Shown: positions 1-64,000 of the stretch, in pieces
Layout: every line of letters starts with the position of its first letter
How positions within the stretch are numbered: the first letter of the stretch is position 1
Source: Diplocarpon mali
Taxonomy: Eukaryota; Ascomycota; Leotiomycetes; Helotiales; Drepanopezizaceae
Length of the DNA stretch: 64,000 nucleotides
Direction: 5' to 3'
Assembly: GCA_024741835.1 (NCBI GenBank)
Contig: JAENRP010000136.1
Location: 43,899 to 107,898 of the forward strand
Notes under the pieces: model-generated
What the model was told of the DNA's origin: nothing
Seen by the model: only the letters and a program-made list of their open reading frames with translations
Database searches by the model: none
Position numbers and translations under genes: made by a program

Positions 1-400
1 ATTCTTAATATCTTGTCTAAGAGAGCCTGCTTATAGTACTTTCTCCTTTTGTTTTTAGGTCTTCCCTTAGGCCTATTCTTGTATTATCTCCCTTTTATTT
101 TATATTAGTAACCTACGCAAGGACCGATTTCTTAAGATTTCTATCCTTATACAACCTTATTAATCTCTTAGTTTGCAAATAAGAGATTAGCCTTTTGAAA
201 AATATATCTTTAAAATACTTATAGCATTTTGATTAACTTTAAAAACCTTATCTTTAATCGCTTAATTACTTAGAACTATTGATTTTGTTTAGCAACTATT
301 AATAACCTTAGATTTTCCCTTTTCGGCTCTGCTTCGAAAACCCCTATTTTCTTCCTTAACTTTGAGATTTTCGGAATTTTCGGCTTTTTAATATAAAAAG
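1..400 (+). repeat. Element A 5' LTR, left end missing
   Basis: Positions 1-386 align without large gaps to 61681-62067, with mostly C/T and G/A differences. The window starts about 150 bp inside the LTR. The following TTTGGCGAATCC at 401 is in the usual place of a primer-binding site and sets the approximate right end. The element's internal leader follows. Confidence 0.8.
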
Positions 401-1000
401 TTTGGCGAATCCTATAATAGCAATCTCAAATAGCAGTAGTTTTAAGTACTTAAGTAATACTAAGCGTAAACTTCAATTAGAGGTATCTCCTTAAAGTCCT
501 TAGAAATCTGAATCTAATAATTCAATTACTTTAGCTTAATAGAACTCTAAAGATTGCCTTAGAATTGTCTCTAAAGACCCCTTTATTCTAAGGACTAATA
601 GGAATTAGCCTAAAGGCTAAGAAGAATCTTAGATATAAACCTTATCTTAGAAATTAGCTTTAGATTAAATAAACCTTATCTTATTACAATTAGTTGCAAC
701 GCTTCTATTAGCTATTTAGCATTTAATTAGAATCTCTTAGCAAACTCGGATTAAACTTTTAATAGAATTCGGAATTCTACTCTTAGGCCTAGCCTATAAG
801 TAGGAGGATAAAAAGATATCTTTGAATAACTTAAGACTACTACTTACTTTTTTAATATTAACACTTGAAAATATTAAAAATAATAACAATTTTAAACTTT
901 TTATTAACCCTTTATTTAAATCTTTTTAAACTTATTTTAATTACTTTAAGATTGACTCGGATTTTAAACGTTCTTTAAGCCCTTTTGAATTTTGAAGTAC
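401..1000 (+). other. Element A leader between LTR and gag
   Basis: About 600 bp of AT-rich sequence without a readable domain. It begins with the possible primer-binding site TTTGGCGAATCC and contains one copy of the dispersed palindrome (779-801), which is not in phase with the downstream gag-pol frame. No start codon can be fixed for gag. Confidence 0.5.
779..801. repeat. Dispersed palindrome copy, element A leader
   Basis: Arms ACTCTTAGGCC and AGCCTATAAGT around a single T. It lies outside the coding frame, upstream of gag. Confidence 0.75.
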
Positions 1001-1787
1001 TCCTTTTAGCAATCAATCTTATACTATTAAAGCTTCTCCTTTGCCTTCTATAAATTCTATTAACTTAGATAGTTAATATAAAATAATAATAGCCGCATTT
1101 AAGGCTATTACTAATCACTTTCCCCTCCTTAGTTCCTTTAATGCTCTTCACTTTATAAGCGCTAATATTACTAATTTCCTTAAGTAATATAAGGAAACTT
1201 ATTACAATTTGAATATTATATAAGAGGATATAATTTCTCGACTTCCTTACTATTATAATTATATAAGTAAAGATATTATTAAGTCCCTTCTTAAATGGAA
1301 AACTTATAGTTTATAGGAATTCCTTATCAAGGCCCTTAAATCTGAATTCTGCGAATTTAATAGATAGTAGATTTGCAATACCCTGGCTTTCTTAAAGGAA
1401 TTTATTCTAATTACTTATATTCCTAAGGAACTTAAAAACTACTATCGGACTTTTACTTATATATTAAATACCTTAATCAGCTAGAAAATACTTAGCAAAG
1501 TTGAAAGAGGCCGCCTTTTCTTACTTAGATTACCTATTAGCCTTTAAAATAAGATTATTAAGTATTTTAAGATCAATAAGTAAGACCTTATAACCTTTAC
1601 TTTATTTAAGGAATTCTCGGCCTTTGCTTTAAAATCAGATCTTAGTAAGAGAACTATTAATATTATAAAGTAGGAAAAAGCCCCTACTCCCTCTTATACT
1701 AAAGACCTTAAGAGCCTAGTCCAAGAATACTTAAAAGCTCTAGAAGTTATAAAGGAGGTAAAGAAGAACCTAGTAGTTATACCTTTC

Positions 1788-1810
1788 ACTTGCGGGCCCG
1801 ACTTAAGAGT
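1788..1810. repeat. Dispersed palindrome copy inside element A gag
   Basis: Arms ACTTGCGGGCC and GACTTAAGAGT. In phase with gag-pol it reads T-C-G-P-D-L-R-V, in the linker between the gag core and the knuckle. Confidence 0.7.
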
Positions 1811-3866
1811 AAGATCTAACCTTAGAATTAAGGAACTTAAGACCTAATTTGCAGAACTTTAAATCTAAAGCTTAGAAATTAGAATTAATAATCTCTTATA
1901 GGAAAAATAGCATATTTCCTAGTTTGGTAATAGATAAAACTCGGCTTCTATAAGCCAACTTAATAGTTCCTATTACTAGACTCTTACTTCTTATCATTTG
2001 GAATAACTAGCTAATATAAGAATATAATAGCTAGTTAAAGAAGGAGGAATTGATCCTAACTAGCACTCTGCTACTATTAATACTATAGGGTACTAAAGAA
2101 ACGGCAATAGAAAATGATTAACTTGCAACTTTTGTAATAATAAAGAACCTAACTATACTTTATATAAATATGATAATAATTGCCCTCTTTTCTTTTGTTT
2201 TATTAATACTAGGGTCATATATATTAATAAGTATGGGATACTTTACATTAGAGATCCTAGGCTAAATGCTATCCTTATTAAAAAATACTAGAATCATTTA
2301 TAGCTATAGACTATTTGAATAAAAATATATAGTATAAAGTAGGATAAGGATTTGGCTAAATGGAAGCGCATTATCGAAATCAACTCTAAGGTCCTAACTT
2401 ATATATATATAAGTCTAGCTAGCAATCTACCTAAAGGAGTGCTTACTAACTAAACTTCGAACTAGACTGCTATTAAAGTCAGAGGTATCTCTATTTTAAA
2501 GTAGGTTAATAATAATATATTTGTTAATATTAATACTGCTTCTATATTTAGAAACCCTTAAAATACTTAATATCCTTTTAGATCTACTACTCTTTTAATA
2601 CTAATAAAACCAGCTAAAGTCCAGAAATTAATACGTATAATTTAGGAATCTTAATATAAAGTTTAAACGCTAAGAGATACTTAACAATCTGGAACTATAG
2701 TAGATAAGGATAAAGCTAATATAGCAAACAAATTAATCAAAGATATAATAGATAAAGATAGCTTTAAGTTTAAAGATTAAGAAGTCGAAGTTATTGCGTA
2801 GACCCTTAACCTTAAGCGAAAGAGATAGATATTAAAATAGAAGAAATTCGTTAATAAATACGCCAGTTTAATTATAATAGAGAAAGCTATAGAGAATATT
2901 ATAGCTTAGTAAATTAACCTTATATTCAAAGACCTATTTGATTTGATTAGACGCTTTAATAAAGTGCTAAGAAAGTATATCTTAGTTACTTTTAAAGATC
3001 TAAATGATAATAAGGAAATGGAAATTATAATATAAAAGAACTTTAAAAAGCACTTAATCTTAATTAAATGTCTTTAAATTATAAAAGATAAAGGAACCTA
3101 AAGGTACTATAATATTATAGTAATAGCTTTAATATCTTAGAATATTAATCGAAATTGTTTAGTAATTGCAATAAAGAGCCCTATTATTATTTATTTTATA
3201 AAAGAATCAGTTAAAGTAAAGGCTTTGATTAATTATAGTTCAAAAGTTAATACAATAATTAGAAAAGTGGCAAAAATGGCTTAATTGACAATTGTTAGCG
3301 ATTGACTCTTTATTTATTCGACTATCTTTAGATTAAAATACAATTTTAATAAATAGGTGAGAAATATAAAGGTTAGAGTTAGAGGAATCGTTAATTATAC
3401 TGACTTTTTAATAATAGAGAATTCTTTAAATAATATTCTTTTAAGAATGCCTTTTATTTTAAAATCTTAGCTAATATTTAACTATCTTAAAGATAGTCTT
3501 ATAAAAGCTAGTCTTTAAAATATAGATTGATCCTTAGAAGGATAAATAGTTATCGTAGGAGATATAGCCGAATTTTAGAATAAGGTTTTAAGAAATGATT
3601 AGCTAGTATAAGGGCTAGGCTTAATGCTAGTAAAGGAAGGCACTTAGTAAGGAGTTATAGTAAAAGAAAGGTGAGTTTGCCGATTTTGAATAATAATAAT
3701 TTGACTCGCAGTCTTAGATTAAGAGTTAAATCTGGAATTTTGAAAAATAGTATAATTAGCGTTTTATTAGAATAATAATTAAGAAAAAAGAAAAATAAGG
3801 TAGAGAAGAGGGTTTGTTTTATAAATTTCAATAATTTATTAATTATTTTAAAAAACTTAAAAAACC

Positions 3867-3889
3867 ACTTATAGGCTGGACTTGCAAGT
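3867..3889. repeat. Dispersed palindrome copy in element A pol, between protease and RT
   Basis: Arms ACTTATAGGCT and GACTTGCAAGT. In the gag-pol phase it reads T-Y-R-L-D-L-Q-V and falls in the linker before the reverse transcriptase. Confidence 0.65.
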
Positions 3890-6800
3890 GAAAAATAATA
3901 AAATTACTAATAATATTTCTATTTATATACTTTAAATTGATAACTTAGAAAATCTTTTATTTATTTTTAAAAAGGAAAATTCGGACTGTTTTATAGGATT
4001 TGATAAAAAAGGAAAAAAGTAGAGAAGTATAGTATTAGCTAATATTCGAACTATATATAAAAGCAAGGCTAATAAAGTATAACTAGTAGATTAGGGAATC
4101 TCTAATAGCTTAAAGCTTAGAGGATTAGATAATTAGTTTGAATAAGATAAGAAGCTTCGACCTCTAAAGCTAGGTGGCAAATTCGATAAGTTCATTATAG
4201 GCAGATTTTCTAATAAACCTATTAGATATCGGCTAATAAAAGAACATTTTAATATATTGAAAATTGGAGAAGACTTAATAGAGTAAGAACGCAAACTACT
4301 TTATAAAACCTTAACAAATCGAAAGGACGCCTTAGCTTTTGATTAGACGGAACTTAGCCAGATTTAAAAAGAGGTTACGCCTTATATTAAGATTAAGATA
4401 ATACCTTATAAAGCTTAGTAAGAGAAAACATTTAAGGTCTTTAAAGCTCTTTAAGAAAAGGTAATCGAAATGTTAAAGGATAGGTTGAAGTAAAGTATTC
4501 TTGAATTTTATAATAGCCCTTATAGGAATAAATGGTTCTTAGTTACTAAGAAAGAAAAGGGAACTTATAGACTAATAATAGTAGTAGTAGAGATGAACTA
4601 AGTAACTGTTAAAGATGCTAATATTCCTTCAAATATAGATGAGTTCTTAAATGAATTCGCAGGATTAACTTATAGCTCTCTTATTGACTTCTTCTTTAGA
4701 TATAACCAATTTATTCTTAATATTAAATCAAGAGATATAATAGCAATTCAAACCCTTCTTAAGCTACTTTAGATAATAAGATTACCTTAAAAGGCTATAA
4801 ATTCGATCGCTTAATTTGTTTAAGTAATCTATAAGATACTAGTAGATTATATACCTAATATTGCGCTCTCTTATATAAATGAAATAAGAGTAAAAGGATT
4901 AAGATTATTCTATAACTATAAAGAAGTTCTTCTTAATATACGACAATTTATAATAGAATATATTTAGAACCTGGACTAGGTGCTTATACGATTTGAAAGG
5001 GCAAGAGTAATAGTTAGTCCGAAGTTATAATACTATCTTCTATCGATGGAAATTGTTGGTTTTATTACTAATTCCAATAGCCGAAGTCCTTAGAAGGCTA
5101 AAGTACTTAAAATTAATAAATAAAAGAGGTATAATAATATAGCAAAAGCTTACATGTTTATTAGTATTATAGTATACTATTACATTTAAATTAAGGATTT
5201 CATTAAAAAGGCAGCACCTATTTACGCCTTATTTCGGAAAGGGGCTGAGTTTCAATAGGAGGAACCCTAAATAGAGGCTATAAACCAACTGAAGTAAGCG
5301 TTGCTTAAAGTACTATATCTAATTAAAATAGACTATAGAGCTAACGCTAGGCTAATTATACTAATAGTTGATATAAGCTTAATCGGATAGGGTGCTATCC
5401 TTTAATAAGCTAATAGCTAATAGAAAAGATATTTAGCTTACTTTAAAAGTAGTCTTTAAAATCCTATAGAGATAAAGTATAATACTATTAAATAAGAATG
5501 CAAAAGCGCTTTAAAAGTAATAAAAAAGATGAGAAGCGACCTTTATAGTACTTACTTTATCTTTGGAACTAATGCTAAAGTGCTAGTAGAATAATTAAAT
5601 AAAGCTGCAAGCGACCTATTAAGAGCCTTGCTAATAAAATGGATTGCTTAAATAAGATTAATAGACTTTAAAGTCAAATATATTTTAAAAATGAAAAATA
5701 CTACTGCCGACGGCCTTTTAAAAAGAACTTATCCCTATCTCTCTAATTTGATTAAAGAAGATGAAATAGATATTAATAAGTAGGTAGAAAACGAAGTTGG
5801 TTATCTATTAATATATTGCCTTAAAGGGATTTAACTTATAGTTTTAGCCTATAAATCAAATGAGAGAATTTTATCACTTAACTACTTAGGTAACTTTAAA
5901 GAAATTGCGAAATTTTTAATTATACTTAGATAATTAAAAACAGTTGCTCTTAAGGATTTTCAAAAGTTTAAAGCTAAAGCTTTGATTTATCTAATGCGAG
6001 GATAGCGATTATTTAAAAGGAATAATAACTTATTTCTTATATAGCTCTATTTAGATAATAATAAACTATAAGCTAAGGCTATTTAAGATATTTATAAGAA
6101 GACTAGCCATTAAGGAGCTAAGTTTACTTATTACTAACTCTTAAGAAAATTCTTTTAGAAAGGCTCTTTTAAGAATTGCAAAGCTTTTATAAAGAGTTAT
6201 ATCCCCTATTAGAAACGAAAACCTGATTATAAAGAAAATCCTCTATTCCTAACTTAGCTATTAGGCCTTTTTTATAAAGTCAGTTTCGATATTATATAAG
6301 TGCTAATAATCGAAAATAGAATTATATATTTTATTTTAATAAAGGAAGACCTATTAAGATAGCTTAAAGGATAACCTTTAAGATCTGCTAACTTTGAATC
6401 TATTGCAAAGTTCCTTTAAGAAGATATAGTCTATTACTATAGACTTTTTAGCAAATTAACTATTAATAAAGGCCTTGAAAATAAAGGAATAGTTAAAGCT
6501 TTTTTATAAAAATATGGTATTAAATAAGTTCAAATCTTAATATATAATTCGAAAGCTAATAGAGTAATAGAGTGAGGATATTGCAACATTCTTAATAGGC
6601 TATTTAAAGTTACTTATAAAGGATTTAAGAATTAGATAAAACACTTTTATAGAATACTTTTTACTTATCAAATGATAATTTATAAACCGATTAGAGTTAT
6701 ATTATTTTTCCTTATTTATAGTAGAGAGGTATAGCTCCCTCTTAAATCCTAATAGCCTATTTGGAGATTATTTGATTATAGTTAAATTTAGAACTATTCC

Positions 6801-8531
6801 AATTTACTTGCAATAAGATGCTAATAACTTAAGCTTTAAGATATAGATATAAAGGAAATCATTTTATAAAAGAAACGATATTAGGAAAAAGCTAAGGAAG
6901 CATAGGCTGCTTCTAAAGTACTTAAAACGCATCTTATTTAAAAAGATGATCTTATCTTAGTTTATGATATTATAAAAAGTATTAATATATCGGTAGATAC
7001 TAAACTTGATTATTAATAGCTTGGCCTATTTAAAGTTAAATTTGAATAAAAAGAAAAGGGATACTATTCTTTTTAGGAACTTGATGGAATTGATATTAAA
7101 GGAACCTTTATAGCTAATTAATTGAAGTGCTTTTATTAATATAACTAGACCTTATTCCTTTTAGAAGATGAATTAGAAATTGATATAACCTTTGAATCTT
7201 CTATAGGAACCGATGGCAATATAAGTAATTTTGAACCTTTAGACAAAGACTAAGATTTTTCTAACTTAATTTATAAGCCGGTCCTATAAGTAAAGAATAT
7301 TAAAATACCTAACTAATCGCAACCTTAAGTTATTATTCCTAAAATATCTAAAGAACGCAAATAGGAATATTAAACGATTTCCTAGCTTATTAATTATCCT
7401 ACCTTCCTTTAATCCTTGTTTTTACATTTTTAGCAAGGTCGCCTCCTTTATTATTTAAGATATAGAACTTTTAAGATCATTTTAAATTCTTACTTACTCT
7501 AACTTATTTTATATTCTTAATATTAGCCTTTAATTATAGTATTCCTATTACTTTCTTTAAATAATAAATAAAAAGTCCAATTTCCTTAATATATATATAG
7601 TAAACCTATTGCAGCTTATATGCCCTTTTAATTCTTATATCCTATTAAACTTTCTTATTTATACTCCTTATCTTTTATAAGTAATATGCCTTTAAAGAAC
7701 TTATAAATAGTTTTACCTATTATAATAAGGGATAAATAAATACTAGTTATAAACTTTTCTTAAGATAGTAGAGCTATTGTATTATTAGAGAACTTTAAAT
7801 CGACCTACGCAGCCTTAGGAGATATAGAGTAATAAAAACTCCTTTTAGCTTACGCGAATGCTATTAATAACCTTTTAACCTAAGTGGCCCTTGGAATTCT
7901 TTAATTTAACAACTTCTTAACTAAAGAATTGAGATTAAAGGGAATCTTTAAAAAGGAATTCTTAGCTGACGCAGATTAATATATAACTTTAGCTAATACT
8001 TTTAAAATGGATTAAGATAAAAGAGAAGAATCTATTTAATAATTGGATAATTTAGCTATTAATAAAAGAGGACTCCTATTTCATTTACGCTTCTTAATAA
8101 ATATTGATTCTAATAATAGAAGACAAGTGTTATTAAAAATTCTTAAGGAAAATACTCCTACTGCTAGAGCTATTCAGATTCTTAATTTCTTTATTATTTA
8201 AAAAGGAGTAGTAAAATTCTAAGGCAATCGAATTCGCAGTTGCAGATTTATAGGCCTATTTAATATAGTACTTATAGTAGCTAATAAGGCTATAAAAAGA
8301 TTAAATTAGGCTATAGATATTACCTTACTTAATAGCACTATTATTAATATACTAGGGCTCTGCGCCTTTGCTTATAGTTTGCTTATTTTAAAAGAGAACT
8401 GGACTCTTATAATAGGGTTTAGATAAGATTTCTTTAATAATAAAGAAGGGAATTGGTTATTTATAGTTAAGCCTACTTTAAAATTCGCTTCTTAACTTAA
8501 AGATACAATAAGTGCTAAACTATATGATTTA

Positions 8532-8554
8532 ACTTATAGTCTTAAATTAAAAGT
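8532..8554. repeat. Dispersed palindrome copy in ORF2 (strongly decayed)
   Basis: Arms ACTTATAGTCT and AAATTAAAAGT, in phase as T-Y-S-L-K-L-K-V. It is recognisable mainly because its counterpart in A2 (61012-61034) is better preserved. Confidence 0.5.
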
Positions 8555-9917
8555 TAGAAATGAGAATTTTAGAATTAGACCTAACTTGCCTTTTATTAAA
8601 ATGATTTTAGAAACTGCTATTAAATAAACTGCCTAAACGCTTAGCGTAGCCTCTTTAGAATTTTCGGAATCTTTAAAGGACTCTCCTTTAGCTAAACGAC
8701 TAATTTTAACTTAACCTTTAAGAAGGATAGATCGTTCGATAGCCATCTTAGCTAATTTGTAATTTGAAACTAAAGGATTGCGCGCTCGCTTAAAATCCTT
8801 TTTTAATAGCTTAAAGGAGCTAGTTCTTAACTTCTTTATATTTATATATAACTATTTTAGAAATAATAATATAAGGTAAGACCTTATTCCTATTACTTTA
8901 AAGATAATTAAGAGAGCTATTAAATAGATTTAATAGCTTATCTTAGATGAGTTCGCTCTTATAGATATTATTTAATTCTTTAATAATTATAGAAGTTAAG
9001 AATCTAGTCTCTTAGATACTAAGTAAGACTATTTTATCTTATAAGAAAGAGAATGCGAAAAGGAATCTATTGATTAGGATATTTATAATTATAGCAATAT
9101 GCCTTAATCAGTTATTCTTAACTTTAAGCTTAAAGAATAATATGATATTTAGGTGTCCTTTATAATAAAAACTTGCTTTTAATAGTATCTTCTTAGTATA
9201 GGAATCGAAGGGAGAAGACTTTACGACCTTTATATTCGCTCTCTTTCGGTTTACTATAGTCTTAATTATAAAGGATTTAATATTAATAAAACTATTAAAT
9301 ACCTCGAACTTCTTTATATAATAAAAGATATTGATCTTTTTTTAATCTACTTTAATAATTAATTCTTTATCTCTTTAAAGATATGTAAATCTAATCTATT
9401 AATAATAGAGGTATCTTTAAGTGCTGTAAAATTTAAGGCTGATCTTAAAGCCTTGAAAGTATTAAAGCCAATTAAATAGAATAATTCCTTCTTATTAATA
9501 TTATTAAGTAATGAATAGTAGGAGGAAATAGAGGAAGAAGGGTCAATTATGATGCTTGAACCCTTTGGATACCGCTTCTTAATCGATAATTTTACTACTA
9601 ATAATAGTGCTTTTATAGGTATATTCCTCTTTATTATAAGATAAGAAGTAGAGATGTATCTTTATTACTTCTGCCTTATAGATAGCGCGACCTTTATACC
9701 TTTTTGTTTTCTTTATAATATAATATTCAATCTTACTTAATAAGTCCTTTGAATATACTATAGACTTTACCTCTTAATTATAATAGTAAGAAGTAGAGGA
9801 ACCTATTAGCTTATAGCCTACCTTAAACCTCCTTAATTGATTGGCCTTAGTCTTTATAATTAAGTTATTTTAATAAAGAGAGATATAAGTGCTGCTAATA
9901 AAGAAAATCCGATTTTC

Positions 9918-9940
9918 ACTTACGGTCTTAGCTTGCGAGT
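9918..9940. repeat. Dispersed palindrome copy in ORF2
   Basis: Arms ACTTACGGTCT and AGCTTGCGAGT, in phase as T-Y-G-L-S-L-R-V. Counterpart in A2 at 59626-59648. Confidence 0.75.
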
Positions 9941-10802
9941 CAATTTTATTAGAAAGCAAGTCTTAGATTATTAGATCCTATCGATCGGATAAGGGCCAGC
10001 TTTTAGAAGCCTTAATAGGTAGGTCGGCTCTTAATTGAATATAAAACTTACTTTATCTATAAAGAAGATAAGTCGATAGACTTCTTAAGTACTTAGTTTA
10101 AAATCTTAACTAGCTCAAATGACTATAAAATTAAAGTAAAAGGAGATCTTGCGACCTATTACTAATAATAGCAATCCAATTATAGTAATAATAAAATAGG
10201 AATACCTTCTTAAAATGCTTTCGGACAATTCTTATAAGACTAGTGGTTTTATAGCCTTTTATAATAATTATATAGCCGTTTATAATAAGAATACCTTAGA
10301 AAATAAGACTTAAATCTCCGATTTTATCTTTTTAGTCTTTGCTTTAAAGTAACCTTTATTACCTTAATAGATTAACGTAAGTAGAACTACTGCACTTTTT
10401 AAGGCAGCTTTTCATCTTAAGAATTGCAGCAGCCTCTTTAAAGCTATTATTAGTCAACGCTTTTAAACGGATCTATTAGTTATAATCAAAGTATAGGAGT
10501 TGTTTCTTCTTAATAAAGACGAATTGAAAATCCACTTTATAGAATATAATCAGAAGCTCTTTAATACCCTTATTAAGGCCTAGACAAACGTTATAAATAC
10601 TAAGTCACTTCTTTATAAACTTAAGTCTTAAGGATAATGCGATAAAGTAAATACTATCTAAGAGCCTAATGTATTAATTGATAAAGGCATTATTACAAGA
10701 AAATTCGGAAAAGAGATAAACTAAGACGCTAGTATAGTATCAGATCCTAATTTGGGAACTAATCCCCTATTTTTACCTTTAAGCTTAAAAACGCTAAGAC
10801 TA

Positions 10803-10825
10803 ACTTGCGAGCCCGGCCTGCGAGT
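10803..10825. repeat. Dispersed palindrome copy in ORF2 (well preserved)
   Basis: Arms ACTTGCGAGCC and GGCCTGCGAGT with a central C, in phase as T-C-E-P-G-L-R-V. Counterpart in A2 at 58741-58763. Confidence 0.85.
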
Positions 10826-11087
10826 GAGGTTGGACTCAGCTAGCTTAAGCCTATAAGATAGTTCAGATAAACCTTAGTTATTAAACCTAAGGGTATAAAT
10901 AGAGGTTCCTTTAATAAAGGTACTTAAATTAGAGAAATCGCTAAAAGGTAAGAACTAACGCAAGAGAAGAAGATTCTAAAGTAACGATAGAACTGATAAT
11001 TAAGTCAAGCAATCTAGAGAATCTAGCCTATTACCCTTAGAGAAGACTATTTAAAGGACTTACAAATTCGAGTTGAATCTTTTTTAG

Positions 11088-11617
11088 GATTATCTACTTC
11101 CTATATACCAGCACCTCTTTATTCTCTATTTATTATTCTATTTTATATATATTCTTTACTCTACTTCATTCTTTATATAATTTATCTTTTGATTATTTCC
11201 TTTATATGCAACTTTCTAATACTTACCTTTAAAATGTTATCCTTACCTTTAAAGAATTATTATTTACCAATTATAGGTCCTTATATATATTATACCCTAC
11301 TTTTATTCCTACTTCTAAGCTTATTATGCCCACTTTTCCTTTGTATACTAGCGCGATTTCAAACTCTATAAATAAGCCTCTCCCTATACTACAATTTTAC
11401 TTTTTTTACTTTTTCTATAACCCTACTAGACCTATAATACTAGCACTAATACTATTATCTTTTATTATTAATCTTTTCTAATATAAGCCTCTTATATTAT
11501 TGATCTTTCCTAAATAATCATCTCTTTATTTAAAACTACCCCCTTCTATTAAAAAAATTCATTATAGTACTACTAAGCTTAAGCAAGAAAGCCATACTTA
11601 AGAAGAATATATTAGTT
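11088..11617. other. Spacer between ORF2 and ORF3 of element A
   Basis: About 530 bp that is very T/C-rich on the plus strand (11130-11520), with no repeat or domain that I can see. The A2 counterpart (57953-58483) keeps the same strand asymmetry. Possible promoter or UTR of ORF3. No motif stands out. Confidence 0.4.
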
Positions 11618-12451
11618 ATGGCTTCAGGCAGCAAACCCTTAAATATTGCTAATAATAAACTAATATTAGAGGGTAACTTTTCATAAGATAGAAAAGCTTT
11701 AAGATCATTAGAAGATATAGTAAGCACCTATAGAATATTAGGTGAAATAGAATAGTAAGTATTCTTAAACTCATCTATAGAAGTATTAAACTATAGAATT
11801 TCTACTATAGAAGAAGGATTTTTAGGCTTTAATGATTTTCTTAAGAATAAGCTTAAGATAAAAGGGATCAATTATGAAAAATTTCTATAGGAATATTAAA
11901 GGTATGCTAATTTAATGGATTTGTTTCGGAAAAATCGAGATAAGAAGAATAAGTATATAAAAAGATTATTATAGTTTATAAGTAGCACTTATAGTATACT
12001 TTTCCAGACCCACTTTATAACCGATATTACTGCTAATAACGCCTTGCAAGGGCTTAGCAAAATCTTTAAGATATACTAACTTATAGTAAAGGATATATAG
12101 GTATTGAATTATTTTACCATCTAAGAAGGTATGAAAAAGCTATAAGGAAATAGCATTAGAGGTAGAAAATTTATTAGGTTCTTAAGCACTATTATATACT
12201 CTACTATTCAGACTATAAAAGATAAACCCTTATAGTATAATAATTTTGCACTTTCTAATTAAACTGTTCTAGATACACTTGGCCTCTAATAGTTATAATA
12301 TAGTCTACTTATTATAAAAGAAAAGATGACTTATCTTACTAAGTATATTATAAATTACTTTAATAATAAGTTAGAGAGATAGGAGTTTATTATTCCTATT
12401 ACTTTAAAAATGCTACTACCCTTAGTAGGAATAACTGATAAGGAGAATTTG

Positions 12452-12474
12452 ACTTATAAGCCTGGCCTATAAGT
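12452..12474. repeat. Dispersed palindrome copy in ORF3
   Basis: Arms ACTTATAAGCC and GGCCTATAAGT, in phase as T-Y-K-P-G-L-(Q)-V. Only 177 bp before the next copy. Counterpart in A2 at 57096-57118. Confidence 0.8.
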
Positions 12475-12628
12475 GGAATTAGCATATAAGGAGGATGTCC
12501 TCGAACTAAAGGTACCTATAATACTAGGAACTTAAGCAGCTGACCTACCTAACTACTAATCCTCCGACTTAGACGAATTTGAGTTACTATCCTTAAAAAT
12601 GTCTTAAATACTAGTAGCAAAGAAAATG

Positions 12629-12651
12629 ACTCGCAGGCCTGGCCTATAGGT
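12629..12651. repeat. Dispersed palindrome copy in ORF3
   Basis: Arms ACTCGCAGGCC and GGCCTATAGGT, in phase as T-R-R-P-G-L-(Q)-V. The left arm looks unmutated. Counterpart in A2 at 56910-56932. Confidence 0.85.
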
Positions 12652-13858
12652 TAATATATATGATATTATAGACTTAAAAGATGATTTATCTAATAAAGAA
12701 ATAAGCATTATCACTAATATGCTGGAAATTTTTAATAATACTAAAAAGGATACCGCTAATATTATACAATCTTTCCCTAATGACTTATAAAAATTTGTTC
12801 TCAAATTCTATAAGTTAATAATAAAGCGTTTAAGAAAAGAAGGTTAAGGAGAAGTCTTATTAGTATAGGAAGGGACAATAAGAGCCGTTAAGCAGATTAT
12901 AAAACTGCTATAAGACGAATTTTCTATAGATAATATTATACAGTTCTTTATTAAGTATAAGAAATTAAAAGGTGACTTTTATATTCTTAAGGAGAAATCC
13001 GAAGTTAATACAAATATCATCTCTATAGAATGTTATTAGGTCCCCTTTAATATAAAGATAATACTATAGTATAGTAATAGTTTTAAAATAGTAGTAATAT
13101 TAAAAATAAAGATAAGATTTGCAAAGTTTATAATAGGAATATTTAAGGACTTTAATTTTAAAAAGTTCTACGCCCTTTATAAACGCCAATATGCGCAGTA
13201 CTATAGATTGGCAATAATAGGCCTTATTAATAAAGATATATCGTCTAATATCTATAAATTTTGCACTACTCCTAACCTGACCTTATTTTTATTATATTTA
13301 GGAAATTATACAATTATAGCTACTAGCAATAGAATAGTAAACTAAGTCAAAAAGGATATGTTATTAGGCTTTTCTAAATTTAGAGTAGCACCTGAAGCCT
13401 TTAAATTGTTTTATAATATCGCATGGACCCCTGCCTAGTATAATGCTATACTAACTATTGACAACTTTATATTATTCTATAGCAAAGGCTTTTTAAATAT
13501 ACTTAAGTTATTTAGCTCCGCCTTTTTAGGCACTATGCGTACGTATAGTTATAGTAATCATAGAAAGAATTCATTTTTAATATTAGTATAAGAAGAATTA
13601 GAAATATACTAATACTACTTCCGGACCTTAGATAAGAAGCCAAATCCCCCTTCCGCCTTCCTTTATAATATGATTTATAGCTTGATATAGCAGACCTTGA
13701 GAATGCACTATAGTCTATATCTTAATGCTCTATTAACTTATTATAATTCTTTTTACAAACTGGTAGCATATCTTAAGTCTATATAGTTTATAAGCATTAA
13801 CTACTATTTGCGAATTGTTTCTATTAAGATTAACGCTAATATAAGATTTGTAAGATTG

Positions 13859-13881
13859 ACTCTTAGGCCTAGCTCGCGGGT
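13859..13881. repeat. Dispersed palindrome copy in ORF3
   Basis: Arms ACTCTTAGGCC and AGCTCGCGGGT, in phase as T-L-R-P-S-S-R-V. Counterpart in A2 at 55680-55702. Confidence 0.8.
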
Positions 13882-14680
13882 TAATTCTCCTAATAGTAGA
13901 ACTATTGACTATTATATGATTCTTACTACTAAATAATCGATTAGGGAATTTGCTATATAGGAAAAGTCTTATAAGTCATTTATACTTATATCCTATTATT
14001 TTAAAAACTCTTAATAGATCTCGCTAAACCTAGTATAAAGCGCAGCTTAATAGAAAGAATTAAATACTAAGGATAGAATAATTCTAAAGGAGTATATCTC
14101 TAATAAGACTACTCTATTTTTTATATTTATAAGATAAGGCACTTTTATTAAGCTGGATTTTAATAGAAAGCCTAAGAAGGGTGATTTTCTTATTATTAGT
14201 AATAACTATATAAAAGTTATTAGCAATAATACACTTGAGAATAAAGCTGATTTAGAAGATTTCCTTATCGACTCTATTAATATAAAGAAGCCTTAATTGT
14301 TAAGATAGGGCGTAGTAGGAGAATCTTTTGCAAAGTTCTATATAACCTTTAGTATAATAAAAGGTAGTCTATTATTAAAGGCCCTTATAGGTAGAAGATT
14401 ATAGAATAATCTATTAATAGTAATGATTATAAAGGATTTATTTGCAAAAGATATATCTTAGCTGATAATATATCTAAAGAAGTATAAATAAGAACTTTTT
14501 AAAGATTTTACTAGTATTTAGAAGCTGGTTTAATAATTAGAGCTATAGTTATATAGCAATAAGTCTTAGATAAAGACTAAAGATATAGATAATAATATCA
14601 AAGCTAATAACCTAATTAACAAGACGATACTTTTTAAGAAGTATAGTACTAAAAAGCCTTATATAAAAACCCTTGATACG

Positions 14681-14703
14681 ACTCCTAGGCCCGGCCCGCA
14701 ACT
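14681..14703. repeat. Dispersed palindrome copy in ORF3
   Basis: Arms ACTCCTAGGCC and GGCCCGCAACT, in phase as T-P-R-P-G-P-Q-L. Counterpart in A2 at 54858-54880. Confidence 0.8.
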
Positions 14704-14788
14704 TGATCTAGCAAAGGGAAAGGCTAAGGAAGTGAAATCTATAGAATCTCCTGCCTCTCCTTCCTTTATTACCGACAATTCCCTTAAA

Positions 14789-14818
14789 GATAATAATAAT
14801 AATAATAATAATAATAAT
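14789..14818. repeat. AAT trinucleotide microsatellite inside ORF3
   Basis: About nine to ten AAT units in phase give a polyAsn run near the C-terminus of ORF3. In A2 the matching stretch (54736-54772) is interrupted, so length and purity differ between the copies. Confidence 0.8.
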
Positions 14819-15099
14819 GCTATTATATAAGTCTCTCTTCCTATTAGTAGAAGCTGCTAAAGTATACTAGCATCTGCCTAAACTATTAAAGCTCTTGCTA
14901 TATTAAGACCTATCTTATTAGATACTAATAGTAATACTATAAGAAGAAGTGGTCATTTAGTAAAGAGAGTATTATCTAATAATAGTTCTCCTTATCCTTT
15001 AAAGAGAACTAAGGAAAATTAATATCTAGGTTAATACTATTTTTAATTGTTTTTACAATTCTATAGCTTATTTGTTTGTTTTACTAGTTTCGTTTTCTA

Positions 15100-15122
15100 A
15101 CTCCTAGGCCTAGCCTATAAGT
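15100..15122. repeat. Dispersed palindrome copy downstream of ORF3
   Basis: Arms ACTCCTAGGCC and AGCCTATAAGT, after the ORF3 stop and so non-coding. Counterpart in A2 at 54431-54453. Confidence 0.8.
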
Positions 15123-15135
15123 GAAAAGTATATAA

Positions 15136-15190
15136 NNNNNNNNNNNNNNNNNNNNNNNNNNNNNNNNNNNNNNNNNNNNNNNNNNNNNNN
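15136..15190. other. Assembly gap (55 N)
   Basis: Run of N. The colinear inverted copy near 54405-54422 has only about ten extra bases of A/T-rich sequence here, so the gap length is probably a placeholder or a low-complexity dropout rather than 55 real bases. Confidence 0.9.
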
Positions 15191-15370
15191 ACTCTTCTTT
15201 TTTTCCTTTTACCTTTAATAATAATATGGCCCTAGTTTAGGCCTTTTAATATATTAGTTCTCCTGCACTTAGGGTTTGCTAATAATTAATATGCTATTAC
15301 CTTGACCTATATTATTTTATATTCTTTACTAATAGTAGTAGGAGCTACTACTTTTATTATTTAAGATATA

Positions 15371-15615
15371 TATAAAGACTTAAGATAGATAGGTCTTATA
15401 ATATATATTATATAATTGGCGTAGGATAGTAGGAGGATAAAAGGGCCACCTTCTATATATAAAGATAGCGCGCGTTACTATAAGTACTGAATATACTTTA
15501 TACTTGGGACTTGTTCCTAACATTTTGTCTAGGAGAGCCCGCTTATAGTGCTTCCTCCTTTTGTTTTTGGGTCTTCCCTTAGGCCTATTCTTGTGTTGTC
15601 TCCCCTCTGTTTTAT
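15371..15615 (+). repeat. Element A 3' LTR, truncated after about 245 bp
   Basis: Aligns to the first 245 bp of the LTR at 61531, with shared blocks such as TTGGCGTAGGA and GAGAGCCCGCTTATA. Homology ends at GTTTTAT, where copia element C begins. The inverted A2 LTR stops at almost the same LTR position. Confidence 0.85.
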
Positions 15616-16352
15616 AATATAAGCCTATTAACTATTTAAATCTTCTAAATATACTTTAATATAACTTCTTTACCTTAATAGCATTCTCTATAGCTAAGAC
15701 GACGCTTTATAATAAGTTCTAGTCTAGCTATATGCCTACTAAGGTGCGGGATAATAACGCGGATATATAGCACCTTCGCGCTAGCCACTTAAGTGCAAAG
15801 GCTCTCTAAGCGCTAGTCAAGTGCGCTAAGAGAGTGAAGATCAAGGGAATATAAAGGCTAAAGTGCCTTGCATATATAGTAGCATCTATTAGGCAAGTTA
15901 TTTCTCGCGCTACCTTTAAGAACCGATCTCTAAGGTCCTTCTTTAAGATCTCCTAGGATCTCTTTAACTTTTTAAATAACTTATACAATAGCTACTTATA
16001 GGTTCTTTTAATTAAAGACAAGTATAGTAGTATACTTTAGACGTTCCTATTAAGATCGAAGGATAGAGATGTAATTATAAAGGTCCTTTAGGCCTTTAAA
16101 GTATAGGTAAAACGCTAATATAGGCTTTCTATTTGCAAGATTAAGTAAGATAATAATACTTTAATAATCCCCTTAAGGGAAGACTCTCTTATAAAGTACT
16201 AAAGATAGGTAAAAGAGGAGGGAATCGATTTAGAGCTTACTCTTTCTTATATATACTAACCTAATAGAGGCGCGGAGCAAGTAAGAAGGGAGTTGATTAA
16301 ATGCTCTATTAAAATGAGGATCTACGCTAGGCTTTTAGCAAGCCTTTGGCCA
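15616..16352 (+). pseudogene. Element C integrase, N-terminal part (Ty1/copia)
   Basis: RIP-degraded copia integrase. After a few uninformative codons the HHCC region reads H-L-R-A-S-H-L-S-A-K-A-L near 15770, followed by a catalytic-core stretch with I-K-D-K-Y-S-S-I-L near 16010 and ending in R-I-Y-A-R-L-L-A-S-L-W-P at 16345. Element B then interrupts the gene, which resumes at 23865 with K-V-I-K-A-T-I-Y-L-Y-N. Gag and protease are missing: the left end abuts the truncated LTR of element A directly, so this copy is 5'-truncated. Confidence 0.8.
16348..16352. repeat. Target-site duplication of element B, left copy
   Basis: GGCCA here and GGCCA at 23860-23864 flank element B exactly. Confidence 0.9.
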
Positions 16353-16659
16353 TGTAACGACATAGAACCGCCAAAGTGCGAGATCAAGTATAGGAGTAAG
16401 AAGTGGTGCAAAAGGCGTATTCTATAGGTCTAATACGAAGGAAACGAAGAAGTTAGAGAACCTTCCTTAGGGGAGAGCCCTTCTTCCTTATATATATAGC
16501 AGCTAGGAGCTCTATTGCCCGCTTATGTGATATTATATAAGAATATCCTTTTGTACCTTCGGGGTCGATTTGAGAAAACCTTATATCAAATCGAGATTGC
16601 GAAACCTTAGAACGCTATACTCTTAGGTAATTGCACTAAGTGGAGGTGCAGCTGTTATA
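16353..16659 (-). repeat. Element B LTR (3' LTR in element orientation)
   Basis: 307 bp from TGTAACGACA to CTGTTATA, matching 23553-23859 throughout. The terminal C of GTTACA has become T. Confidence 0.93.
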
Positions 16660-16676
16660 CTACCCTCCCCCTTTAA
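16660..16676 (-). promoter_or_regulatory. Element B polypurine tract
   Basis: On the minus strand the sequence next to the LTR reads AAAGGGGGAGGGTAG, a typical plus-strand primer for retrotransposon DNA synthesis, directly abutting the LTR. Confidence 0.8.
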
Positions 16677-17062
16677 GAACGCTTGCCTATAAGCGTTAGT
16701 AGGTTGTAATGATTTTTATACGGTAATGTACTTAGCGCGTTATTATATAAACGGTACCGTTCTATATTTGGTTTAGCGTAAGTCGCATTATGCATTTAAA
16801 TTTGTTTTTCCCCTTATAGGATCTTCCTTCCTTAGCATAACAATTATATATAATCGCATAGGTCCCCTACTCCTACTACTATAGCGTAAGGCTAATGCAT
16901 AGTAGTAGAAACAATTACTACTACTACTACTAACTACTATAAGTAAGTTTGCCTTAGTCTGGGGTCGAATCGCGTTTAATACGCGTAGTGCTAATTCCCC
17001 TACTATTAGGCGCCCTTGCGGTAGCCTACTGCGTTTATTATTGCTAGTGCGTGCGGCGCCTT
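16677..17062. other. Element B 3' region upstream of the antisense gene
   Basis: No domain on the minus strand. On the plus strand it would be the upstream region of the antisense gene and contains short CTA repeats (16870-16940). In-frame plus-strand sequence rich in Cys codons starts around 17025, so the gene may begin earlier than its first ATG. Confidence 0.4.
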
Positions 17063-17840
17063 ATGCGCAATATTACATACGAGTGCGAGTTTAAATCGGA
17101 GCGTAGTAAGAAGTGCTACTAGTGCTAGGAGTAGAAGGCGGAGTGCATTCCTATAAGTATCCTAAATCGAGTCTAGAGACTTAGTCGCGCTAATACTTAT
17201 TTATAGCTTCCTTCCTATATCGGTGAGGAGTTCGCGGCGCTGTCCGCGGCCCTTAAGGAGTGGCAGAGGGAGGCTCCCTAGTAGCAAGAGGGGGACGACG
17301 ACAACAACGACAAGGACGCGCGTGCGGTTTCGGCGGGGAACCGCGAGATGCTCTATTAGGAGGCGGTCCAGCGCACCCAGATTCTCGTCAACCTCCTGCT
17401 AGTGGCCAGCGCGGAGGCTCCGACTAGCCGCTCCTAACTAGAGCGTGCTAGCCTTGCGGAGCTCTGCTCTATAGCTAAGGCTACAGCAAGCCAGCTAGAG
17501 GGGATCCGGGCGACAGTTGCCGTAAGTTAAACCTGAATTAGTATCGAATCGACCGCTGACTTTCTAATAGGAGCGCGGCGACCTTATCGAGTCCTGGCTG
17601 GCGAGGTTGGAGCAATCCAGCCGAACTGTGGCGGCGGAGTCTCTTGTAGGGGGAGGGGGGCTTGCAGTGGCGAGGGTAGCGTCGGGCGCGGCGGCTAGTA
17701 GGGCGGCGCCAGCGGCAGCAAGAGGAGGAGGTCGGGGTCGTTCTGGGCGGAGGCGTATTTAAGAGGCGAGCTCTAGCTCTAGAACGGAGTTGGAGCTTGT
17801 CTCCCTAAGCGCAGAGGAGGAGGGGTCGGAGGAGTTGTAA
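17063..17840 (+). pseudogene. Antisense, intron-bearing Cys-rich gene inside element B
   Basis: Plus-strand gene opposite to gag-pol, between the chromodomain and the 3' LTR. Exon 1 (17063-17521; nearest in-frame ATG, true start perhaps upstream) has a Cys cluster (E-C-E-F, K-K-C-Y-x-C, A-E-C-I-P) and then an acidic helical region (E-E-F-A-A-L-S-A-A-L-K-E-W). A 49-bp phase-0 intron separates exon 2 (17571-17840), which is Gly/Ala/Arg-rich (G-G-G-R-G-R-S-G-R-R-R) and ends E-E-L-stop. Total about 240 codons. It is much more GC-rich than its surroundings. Stops are TAG/TAA at Gln positions. The Cys pattern suggests a small zinc-binding, possibly nucleic-acid-binding protein, which is inference. 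It could be a captured host gene or an accessory gene of the element. Confidence 0.65.
17522..17570 (+). other. Spliceosomal intron in the antisense gene of element B
   Basis: GTAAGT at the 5' end, a CTGAC branch-like motif at 17556-17560 and TAG at 17568-17570. Length and motifs fit a fungal intron, and removing it joins two long readable frames in phase 0. Confidence 0.7.
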
Positions 17841-17959
17841 AGGGAGGGGGCAGTTGGCCCAGCGTTATTGTTTTTTTATTTTTATTATTTTTCTCCTTTT
17901 TTTTTTTTTTTTTATTTGTATTTTTAGATTTGTTTATTAACCTATTTCGCATCCGGCCT
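17841..17959. repeat. T-rich tract between the antisense gene and B pol
   Basis: 17869-17936 is almost pure T with a few A and C. It lies between the convergent ends of the antisense gene and the minus-strand gag-pol, where it could serve as a 3' UTR or terminator region. That role is a guess. Confidence 0.5.
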
Positions 17960-20900
17960 ATTATCTTTTAAGTGATTATAATCATCTATACTACTTTCCT
18001 AAGCCTTTAGCCAAGCTTATAGGTTCTAAGGTGGTCCTAGCTTTGTAGGATTGGTCTGATAAAAGTCGCGAATCTTATATAAGGATCTTACAAAATTTAA
18101 GGTATAATACTAACTCGAATCGGGGTTATAACTAGTCCATTTGACCTAGTACTCTAGCTTTCCTTAAGATAGGCATACACCTAGTATCTTAGACACTTTA
18201 TACTCTTCTTACTTAGCAATCTTTTCTATAGTAGGCTAGGGTTATTCTTAACCTAGCAAAGGGTTTTGCAGATCTTTGAATAGTAGCTCTAGCGCAAAGA
18301 TATTATATATTATAGAACCTATAGGCAGCTTAATCTAATATGAATTACCTACCTTCTTAAGAACCTCAAAAGGACTATCCTATTAATTAGCTAGTTTCCT
18401 ACTAAGGCGGTAGTTCTTAAGATTTTTTATCAAAAGGTAGACTATATCTCTAGGTTTCCAATCAATCTCCTTTCAGTATTGATTCGTAGACTTACGCATT
18501 TTCTCTTAGGCGCGTTCTATATTGCCTTTCGCTACTTCTTAAGCTGCGTGCATCCTTTTTGCTATTAGCTTAGCTTTTGCTTAATTCAATTTCTCCTATA
18601 GGCTGGACGTTTTTAAAGAGATCTAGTCCTAACTTATTTAAGGCGCAACTCTATACTTAAGCTAATATAGGGTTATACCGATCGAAGCGTAAGGTAGAGT
18701 CGATTGCGTATAATCTATTAATAGAATCAATTCATTCTAATTATCTTAATAGTAATTAACAAAAGGCCTTAGCCTTAAATTAATATACTTATTCATAATC
18801 TCTATTTGGCCGTTAGTCTCCTTATAGTACGCTATAGAGAGTTTAATCTTGATACTAATAATATAGTAGAACTCTCTTTAAAATGAGGAGACGAATTGGG
18901 GGCCTCGGTCTAAGGTAATTGTCTCTAGAGTGTGGCCGAATTAATATATCTATTAAACGAATAATCAGGCAGTTCCTTAAGCGTTAATATCTTTTTAATA
19001 AGGAATCGTAATAGCGCTTTTACTAAGTCGGTCTATAAAAACCAGGATTCGATTAAAACTGTGCTTATTAGGAGGGAAATCCTTAAAATCTATATATAAG
19101 TGCTATATAGGATAATTAGGAATAGGAAGGGGCTGTAGGAGACCTTGTTATTTAATTGTCTTTAAATGCGAGAATTGATAAGGTCTGCAGTTTGCGACGA
19201 ATCTTTTGCAGTCCGAACTTATCCTAACCTAATAGTACTTAAGAGCGAGTAGCTAGTAGGTCTTTAAGCTACTAGGGTGCGCGCTTAAAGGTTGGTTATA
19301 AGCTTTTTAAATTAGACGAGTGTATAAGGGAGTGTTATAGTATATGCAGAGACGCTCCTTAAAGTAAAGCAATCTGTCTTTTAAGGAGTAGTTCTTAGGG
19401 AGGTCGGCGCGAATCTCTTGAAAGGATTTGCAATTATCTTAATAAAGCTTCTCGATTAAATTAAAGGAATCCTTAGGTCGATTCGGGGTCGAATCGGAAT
19501 TATCGGTTAATATTAGGGTAAGGGTGCCTTCGGCAGATTCGGCGAGAAATTTATCAGCCAGTTTAGTATTAATTCGGGGGTCTAACTGGGCTAGGGAAAA
19601 CAGAACCTAGGATCGGCTATCTAGCTTCGCTTGCTTATAAACTGGCATATCCTACTCTTAGTAGCTAAGAATATCGGCCTTTTGGTTATCTTTGCTAAGA
19701 GTATATACGATTCGAAAATTGAAGTTAGATAGGAATTCTATCTATTGATACTATTTCGCAATTAGAACCTTAGTAGTTATAAAGTACTTAAGGGAGCGGT
19801 GATCTAAGTAAATATCAACTTGCTCCTTAAGTGATATAAGCTTAGGTCTCTATTTGTAATAGGATTTAATAATAGTAAAGAGTTCCTTATTGTATATTTC
19901 CTAATTAGGTTTATAGCTAGAGAGTATATGCAAATAGAAGCCAATTGGGTACTATTGCTTATTAAAGTGCTGCTAAGAAAGTACTTTGGCGATAATGCTA
20001 TTAGAAGCATTAGTTTCTAGCTTTATAAGCAAGTCGGGGTCAAAATGGTAAATCTGCTGAATTGAGAGCAACTGCTTGCAAAGCTCTTTAAAAGCGATTC
20101 GGCACTCTTCTATTTAATTCTAAGGTACCGTTAGTCGGGTTAGAACTGAGAGGGGTTTGGCGATTAGCCTAAAGTTGCAAATGAATTGTTAGTAGAACCT
20201 GTAAAATCTTAGGTAGGACTTCACTCTAGTGATAGTTTTTAAGTACCTCTAGTTGCGCAGCAGTTCGACCTTTTTAAGGTCCGGTTCGATCCTAGTTATT
20301 ATTAGAATATATTTAAAATATCGAGTTCAAGTAATATAGAACTTACACTTTTTAATATCTACTTAAAGGCCAGCCTCTAAGAGTCGTTTCAGCACCTTTT
20401 CGATATGACCCTAGTGCTCTTTAATATTCTTTAAGTAAATTAAAATATTATCTAAATACGCTATATAAAAATCATTTAAGTAATTTAAAAGAATGTCATT
20501 TATATACTACTAATAAGTACTAGGTCTATTATAGAGGCCGAATAGGAGAACCTTATATTTATAGGATCTATACCTTGTTCGAAAGGTAGTATATTCCTTT
20601 AATTTAGGGTCTATTTGTATCCGATTGAAAGCGGCCCGAATATCTAGTTTTGTAAAAATCTTGGCTTTGGATACTCGCCCTAAAAGCTCGTCTATCCTCA
20701 GAATCGGGTAAGCGTCTTTTTGAGTTAGTGCGTTTAGCTTTTGATAGTCTATGCAAAATCGGAGGCTACTATCGGCCTTCTTTATAAATAGCACTAGCGA
20801 AGTAAAGGGGCTAGTACTTGTCTTAATAAAGCCTTTATCTAAATTCTCGAGTAAGTACTCCTTTATAACCTTAAGCTCCTTAGTAGATTGACGGTAGAGG

Positions 20901-23244
20901 GGCGAATAGGCGTTAGGCAGGGGCCCTTCTAGCTGTATCTTATAATCGTAGTATTAATAGGGAGGGAGGGTATCTGCATCCCTTTTTAAGAAAGCTTATC
21001 TTAAAGATTGGTACTATTTTAAGAGTCGATTATTAATCAGCTTTTTAATATTAGGACTCTTAGGCTTATATCTTTCCTTTAAAATCCTATCTACTTTATA
21101 AATACTGGTTTAAAAGAACTCCGTCTCCTTACGCTTTATATTATAATAAAAGGCGTTAGTACTGATTTCGCAAATAGGAACTGCAGCTTTAGGGCATTTG
21201 CGAATAGGGTCAGATTATAGTCGATTTGTATTGGACTGTTTTCCTAGATCTGGCTTAGTCATAAGCAAGGGCGCTGGCCTAGTAATAGCAATAGGGATCT
21301 TGCGCCTAGCTAGAGCTATTAAATTGACGTAGGACTATCTTCTATTGATCTGTCGAGCTTCGTCTATAGCCATTTCTCATTCTCTGCGATTGACGTCGGC
21401 TTAATAATCGGATCGGATCCGAAGTCCTTTAAAAGGGGGAAGACGGATGAGAATTTCCTTTGCGAATTAAGGAGATAGGGGATAATATAAAGGCTATACA
21501 AATCGGTTTTCCTTTAGATTAAGTTTCAATCGAAATCGGCGCATCTATTTGACTTTAATAATAGCGTTGCGCTAGCCTAGGTTAAGAATAACCTAGGGGC
21601 AGTTGTAAATACGCCTTCTATTAATTGTTAAGTGAAAGCGCATATAGTGCGTAGCTTGCGCGCAAATGGTATTTTGAAATCTATAGATAGGAATAGGGGC
21701 TAAAAGAGGAAGAATTTTAGAGCCAGTTGCTCTCGAAAGACGTATAGAAAGGGAACGATTTAAAAACAAGTAACTAAGGGCTTTAGTGTCTACTAAAGCT
21801 AATAACGATACTCTAAGTCTATTTATACTAATAGTATAAGAGGTTAGGAATTGCTTCCCTTCTATTAAAGAGTTAAGATCTAGCTTCAATAAGTCGCACT
21901 TTCGCAGGCCTAAGTAGGAGTCTTTTCCTAGGCCTTTTCGTTTTTCTAATCTTCCTCTATTTCGACCCTATTCTCAATTGAGTTTAAAGTCGGATCAGCT
22001 TCCTTTATATCTTCTAAGGCATTGATCTTGCTTATAAAAGGGCACTCGGTCTTATAGTGACCAGTTTTGCCATAGGTCTAGTAGGTAGCTTACTTAAGAG
22101 GTAAAGCAGGAGAACTAGCCTTAGCTGGCGTGTCTTAGCGAAAAGGGGTAGTCGGCTTTAGGGCTAGTGTCCTAGAAGCTTAGGTGGTACTTCCGGCGCT
22201 CGGACCGCGAGCGGTCTTATTAAAGAGCGAACCGGATGTCTTCTAGTATAATACTAGGATCGCCTTGCTTCTAGTCGAAGGGTTGAGAAGTTAATTACTT
22301 CGGCGTTTAGCATCGAGGGCGTTCAATTGGTTGATTATAATAGTATAGTCCTTCCCTTAGGAGGCCTTAGCTAGAGCGCAGGCAGATCTAAGCTAGGGGG
22401 TAATCTTATTCTATATAAAGAAGAACTACTCAGATCTTAAGACCTCTTCCTAGATTGCAGCAGATTGGAATCAGGCTTAAAACTAAGGAAAAGTTTCTTT
22501 AGAATGACCGGCTTCCCTTATATAGAGGTAATAAAAAGTAGATCGAAACAGGTTTACCTCTTAATTAGTCAAAAAGTAACTGCTTAGCAGTTCTACTATT
22601 TCTTGATAGTTCCGAAAGGGGTTAGTTTCCGAAAGGTACTAGGGTTCAAGGTACGTTCAAGCTTATCCTATAGTAGATCCCTAAATAAGGGCTCAGCGAG
22701 CTCGCTCATTCAGATACAGGTTGGCGTTGACTTATAGTCAGTCTCAGACTGAAGCTAACTACTGCTTATACATTAAGGAGGTTCTATCGTCAAGGGGGGT
22801 GATCTTTTCGGTTAGCTGAATTTTTAGCCGTTTTGTATCCGTATCGACTTTCGGAGGAGGCTAAGTCTCGCGAGGGTAGGTGGAATCTCGCTTAGTAGTC
22901 TGATATACGCGCTAAGCCGTCTCTTAACTTTAACAAGCTAGGGTCTTTAGGCTAGAGATAGCCTAGGCAATCCGGCTAATCTTGCTTTGCAGTTATCAAT
23001 TAGATTAGTCTTAGCGTTATATAGATTCCTTTAAACCTAAGACTATTCCTTATAAGACGTTCGGGTTCGAAAAGTCTTATTTATCTCAGTTGGCTTAGCT
23101 ATATTATTATGGTCTCTTGCCCTTGGCAGCAGAGGAAGGTCCGACCCTAAGGGCTAGAGTAGGGGTACTTCCTATAGAAGCTGGTTCCTTAAATGAACTA
23201 GGTATATTCTATATTTGCTAACTTCCAGCTAGTAGGGAATTCAT
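17960..23244 (-). pseudogene. Element B gag-pol polyprotein (chromovirus), RIP-degraded
   Basis: Minus-strand reading starts at ATG 23244 (M-N-S-L-L-A-G-S). Gag is followed by a CCHC knuckle near 22060 (Y-G-K-T-G-H-Y-K-T-E-C). Protease lies at 21593-21889 with L-V-D-T-K-A replacing the D-S/T-G-A motif. Reverse transcriptase spans about 20300-20950, where 285 bp are open: L-R-F-C-I-D-Y-Q-K-L-N-A-L and F-T-K-L-D-I-R-A-A-F-N are intact. RNase H is near 19700-20250. Integrase, from the zinc domain near 19250 through the core, spans about 18300-19300. A decayed chromodomain (I-L-I-x-D-S-R-L-L and later T-L-E-P-I) ends the protein near 18000. Order and chromodomain place it in the Ty3/gypsy chromoviruses. 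Stops are mostly at Gln or Trp codons. Confidence 0.88.
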
Positions 23245-23552
23245 TTTACCGATTTTAGTTTTAATAGGGATTCGGTTAAAAAGGGGTTCTATAGAAAAAG
23301 GGTTCCGGTAGTATAGTGCTCTTCTAACTTCTGCCTATAGCGCTTTTATAAAAGGAGTAGTTGAGAAAATCCGGCTAATGAAAGCGTTCTTCGATTATAC
23401 TAGTTAATAAGCTACACTTAAGCTCTTAGTTTATCTAAGAGATCTTTAAGATCCTGACTCTATTAAAAGTCGAAATAACCGCAAATCGATTTTCAAAAGG
23501 GGTAGGATATTATTAAAAGCTGTCCCTAGTAGAGAAGAACTTCTTTATTTAA
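23245..23552. other. Element B 5' leader (minus orientation)
   Basis: About 300 bp between the 5' LTR and the gag ATG of the minus-strand element. The primer-binding site should lie just left of 23553, but no clear tRNA complement can be read. Confidence 0.5.
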
Positions 23553-23859
23553 TATAATAATATAGAACCGCTAAAGTGCAAGATTAAGTATAGGAGCAAG
23601 AAGTGGTATAAAAGGCGTATTCTATAGGTCTAATATAAAGGAAACGAAGAAGTTAGAGAACCCTCCTTAGGGGAGAGCCCTTCTTCCTTATATATATAGT
23701 AGCTAGGAGCTCTATTGCCTGCTTACGTGATATTATGTAAGAATATCCTTTTATACCTTCGGGGTCGATTCGAGAAAACCCTGCATCGAATCGAGATTGC
23801 GAAACCTTAGAACGCTGTACTCCTAGGTAATTGCACTAAGTGGAGGTGCAGCCGTTACA
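23553..23859 (-). repeat. Element B LTR (5' LTR in element orientation)
   Basis: 307 bp ending in an intact GCCGTTACA. The left end TATAATAATA corresponds to TGTAACGACA in the other LTR, a clean set of RIP-type changes. Confidence 0.93.
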
Positions 23860-26835
23860 GGCCAAAGGTTATAAAGGCTACTATATACCTTTATAATATC
23901 TCCCTACTTATTAGAAAGAAGATGATCTTATTAAGCGAGGCTCTCTATAGTTAGTTTAAGTAGTATTTTTAATTCTATAAGCCGCTGCTTATTAAGCAGA
24001 TGATAGTAAGCTTAAAGCCCGACTGGAGTCGCATTTATATATATAGTACTTGCGCATACCCTTTAATTAAGGAAAGGGAGGCAGGGAGGGACTGCCGAAC
24101 CTTTAAAATTGAATTATAAGGGCACTTAAGTTACTTAGTTAGATATATTACCTTTAATATTTATAAAATCTAAGTTCTTATACTTTAGCAAGTAATAATA
24201 ACTTATAATATCGAATTTGATAAGTCTCTCTTTTATAGTTTAAAAGCTAAGTGCGCAAACCCTATATTGTACTAAGAACTTAAGACGACCCTCTAATTAA
24301 TTAAAAAGGGAGAGGGAGCTTAGGACGCTAAGTTCAAAGGCATTTTCGAAGAATCAGAGCTTATTATAAGGCTAAACGCAATCGCTGCAAAAGAAGCCGC
24401 TATATAAGAAGAGCCTATATTATAGACTAATGCTACTCTATAGCCTTTAACTAATAATATAAAAGGCCTTAACTTAAATCCAAATTCTTTAAAAGACTTG
24501 CTTAAAAACTTAAAGGTAAAAGTAAGTAAATTAAAAGCTACTTTGCTAATTTTTAAAAAGGTAAATAGTGACTAAAGCTTAAGGGTAATAATTCCTTATA
24601 AAGGCCCTACTAAAGAAGGAACTATAGACGACTTTAAAGGAGTCTCTAAAGACGAGTTTTATAAGGCGATCGGCAGATCTTTAGCTGCTATTTTATATAA
24701 GAATAGAAATAGCTTAAGGGCTTTAAAATAAAGTCTTTAATTATAAAGGCAGGCCTTAGTAAACTCTAGTAGAAGGCTAGAGGTACTACTATTAAGATCT
24801 GGGAGGAGCTTTAACAGTCTTATAAGAAGCGACCTAGTAAAAGGAGCAGGCCTTAATAATATAATACCTTAAGTTATAATACTAGCTTAAAGACTTTAGG
24901 CTTAAGAGATAGAGCTACCTAAACTCTTAAAGGAACTTTTAATAATAATAAAAATAGAAGAGGAGACTTATAAAGAAAAGCGCAAAGAGGAACTCCCTCT
25001 TTTTAAGTAAAAGAGGATAAGACAATTAAGCGTTAAGCAATAGGAGACTTCAAAAGTATATACTATTACTTTAAAGTATATACTCTTTTAAAGTAATATT
25101 AATTTACCCTACTCCTTATATGCGCAAGAGTTTATATTAACCTTTTAAGTAAATAAATAAATAAAGGAAGATAGGAAGGACTATTTAATAGTTTATATAA
25201 TTATTAAAGCTATAGTTGATAATTAGGCAAAGGATAAAGCGCAGTCTCCTAACTGCCTATAGTACTAAGGCTTTCTACTAAAGCCTTTAAAAGGATGACT
25301 AGACTTAAAGAAGCACCCTTTTAGCAAACGATTTAAAGAAAGAGAGCGCTAGGAGATTAGGAATCTAGAATTTTAAAGTTGCTAAAGAATTGTATAAAAA
25401 GACTACTTAAAGCCTTTGCTAATACTATTAAAATGGGTTTTTACTTATAAGGTTAATAGCTTTAGCAAGCTTCTAAAGTGCTAATTATAGCTAGTTATAT
25501 AAAGAGATCTCTAAGATAAAGCTTCAATTTTCTTAACTTACGCAGTTATGCTTATAGCAAGGTCTTTTAAAGTACTAATAGCGCTTGCTGCATACTTTAA
25601 TATAAAAGTAAAGTAGTTCGATATTATTAATACATTTATTAACGCTCTTAAAGACCTAAGGAGTGCTTTAGTCATATGCTTCCTATTAAATGGCTTTAAG
25701 CGCCCTAATATAGTAGTAGAACTGGACCGCGCGCTCTATAGGCTAAAAGACTCTTTGGTACTATAATATAAGAACTTCGTAAGAACGCTTAAGGGCCTTT
25801 AACTCAAGCTACTAGGCAAAAAGCCTTATATTTTTATAACAAAGGATCGTATAGTCTTTATAGCGTTTTATATCGACGATATTTAAGTATTATATAAGGC
25901 CTTTAACTTAAATCAGGCGACTCATTTAATTAAAGACCTAAAGAGGGCGTATAAGCTTACTATTATAGGAGATATCTCCTAGTTCTTTAAAGTAAGGATT
26001 ATTTAAAATAAGAAGGCAAAGAGGATCTCCTTAGTTTATAATACTTATATTAAGAAGATCGTTTAAAAGTTCGGAGCTAATATAAGGAGAATACTTAATA
26101 CTCTACTACTAAAGAAGGAGTTTATTAAGAACTTAGGGCAAGCTTCCTTAGAAAAGGTAAAGGAGTATTAAGAGAAAATAGGCTCTATTCTCTATATAGC
26201 AATTATAATACGCTTAAATATTGCATTCGCAGCCTTTTAACTATCTTTCTTTTTAATTAATCCAAGCTTTAAGTACCTCTTAGCTATAGATTAAACGCTT
26301 TAATACTTATATAATACGCACTTCTTAAGAATTGCCTATAGCTTTAAGGATAAGGAATACTAATTGATCGCGTTTTCAAATGCTTCTTTCGAAGATGATT
26401 AAGAGACCTATAGATCCTCTTAAGGATACGTCTTCTTCCTATTTAAAGGACCGATTATTTAGAAAGCGAATCGCTAAGCGACTATTACACTCTCTTCTAT
26501 TAAAGTAGAACTCTATAATATAGTTTCTACTATAAAGGAGATAATAGCTATAAAACGCCTTTTTAAAGAGATTCGCATAAACTCCCTCTTTAAATAGAAT
26601 ATATATTATAATAACTAATAGACGATTCGACTAATTATCATAAAGAATAAGAAGATTAAGACAAGCCTTTAATATATCGAAATCAGTAATATATAAATCT
26701 ACTAAGAGTATTAGAGAGGAAGCTTTTAAATAATCTACCTCCTTATTAGAAAGATGCATACAGATAGGCTTACTAAGAACCTAAACTACTAGAAGTTTAA
26801 AAGCTTCATTTATTTATTAAACCTCTAGAGCTTTC
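23860..26835 (+). pseudogene. Element C polyprotein, integrase C-terminus to RNase H (Ty1/copia)
   Basis: Continuation of the interrupted copia gene after the GGCCA duplication. Integrase C-terminus (K-V-I-K-A-T-I-Y-L-Y-N-I-S-P) is followed by a linker. Reverse transcriptase is at about 25420-26000: K-W-V-F-T-Y-K-V at 25430, L-I-A-L-A-A-Y-F-N near 25580, D-R-A-L-Y-R-L-K-D-S near 25730, and F-Y-I-D-D-I near 25870 (the YxDD box). RNase H follows at 26340-26830, with S-N-A-S-F-E-D-D and later K-N-L-N. The order integrase before RT is diagnostic of Ty1/copia. Stops are RIP-type. No palindrome copy is present. No paired LTR was identified. Confidence 0.87.
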
Positions 26836-27120
26836 AAATAATCGTTTAGCAACTCGCACTTACTAGTAAGTAGTCACTTATTATTAAGAGACTTATACTT
26901 ATAAGCTCCTACTCTCTTATAGTTATATTTATTTATTTTCTCTTATAAAGCGTACTACAAAAGCTTCTCCTTTTCTAAAAATATAGAATAAGTAATATTC
27001 CTAAGCTACTATTACAAGGTATAACCCTCTTTTAGATTCTCTTAGCTAAAGCTAAGAGCTGCGATACTATAACTATAAGCTCTATACAGATCTCCTCTTA
27101 AAAGAGGCCTAGAGGCACTC
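26836..27120. other. 3' flank of element C
   Basis: AT-rich sequence with no reading frame. It may include the element's 3' LTR, but no second copy exists in the window for comparison. A short inverted motif (TTAGCTAAAGCTAAGAG) occurs near 27042. Confidence 0.35.
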
Positions 27121-27440
27121 CTTTGGCCAAAGGCCTGCTAGCGAATATACTAGCAATAGCAAAGGCGAAGGCAGGGGGTGCGGCAAGGGCGATAAGGGCA
27201 AGGATAGCAAGGGTAGCGGCGATAGTAGGAGCGGCAATAGCAAGGGCAAAGGCGGAAGAGATAAAGGGCGATACTATAATAGTAGCTGCGATAGCGGCAG
27301 CAGATAGGATAGGAGCGGCGGCAGCGATAGTAAGGGCAAACGGGTTTAAGCTAAAGGGGCTAGGAGCAAATAGGAATAGTATACTAAGAGTAAGAGAGGC
27401 AGCGGTACTATTACTCGCAAGAGTAGCAAGCCCTCTTAGC
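27121..27440. repeat. GC-rich, purine-biased simple-repeat block
   Basis: The plus strand is built from loose repeats of GGCRATAG and GGCAAGG. It is open on both strands because the composition lacks stops, giving Ala/Gly-rich translations that look artefactual. It stands out as one of few GC-rich islands. Nothing supports a real protein. Confidence 0.6.
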
Positions 27441-28499
27441 ACTAAGGTCCGATCGCTCCTATCTTTTAAAATTAGCTTAAAACTTAATAAGATTCGATAA
27501 ATATACTATAGAAGCTCTAAAGCATACCCTTTACTATATTAAGCAATAGTGCTACCTCCTCCTTAAAGGCGCCGCAGGTATAAGCTGATACAATAGCCTC
27601 TTAAGAGGCAAGGAGAGGGCCGCTGGCCTATTAGTAGCTATTACTTAATATAGTATAATAGATGCAACGCATACTAAAGGTGCTATTAAAGTACTAACAA
27701 TTAAGATTGCTAGTACTCTTGCGTATAATATAGCATATATATACGTTATTATATTCTATCGTAGGCTTTAGTATATAACGTGTAGTAGGGGCAGGGCTCT
27801 TAGGTGGCGGCGGCGGTAGTAGCGGCGGCAGGGGTAGTAGCAATAGCGGCGGCGGCTTATTGCCTAGTAGGCGCTAGGATAAGCGCGCTAGGGTTGCAGC
27901 TCTTAAGGGAGCGCTAGCGACCTAGCGCAAAGTCAGTATAACGCAGGGTATAAGGACTCTAAGGGTCTTACTTTGCAAGGGCGGCTAGGGCTATAATAAG
28001 CGGGAGTTCCTTCTATATTTAAAAATTATTAATATAAAGACGATATTTTTAAATAATAAAGGAGGATTATTTTTAAAAGAAGGGAAGGAGAACCTCTATA
28101 ATAGAAATACTCTATAAGAAGCCTAATAGAGTATTAGCATAGAATCGCGAAGATTCCTAAGAGCGCTTATTGCCTATAGCGACCCTTTTCATTTTAAAAG
28201 GAACGACCTCTAAAGGGGCGGCATATGAGATAGAGCCTCTTTTCTTTATAACTGCTATTCTTTCTTTTATTTTATCTATATAGCTAAGCGATTCTAAGAG
28301 CATCGCTTAATTAAAGGGTATATCATATAGAATAGGCGGAGTCTCCACTTATTCTAAAGACCTTCTACGTGACTCTGCTAAGTCATAGACTCTCCCTTTT
28401 CTTTCCGAAGTCTCCTTACCATATATATACTAGATAATAATATAATTAATCATCTTCCCTTACTTTTGCGAGCCTTCTGAGCGACCTAATAAAGGCCCT
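27441..28499. other. Anonymous interval between elements C and E
   Basis: No domain recognised. It contains a second GC-rich stretch of GGCGG-type repeats (27793-27850) and a block rich in GCGCTAG (27865-27910). Element E's gag begins near its right end, but no sequence here matches the E 3' LTR (39786-40042), so the 5' end of E appears lost or replaced. Confidence 0.5.
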
Positions 28500-30202
28500 C
28501 TAGCCGACCGCACCACAGATACATCCAATCCCAGGTCTCTATAATAGGTAGAAATAGCAAACCTTATTAGCGCTACTATAGCTGCTGCTCTTTAAAATAA
28601 TACTATCGCCCCTTCTTCTTTAAGCGCTAGCCCTTAAAACGCTTAGTTCCTTACGGCTGACTTGCTGCCTTCCTTAGACTACTACCTTTTAATTATCCGA
28701 CCTTTAGTCTTAGCTATCGACCCTTATTAGATCAAGTACCTTTAAACCCATTTTAATAACTATTAAGGCAAAATCACTTATAATACTTAAAAGATAGCTA
28801 TAAAGGTATTCATTTAAAAGTACTTAGGTAACTTCACTTTAAGAGAGGACTAGATCACTACCTACTTTAAGTATATAATAGGTAAAGCTTAAAACCTAAT
28901 CCTATAATATATAGATCCTATCTTTATTAATAAGTTTATATATATTACTAACGTCTTTAGGGTCTTAGATCAAAGGTTCTTTAATTTTAACTATATTTAA
29001 TCTATTAAGCTTAAATATAGTAGGCTAACTATAAGTTTAATATTATATAATAAGTTCTAATCTGAATTCGTTACCCTTGCTATAGCTAAGAAGATCGATT
29101 AGACTTATTAGTTTAATAACGTTTATAAAAAGGTCTCCTTAGCTTTAAAGAACGACCTTTAAGTAGAGAAGTATAAAATGAATAATAATTATACTACTTT
29201 AAATGAGTTTTTAGCTATTATAGACTGCGAGGCTTATAATATTAAGTAAGAAAAGGCCTATAACGCTTGACGAGCCGCCTTTGTTATTGCGTTTTCCCCT
29301 TTATAGAACCGCGTCCTTAGTATATTGAAAAGGGAGTCTTAGAGACCTATAGCTATAGCTACCTCTTTAGCTCCTTGCACTTGTTTTCTTTTACTAGCGG
29401 CCTACTAAGAAAGGTCCGCTAGCCTAAAGCCGTCGTTTAATCTCTACTATAACTATAGAGCCCTTAGTTACTATGCGATAGACTGCCTTAAGCTAAAGAA
29501 ATAGGGCGAGTTTATAATAGCTGAAGTTGAGATGGAAAACAACCTACTTTTAAGAAACTGCTAAGCTATAGCAAAGACTCTTAATATAGTATAGATTATA
29601 ATTTATAAAAAGACTTGGATTTTGATTCCTACTTATTAATAGGCGGCCGCTAGTTCTTAGTTCTTATAGAACTAGCTTGAAATAGATCATTTATTAAAAT
29701 AGTTGCTTATATTAATAGTAGAGCTAATATTTTTAATATTATTAAGACGTCTTTAGTATACTAGCTCTCTTAAAGACTTAGGGTAAGATTTATTAAACTG
29801 CTTTAATTAATTACCCCTATTAGCTATAATAGCCTTAAAGGGGAAACCATTCGATTTGCCGTTTTACTTACTTTAATAATTAATAGGCGACGAATAAACT
29901 TCCTTTTACTAATTATAAGCTTAAGAGCAACCGATATCTTGATTAATAGGAAGGTCCTAAAGTACTATGATCTTAAATAGTCCTACGGAAAGGGAAAGAA
30001 TAGTATCTCTTAGCTTAAGGATATACCTATTATTCCTTACTTTAATCGATATATACTAATCGATCTCTCGCAGCTAACGAAACCCCTAATAGCCTAGTAA
30101 GACGTCGATTATTAAATAGCTATAATAGACGCTAAGGACGAAGACTTAAGAATGGCTTAAGCCTAGCTCTTAGCGCTAATAGGTAATAATATATCGAATT
30201 CC

Positions 30203-30225
30203 ACTCTTAGGCCTAGCCTATAAGT
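30203..30225. repeat. Dispersed palindrome copy in element E, between protease and RT
   Basis: Arms ACTCTTAGGCC and AGCCTATAAGT. In the protease frame it reads T-L-R-P-S-L-(Q)-V. Confidence 0.85.
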
Positions 30226-32093
30226 GGCTTCTTATAGACCTAAGGATAGTAGTTTCTTTAAAGATTTAAAAAGAGATCTGAACTATATAAAGAAGGCTTT
30301 ATTAAAAGTACTAGACTTCTTAACCCTTTTCCTAATGAAAAAGAACGCTCCTTTAAAAATAGCTTATTAGATTAGCTTGATTAGCCTTAGCAATCGGCGC
30401 CCTTTATTACTACTTTATAACTAAAGTAAGATAAGCTATACAAACTTGAGAACTGGCACTTAAAGAGTTTATATTCGTAAGCTCTATTTACGATCTAGAC
30501 TAAGAGATTACCCGCCGAGAATCGGTTAGTTAAGTTGAAATTAGCTCCTTTGACCTTAGCTCGGTGCTGTAAGCTAAGTATAAGAGCAACGACAAGCTAC
30601 TCAATTAAAAGCTCCCTCCTTAGTATATTAAATTTAAGAATGTCTTTAATCGTAAGGCTTTAGATCAGCTGCTAGAATCCAGGCTAAGGGTAGATTATAA
30701 AATCAAGCTAATAAGCGAGAATAACTTAATAATCGAACCTCTCTACCGCTTTATTAATAAATAGCTCTTAAAGGTCAAAAGCTATGTTCTTAAGAACTTA
30801 TATAAAGGGTTTATTAAAGCTTCGAGCTCCCCTTAAGTAGCCCTAATCCTCTTTATTAGAAAAGCTAATAGCTCTTTATATTTATATATCGATTATCGGA
30901 AATTGAACGCCTTAATAAAGAAAGACCCTTACCTAATTCCCTTTATTAATAAGATAATAGTATATATATCGAAAGCTTGTATCTTTATAAAAATCAATAT
31001 ATAATAAGCCTTCTACTATATCCGCATATTAGCTAATACTAAGGACCTAACTACCTTTTGCACGCGTTATAGGACTTATAAGTATAAGGTTTTGCTATTT
31101 AAGCTGATAAATAGACCTGCTACTTTTTAAAGGTTTATTAATAATATTCTCCTTAAATACCTTAACGATTTCTACTTTGCTTACTTAGATGATATTCTAA
31201 TCTACTTAGAAAACTCCCTTAATTATAAGATCTATATTAAAAAGATCTTAGGAATCCTTTAACTCTATAGCCTTTAATTAGATATTAAGAAAAGCGAGTT
31301 TAGGATTATTAAAACTAGGTTTCTAAGGTTTATTATTAGAGTTTATAGAATCAAGGTAGACTTTAATAAGATCTTAGTCATTTAAGAGTAGAAATATACT
31401 AAGAATGTACGTAGTATATAAAGCTTCCTAAGGTTCTATAACTTCTATTAAAGGTTTATTTAAAGCTATAGTTATATCTGCCGACCTTTAATAGCTCTTA
31501 TAAGAAACGTTCCTTTTAATTTTAATAACGCTTATAAAGAAGCTTAAGAAGCTCTGCGCTTAAGCCTTTAAATAACCTTGATTTTATACTACTACTATCT
31601 TTAAAAGTAAATAAGACTTAAGACCAACGCCTTTAATAGTATAGTCGCTAGCGTACTCTTTTAACTTTAGAACGATAGTAAATATTATTTTATTAAGTAC
31701 TTCTTAAAGATTATAATAGACGCTAAATTGAACTACCCTATTTATAATAAAGAGCTCCTAGCGATTTTTAAATCGTTCTATTAATATAAGGCAGAGCTAC
31801 TTAAGGCTTAGAAAATAGTGCATATATATACGGATTATAAGGCCCTTAAGTACTTTATAATAATTAAGGACTTAATAGCCTAATAGGCTCGCTAGGCCGA
31901 ATTCTTTACTAATTTCAACTTCTTTATTATATATTAAATAGGTATTATAAATATGCTAGCAGATACGCTCTTTTGCTAAGATTAAGAACTGACCCCTCTT
32001 AAGGCTAAAAAACGAGCTTTACGCTATTAGTAGCTCTTATTAAACGAGAAGCTCTTTATTAAAGTACTTACTGCGTAAGACGTCTTGTATTCC

Positions 32094-32161
32094 ACTCTTA
32101 AGCCTAGCCTACGAGTAGCTTTAGCGTAGATCAATTCTACTCCTAGGCCTAGCCTATAAGT
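32094..32161. repeat. Two dispersed palindrome copies in element E, between RNase H and integrase
   Basis: Copies at 32094-32116 (T-L-K-P-S-L-R-V) and 32139-32161 (T-P-R-P-S-L-(Q)-V), 45 bp apart, both in phase with the RT frame. The spacing equals 15 codons, hinting at a local duplication. Confidence 0.85.
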
Positions 32162-33433
32162 GGCGACTGCGCTAATCGCGCTAATAGAAGTACCTACTGA
32201 CCTAATGTCTAAAGTCGATTATAATATAATAGGCTATTATATAATCGATAAGGTTATTTAAGCTAATAAGACCTTCCTTAAGCTATAGAAGTTCCGAAAT
32301 AAGGCTTAGAACTATAGTCTTAATTATAAACTTAGCTAAGGTAAACTCTTCTTTTAAAGTAGACTTATAATACTATCCTAACCTCTTGAATTGCAAATAG
32401 CCCTAATTCGTTATATGCATAAGTAACCCTACGTCGTATATATAGGAATTGGAAAGATAAGGCTTTTAATAAGAAGAAAATACTATTAGAAAAGCCTTAG
32501 TAGCAATATTAGTATATATATTTAAAACTATTACTATTTAAGGATAAAAGCTTAATATAATAAAATACTAGACTTTCTATACCCTTTGCTAATTCCTAAA
32601 TAAGTATATTAGCAGTTAATAATAGATTTTATAAAGCTCCTACTTAACGAACTCAGCTACGACTTTGCACTAGTAATAATAGACCGATTATTAAAGAAGG
32701 TAGTATTAATCCTATACTATAAGACGGTCGACGCAAAAGGCCTTATAGAATTGTTTTTAATTTATTAGATATACTATTTTAATATACTCGATTTAATTCT
32801 ATTAGATAGAGGCGCTTAATTTATCTCTTCCTTTTAAAGAGAGCTTTGTTAAATACTTAATATAAAGGTCAAGCTAACTATAGCTTATAACCCTAATATC
32901 GATAGCTAAACTAAAATTATGAATTAGTACTTAAATTAACGCCTAAGACCGTTCTACTTATACTACTAAGATAATTAGAGTCGTCTCTTACCTTTAATAG
33001 ATATCGCCTAATTAACTTTACTTTATAAATCGCTAAGGCAGATCTTCTCTTTTTAAGTGCTAAATGGCTATAAAGCTCGCTCCTTTTAGAATTTAATTAA
33101 CTTAAAGCTCCTGCGAATAGCAATTAAGCGATTAAATTATAAAATAGCACTTTATATAGCTATTAAAGCTTAGAAAGTAATTCAATTTGCTTAATCCTCT
33201 CTTTAATTATAATAGGCTAAGATAAAATGGCTTATAGACTATTACTACTTGCTAGTTGATTAGACTATAGGAGATGATATACTAATTAGTATTAAAAACT
33301 AGAAACTCGATTAGCTAAGCCGAAAACTTTTAAATAAGTAATATAGCTTAATAAAAGTGCTTAAAAAGCTAAAGGAAAGTTAGAAGCTCTAATTGCCTAA
33401 ATCCCTTTACTTAATCTACCTTATATTCTACTC

Positions 33434-33628
33434 TATTGAGATGGGTGATACAGCCATCACTCCGATGTATTATTATATGACCCTATTGCTTAGTCAGTAG
33501 GATATTGATACATATATAGCTATAGGAAAGAAAGGGGTAACCTTCCTTCCTTAACTCTTACTAATATATCGACTATCGACCTTTAGAAGTTTCTTATACC
33601 TACTGCGCCGACTTATTTAAGCTTAATA
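33434..33628 (+). repeat. Element D 5' LTR
   Basis: 195 bp, the same length as 39204-39398, 52531-52725 and 62068-62262. Contains GATACAGCCATCAC and ends GCGCCGACTTATTTAAG plus the terminal repeat. Confidence 0.94.
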
Positions 33629-33641
33629 GGTTATAAGCCTT
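33629..33641 (+). promoter_or_regulatory. Element D primer-binding site, likely half initiator tRNA-Met
   Basis: GGTTATAAGCC directly follows the LTR. D3 has GGTTATAAGCCC at 62263. With one TG-to-TA change reverted this is GGTTATGAGCCC, complementary to the anticodon arm of initiator tRNA-Met (GGGCTCATAACC), the half-tRNA priming known from Drosophila copia. Confidence 0.65.
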
Positions 33642-33743
33642 AAATAGACTGATAATAGATTATTAACTTCTTCTAGAAAGCACTTGCGCTGCAACTATTA
33701 ATAGGAAGTTGAACGAGACTTATAGTAAAAGGCGAGCAATCGG

Positions 33744-33882
33744 CAAATAGGAGGTATAATTCCCTATTTAGCTAACCTATATTATAAGAGGTATGATTCC
33801 TTGCTTTATAACCCCTTTGGTACTGCAAGAGGTGTGATTCCTTGCTTTACTATGTTTTATAAGAGGTGTGATTTCCTGCGTT
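33744..33882 (+). repeat. Four hairpin-forming repeats in the element D leader
   Basis: Copies of AGAGGTGTGATTCC near 33744, 33783, 33823 and 33858 are flanked by complementary arms. The third copy has GCAAG ... CTTGC. The first has AAATAGG ... CCTATTT around the same core, so the stem sequence differs while pairing is kept. D3 has the same four (62380-62520). They lie in the untranslated leader between the primer-binding site and gag. Confidence 0.6.
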
Positions 33883-34028
33883 ATAGCCTAAAAACCCTTT
33901 TTAATAAGAGGACTTCCTCCTTATTTAATACTTTTATAATACCTGCTATTTAATTATTTTAACTTTTCGATAGGAGGAGTGCCTTTAACTATTTAATTTA
34001 TTTGATTTTAAATGCAATTCTATTCGAA

Positions 34029-37000
34029 ACGGTAATAGCATCCGATTCCGATCGAAACACTAAGCTTAAAGACCTTTAACTCTCTTAAAAGAACTGGCAA
34101 TAATGGTTCGACGATTTAAAGCTTTATTTTAAAAGTAAAGGCATTGAAATAGCGATTTAAAAGACACTTGTTAAATACGCGAGAATAGCCCCTTATACTC
34201 CCTCTACCGATTTGTCTACTTCTACTTTAATAGCTAATATAATTGCTAAGGATTTGCTAGATATACTAAATAAGCTTAGCCTAAGAGCTTTAGTAGATAA
34301 TAACTGAGAATCCTAAAGGCAGATTTTAAATATGGAAAAGGAGAAGGAGTATAGGCTAGCCTTAGCTAAATGCAAGCTTAAGATCAATAGAGGTTTAAGT
34401 AACAAAGATTGAGATTTTATTTGAGTTTATAATAATGCGAAGATAAGATAGGATATATTAAAGGTAAAATACTCTTAAATAACTGCCTTTAATACTTAGC
34501 ATCTACTATAGTAGATTACTTTATTTTAATATAGAAAAGATAAAGATAGCAAGGATATAGATATAAATATAGACTCTACCTAGTCTATACTATATAAAGT
34601 AAGGAGGAGAGTAAGAGCCGCAGATCCTAGGATGGCTATGACTTTTAAGGAAACTTAGCTTTTTAATTTCCTACTTAATAGCCTCCCTCTTAAGTTTGCT
34701 ATTGCGAAATAATCTCTTCTTATTTAACCTAACCTTAAGATCTATAAGAAGATCGACCTCCTTTGAACTATTGAGCAAGACCTTGAAGGACGCTTTAAGT
34801 CGGCAAATGCCGCATTATAGGGTAATAATAAGCCTAAGAAGAGGAAGGAGCGCGGGATAAGCCCTTAAGCTTATTAGGGATGCTACTTCTATAATAGTGC
34901 TTATAATATTACTAATTGTAAAGTTAGAAGGCAACTGATTAATATAGTTGCTAACTTTAATATTAAGAAGCAATTAAAGCAGAAGTTAAGAAGCAAACTG
35001 CCCTTATCCTATCGAAGGCCGCAACTATTAAGAAAAGGTAAAGGAAAAGGCTATTTAGCCAAAACTTTAATAGATACCTTTAATAATAATAGTAGGTTAT
35101 TTGAACCTGAATCTACTTCTGATAATTTAGATAATAATTATGATAAAGATGCTTACGTTTTAAAAGCCGATCTCTATAAGATCCTTGAATCCGACTGGTG
35201 TAATAATACTAGTTATATAGTATATATAATTAATAAATCCTACCTATTTAAAGGCCCGCTTATTAAAATAAAAAGGCGCTTTATTAAGGTTGGTAGTAGA
35301 AGGTTATATGCAGATTCGATAGGTATAGTAGAGATGAATGTCGCTAGCGTTTCTTTCCTTTTGCAAAATGTTCTCCTTATGCTTAGCCTAAGTATTAATC
35401 TCTTATCTAGCTGCAAGATCTGTATAAAGTTGAATTGTATAGGAGTTTTTAATAATCAATTTATATAGTTTATAAATAACGATTATAAAGTGATCTTTAA
35501 AGCTAAAATCAAAGATAGACTTTATATTGTCTTAAAGGTGATATTATAGAAATTAACTCCTAGGCCAGACCTATAAGTGAATTCCTTTAAGGAAAGTGCA
35601 CTCTCCGCCCTAATACAATTAAGCGAGGATAGGGAGAATGGATGGACTCTTAAGCCGGGATCGCGAGTAAAATTCGCGAAAATGACTCTTAAGCCGGGAC
35701 TGCGAGTGGATCTTGCTATTTCTAGGAAATCGACTCTTGAGCTAGGACCGCGAGTAGATCTCGCGGTTTCACTAAAAACGACTCTTAAGCCAGGCTTGCA
35801 ATTGGAAAATGGAAAAACCTCGAACTACTATTACTAGTCCTTTCTAGCCGCCGATAATAAAGTATCGACTAATAATAGGCTACTAAAGCTATTAGAAGCT
35901 GAAAGCCTATTAAGGTATTAGCTAATATATAAAAGATTCGCGCATCTAAGGCTAGAGAAATTAAGGGGCTTATATAAGGTCTCGACCTTAAAATGGAAGA
36001 TTTAAGTACTAAAGGATCGCTTAGTATACTGAATTTGCAAGCTAATAAAACTTCGAAATCGGATGCGAACTAAGCTTAATCTATAGAAAGATTTGATACT
36101 AGCACTAATATCTATTAATACTACTAGACTATTTATAACCTTAATTAGAGGAAATAATTAGTTTTCTCAAATAGTAGATAACTCCACTTAGTAAATATGG
36201 ACTATTTGCGCTAGGACTAAATCTAAGCTTATAAAAAAGCTGGAAACTTAGAAAGTGATAGAGGAACGCCAGACCTAATTGAAGCTAATAGCTATTAGGT
36301 CTGATAACGCATTAAAGATTAGAATAAAGCTTAATAAATAGGTAAAATAAGGAGTTTATTATAAACCAATTGTAATATATAAAGGTTCCTATTAGAATAG
36401 TATCACTAAGCGAAGCATTTAGTAAGTAAAGACTGACTATTGCGCTCTATTATAAGATGCTGACCTACTATTGGAATTCTAGGACCTTGTAGTTAAGGCA
36501 GACTTATACTTGCGAAATAGAACAGGTAGTAGACTAATAGTCAATAGCACTCGAATATCGCTATATAAGGCATATTTTAGATAGAAACTAAGCCTGGACT
36601 ATATTTGCGTCTTTAGAAGCGTCTGCTACTTTTATATTAGCCTAAAGTCCTAGCCCGCGGGTATAAAGAGCAAGAAGCTAATAGATTAAGGTAGAGAGTA
36701 TATATTTATTAAATATATTAAATAGATAATAAAGCAATAGATAGTATATACGCTAGATCTAAGGCAAGTAATCATATCCTTAGTAGTTGAGTTCGACGAA
36801 TCTCGAAATGGAAGGGAGCTATCCTTAAAGCTCTGCATACCTAGAGATTCGCAAGATATACTACTCGACAGTAATACTATTAAGCCGAACTAATAACCCC
36901 TTTCTCTTAGCTCAGGTATATTAAGCGTACCTGCTGATCGACGACTAGCTGGTTGTCCAAAGGCCGAATAGACTATTCCTATTGTTTGCAAACTGCCTAA

Positions 37001-38900
37001 AGTATAGAATAACTTCGATATCGTTATCCCTTTAATTAAAGTACCTATAGTAAAGGATATTCCTAAAATAAGTACAAGTAATGATAAGCCTCTACTATTA
37101 AAAAGCGGTTCCTTAAATGATAAGCCTATAGAACCTATAGCCGAACTTATATCCTTAAAGAGGAATAGAGACTTAGAAACCAGAAGATACCTTAGATAAA
37201 CGCGAGTCTAAGCATATCTAGGCTATAATAGCGCATAGGATCTATAAGCTTGAACTTCAATAGAGCTTCGATAAAGATAATACGTTCCTAGCCGCTAAGA
37301 GGATAATGAAAATCTCTCTTTTAAAGACGTATAACAAAGCTATTAATAACTTAGAGAATAGAGTAGTATAAAGTAAGGCAATTTAAGAGGAGATAAGCTC
37401 TCTTATTGCAAATGGCATATAGATAGAGGAACTAACGCTAAAGGACGTGAACCTAGTATTAATAAAGTGGGTCTTTATAATTAAGATATATGTAGATGGA
37501 ACCTTAGAGCGTTATAAGGCAAGGCTTATAGCTAAGGGCTTCTTTTAATAATATAAAGAAGACTACTTCAATACATTTGCGCCAATAGTTCGCATAGATA
37601 CCCTTCGCATATTTATAGCAATAGTAGCCGCTAAGGACCTTAAATACAGATAGTATAATATTAAAAATGCATTTACTAAAGCAACTATAAAGGAACGGAT
37701 TTTTCTCTCTTGACCTAATAGTATTCTTATACGCGCTAGCCACTCTCTTTATATACTCTGCAGTATCTATAGGCTTAAACAATCAGCCTATAATTAAAAC
37801 CTTTTATATAGCTTTGCTCTAATGGAAATGGGATTCATTTAAAGCCTAGCTAACCCTTATCTATTTACCTATATTAAGCGTAGAATCAAGTTGCTACTAT
37901 ATATTAATAATATTACTATAGCTGCGAAAATAACCACTTAATTAGATTAGTTCTTTATAACGATTTGGAAACGTTTTAATACTAAGGATCTAAAGGGAAT
38001 TTATAAGATCCTCGGCATCTGCGTTATAAGGAACCGCTCTACTTAAGAACTCTAGTTGGATTAAGAGTAGTATATTAAGAAGATCCTAGACTAAATAGGA
38101 CTCTCTACTTATACTCCTAACTTTAAGCTAAAGCGTACTCTAATCGAAGGAAAGTATAATAAGTTAAAGCCTACTAATGAAAATAAGTAAAAAGGAGATT
38201 TGAAGAAGTATTAATAGGATATTAGAGCAATTATATATACTATAGTATATATAAGACCAGATATTGCCTTTATTACTAGGCAACTTAGTCAGAACTTAAA
38301 GGATTTGACGATTTGATACGAGAATGCAGTTAAGCGACTTAAAAGGTACCTTCGATTGATAATCATATAAAAGGTAAGATACAGACTAACGAAATATATA
38401 AGCGCAAAGCTTAAGGTATATACCAATTCCGATTAGGCAAATATGAAAGGTTAGAAAAGTATATCTAAAAGCGTAGCAATGCTATATAGCAGACCTATAT
38501 TATAAGAAAGTAGGAAGTAGAAATCAGTAGCTATTGCAAGCATTAAGGCCGAATATATATTAATATTATCAAATTGCAAATAAGGATTATAGATCGCCTA
38601 AGTTCTAAAAGATATAGGTTTTGCTAAGTATATTAGATAAGATAGGAACTGTATTAATCTTTAAGTAGATAATATAAAGGCGATTGCACTTATAAAAAAT
38701 CTATACTTATATAAGCGATCGAAATATATTAATATTACCTACTACTTTATCTATAACCTTATTATAAAGAATAAGTTATTAATTACCTATATCCTAACTG
38801 ATCGAATAGTAGCAGATAGATTTATAAAGCTATTAAAGATAGTTGCAAAGTTTAAAGCATTTAAAGATATGCTAAGGTTGCAAAAGATAGTAGGGGCTTA
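34029..38900 (+). pseudogene. Element D gag-pol polyprotein (Ty1/copia), RIP-degraded
   Basis: The start is ACG at 34029, while D3 keeps ATG at 62664 followed by M-A-I-A-S-N-S-D. Gag continues to a CCHC knuckle near 34880 (G-C-Y-F-Y-N-S-A-Y-N-I-T-N-C). Protease occupies about 35190-35550. A palindrome array (35556-35803) forms the linker to integrase, whose HHCC region starts R-F-A-H-L-R-L-E-K near 35935 and whose core includes F-I-T-L-I-R-G-N-N. Reverse transcriptase is at about 37400-38000 (K-W-V-F-I-I-K near 37465; L-I-A-K-G-F; L-R-I-F-I-A-I-V-A-A-K-D). RNase H ends with K-S-V-A-I-A-S-I-K-A-E-Y near 38520 and runs to about 38900. The frame changes once between integrase and RT, probably by an indel. 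Confidence 0.88.
35556..35803. repeat. Array of five dispersed palindromes in the element D protease-integrase linker
   Basis: Copies start at 35556, 35646, 35685, 35733 and 35781; intervals 90, 39, 48 and 48 bp are all multiples of three. All are in phase with protease and integrase and read T-L-K-P-G-S-R-V, T-L-K-P-G-L-R-V, T-L-E-L-G-P-R-V and T-L-K-P-G-L-Q-L. The last two units share a 16-codon period with spacer D-L-A-I/V-S. The stretch 35577-35837 is open for 86 codons, the best-preserved coding piece of the element. Confidence 0.88.
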
Positions 38901-38915
38901 GCAAGCTTAAGGACG

Positions 38916-39065
38916 ACTCCTAGGCCTACCTCGCGAGTTAGGTTATATAGTCTTATAGAGGAAAGTTTTTAAATCGACTCCTAGGCCTAGACTGCGAGTC
39001 AAGTCATATAGTCTTATAAAGGAATATCTTTTAGGAAATTTGACTCCTAGTCCTACCTTATAAGT
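38916..39065. repeat. Three dispersed palindromes near the 3' end of element D
   Basis: Copies at 38916-38938, 38977-38999 and 39043-39065, just after RNase H. The last two share the RNase H phase (T-P-R-P-R-L-R-V and T-P-S-P-T-L-(Q)-V) and the first does not. The same three occur in D2. Confidence 0.85.
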
Positions 39066-39203
39066 AGGATTGGTGATTTTAATAGAGGTTGCTATTAATT
39101 GATTGTTTTTAATTTAAAGAGATACTTAGAAGTTGGATTAGCGCAAAAGGATAATTGTTATTTTCCTAACTATAGGTCAATTAGAGTAAGGTCTGAGTAG
39201 GGG

Positions 39204-39398
39204 TATTAAGATAGGTGATATAGCTATCACTCTAATGTATTATTATATAACCCTACTGCTTAGTTAGTAGGATATTGATATATATATAGCTATAGGGAAG
39301 AAAGGGGTAACCTTCCTTCTTTAACTCTTACTAATATATCGACTATCGACCTTTAGAAGTTTCCTATACCTACTGCGCCGACTCATTTAAGCTTAATA
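39204..39398 (+). repeat. Element D 3' LTR
   Basis: 195 bp, preceded by the purine-rich GTCTGAGTAGGGG, a plausible polypurine tract, and followed by the duplication TACTC. Confidence 0.94.
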
Positions 39399-39785
39399 TA
39401 CTCTTATTTATTATATAGATACGTTCCTAACCTATTATTAGGTTAGGTTCAAAAGCCTCTTATGCTAATTAAAGTACTGCTAGAATAAGAGGAGTAGGAG
39501 ATCGAAGAAGCAATTAGATCTTATATTTAAATTAAAAAGCTCGAATATTAGATTAAGTAGAAAGGAGCTAATAAAGACCTTGAATAGTACCTATACTCTA
39601 ATACTATAATAGCGCCGTATGCTATTCGAGCTTTCTATTAAAATAACCCTTAAGCTAAAGGATTACTAAGGGCGCTATTAAGCTGGCTTAAATCATATAA
39701 CGATAGAATGGATAATTATAAGAAGCTTAAGGATAATACGCCTATAGATACAACTATATAAGCGCAGTTTTTCAAAAGGGGGAGG
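39399..39785 (+). pseudogene. Element E chromodomain and polyprotein C-terminus
   Basis: Continuation of E after the D insertion. The reading contains I-K-K-L-E-Y-x-I-K-x-K-G-A and L-E-x-Y-L-Y-S-N, a chromodomain core with its Trp codons lost, then a tail with A-L-L-S-W-L-K-S-Y and a final A-Q-F-F-K-R-G-R. Chromodomains direct integration to marked heterochromatin, fitting this setting. The end overlaps a polypurine tract (39774-39785). Confidence 0.85.
39774..39785 (+). promoter_or_regulatory. Element E polypurine tract
   Basis: AAAAGGGGGAGG immediately before the LTR start, overlapping the last codons of the polyprotein. Confidence 0.8.
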
Positions 39786-40042
39786 TATTATTATAGCTGT
39801 ATTATATATACAGCTATATTATATGCCGCTAAGACTATAAGAAGTCAAGTGCACGCTAAAGTAATAAGGTGGCTAGATCATATGCACGCTAGTAAAGCAC
39901 TTATACTTATTCTAAAGGAGCTCTATTAGAGACTCTCTCCTTTTTATCTTTTCTTCTCTATTATATAGCGTACCTCTTAAGTTAATACAGTCAGCGTTAT
40001 TCGATTATCGCTCTTCTATACGCTTCAAAGCAAGTCGTAACA
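39786..40042 (+). repeat. Element E 3' LTR
   Basis: About 257 bp from TATTAT (TGTTAT before RIP) to GTAACA, followed by TCAAT (40043-40047), the expected duplicated target inside F2. No 5' partner was found in the window, so the left limit rests on the polypurine tract and terminal repeat. Confidence 0.7.
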
Positions 40043-40047
40043 TCAAT

Positions 40048-41964
40048 TAGCTTTAAATATACCCTGAAAACGAGTAGTATAAGGATTATTCTATTAGGTC
40101 CTGCTATATCGTTAACTGCTTTAATAGCTATTTGCAGCTACTTATTATCGCTTAATTAAAGGTATTTAACTATTATTATATTAAAGGTACGTCTTAAAGG
40201 GCGGTAATACTATTCGACCTTGCTAATGGAATGATATGCTTCTATAGGGACGAGTTTAAGGGTTATTCCTATAGATTTTAAAGAGCTTTTAAACTCCGCT
40301 AAGTTGAAGTTAGTGCTATAGTTATATACTATAAGATTAAGAGGTCTAATATAAGTATTTAGCTATGCCAATTTAAAGGCTTAAAATACTATATCGGCCG
40401 AATATGCTCCTATTCCCTTCTATAGGAACCTTGCGGCCTTAAATCCTATCGCTTTATTAACTATATAAAGGGCGTTCCTTCTATTGAACTAAGCAATATC
40501 GATATATATAATATAATTAAAGTCGATATTATCTTATAGCTTAAATCAGAATCTATAAGGCGCATTAGCATAGAGTTGGCAATATTAGCATATTTCCCTT
40601 ACTCTTGTTATAATACTAAAGTCTATATTATAGCCGGCCTAGTTCAAAAGGTATCTAAAGCGCTTTATTAAAGGATATCCGAATCTTTTATATAGCCTTT
40701 AGATCTCTATTTCTATTAAGTAGTATATATTAATTATACCCTCTAAAGTTATCAGAAGTTGCTCTATTATATTAAGTAAGAGCTATAAGTGCTTATATTT
40801 TCTAATAATTAAGTATTTTTCCTTATTGATTATTAGTAAATTGCGCAGATTATCGTATTTAGCCCCTATTTTATCGAGTAATTATAAGTAGATTAAAAAT
40901 AGTATATCTGCCTCTATAATTAAGAACTCTATAAGGCCTGCAAGTATTCGAACGGTTGTCTTGCCGATTGCGTTTTAGGAACTTGCCCTAAAGGTAATTT
41001 TATACTTTTTAATGCCAAGTAGAGCTAGAACTATATCTTATATATTTTAAAGGACTTTAAATTAGTTGATTCCTTTTATATTCTTATTTAAAGCGCCTAT
41101 ATCAATTAAGAATCTTTAAAAGAACTGATCCGTCTATTAGGTTATAAATACCTTAGGGTCCTTTCGAATGGGTTTATTAATCCTTATTATTAAGAGGTAT
41201 TTAGCTTTTTGCTTTTCGAGCTGGTTAAGTATAGTTCTTAAGTTATATTCCTTATTAAAAGCTAGGAATACTATAGTAAAGTTTATATTATTATCCGTAG
41301 GGTTATTAATTGCTTGGTTCTCCTCTTTTAAAGACGTTTCCTATTCTTCCTTATTAGTCCTATTATCTTCCGAATATACTCCGTTTTCCTCTTAAGATAA
41401 GTATACTTTATATACTTTATCTATTAGCTTATAGTCTTTAGCTTATTAGCTTGCTATATAATAAGACTTCTAAGCGGCTCTTTTTTCCTTTAAGTACTTA
41501 TTACTATAGTAGTCCTTTTTCTAATATATAATATACCTTATATAGCCTGGTTTTAGCTAGAAGGTTATTCCTCTCTTATTCCCTTAGGTAAACTTCATCT
41601 TTCTATTTGAAAAGTGCGCAGTAGATTGCCTTTACTCTTTAGCTAAAAGAAGTTAGTATCTATTTAAGGTTGAACTAAAGTATAAAGGTCTAGCTAGTCT
41701 ATCTTAGGCAACTACTCCTACGCAAGCCTATAAGCTATCTAATAGGGCTAGGAATATTGCTAATAGCTTGAAAAGTACTATTTAGAATAGCTAATTCCTA
41801 GAAATACCTTATATAAGTCTATCTTTAATCGATCGATTGTTCTTTATACTAATATATAATCCTAGTTATAGGTTTTATAGCTCCTTAGTATAGTTCTTAA
41901 GTTAGGTTAGGATCGGTTTCCCCCTTTAGTATTCTTCTTATTAAAATAGGTCAAATGTTAATCG
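40048..41964 (-). pseudogene. Element F2 polyprotein, gag to integrase part (Ty1/copia, minus)
   Basis: Reverse complement is colinear with F1 from about 43770 to 45700, covering late gag, protease and integrase. Element E sits at its left end, in the integrase gene just after A-Y-L-R-L-I, and F1 sits at its right end, flanked by AAACT. The rest of gag and the 5' LTR lie at 50028-51827. The part beyond integrase is not in the window. Stops are RIP-type. The open stretch 41168-41395 on the other strand is a shadow. Confidence 0.85.
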
Positions 41965-41969
41965 AAACT

Positions 41970-42268
41970 TATTGGTACGCAGATTCTTATACAAGAGGCA
42001 AGCTGCCCTCGCTCCTAGGGTCATCCTATATAGCTATACCATATGCGATATAAGGAGTTTCGTATATATTTCGGACGGCTATTCAGCCGGAGGACTTCGG
42101 AAGGATATCTATATATAACTAGGAGGGACTATAGGAGGGAGGATATTCATAGGTATAAAGGTACTATCTCAGTTATATAGAAATAGACAGACATTATAAT
42201 AGATTCTTTTTAATAATAAGTACTCAACTATATTTATATAAATATCGATTACTAGTATAGAACCTATA
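41970..42268 (+). repeat. Element F1 5' LTR
   Basis: 299 bp, matched base for base in length by 49724-50022 and nearly by the minus copy 51530-51827. Includes GAGGCAAGCTGCCCTCG. Confidence 0.93.
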
Positions 42269-42649
42269 CTAATTAATAGTAGCACCTTTACTATAGATAG
42301 TAAGGTTATTAAACTGAAGAATTCTTTTTTAATTTAAGGAGTACTTGATTATATTTCCAGCTTATCCTAAATATTAACTCAAATATATAAAGTAATATTA
42401 GTTACTACTAAAGGGGAAAAGGCGAAAGGTACGCGAATTAAGCTAGAGTTATTACTTTAAAGGTAGATACTATCCTCTTCTACTTGCATTCTATCACGTA
42501 TTATAATTAGGGCAAAACTAAAGTGCAATCAGTATCCTAACTATAATTAGATAATAGTATAATAATATATAAAATACAACTATATCGGACTTCTTTCGGA
42601 CCCTATTAAGGCGTAGAGTAATATCCGGATAATATTAGGAAATAATTAA
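42269..42649. other. Element F1 leader
   Basis: Untranslated leader with no recognised tRNA complement. The same sequence is seen inverted in F2 (about 51150-51529). Contains AAGGGGAAAAGGCGAAAGG near 42412. Confidence 0.5.
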
Positions 42650-45600
42650 GGAAAGACTATTAATACTACTTAATCCAAGGCAACCCTAGATACTAAGGGA
42701 CCTTAAAAGGGATATAAGACCTTAAGAGGATCAACCTAGCGAAGAGGCCCTTAGACTAAAAGACCTATATATAAAGAACTTCCAAAAGATACTATAAGAT
42801 AGCAAAAGGAGAGGGTTATACCTTACTAAGGACTTTTAAAAGGAGTTTTAAAATTAGACAATTGGCGATTTTAAATCGCTAAATAAGGATATTTAATAAT
42901 ACCTAAGGGACGACCTTTAGTACTATAGAGTATACATTTAGTATAGGAAGGGCGTTTCGATCGGCTAAGCACTTTTTAATATAATACATTAAAAAGGGAA
43001 TAAGTAGCTAAAAGATCAATTAGAATTATAGACTTAAGAAGTACTAAACTTAATTATAGCATAATCTTTAAGATATAGAATAAAGTCTACTTTAGAATTT
43101 ACCGAATCTATACAAATAAGCAAGCCACCCGCTTAAAGGGTTACTATAGCTAAATAGGAGATACTACGCTAAGACTCGCTTTAGCAAGGATACCTTAGAT
43201 ATAATAATAATACTTTATAAGATAACTTATATAAAGTAGATACTTTAAGATAAATAATCGAATAATATAACTTTAAAAGAATACTATATTAACCCTAGTT
43301 AGGATAAACCCTAGTTACGTAATACCTAAAGATCCCGAATCTGATACTAATGCTGCCAATCTAATTAAAAGACGGATTATTACTACCCTTTACTATAAGG
43401 AAGGGTTTAAGAGCGCTTCTAGACCTAAACTAAAGTGACGCTCAACTATCCTAGTATATTATAGAACCTTTGACTTCAAATCAGGCTAAAACTCTTATAA
43501 ATCTAAATAAGATATATATTAAAGAAACTTAGTACTTAGGCGGTAAAGATCACTTTAATAAGAAGCTTTATATATTTGCCGATTTATACTAAAGAGCCTT
43601 TATAAATTAGAATATATAGTATAAAGCGTTTCCTTTTATACTATAAGACTTAGCCTCAACCTACTACTATTAGTACTTATAAAATAAGAACTTTAAGTTT
43701 GCCGACCTAGTAGAGGCTATTTAGGCTAATTACAAGACCGAAGAAAGGAGTAATAGATTCCTAGGAAGGTGGTTTCGATTAATATTTAACTTATTCTAAT
43801 AAAAGGACTACTAAAGGGGGAAACCGATCTTAACCTAACTTAAGAACTATACTAAGGAGCTATAAAACCTACAATTAGGTCTATATGCTAATATAAGAAA
43901 CGATCGATTTATTAGAGATAGACTTATATAAGGTATTTTTAAGAATCGGCTATTTCAAATAGTACTTTTTAAGCTACTAGCGATATTCCTAGCCTTATTA
44001 GATAGCTTATAAGCTTGCGCAAGGGTAGTTGCCTAGGACGGACCATTAAGACCTTAGTACCCTAGTTCAGCTACTAATAGACCCTAATATCATTTAACTA
44101 AGGAGTAAAGGCAATCTATAGCATACTTTTCAAATAAAAAGATAAAGTTTACCTAAGGTAATAAGAGAAGAATAACCTTCTAATTAAAACTAGGCTATAT
44201 AAGGTATATTATATACTAGAAAAAAGACTGCTATAGTAGCAAGCACTTAAAAGAAGAAAGAGCCGCTTAGAAGTCTTATTATATAATAAGCCGATAAGCT
44301 AAAGGGTATAAGCTAATAGATAAAATATATAAGGCATACTTAGCTTAAAAAGATAATAGAATATATTCGGAAGGCAATAGGACTAATAAGGATAAGTAGG
44401 AAACGTCTTTAAAAGAGGAGAACTAAGCAAATAGCGACCCTAAGGATAGTAATATCAACTTCACTATAGTATTCCTAGCTTCTAACTAGGAATATGACTT
44501 AAAAACTATACTTAACCAGCTTGAAAAGCAAAAGGCTAAATACCTTTTAATAATAAGGGTTAATAAACCTATACAAACGGACCCTAAGGTATTTATAACC
44601 TAATAGACGGATCAATTCTTCTAAGGATTCTTAATCAATACAAGCGCCTTAAATAAAAATATAAAAGGAATCAACTAATTTAAAGCCCTATAAAATATAT
44701 AAGACGCAGTTCTAGCTCTACTTAGCGCTGAAAAGTATAAAATTACCTTTAGGGTAGGTTTGCAAAATGCAATTGGTAAGATAACTATTCGAATACCGGC
44801 AGGCCTTATAAAGTTCTTAATTGTAAAGGCAGATATACCGTTTTTAGTCTGCTTATAATAACTCAACAAAATAGGAGCTAAATACAACAATCTACGCAAT
44901 TTGCTTATAATCAGCAAGGAGAAATACTTAATTGTTAGAAAACATAGGCACTTATAGCTCTTACTTAATATAATAGAGCAACTTCTAATAACTTTAAAGG
45001 GTATGATTAATATATGCCACTTAATAGAAATAGAGATCTAAAGGCTATATAAAAGATTCGGACATTCTTTGGTAAAGCGCCTTAAATACCTTTTGAACTA
45101 GGCCGGTTATAATATAGACTCTAGTATTATAGCGAGAGTAAAGGAAATATGCTAATACTACTAACTCTATACTAACGCCCCTTATAGATTCTGATTTAAG
45201 CTATAAAATAATATCGACTTTAATGATACTATATATATCGATATTACTCAGTTTGATAGAAGGAACGCCCTTTATATAGTTGATAAAGCGATAGGATTTA
45301 AAGCTGCAAGGTTCTTATAAAAGGGAATAGGAGCATATTCGGCCGACGCAGTATTTCAAGCCCTTAAATTAGCTTAGCTAGATATATATATTAGACCTTT
45401 TAATTTTATAGTATACGACTACAGCACTAACTTCAACTTAGTAGAGTTTAAAAGCTCTTTAAGATCTATAGGAATAATCCTTAAGCTAGTTCCTATAGAG
45501 GCGCACCATTCTATTAGCAAGGTCGAATAGTATTATTGCCCTTTAAAATATGCCTTTAAGATAATAATAGCTAAATACCTTTAATTAAGCGATAATAAGA

Positions 45601-47900
45601 GGCTGCAAATAGCTATTAAAGTAGTCAACGATATAGTAAGGCCTAATAGGATGATTCCTACCTTGCTCATTTTTAAGGCATATCTAAGGCTAATTGAACT
45701 AGATCTACTAAATCCGTCGGTAGAATAAAGGGCAGTAATAATTAAGAAGGCTATAAAGGAAGTTAAGAAGATCTATACTACTTATAAGATTAATAACACT
45801 TTAAGTATAAGGAATGGCCTTAGAACTACTTATATCTACGATTTAAAGCTAAAAGACCTAGTACTAGTATATTAGGAGAAGGGAGGATAGATAGGCCTAT
45901 TCGAATTCCTAGGCTTAAAGAACGAAACCTATATAATTAATATTAGCAGTAGAATAAAGCACTTTAGATTAATAAGCGTATATCTATTTAAAATTAATAA
46001 GGAAGAAAACTGCCTAAAGGAAACTAGAGGAATTAAACCTAAAGATCGAACGACTACTAAAAGGGAGTAGAACGCAACTAATATTAATAAAGAAGTAGAG
46101 CCCTCTTGCTTAGTTAAGCCGCAACTTAATAACCGCAAGCAATCGCCAAGAGTAAAGGTTCCCTTTATTAAGCCTATTTCCAGCCTTCCTACAATTGATA
46201 ACAACTATAATACTAAGATATAGATATCCTTTAAAGCAGACGATAAGCTATATATAGCTAAATTAGAGGTATTCCTAATAGAGAAGGAGAATAAGGACTA
46301 AGAACTATCGTAGAAGCTATAGGCAAAAGGCAAGATTACCACTCCTAAGCGCCCTTTTTAGCAATCTCGCCTAAAGGAGTATTAAGGGCTAATAAATAGG
46401 GGGGTATTTATACTAATAAATAAAAATGACCCTGCTATAAAAGGCAAGAGGATCTTTAAATTAAGAATAGTTGATAAGATAAAGGGGAAGGAGATAGATC
46501 ACCTATTTAAGAAATCACACCTAGTTATATAAGCCTAGAATAATACCAGTAAAAAGGAGGAAGGCATAATCACTTAATCCCTAACCATCTAATAAGCAAG
46601 CTAACGCCTTTTAGTATCACTTTCGGCATTAATCTAGGACCACTTTAAAGAATAAGGTAAGAAGGGCATTCTCGGCCTATAGGACATTATATAAGCATAT
46701 ACCTAAGTAGCTTCGAAGCTACTATGCGATATATTTGTATTTCCCTTATAAGATATTGCTAAGCTATTCCTTATAAGTATAGTCTTTAAAGTAGTACTGC
46801 TACTCTATAGCATTCCCGAATTAGGAAACCACTGGTTTAGCACCTATTATAAGTACTATCGCAGCAATCTTAATATAATCAACTCAACTTATAACCCTTA
46901 TCTATTAGTAACCTTAAGCACTTCTCCCCTTCTTAGCATAATAGGAATATAGATAGACGATACCTTAATACTTAGAAAGGCAGACTTTTTAAAAAAGGAA
47001 GAGGATAAGATTAAAAGGGTAGGATTCCTTATAAAGCTAATATAATACCTATCGAGCATCGAATCACTAGCTTTTAATAGGTATATTATTTCCTAAGAAA
47101 GGGATATAGTATATATGCAATAAAAGTGCCAAGGCTAAAGGCTGGAACTAATCGATACTTCTTAAAAAGGCTATAAGTAATAATACCTAAAGCAAAAAGC
47201 AAGAGGAGCTTATTTAGCTATAATCTACTAGCCAAAAGCTTCCTTCGATTTATTAGCTGCAGCTTAATACTAGGATCTAATAGTTTAAGATGCAGAGAAT
47301 CTAAATAAGCGACTCAAATGGATTTAAAACAACTCTAAAAGAGGCCTGACCTACCTTACTATTAATTTGCAAAACGCTAAGCTATTTGCATTTATCAATA
47401 GATCTTTTGCTAATAATAAGGATTTAAGCTTATAGATCGGCTATATTATTATACTAGCTACTAAAGAAGAAGGAGAATCGCAGTTTACTCTAAAAGGCAA
47501 TATTCTATACTACAGCTCGATAAAGTGTAAGAGAGTAATAAGAGCAGTACTAGCCTCTGAACTATATGCTATAATAGCAGGTATTGATATGCTAGTTTCT
47601 ATAGCTATAACGATCGATATAGTAATAGCTAAGCTAAGTCTACCCCGCCTCCTTACCATTATATATATAGATTCCCTCTCCTTATATAAGTATATTATCA
47701 AATTAGGCATTATAAAGGAGAAGCAATTGATAATCGATATAATAGCTATTCGACAATTGTATAAGAATAGGGAGCTTATAGAGATACGTTAGATCGATGG
47801 CATTAGTAACCCTACCGACGCTATAACAAAAGCTAATCTAAATCAGGCCCTTTAGCAACTGGTAGATACTAATTCGATAACTGTTAAAAAGGAGGGATAG
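42650..47900 (+). pseudogene. Element F1 gag-pol polyprotein (Ty1/copia), RIP-degraded
   Basis: Gag is followed by a knuckle near 44207-44270 (D-C-Y-S-S-K-H-L-K-E-E-R), a type seen in one large fungal copia lineage. Protease is near 44600-44900 (F-L-I-N-T-S-A). Integrase begins at about 45030 with R-F-G-H-S-L-V-K-R-L, then I-x-Q-Y-Y-Q-L, I-D-I-T-Q-F-D-R-R-N-A-L and H-H-S-I-S/G-K-V-E. Reverse transcriptase is at about 46600-47330 (G-K-K-G-I-L-G-L; I-P-E-L-G-N-H-W-F-S-T-Y-Y-K). RNase H is at 47350-47900 and partly open: S-S-I-K-C-K-R-V-I-R-A-V-L-A-S-E-L-Y and S-L-S-L-Y-K-Y-I-I-K-L-G are intact. Integrase before RT fixes the superfamily. The start codon is not identifiable. Confidence 0.88.
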
Positions 47901-47939
47901 GTACAAAGGCCTATTAAGGCACAACTAGACTTGAAAAGG

Positions 47940-49723
47940 TGCTAAATTGACAATATCGGATTTTTGATTATGCGCTATTGGCAATTTTTTTCTTTTATTT
48001 TACTACGAGATATATTCCTACACTTGCTATTACTACTTTCTTTTATCTTTTCTTACTTACTATATATTCTTACACTTGCTATTACTACTTTCTTTTATCT
48101 TTTCTTACTTACCTACGCGTATTTGCATTTTTTTTTATCACTCAAGTAGTACTTAAGAAGGAGGTTATAGTAAAGCAGCGATTATTATATTATTAAAAAT
48201 AATAATCTACTAACGATTCTACCCTTAATAAGCACCTATCCTAAGCACTAGGATTTCTAAAGTATAGATCCTTAAACCCCTAAGGCCTAGAAGCCTTACT
48301 ACTTGAAATAGCAACTAAGTTGGCCTGCTCCTTTTAAGCTTGCACTTAAGTAAGAGCAGCCGCGATCTCCTTTAAATTCAATTTATCTAAATTACTAAGA
48401 TCCAGATCCTTACCCTTTAAAGAGCCTTTAAAAGGCACTTATCTACCTTTGTCTTTTTAGCAGTAGATATTATTAAAGGGAGCTTAAGAGTGGCCTTTAG
48501 CTAAGCTAGATAGCCCTTTTATATATTAAAGGGAGCTGAGTACCTTAGCACCTTAAGTTTTAAGGCGCCTAAAGGCGGCATTGCCGCCTTAGATAGCGCG
48601 CAATAGATCTTGCGAATAGTTAGTTATTAATATTAGCTAGATTTAAAGGCACTTATAGCTTGCTAAGTGTTTGCAAGGTCGATACTATAGCAGAAGGTAT
48701 AAGCTTTATTTAGCTAAGCTAGCTAAAGGGCATCCTAAGTCTTTAGGACTATAGAGATTTATATCTAAGTCTCCTTAGATAGGATTTAGGCCGCCTCTTA
48801 GATCGCTTTAATATTACTACCAACTTAAGCATCCTAAAGGATAATATACTTATCTTAAGCCTAAATAGGTATCTAAAACAGATATCTATTAAAGGTTATT
48901 AAAGCAAGAGGATATTAAAAGGCACCTATTAGGATATACTTTACCTACTGCGCAATACAATAGTTATACTTCTTAAAAGTAAGAGTATTAAATATATATA
49001 TATAGCTAATATTATTCTTACTAGCCTCCTTTCTTAATATCACTTATATATAATATATACAAAGCACTTAAAACGCCTTAGGCAGGTCTTTTAAATTGCA
49101 TTTAAGCACTATCTAAATTAGCAATATATATATTAAAGGGGGTCGGCCAATAATCGGAGCATTTATTAATAATAATAATAGTATTAATAGGATAGTATGA
49201 GATAAGATCTACTATAAGGTTAATTAACTTAAAAGTAAAAGGGAGAAATCGACCTACTTATAAGAAGTAGGAGTTAGAGTTAAGAGATCAAAGGAGGAGG
49301 GAAGCTTAATATATATACCTTCTCAAAGGCCCCTCTTTTCCCTTCTATAGATTATTATAATTCATAGCCATAATGGATTACAACTCCGGATAACTCTTTA
49401 ATAAAGAGTCTCGAACCTACTAGAATGCAACCGGATTACAATTGCACCTCTATAAGGCTTAAATAAAGACTTTAGATTACTTCTATCACTTAGACACCTT
49501 TCCTTTCCCTCTTTACTATTTGCCTTTATCTTTAATATTCTACTTCCTATATACTATCCTTATTACCTATTACACCTGCCTTTGCTATTAAGCTATTTGT
49601 CTTTGCTATTTTATTCTTTATTGCCATTTGATTATTTGCTACTAATCTGCCTCCTTTATACACCTGTTCTACGTACTTCCTTATGCGAGTTGAAAAGGTC
49701 TTTTTAAAAGAGAGTACTGCCGG
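47940..49723. other. Element F1 long 3' region of unknown content
   Basis: About 1.8 kb with no plus-strand domain. On the minus strand 48230-48560 gives a patchy reading with K-V-D-K-C-L-L-K-A-L, L-K-E-I-A-A-A-L and V-A-I-S-S-S-K-A-S-R-P, which could be the remnant of an antisense gene as in element B, but I do not recognise it. Also present: a 52-bp tandem duplication (48011-48112) and a strong hairpin (CTCTTTAATAAAGAG near 49394). It may be an accessory region or a separate insertion. Confidence 0.45.
48011..48112. repeat. Tandem duplication, two 50-bp units 52 bp apart
   Basis: Units 48011-48060 and 48063-48112 differ by a single C/T and are separated by TA. Both are pyrimidine-rich (TTGCTATTACTACTTTC). 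The overlapping short ORFs here are composition artefacts. Confidence 0.9.
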
Positions 49724-50022
49724 TATTAGTACGCAGATTCCTATATAAGAGGCAAGCTGCCCTCATTCCTAAGGTCATCCTATATAGCTGTACTATATGC
49801 AATATAAGGAGTTTTATATATATTTCAAACGGCTATTTAGCTAGAGGACTTTAGAAGGATATCTATATACAGCTAGGAAGGACTATAAGAGAGAGGATAT
49901 TTATAGGTATAAAGGTACTATCTCAATTATATAGAGATAGACAAATATTATAATAGATTCTTTTTAATAATAAGTACTTAACTATATTCATATGAATATC
50001 GATTACCGGTATAGAACCTATA
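49724..50022 (+). repeat. Element F1 3' LTR
   Basis: 299 bp. Compared with the 5' LTR, differences are C/T and G/A transitions. Followed by AAACT and then inverted F2 gag. Confidence 0.93.
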
Positions 50023-50027
50023 AAACT

Positions 50028-51529
50028 ACCTCTTTAGGAATCTACTACTCCTCTCTTCTATCTTATAATTAATCCAAATGGCCTTTACTAATTCGGCAAA
50101 GTTAAAGTTCTTATTTTATAAGTACTAATAGTAATATATAGAAGCTAAGTCTTATAGTATAAAAGGAAACGCTTTATATTATATACTTTAGTTTATAAAG
50201 GCTCTTTAGTATAAATCGGCAAATATATAAAGCTTTTTATTTAAGTAGTCTCTATTGCTTAAGTATTAAGTCTCTTTAATATATATCTTACTTAGATTTA
50301 TAAGAGTTTTAGCCTAATCTAAAGTCAAAGGTTCTATAATATACTAAGATAGTTAAGCGTTACCTTAATTTAAGTTTAAAAGTGCTCTTAAACCCCTTCT
50401 TATAGCAAAGGGTAGTAATAATCTATCTCTTAATTAGATTAGTAGCATTAGTATTAGATTTAAGATCTTTAGGTATTACGTAATTAAGGTTCGTCCTATA
50501 TAAGATTAATATAGTATTCTTTTAAGTTTATATTATTTAATTATTTATCTTAGAGTATCTACCTTATATAAGTTATCTTACAAAGTGTTATTATTATATC
50601 TAGGGTATCTTTGCCGAAGCGAGTCTTAGCGTATTATCTCCTATTTAACTATAATAACCCTTTAAGCGAGTGGCTCGCTTGTTTGTATAGATTCGGCAAA
50701 TTCTAAAGTAGACATTATTCTATATCTTAAAGATTATACTATAACTAAGTTTAGTACTTTTTAAGTTTATAATTCCAATTGATCTTTTAGCTATTTATTT
50801 CCTTCTTAGTGTATTATATCGAAAAGTGCCTAGCTGATCGAAACGCCCTTTCTATACTAAACGTATATTCTATAGTACTAAAGGTCGTCTTTTAAGCGTT
50901 ATCGAATATCCTTATCTAGCGATTTAAAATCGCTAACTGTCTAATCTTAGAACTCCTTTTAAAAGTCCTTAGTAAGGTATAACCCTCTCCTTTTACTATC
51001 TTATAGTATCTTTTAAAAGTTCTTTATATATAGGTCTTTTAATCTAAGGGCCTCTTCGCTAAGTTGTTCGTCTTAGGGTCTTATATCCCTTTTAAGGTCC
51101 TTTAGTATCTAAGTTTACCTTAGATTATATAGTATTAATAGTCCTCCTTCGATTATTTCCTAATATTATCTAGATATTGCTCTACGCCTTAATAGTATTT
51201 GAAAGAAGTCTAATATAGTTGTATTTTATATATTATTATACTATTATCTAATTATAGTTAGGATACTAATTGCCCTCTGGTTTTGCCCTAATTATAATAT
51301 GTAATAAAACGCAGGTAAAAGAGGATAGTATCTACCTTCAAAGTAATAACTCTTGCTAGATTCGCGTACCTTTTGCCTTTTCCCCTTTAGTAGTAACTGA
51401 TATTACTTTGTACATTTAAGTTGGTATTTAAAGTAAGCTGGAAATACAATTAAGTACTCTTTAAATCAAAAAAGAATTCTTTAATTTAATAACCTTACTT
51501 TTTATAGTAAAGGTACTACTACTAAGTAG
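50028..51529 (-). pseudogene. Element F2 gag and leader (Ty1/copia, minus)
   Basis: Reverse complement is colinear with F1 42269-43755: leader, then gag. Together with 40048-41964 it forms one polyprotein interrupted by F1. Gag shows heavy RIP-type stops. The leader occupies roughly the last 380 bp. Confidence 0.85.
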
Positions 51530-51827
51530 TATAGGTTTTATATTAGTAATTAATATTTATATAAATATAGTCAAGTACTTATTATTAAAAGAGTCTATTA
51601 TTATATCTATCTATCTTTATATAGTTGAAATAGTACCTTTATACATTTGAATATCCTCTCTCTTATAGTCCTTCCTAGCCGTATATAGATATCCTTCCGA
51701 AGTCCTCCAGCTGAACAGCCGTCCGAAATATATATGAAACCCCTTATATCGCATATGGTATAGCTATATAAGATGACCTTAGGAACGAGGGCAGCTTGCC
51801 TCTTATATAGGAATCTGCGTACTAATA
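51530..51827 (-). repeat. Element F2 5' LTR (minus)
   Basis: 298 bp, the reverse complement of the F1 LTR with one length difference. Followed at 51828 by sequence of element D2 (AGAAGTAGGAAGTAG), placing F2 inside D2's RNase H region. ATAAA at 51828-51832 is the presumed target duplication. Confidence 0.88.
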
Positions 51828-52241
51828 ATAAAGAAGTAGGAAGTAGAAATCAATAGATATTGCAAATACTAAAGTTAAATATATATTAATATTATCTAAT
51901 TATAAGTAAAGATTATAAATCGCTTAAGTTTTAAAAGATATAGGTTTCCTTAAGTATATTGAAAGAGATAAGAATTATATTAATCTTTAAATAGATAAAA
52001 TAAGGTCGATTATACTTATAAAGAATCTATACTTATATAAGCGATCGAAATATATTAATATCGCTTACTACTTTATTTGCAACCTTATTATAAAGAATAA
52101 GTTATTAATTACCTATATCTTAACTAATCGAATAGTAGTAGATAGATTTATAAAGCTATTAAAGATAGTTGCAAAGTTTAAAGCATTTAAAGATATATTA
52201 AGGTTATAGAAGGTAATAGAGGCTTAATAGGCTTAAGGATA

Positions 52242-52390
52242 ACTCCTAGGCTTATCCTATAAGTTAGGTTATATAGTCTTACGAAGGAGAGTTATTAAAT
52301 CGACTCTTAGGCCTAAACCGCAAGTTAAGTTATATAGTCTTATAAAGGAACGCTTTTAGGAAAATTGACTCTTAGTCCTACCTTGCGAGT
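52242..52390. repeat. Three dispersed palindromes near the 3' end of D2
   Basis: Copies at 52242-52264, 52303-52325 and 52368-52390, colinear with those of D. Confidence 0.8.
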
Positions 52391-52530
52391 AGAATTTAAT
52401 GATTTTAAAAGGGGTTACTATTAATTAATTGATTTTAATCTAAAAGATACTTAAGAGTTAAATTAGCGCAAAAGGATAATTATCATTTTTATCCAACTAT
52501 AGGTCAATTAGAGTAAGGTCTAAGTAAGGG

Positions 52531-52725
52531 TATTAAGATAAGTAATATAGCTATTACTTTAATATATTATCATATAATCCTATTGCTTAATTAATAGGAT
52601 ATTAATATATATATAGCTTTAAAGACGAAAGGGGTAACCTTCCTTTCTTAACTCTTACTAATATATCGACCATCGACCTTTAGAAGCCTCCTTTACCTAC
52701 TGCGCCGACTTACTTAAGCTCAATA
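52531..52725 (+). repeat. Element D2 3' LTR
   Basis: 195 bp from TATTAAGATA to CTCAATA. The less mutated right terminus supports CTCAACA as the family's end. It interrupts element G. Confidence 0.9.
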
Positions 52726-53979
52726 ATAGCTTGCTATTTTAATAAAAGCCTTTAATTTTATTAAGTTTACTATTTAAGTAAAGGCAAATAGGTAATTAAA
52801 GTATATAAAGAGTATTGATTAACTTAAGAATATACACCTTTCTATTAGATTTAAAGGTATTGACTTTGCAAGTACTAACGCTAAAAGGTTAAATAGCTCT
52901 ATTAACTATACTTAAGAAGGGTAAATTGTCTTAAGTAGTATAAAAGGTGAATTTGAAAAGATTATTAGAGATATACTTATTAGCACCTAAATTATATAAT
53001 TAATAATTCCTCAATTTAATAAGAAGTAGGAGGTAAAAGAACTGACTCCTAGGCCTAGCCTATAAGTGGAAATTGGCCTTAAGAAGGAATCGACTTTTAG
53101 TAAGGAATTAACTCCTAGGCCTAGCTTGCAAGTGAAAAATAGCCCTAGGGTTAATAATAGTATAATATACTTAAAGAGGTTATTATCTAACTCTTTATCT
53201 TCCTTTTAAATCTTTTTAAAAGGCTTTTTAACTTTTAATAATAATAGTAAAGACTTATCATCCTTACCTTTAAGGTAATAGAATATATACTTCTTCCTTA
53301 AGTCCTTTTCCTAAGCCTCTCTTTTCGATTTATTAATTGCAAAGTAGTTATCTACCTTATAGTATAGCTTTAGTTGCTTATAATAAGGATAAGGGGAGTT
53401 AAGGGTAGTAGTACTCTTAAAGGTACTCTTCTTTAAGTCTTTAAAACCTCTCTTATTTTCTAACTTCTTATAGTCAGAGGAATGCGGCTTATTAGCCAAT
53501 TTATTACTATATAAGACAGTTCTATTCATTTTTAAACTTTATAAGGCTTAAGCTTTATTAGTAATATCTTTAATAAAAGCTTTAAGCGTAATCTCTGATT
53601 TTCGTCTAGCTACTATAGCTAATCGAAGGTTAGAGTATTATCGATCTACTTAAATAGGCCATCTATTAAAATAGCTAGTAATAAATATAATTAGGTACTA
53701 GTAAAAGGGAAGGGCAGAGTCGAAAGCTTTCAATTTATTAATTAAAAGCCTAAAGGCGATAATATAGGCTTTAAGTAAGTTAAAGTTATTATATTTCATA
53801 GTAACGTAGGTTTAAATAATATTATATTTAAATACTATACTAGTTCCTTTATACTATTTTTAAAGAGCTTCCTATATATCTAAGGAAGATTTATCGCCTT
53901 TTATATACGCTAGTAGTCTTAGTTTATAATTAAATATAATAGTAAGCTTGATCTAAGATTCCTTAGCTTCCTATTTAAC
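52726..53979 (-). pseudogene. Element G gag and protease fragment (Ty1/copia, minus)
   Basis: On the minus strand the fragment starts inside a copia-type gag at 53979 (K-G-D-K-S-S-L-D-I-x-E-A-L-K-N-S). It includes a 72-codon open stretch (53311-53529) with a knuckle-like V-L-Y-S-N-K-L-A-N-K-P-H-S-S-D-Y (former C-x2-C ... H ... C), and continues into protease near 52970 (L-G-A-N-K-Y-I-S-N-N-L-F). D2 cuts it at 52725. The rest of the element is not in the window. Its right end abuts the truncated A2 LTR. It carries two palindromes in the gag-protease linker. Confidence 0.78.
53045..53133. repeat. Two dispersed palindromes in element G
   Basis: Copies at 53045-53067 and 53111-53133, between the knuckle region and protease. 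The two share one phase (T-Y-R-L-G-L-G-V and T-C-K-L-G-L-G-V) but this differs from the protease frame as I read it, so an indel may lie between. Confidence 0.8.
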
Positions 53980-54228
53980 CTAATATAAAACAGAGGGGAG
54001 ACAACACAAGAATAGGCCTAAGGGAAGACCTAAGAACAAGAGGAGGAAGCACTATAAGCGGGCTCTCTTAGACAAAGGGTTAGGAATAAGTCCTAAGTAT
54101 AGGGTATATTCGGTACTATAGCGCTGCGCGCTATCTCTATATATAGAAGATGGCCCTTTTATCCTCCTACTATCTTGCGCCGATTATATAATATATATTA
54201 TAAGACCTATCTATCTTAGGTCTTTATA
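53980..54228 (-). repeat. Element A2 3' LTR, truncated (minus)
   Basis: Minus-strand reading begins TATAAAGACC at 54228 and stops being homologous after CTGTTTTATATTAG at 53980, within a few bases of the break in element A's 3' LTR. Confidence 0.87.
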
Positions 54229-54532
54229 TATATCTTAAATAATAAAAGTAGTAGTCCTTACTACTATTAGCAAAGAATATAAAATAACTTAAGTTAAGGC
54301 GATAGCATATTAAATCATTATTAGCAAACCTTAAGTGTAAGCAAACTAATATATTAAAAGGCCTAAATTAGGGCTATATTATTATTAAAAGTAAAGAAAA
54401 AAAGAAGCATTTTTTTTATATACGCTTTTCACTTATAGGCTAGGCTTAGGAGTCCAAAAACAAAAACTAGTAAAATAAAAATAAGCAGACTATAGAATTT
54501 TAAAAAAATCAAAAATAGAACTAACCTAAGTA
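54229..54532. other. Element A2 3' non-coding region
   Basis: Colinear with 15023-15370. It contains a palindrome copy at 54431-54453 and, near 54405-54422, the gap-free sequence matching the N run of element A. Confidence 0.75.
54431..54453. repeat. Dispersed palindrome copy, A2 3' region
   Basis: Arms ACTTATAGGCT and GGCTTAGGAGT; counterpart of 15100. Confidence 0.8.
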
Positions 54533-54857
54533 TTAGTTTTCCTTAGTTCTCTTTAAAGGATAGGAAGAACTATTATTAGATAATATTCTCTTTATTAAAC
54601 GACCACTTCTTTTTATAGCATTGCTGTCAGTATCTAATGAGATAGGTCTTAGTATAGCAAGAGCTTCTATACTCCTTATAAATGCTAGTATAGTATAATA
54701 GCTTTTGCTAATAGGAAGAGAGACTTATATTATAGCATTATTATTATTATCGTCTTTATTATTATTATCATCCTTTAAAGAGTTACCTGCTATTAAAGGA
54801 GATGCAGCAAAGGATTCTATAGATATAAGTTCCTTATCCTTACCTTTCTTTAGATTA

Positions 54858-54880
54858 AGTCGCAGGCCAGGCCTAAGAGT
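54858..54880. repeat. Dispersed palindrome copy in A2 ORF3
   Basis: Arms AGTCGCAGGCC and GGCCTAAGAGT; counterpart of 14681, differently mutated. Confidence 0.8.
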
Positions 54881-55679
54881 CATTTCTAAGGTCTTTACTT
54901 AAGGTTTCTTAATACTATATTTCTTAAGAAGAACGGCTTTGTTAATCATATTATCAGCCTTAATACTATCATTTATACCCTTAGTCTTAGCTTAAGACTT
55001 ATCTCTATATAGCTATAGCTCTAACTATTGAATTATTTTTCAAGTGTTTGCAAAATCTTCGAAAAGTTCTTACTTATATTTCTTTAAATAAGTTATTAAC
55101 TATATAATATCCTTCGAAAATAAGTCTTTCACTATTATTATAACTAATAGATTATTCTATAGTCTTCTTCCTATAAGCGCTTTTAATAATAGACTACCTT
55201 TTATTATTTTAAGTATTATATAGAGCTTTGCAAATAATTCGCCTATAATACTTTATCCTATAGTCTAAGGTCGCTTTATATTAATAGCTTCAATTAAAAA
55301 GTCCTTTAGATCCACTCTATTCTTAAGGGCTTCGTTCCTAACAACTTTAATATAGTTATTACTAACTATAAGGAAGCCGCCTTTACTAGGTTCCTATTCC
55401 GAATCTAAGTTAATAAATATTCCTTATCTTATAGATACTAAGAATAGGACGGTCTTATTAGAAATATATTCTTTTAAGAACGTTCTTTATTTAATATTCA
55501 ATTCTTTTTATTAAGCAGCGCTTTATACTAAGTTTATCGAAATCTATTAAGCACTCTTAAGTTTAATTAGTATAAGGATTAATGATTCGTAAGACTTCTC
55601 TTATATAGCAAATTGGCCAATCGACTGTTTAGCTGCTAGAATGATATAATAGTCAATAGTTCTATTATTAAAAGGACTA

Positions 55680-55702
55680 ACCCGCGAGCCAGGCCTAGGA
55701 GT
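55680..55702. repeat. Dispersed palindrome copy in A2 ORF3
   Basis: Arms ACCCGCGAGCC and GGCCTAGGAGT; counterpart of 13859. The minus-strand frame is open across it. Confidence 0.85.
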
Positions 55703-56909
55703 CAATCTTATAAATCTTATATTAGCATCAATTCTAATTGCGACGATTTTCAAGTAGTAGTCAACCTTAATAAATTGTGCAAGCTTAGGGTACGTTATTA
55801 GCTTATATAAAGAATTATAATAAGTTAGCAGAGCGCCTAGATATAATCTATAGTATATTCTCAAAGTCTATTGTATCAAACTATAAGTCATATTTTAAAG
55901 GAACGCAGATAGAGGCGCTAGCTTCTTATTAAAGACTTAGAAATAATATTTATACATTTCCAGTTCTTCTTATACTAATATCAAAAATGAAGTCTTTGCG
56001 TAAGAACTATAACTATATATGCGTATAATACTTAAGAAAGCATAACTAAATAGCTTAAGTATATTTAAAAAACCTTTACTATAGAATAATATCAATTTGT
56101 CATTAGTTAATATAGCATTATACCAAGCGGGAGTCTAGGCGATATTATAGAATAATTTCAAAGCTTTAAGCGCTACCTTAAACTTAGCAAATCCTAACAA
56201 TATATCTTTCTTAACCTAGCTTGCTATTCTATTATTAGTAGCTATAATTGCATAATTCCTTAGGTATAGTAAAAACAACTTTAGGTTAAGAGCAGTGCAA
56301 AATTTATAGATATTGAATAATATATCTTTATTATTAAGGCCTATTATCGCCAGCCTATAGTACTATGCGTATTATCGTTTATAAAAGGCGTAGAATTTAT
56401 TAAAATTAAAGTCTTTAAACATTCTTACTATAAATTTAAAGAGTCTTATTTTCATTTCTAGTATTACTATAATCTTAAATCTATTGCTATACTATAGTAT
56501 TATCTTAATATTAAAGGGAACTTGATAGCATTCTATAAAGATAATAGTTATACTATCTTTTGACTTTTCTTTAAGAATATAATAGTTACTATTCAATTTC
56601 TTATAGTTAATAAAGAATTATATAATATTATCTATAGAGAATTCGTCTTATTATAGTTTTATAATTTGTTTAACAGCTCTTACCATTCCTTCTTATACTA
56701 ATAAGACTTCTCCTTAGCCTTCCTTTCTTAAACGCTTTATTATTAACTTATAGAATTTAAGAATAAAGTTTTATAAGTCTTTAAAGAAGGATTAAACGAT
56801 ATTAAAGATATCTTTCTTAGTATTATTAAAAATTTCTAATACATTAGTGATAGCGCTATTCTCTTCCTTTAATAAATCTTCTTCCGAATTTATATTATTA
56901 TATATATTA

Positions 56910-57118
56910 ACCTATAGGCTAGGCCCGCAAGTCAATTTCTTTGCTACTAGTATTTAAGGTATTCTAGACTTTTCTAAGGATAGTGATTCAAATTCGTCTG
57001 AATTAGAGGATTGATAGTCGGGTAGGTCAGCTGCTTAAGCTCTAGGTATTATAGGCACCTTATGCTTATAATCAGTCTTATTATATGCTAATTCTACTTA
57101 TAGGCCAGGCCTACGAGT
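56910..57118. repeat. Two dispersed palindromes in A2 ORF3
   Basis: Copies at 56910-56932 and 57096-57118, counterparts of 12629 and 12452. The spacing is 186 bp against 177 bp in A, a difference of three codons. Confidence 0.82.
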
Positions 57119-57952
57119 CAAATTCTCCTTATCAATTATTCCTACTAGGAGTAGTAGCATTTTTAAGGTAATAGGGATAATAAACTCCTATTTCTCTATC
57201 TTATTATTAAAGTAATTTATAGTATACTTAATAAGATAAGTCATCTTTTCTTTTATAATAAGTAGACTATATTACAACTATTAAAGGCTAAGTATATCTA
57301 AAATAGTTTGGTCGGAAAGTGTAAAATTATTATACTATAAGGGTTCGTCTTTTATAGTTTAAATAGTAGAGTATATAATAGTACTTAAGAACCTAATAAA
57401 TTTTCTACCTCTAATGCTATTTTCTTATAGCTTTTTTATACTCTCTTAAATAGTGAAATGATTTAATACCTATATAGCCTTTACTACTAATTAGTATATC
57501 TTAAAGATTTTACTAAGCCCTTATAAGGCGTTATTAGCAGTAATATCAATTATAAAGTAGGTCTGGAAAAGTGTACTATAAGTGCCTCTTATAAACTGCA
57601 ACAATCTTTTCATATACTTATTTTTCTTATCTCGATTTTTCCAAAACAAATCTATTAAATTAGCATACCTTTAATATTATTATAGAAATTTTTCATAATC
57701 GATCCTTTTTATCTTAAGCTTATTTTTAAGAAAATCATCAAAGCCTAGAAATCCTTCTTTAACTGTAGAGATTCTATAGTTTAATACTTTAATAGATGAA
57801 TTTAAGAATACCTATTATTCTATCTTACCTAACGTTCTATAAGTAGTTATAATATCTTTTAATAATCTTAGAGCTTTACCGTCTTATAAAAAGCCACCCT
57901 TTAATATTAGTTTATTATTAGCAGTATTTAAGGGTTTGCTACCTAAAGCTAT

Positions 57953-58483
57953 AACTGATATATTCTTCTTAAGTATGGCTTTCTTACTTAAGCTTAATAG
58001 TACTATAATGAATTATTTAATAAGAGGGTAGTTCTAAACAAAGAGATGATTATTTAGGAAAGATTAATAATATAAGAGGCTTATATTAGAAAAGATTAAT
58101 AATAGAAAGACAATAGTGGTAGTATTAGTATTATAGGTCTAGTAGGATTATAGAAGAAGTAAAAAAAGGTAAAATCGTAGTGCGAGAAGAGGTTTATTTA
58201 TAGAGTTTAGAATCTCGCTAATATATAAAGGAAAAGTAGGTATAAAGAATCTAGAAGTAGAAACAAAAGTAGGGTATGACGCATATAAGGACCTATAATT
58301 AGTAAATGACAATTTATTAAAGGTAAGGACGATATTTTAAAGGTAAGCGTTAAAAAGCTATATATAAAGGGAATAATCAAAGAATGGATTATATAAAGAG
58401 TAAAGTAAATAAAGAATATATATAGAATAGAATAATAGATTAAAGATAAAGAGGTATAGGTATATAGAAAGTAGATAATCTTA
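57953..58483. other. A2 spacer between ORF3 and ORF2
   Basis: Colinear with 11088-11617. Purine-rich on the plus strand. No feature recognised. Confidence 0.5.
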
Positions 58484-58740
58484 AAAAATTCAATTCCTAA
58501 TTTGCAATTTCTTTAAATGGTTTTCAAAGGGGAGGTAAACTCGATTCTCTAAATCGTTTAACTCAATTATCAGTTTTATTATCACTTTAAAGTCTTCTTC
58601 TCTTATATTAGTTCTTACTTTTCGGCGATTTCTCAACTTTAAGGACCTCTTTTAAAGGATCTTCTATTAATACCCCTAGATTTAGTAACCGAGGTTCATC
58701 CGAACTAGCTCGTGGGCTTAAGCTAGCCGAGTCCAACCTT

Positions 58741-58763
58741 ACTTGCAGGCTAGGCTCGCGAGT
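58741..58763. repeat. Dispersed palindrome copy in A2 ORF2
   Basis: Arms ACTTGCAGGCT and GGCTCGCGAGT; counterpart of 10803. Confidence 0.85.
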
Positions 58764-59625
58764 CAATCTTGGCGTTTCTAAGCTTAAGGGTAAAAATAAG
58801 GGATTAGTTCCTAAATTAAGGTCTAATACTATACTAGCGTCTTAGTTCGTTTCTTTTCCGAACTTTCTTATAATAATACCTTTATTAATTAATATATCAA
58901 GCTCCTAAATAGCATTTACTTTATTATATTATCCTTAAAACTTAAGTCTATAAAGAAGCGACTTAGTATTTATAACGTTTATCTAAGTATTAATAAGGGT
59001 ATTAAAGAGTTTTTAATTATATTTTATAAAGTGGATTTTCAATTCGTCTTTATTAAAAAGGAATAACTCTTATACTTCGATTATAACTAAGGGATCTATC
59101 TAAGAGCGCTGACTAATAATAGCTTTAAAGAGGCTGCTACAGTTCTTAAGATAAAAAGCTACCTTAAAGGGTATAGTAGTTCTAATTGTATTAATCTATT
59201 AAAGTATTAAAGGTTGCTTTAAAGTAGAGATTGAAAAGATAAGATCAGAGATTCGAGTCTTATTTTCCAAGGTATTCTTATTGCAAATAGCTATATAATT
59301 ATTATAAAAGGCTATAAAACCATTAGTTTTATAAGGTTTATTTAAAAGCATTTTAAAAAGGTGCCTTTATTTTGATATTATTATAGTAAGGTTGCTATTA
59401 TTAGTAATAGGCCGTAAGATCTCTTTTTACTTCATTTTTACAATCATTTAAGCTAATTGAGATTTTAAACTAAGTGCTTAAGAAGTCTATCGACTTATCT
59501 TCTTCGCAAATAAAGTAAGTTTTACATTTGATTAAGAGCCGATCTACCTATTAAAGCTTCCTAAAGTAGGTCCTTATCCGATTAATAGAATCTGATAATC
59601 TAAGACTTACTTACTAGTAAAATTA

Positions 59626-59648
59626 ACTCGCAGGCCAGGACCGTAAGT
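59626..59648. repeat. Dispersed palindrome copy in A2 ORF2
   Basis: Arms ACTCGCAGGCC and GGACCGTAAGT; counterpart of 9918 and better preserved on its left arm. Confidence 0.82.
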
Positions 59649-61011
59649 AATAATTGGATTTTCTTTATTAATAGTACTTATATCTCTTTTTATTAAAATA
59701 ACCTAATTATAAAGACTAAGGCCAATCAATTAAGGAGGTTTAAGATAAGCGATAAGCTAATAGGCTCTTCTACTTTTCGCTATTATAGCTAAAAGGTAAA
59801 GTCTATAATACATTCGAAGGACTTATTAAGTAAGATTAAATATTATATTATAAAGAAAATAAGAAGGTATAAAGGTTGCATTATCTATAAAGTAAAAGTG
59901 ATAAAGATATATCTCTACTTTTTATCTTATAATAAAGAGGAATATACCTATAAAAGCACTATTATTAGTAGTAAGATTATCGGTTAGGAAGCGGTATCTA
60001 AAGGATTTAAGCATTATAATTGACCCTTCTTCTTCTATTTCCTTTTACTATTTATTACTTAATAATATCGAAAAGAAGGAATTGTTCTATTTAATTAGCT
60101 TTAATGCCTTTAAGACTTTAAGATCAGCCTTGAATTTTATAATACCTAAAGATGCCTCTATTATTAATAGGTTGGATTTGCATATCTTTAAAGAGATAAA
60201 GAATTAATTATTAAAGTAGATTAGAAAAAGATTAATATCTTCTATTGCGTAAAGAAGTTCGAAGTATTTAATAGTTTCGTTAATATCAAATCCTTTATAA
60301 TTAAGACTATAGTAAACTAAAAGAGAGCAAATATAAAGGTTGCAAAGTCTTCTCCCTTCGATTTCTATACTAGGAAGATACTATTAAAAGTGAGTTTTCA
60401 TTATAAAGGATACTTAAATATTATATTATTCTCTAAGCTTAAGGTTGAAAATAACCGATTAAAGCATATTACTATAATTACAAATGTCTTAATTAATAGA
60501 TTCCTCTTTGCGTTCTCTTTCTTATAAGATAAAATAGTCTCGCTTAATATCTAAGAGACTAGGTTCTTAGCTTTTATAATTATTAAAGAATTAAATAATA
60601 TCCGTAAGGGCGAATTCGTTTAAGGTAAGCTATTAAATCTATCTAATAGCTCTTTTAATTATCTTTAGAATAATAGGAATAAGGTCTTCCTTTGTATTAT
60701 CATTTATAAAGCAGTTATATATAAATATAAAGAAGTTAAGAACTAGCCTTTTTAAGTTGTTAGAAAAGGAGTCTAAATAGACGCGCAATCCTTTAGTTTT
60801 AAATTGCAAGTTAGCTAAAGTGGCTATTAAACGATCTATCCTTCTTTAAGGTTGCGCTAAAATAGGTTATTTAGCTAAAGGAGAGTCCTTTAAAGACTTT
60901 GAAAAGTCTAATAAGGCAGCGCTAAGGGTTTAAGCAGTCTATTTAGCTGCGGTCTCTAAGGTTATTTTAATAAAGGTTAAATTGGATCCTCTTTTAGAAT
61001 TCTTAGTTTTA

Positions 61012-61034
61012 ACTCTTAATCTAAGACCGTAAGT
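61012..61034. repeat. Dispersed palindrome copy in A2 ORF2
   Basis: Arms ACTCTTAATCT and AGACCGTAAGT; counterpart of 8532. Confidence 0.6.
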
Positions 61035-61530
61035 CAAATTATATAATTTACTACTTATTGTATCTTTAAGCTAAAGAGCAGATTTTAAAGTAGACTTAAT
61101 TATAAATAATCAATTCTCTTTTTTATTATTAAAGAAATTTCGTTTAAACTTTAGTATAAGAGTCTAGTTCTCTTTTAAAATAAGCAATCTATAAGCAAAA
61201 GCGCAAAGCCTTAGTATATTAATAATAATACTATTAGGTAAGGTAATATCTATAGCTTAGTTTGATCTTTTTATAGCTCTATTAACTACTATAAATACTA
61301 TATTAAAGAGGCCTATAAATCTGCGACCGCAAATTCAATTGCTTTAGAACTTTGCTACTCCTTTTTAAATAATAAAGAAATTGAGAATCTGAATAGCTTT
61401 AGTAATAGGAGTATTTTCTTTAAGGATTTTAAATACAACTCGCCTCTTATTGTTTAAGTCAATATTTATTAAGAAGTAAAAACGAAATAAGATTCCTCTC
61501 TTATTAGTAGTTGAATTATCTAATCATTAA

Positions 61531-62067
61531 TATGGAGACCTGAGATGGATAGGTCTTGTGACATATATCATATGATTGGCGTAGGACGGTAGGAGGATAA
61601 AAGGGCTATCTTTTGTATATAGAGACAGCGCGCGTCGCTATAAGTACTGAATATACCTTATACTTAGGACTTGTTCTTAATATCTTATCTAAGAGAGCCC
61701 GCTTATAATGCTTTCTCCTTTTGTTTTTAAGTCTTCCCTTAGACCTATTCTTATATTATCTCCCTTCTGTTTTATATTAGTGACTTACGTAGGGACTGAT
61801 TTCTTGAGATTTCCGTCTCTATACGACCTTATCGATCTCTTAGTTTATAGATAAGAGACCGGCCTTTTGAAAAACCCTTTCGAAATACTTATAGCATTTT
61901 ATTTAGCTTTAAAAATTATTAATATCTCTATCCTTAATCGCTTAGTTACTTAAAACTGTCGATTTTCGTTTAGCAACTATTAATAACCTTAGATTTTCCC
62001 TTTTCGGCTCTGCTTTGAAAACCCCTATTTTCTTCCTTAACTTTGAGATTTTCGGAATTTTCGGCTT
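61531..62067 (+). repeat. Element A3 LTR, interrupted by D3
   Basis: The most complete A-family LTR. It starts TATGGAGACCTG (TG to TA at the terminus), shares the first 245 bp with 15371-15615 and the rest with 1-386. The last ~14 bp lie beyond the D3 insertion. The lower RIP load shows the original CpA/TpG sites. Confidence 0.87.
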
Positions 62068-62262
62068 TATTAAGATAGGTGATACAGCTATCACTCTGAT
62101 GTATTATTATATGACCTTATTGCTTAGTCAGTAGGATATTGATACGTATATAGCTATAGGGAAGAAAGGGGTAACCTTCCTTCCTTAACTCTTACTAATA
62201 TATCGACTATCGACTTTTAAAAGCCTCCTTTACCTATTGCGCCGACTCACTTAAGCTTAATA
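62068..62262 (+). repeat. Element D3 5' LTR
   Basis: 195 bp, TATTAAGATAGG to CTTAATA, followed by GGTTATAAGCCC. It lies in the A3 LTR just after TTTTCGGCTT. Confidence 0.93.
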
Positions 62263-62663
62263 GGTTATAAGCCCTAGCTAGACCGATAATAGATTATTAA
62301 CTTCCTTTAAAAAGCACTTGCGCTGCAACTATTAGTAGGAAGTTGAACGAGACTTATAGTAAAAGGCGAGCAATTAGCGAATAAGAGGTATAATTCCCTA
62401 TTTAGCCAACCTATATTGCAAGAGGTATAATTCCTTGCTCTATAACCCTTTGGTACTACAAGAGGTGTGATTCTTTGCTTTATTATATTTTATAAGAGGT
62501 GTGATTCCCTATATTATAGTTTAAAAAAAACCCTTTTCGATAAGAGGACTTCCTCCCTATTTAATACTTCTATAACACCTGCTATTTAATCATTTTGACT
62601 TTTCGATAAGAGGAGTGCCCTTAACCATTTAATTTATTTGATTTTAATATAATTCTATTCGAA
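62263..62663 (+). other. Element D3 leader with hairpin repeats
   Basis: Primer-binding site followed by four hairpin repeats (62380-62520). The second copy keeps GCAAG ... CTTGC arms that are mutated in D, confirming the original stem. Confidence 0.6.
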
Positions 62664-63871
62664 ATGGCAATAGCTTCCAATTCCGATCGAAACACCAGAC
62701 CTAAAGACCTCTAACTCTTTCGAAAGAACTGGCAATAATAGTTCGACGATTTAAAGCTCTACTTTAAAAGCAAAGGCATTAAAATGGCGATTTAAAAGAC
62801 ACTTATTAAATACGCGAGAATAGCCTCTTATATTCCTTTTACTAATTCGTCTACTTCTACTTTAATAGCTAATATAACTGCTAAGGATTTGCCAAATATA
62901 TTAAATAAGCTTAGCTTAAGAGCTTTAGTAGATAATAACCGAGAATCCTAAAGGCAGATTTTAAATATAGAAAAGGAGAAGGAGTATAAGCTGGCCTTAA
63001 TTAAATATAAGCTTAAGATCAATAGAGGTTTAAGTAATAAAGATTAAGATTTTATTTAAGTTTATAATAACGCAAAGATAAGATAGGATACTTTAAAGGT
63101 AAAATACTCTTAAATAACTGCCTTTAATACCTAGCATTTACTATAGTAGATCACTTTATTTTAATATAAAAAAGATAAAGATAGTAAGGATATAGATATA
63201 AATATAGACTTTACTTAATCTATACTATATAAAGTAAAAAGGAGAGTAAGAGCCGCAGATCCTAGGATAGCTATAACTTTTAAGAAAACTTAGCTTTTTA
63301 ATTTCCTACTTAATAGCCTCCCTCTTAAGTTTGCTATTACAAAATAATCTCTTCTTATTTAACCTAACCTTAAGATCTATAAGAAGATCGACCTCCTTTA
63401 AACTATTAAGCAAGACCTCAAAGGATGCCTTAAATCGGCAAATATTGCATTATAGGGTAACGATAAGCCTAAGAAGAGGAAGGAGCGCAGGATAAGCCCT
63501 TAAGCTTATCGGGGATGCTACTTCTATAATAGTACTTATAATATTATTAATTATAAAGTTAAAAGGCAACTAATTAATATAGTCGCCAGCTTTAATATTA
63601 AAAAGCAATTAAAGCAAAAGTTAAAAAGCAAACTGCCCTTATCCTACTAAAGGCTGCAACTATTAAGGAAAGGCAAAGGAAAAGGAAAAGGCTATTTAGC
63701 TAAAACTTTAGTAAATACCTTTAATAATAATAGTAGGTCATTTGAACTTGAATCCACTTTTGATAATTCAAATGATAATTATAATAAAGATGCTTATATC
63801 TTAAAAGCCGATCTTTATAAGATCTTTGAATCCGACTAGTATAATAATATTAATTATATAGCATATATAAC
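62664..63871 (+). pseudogene. Element D3 gag and start of protease
   Basis: Retains the gag ATG (M-A-I-A-S-N-S-D-R-N-T) that is ACG in D. Gag continues with N-W-Q-x-x-F-D-D-L-K-L-Y-F-K-S-K-G, a knuckle near 63515 (G-C-Y-F-Y-N-S-T-Y-N-I) and the acidic linker with N-T-F-N-N-N-S-R. Protease is cut off at the right boundary. RIP-type stops throughout. Confidence 0.85.
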
Positions 63872-64000
63872 TTATTGAATATAGAATCATAGCTATACTA
63901 GCTAAGTAGGAATAGCTAAGGTAGAGTAGCTATACTAGCTAAGTTGGATTAGAAATCATAGCTATACTAAATTTAGCTATGAACTCTATATCCTAGCTAT
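63872..64000. repeat. Unknown repeat-bearing sequence interrupting D3
   Basis: Three near copies of AGCTATACTAGCTAAG or shorter forms in 129 bp. TATTGAATATAG at 63873 could be an LTR start, but no second copy is in the window. Confidence 0.4.

Follow-up and report, generated by a model that had tools for sequence, protein, structure and literature searches.

Results

Elements and motif copies in the window

In the window (the whole stretch of 64,000 nt analysed), a short dyad-symmetric motif occurs in two families of Ty3/gypsy type, in one of Ty1/copia type and in an unclassified fourth element (Table 1). Elements A and E, the latter a chromodomain element, are gypsy by Pfam (RNase H and H2C2 domains were found in a parallel copy of A on C1), and D is copia by Pfam through its relative P0004, as the preliminary description had assigned them; 'G', which it had also called copia, gave no Pfam match in the single frame tried.

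Table 1. Elements and motif copies (motif copies from the PWM scan, elements from self-BLAST)
Feature	Position	Strand	Remarks
Element A, long Ty3/gypsy, 14 copies	1..15620	+	left end may run past window
A site 1, gag region	779..801		frame 1; stop counts narrowly differ
A site 2, gag region	1788..1810		frame 0; stop counts narrowly differ
A site 3, pol frame	3704..3726		frame 0
A site 4, pol frame	3867..3889		frame 0
A site 5, RNase H-integrase linker	5834..5856		frame 1; parallel copy C1:399991
A site 6, after integrase zinc domain	7269..7291		frame 0
A site 7, second ORF	8532..8554		frame 0
A site 8, second ORF	9918..9940		frame 0
A site 9, second ORF	10803..10825		frame 0
A site 10, second ORF	12452..12474		frame 0
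A site 11, second ORF	12629..12651		frame 0
A site 12, second ORF	13859..13881		frame 0
A site 13, second ORF	14681..14703		frame 0
A site 14, probably 3' non-coding	15100..15122		
E, single unit, protease-RT linker	30203..30225		2-4 units in other E copies
E, tandem unit 1, RNase H-integrase linker	32094..32116		linker by flank likeness; parallel copy L030:9333
E, tandem unit 2, 45 nt on	32139..32161		parallel copy L030:9378
D, upstream array unit	35556..35578		frame 0
D array unit	35646..35668		frame 0
D array unit, 39 nt on	35685..35707		
D array unit, 48 nt on	35733..35755		
D array unit, again 48 nt on	35781..35803		
D C-terminal unit 1, past RNase H C-terminus	38916..38938		frame 1 if RNase H frame continues
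D C-terminal unit 2	38977..38999		frame 0 if RNase H frame continues
D C-terminal unit 3	39043..39065		frame 0 if RNase H frame continues
D2 counterpart of 38916	52242..52264		also self-BLAST
D2 counterpart of 38977	52303..52325		also self-BLAST
D2 counterpart of 39043	52368..52390		
'G' unit 1	53045..53067		frame 0 fewest stops in parallel copy L025:4256
'G' unit 2, 66 nt on	53111..53133		
Element A2, partial inverted copy of A	53980..61780	-	
A2 counterpart, site 14	54431..54453		
A2 counterpart, site 13	54858..54880		
A2 counterpart, site 12	55680..55702		
A2 counterpart, site 11	56910..56932		
A2 counterpart, site 10	57096..57118		
A2 counterpart, site 9	58741..58763		
A2 counterpart, site 8	59626..59648		
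A2 counterpart, site 7	61012..61034		position in A/A2 alignment

The PWM scan (score at least 13) gave 40 matches in the window; 30 Markov-1 simulations averaged 0.37. Two were rejected: the match at 36640 is integrase coding sequence (ISLKS*PAGIKSKKL in the window, ISPKSWPAGIKSKKL in P0004), and at the place of 54977 none of the 5 further copies recovered for element A has the motif. There are thus 38 genuine copies (A 14, A2 8, D 8, D2 3, E 3 and 'G' 2) at 27 distinct sites after merging A/A2 and D/D2 counterparts. The repetition first described therefore stands with revised counts (35 copies at 24 sites had been reported), while the unit is a dyad of 23 nt, not 24, and its undecayed arms are ACTCSCGGKCC, not ACTCGCAGGCC; most copies in the window are decayed. 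Weaker symmetric conservation reaches to about 35 nt, giving the extended motif RAWTYN-core-NRAWTY (37 flank-distinct sites, including the later-rejected 54977). No PWM match of at least 13 was found in 15.2-30.2 kb or 39.1-52.2 kb of the window; the former interval contains a gypsy RT and the latter contains repeats.

Pfam and site comparison confirm that one unit occurs at non-homologous places of unrelated LTR-retrotransposon families. Copies occur in coding frames, several within inter-domain linkers, and the motif tolerates being translated, as had been proposed. Repeat units are 13, 15 or 16 aa long, the D copies have frame lengths consistent with whole 13- or 16-codon units, and E arrays contain 1 to 4 units; slippage accounts for these tandem arrays more simply than binding does.

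Genome-wide occurrence and degeneracy rule

A degenerate-pattern search of the whole assembly, which the preliminary description had called for, showed that the motif is genome-wide (the genome is taken as that of Diplocarpon coronariae, the apple-blotch fungus). The pattern ACTYNNARGCCNRGMYYNNRAGT has 1491 forward and 1488 reverse matches, many places being counted on both strands, and none in the reversed control. Undecayed copies fitting ACTCSCGGKCCNGGMCCGSGAGT number 58, and 208 fit with at most one mismatch (reversed-pattern control 0); many further copies have decayed through transitions. No strict match lies in C1:3,708-394,936, and the copies that could be assigned are in retrotransposons, mostly within their protein-coding parts.

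The degeneracy follows an exact rule. When seven positions (3, 5, 9, 12, 15, 19, 21) were freed to N, the genome count rose from 58 to only 63, and the five added copies all differ by transitions (in four, one C>T/G>A change at position 5 or 19; in the fifth, C>T at 19 together with A>G at 21); no A or G at position 3 and no A or C at position 9 appeared in otherwise undecayed genomic copies. Offsets +/-3 admit G or T only. Among 42 flank-distinct sites (200 kb plus the window), positions 5, 9, 12, 15 and 19 mix bases, and transversions are nearly nil at 18 of 23 positions, with exceptions at 2, 14 and 22.

Constraint on the DNA letters

Constraint was measured at 20 sites with at least three same-site paralogues (264 kb), copies being recovered from their flanks alone. 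Transversion-polymorphic site-positions make up 1 of 360 in the fixed core (18 positions) and 48 of 1000 in the flanks, which are not all coding (Fisher p 7.7e-6), and 4 of 100 at variable core positions. In third-codon phase, the core has 0 of 80 (positions 3, 6, 18, 21) against 23 of 360 in the flanks (p 0.012). These sites are therefore constrained at the DNA level, third codon positions included. Transition polymorphism is no lower in the core than in the flanks. In addition, 15 of 18 assigned coding sites use frame 0, read as T-x-G-P-G-P-x-V (p 1.9e-5), which points to a peptide-level contribution.

Arms and half-sites

Among the 50 undecayed copies listed (of 58), none is fully self-complementary and 44 are mismatched at +/-7, while at +/-3 the arms vary independently, with mismatches as frequent as independence predicts (TT at positions 9/15 in 3, 2.8 expected) and no compensatory variation. 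These results do not support the hairpin that had been proposed. The arms are not independent everywhere: at +/-7 no site shows the C-arm/C-arm combination (0 of 36 sites against 5.1 expected, p 0.004; also 0 of the 50 listed undecayed copies), a gap not expected of simple independent half-sites. Of 334 half-sites, 283 have a partner that matches at 9 or more of 11 R/Y positions and 51 have none, against about 69 expected by chance, i.e. no excess of orphan half-sites.

Insertion signatures

No significant direct repeat indicating the target-site duplication of a MITE or DNA transposon was found in 45 comparisons, and no flank covariation was found. Flanks of different sites share little past about 35 nt, so duplication together with flanks fails to explain the dispersal. 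The array of the copia family is missing from 8 of 8 aligned relatives in other fungi, and a pattern search for a motif-like peptide found it in 0 of 26 matches other than P0004. The array was thus gained in this copia family, as the insertion claim had it. The preliminary description had held that a lack of empty sites would argue for an inherited motif, and in gypsy A this is what two sites in this genome gave: at one, 39 of 40 scored matches are filled (their spans exceed the query by 23-24 nt) and one stops at the junction; at the other all 40 are filled.

Discussion

Our leading interpretation, which we hold tentatively and at somewhat less than an even chance, is a dispersed and maintained motif of two half-sites, probably bound by a putative dimeric protein. 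The DNA letters are apparently kept for their own sake, which suggests a candidate shared recognition site that has gone unrecognised. Two half-sites at fixed spacing, unconserved pairing and DNA-level constraint are as expected of a dimeric site, except for the dependence at +/-7. A dimeric protein is proposed because pairing is not conserved, the arms are independent at +/-3, and only G or T, both keto bases in the major groove, are admitted there.

On this reading a degenerate dyad motif, with core ACTCSCGGKCCNGGMCCGSGAGT and weaker outer RAWTYN/NRAWTY, has been copied into many places in several unrelated LTR-retrotransposon families of one fungus, perhaps by duplication, template switching or some insertion activity. 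Its targets include linkers between domains, in which a Pro/Gly-rich insert of 8 residues should be nearly harmless, and in places it has expanded into tandem arrays. While the elements were active, its letters would have been preserved as a recognition site for a putative dimeric DNA-binding protein, encoded either by the host or by the elements, and copies may later have died through C>T/G>A (RIP-like) decay. Somewhat less probable, though still plausible, is that unrelated gypsy and copia elements acquired and kept one bipartite site, in many copies per element and inside their ORFs, because one putative trans-acting protein serves them all (such as a factor for anti-silencing, nuclear targeting or copy number), while the site also propagates as a mini-palindrome.

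A selfish mini-palindrome of the Rickettsia type, an inert insert that spreads in retrotransposons, is tolerated in linkers and does nothing for its carrier, seems rather unlikely. It would agree with the dispersal over unrelated elements, the copies in or after linkers, the use of frames 0 and 1 and probably of non-coding sequence, the absence from copia relatives, and a full dyad free of orphan half-site excess. However, the constraint on DNA letters, which the preliminary description had not foreseen, does not fit an insert that drifts freely, and the strict S/K/M rule, the lack of target-site duplications and the lack of empty counterparts of the two gypsy A sites in this genome also speak against it. 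An ordinary inherited motif of no special property, multiplied within families by duplication and shared through old exchange, would explain why the examined A copies have identical site sets and why unit lengths in D and arrays in E look slippage-like; the exact degeneracy rule and the small likeness of flanks between sites speak against it, and it is very improbable.

The DNA palindrome might instead be a by-product of a peptide, T-[PR]-G-P-G-P-[RG]-V, selected as a flexible spacer or processing site in polyprotein linkers. The frame-0 majority and the copies located in linkers (PR-RT, RNase H-IN and PR-IN) are in line with this, as is the fact that several degenerate positions (9, 12 and 15, and also the weaker offsets -12/-15) fall on third codon positions in frame 0. 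Yet third codon positions 3, 6, 18 and 21 lack transversions, the freed positions 3 and 9 keep their limits, frame-1 copies exist, and a peptide gives no reason for dyad symmetry in the DNA, which leaves this account improbable. Least credible, and already disfavoured, is a hairpin in RNA or in single-strand DNA, or an RNA dimerisation palindrome, serving packaging or reverse transcription: near-palindromes located in retroelements invite it, and such signals are known from retroelements, as outlined in PMC5445492, but none of the undecayed copies listed has fully paired arms, their +/-3 mismatches follow independence, and element A has 14 copies rather than one.

Comparison with known systems

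Gene-invading, protein-coding palindromes are known in Rickettsia and Wolbachia, whose palindromic elements are roughly 100-150 nt long and lie, translated, within ORFs of unrelated genes. The present motif shares with them palindromic DNA in frame inside ORFs of unrelated proteins; it differs in its fungal nuclear genome, its length (23-35 nt), its LTR-retrotransposon hosts where assignable, the lack of a fully paired hairpin, its arms independent at +/-3 and its DNA-level constraint. Dimeric Zn(II)2Cys6 zinc-cluster proteins bind inverted CGG...CCG sites, and the core includes an inverted CGG-N7-CCG, although many more positions are fixed here (outer arms ACTC/GAGT).

A fungal nuclear counterpart was not found among the leading results in open-access literature. 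This nuclear, high-copy case has a degeneracy rule exact enough to weigh selection on the DNA against selection on the peptide or on a hairpin, and the motif is a defined short probe for seeking the putative protein. Should it prove to be a binding site, unrelated retrotransposons would have a cis-element in common; should it prove to be selfish, it would be a retrotransposon parasite of a kind not found among those leading results for fungal nuclear genomes.

Gene-invading coding palindromes also occur in some other microbes, according to the account of PARCEL in PMC2996958. PARCEL repeats, as described there, are amphipathic, 25 aa (75 nt) long and matched by HMM, with palindromes that differ between ORFs; they vary in number, lie in ORFs that are sometimes associated with mobile elements, and occur in some eukaryotes too. 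Both systems make tandem protein repeats of variable number from dyad-symmetric DNA, whereas here one fixed 23-nt motif occurs singly or in 13-, 15- or 16-aa units in retrotransposon polyproteins, and no PARCEL-type (DUF285) Pfam domain was found in either P0004 or the ORF of the E array. REP sequences, in the outline of PMC3733652, are likewise palindromes of 20-40 bp in many copies, prokaryotic and extragenic, while the present motif is fungal and often intragenic. The Conserved Hairpin Site of GalEa copia elements, as presented in PMC5445492, is also a conserved palindromic feature of fungal LTR retrotransposons; it is a single site immediately downstream of the 5' LTR, in elements that lack a primer-binding site, in contrast to the many sites found here across pol and other ORFs of both gypsy and copia elements.

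Copies and consensus of the motif

With a position weight matrix (PWM) seeded from the first matches and then iterated, 40 matches to the 23-nt dyad-symmetric core were found in the 64-kb window, versus 0.37 in simulations. Real motif copies number 38, at 27 distinct sites. The long Ty3/gypsy element A contains 14 copies, of which 8 recur in A2, a partial copy of A in inverse orientation, and the Ty1/copia element D contains 8, of which 3 recur in D2. The chromodomain gypsy element E accounts for another 3, and a fourth element for 2. Most of the window copies have decayed by transitions, as have the elements carrying them.

The window is part of G000:C136, from a genome of 49.37 Mb. Genome-wide, 58 places fit the undecayed pattern ACTCSCGGKCCNGGMCCGSGAGT and none matches the reversed-pattern control, while 208 places are obtained when one mismatch is permitted. 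Freeing positions 3, 5, 9, 12, 15, 19 and 21 all together added only five places in the genome, all of which were listed and differ by transitions: four have a single C>T/G>A at position 5 or 19, and the fifth has C>T at 19 and A>G at 21. Since the additions are transitions only, position 9 is G/T, 15 is C/A, 5 and 19 are C/G, and 12 is free. The 23-mer is flanked by a weaker symmetric RAWTYN/NRAWTY (37 flank-distinct sites, including one later discarded).

Positions in the carrier elements and their decay

In D, 8-residue units and spacers of 5 or 8 residues form an array. In P0004, an intact copia protein from D. coronariae related to D, this array separates the beta-barrel (Pol_BBD) domain from the integrase zinc region. 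The lengths of P0004-related frames in the genome (979, 992, 995, 1008, 1021, 1024 and others) fit 13- and 16-residue steps. E has 1 to 4 units upstream of reverse transcriptase, and a motif pair that in locus L030 separates RNase H from an H2C2 match of low score. In A, motif sites are located in gag and in pol; one of the pol sites, as verified in the copy on contig C1, lies between RNase H and H2C2. Seven further sites share one frame in a long second ORF for which Pfam gave no match. A Pfam-less frame of this kind after pol is unusual for Ty3/gypsy. A Polinton/Maverick identity of A was rejected, because its RNase H and H2C2 domains show a gypsy element.

All 57 listed matches of P0004 carry stops (47 of 1116 candidates scored). 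For P0002, a 70-residue D. coronariae protein fragment, one genome match has 100% identity and no stop, and the other 149 copies listed are at 90% identity or less; counted by hand from the listing, 126 of these 150 copies contain stops. The open frame of the family E copy on contig C48 is found among the 150 listed copies, most of which are stop-bearing. The copia- and Ty3-rich repeats found here agree with published D. coronariae assemblies (PMC11527701). From the P0002 match, the origin of P0004 and this repeat content, the genome was taken to be that of D. coronariae.

Coordinates of individual features and matches (C1, C48 and C402, contigs; L036 and L044, further loci with motif copies)
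Sequence	Position	Strand	Feature
Window	8000-15000		Low-stop single frame of ~7 kb following the gypsy pol of A
L036	2400-9300		Low-stop single frame of ~7 kb following the gypsy pol of A
Window	27101-27505	both	Ala-rich open frames of ~130 residues each, apparently compositional repeats
Window	36640		Match discarded as integrase coding sequence
Window	54977		Match discarded; the motif is lacking here in the element's other recovered copies (5 of 5)
L044	6191-6763	-	190-residue open frame with three motif copies; no Pfam match for the first 163 residues
G000:C48	170370-170675		Family E copy with undecayed motif units beside a 271-residue stop-free open frame
G000:C402	25584-25692		One flank-joined match stopping exactly at the motif junction
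C1	3,708-394,936		No copy among the strict-pattern matches listed

Origin of the motif sites

The preliminary description regarded the motif as an inserted unit, and the copia array supports this: all 8 aligned copia relatives have a short linker at the array position, and no motif-like peptide was found in 26 P0004 matches other than P0004 itself. Judged from these relatives, the array is a gain. For the two A sites the claim found no such backing. Using flank-joined queries, the motif was present in 39 of 40 scored copies at the first site (40 of 300 candidates scored) and in 40 of 40 at the second (40 of 239). A separate flank search over 264 kb gave 163 sites whose flanks were both present; no empty site, that is, an element copy with both flanks and without motif, turned up when the gap was required to be no more than 8 nt from zero. 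The junction stop on C402 could be a contig end, a rearrangement or an altered site. As for target-site duplication, four of 45 direct-repeat comparisons reached nominal p 0.016–0.048, which is not significant after so many tests, and the longest direct repeat at motif sites gave p 0.053. Because nearly all scored A copies contain the motif, with neither empty site nor significant target-site duplication, the two A sites had probably gained it before the observed copies spread.

Constraint on the DNA letters, variation of the arms and possible selection on the peptide

Among same-site copies, which were re-collected by flanks alone against ascertainment bias, the fixed core has transversions at 1 of 360 site-positions versus 48 of 1000 in the flanks (p 7.7e-6, 20 sites), and the variable core at 4 of 100. 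The false site 54977 was dropped from this test (3/378 versus 50/1050 with it). Four recovered middles were set aside: those of 52 and 57 nt come from a repeat-rich flank (L025:850), and two others, each 24 nt long, from alignment edges. In the third-codon phase, the core has 0 of 80 and the flank 23 of 360 (p 0.012), while transition polymorphism is not reduced in the core. Since core transversions are so few, including in the third-codon phase, the DNA sequence of the motif was conserved during the active life of the elements, apparently beyond peptide needs.

The hairpin proposed in the preliminary description is not supported by comparison of the arms. None of the 50 listed undecayed copies is fully paired, and the arms vary independently at positions 9/15; a hairpin or RNA-dimer function is disfavoured, because arm pairing is not kept. 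At +/-7, 44 of the 50 copies combine a C arm with a G arm, and the C-C combination is missing from all 50 and from 36 distinct sites, where 5.1 would be expected; at this position the arms therefore do not vary independently. Partnerless half-sites are no commoner than chance. These features agree less well with a hairpin than with two half-sites that are recognised in double-stranded DNA.

The most likely explanation is that several element families acquired copies of the motif, which survived in linkers and non-coding stretches, multiplied by slippage and would have been kept because of a putative binding factor. An inert selfish palindrome is possible, and so is a peptide motif, for which the reading frame gives support. 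The frame T-x-G-P-G-P-x-V (frame 0) is used at 15 of 18 frame-assigned coding sites and frame 1 at the other 3 (binomial p 1.9e-5), in a tally made by hand from 13 sites of A (11 in frame 0), one D array, three D C-terminal sites (two in frame 0, assuming that the RNase H frame continues) and one E array, where two A gag assignments depend on narrow stop-count differences. The tally excluded three L044 copies (frames 1, 0, 1), A site 14 and L025:850 (both probably non-coding), and additional sites that read in frame 0 in E and the fourth element. This bias speaks for some peptide-level selection in addition to the preservation by a putative binder.

Related systems

No fungal nuclear counterpart of the motif was found in a limited literature search. 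The coding palindromes of Rickettsia and Wolbachia are among the nearest described systems. By term search, “palindrom” is absent from the main text of the D. rosae genome paper (PMC5628827). Also among the nearest systems are PARCELs (PMC2996958) and the GalEa copia elements, which have a single hairpin site (PMC5445492).
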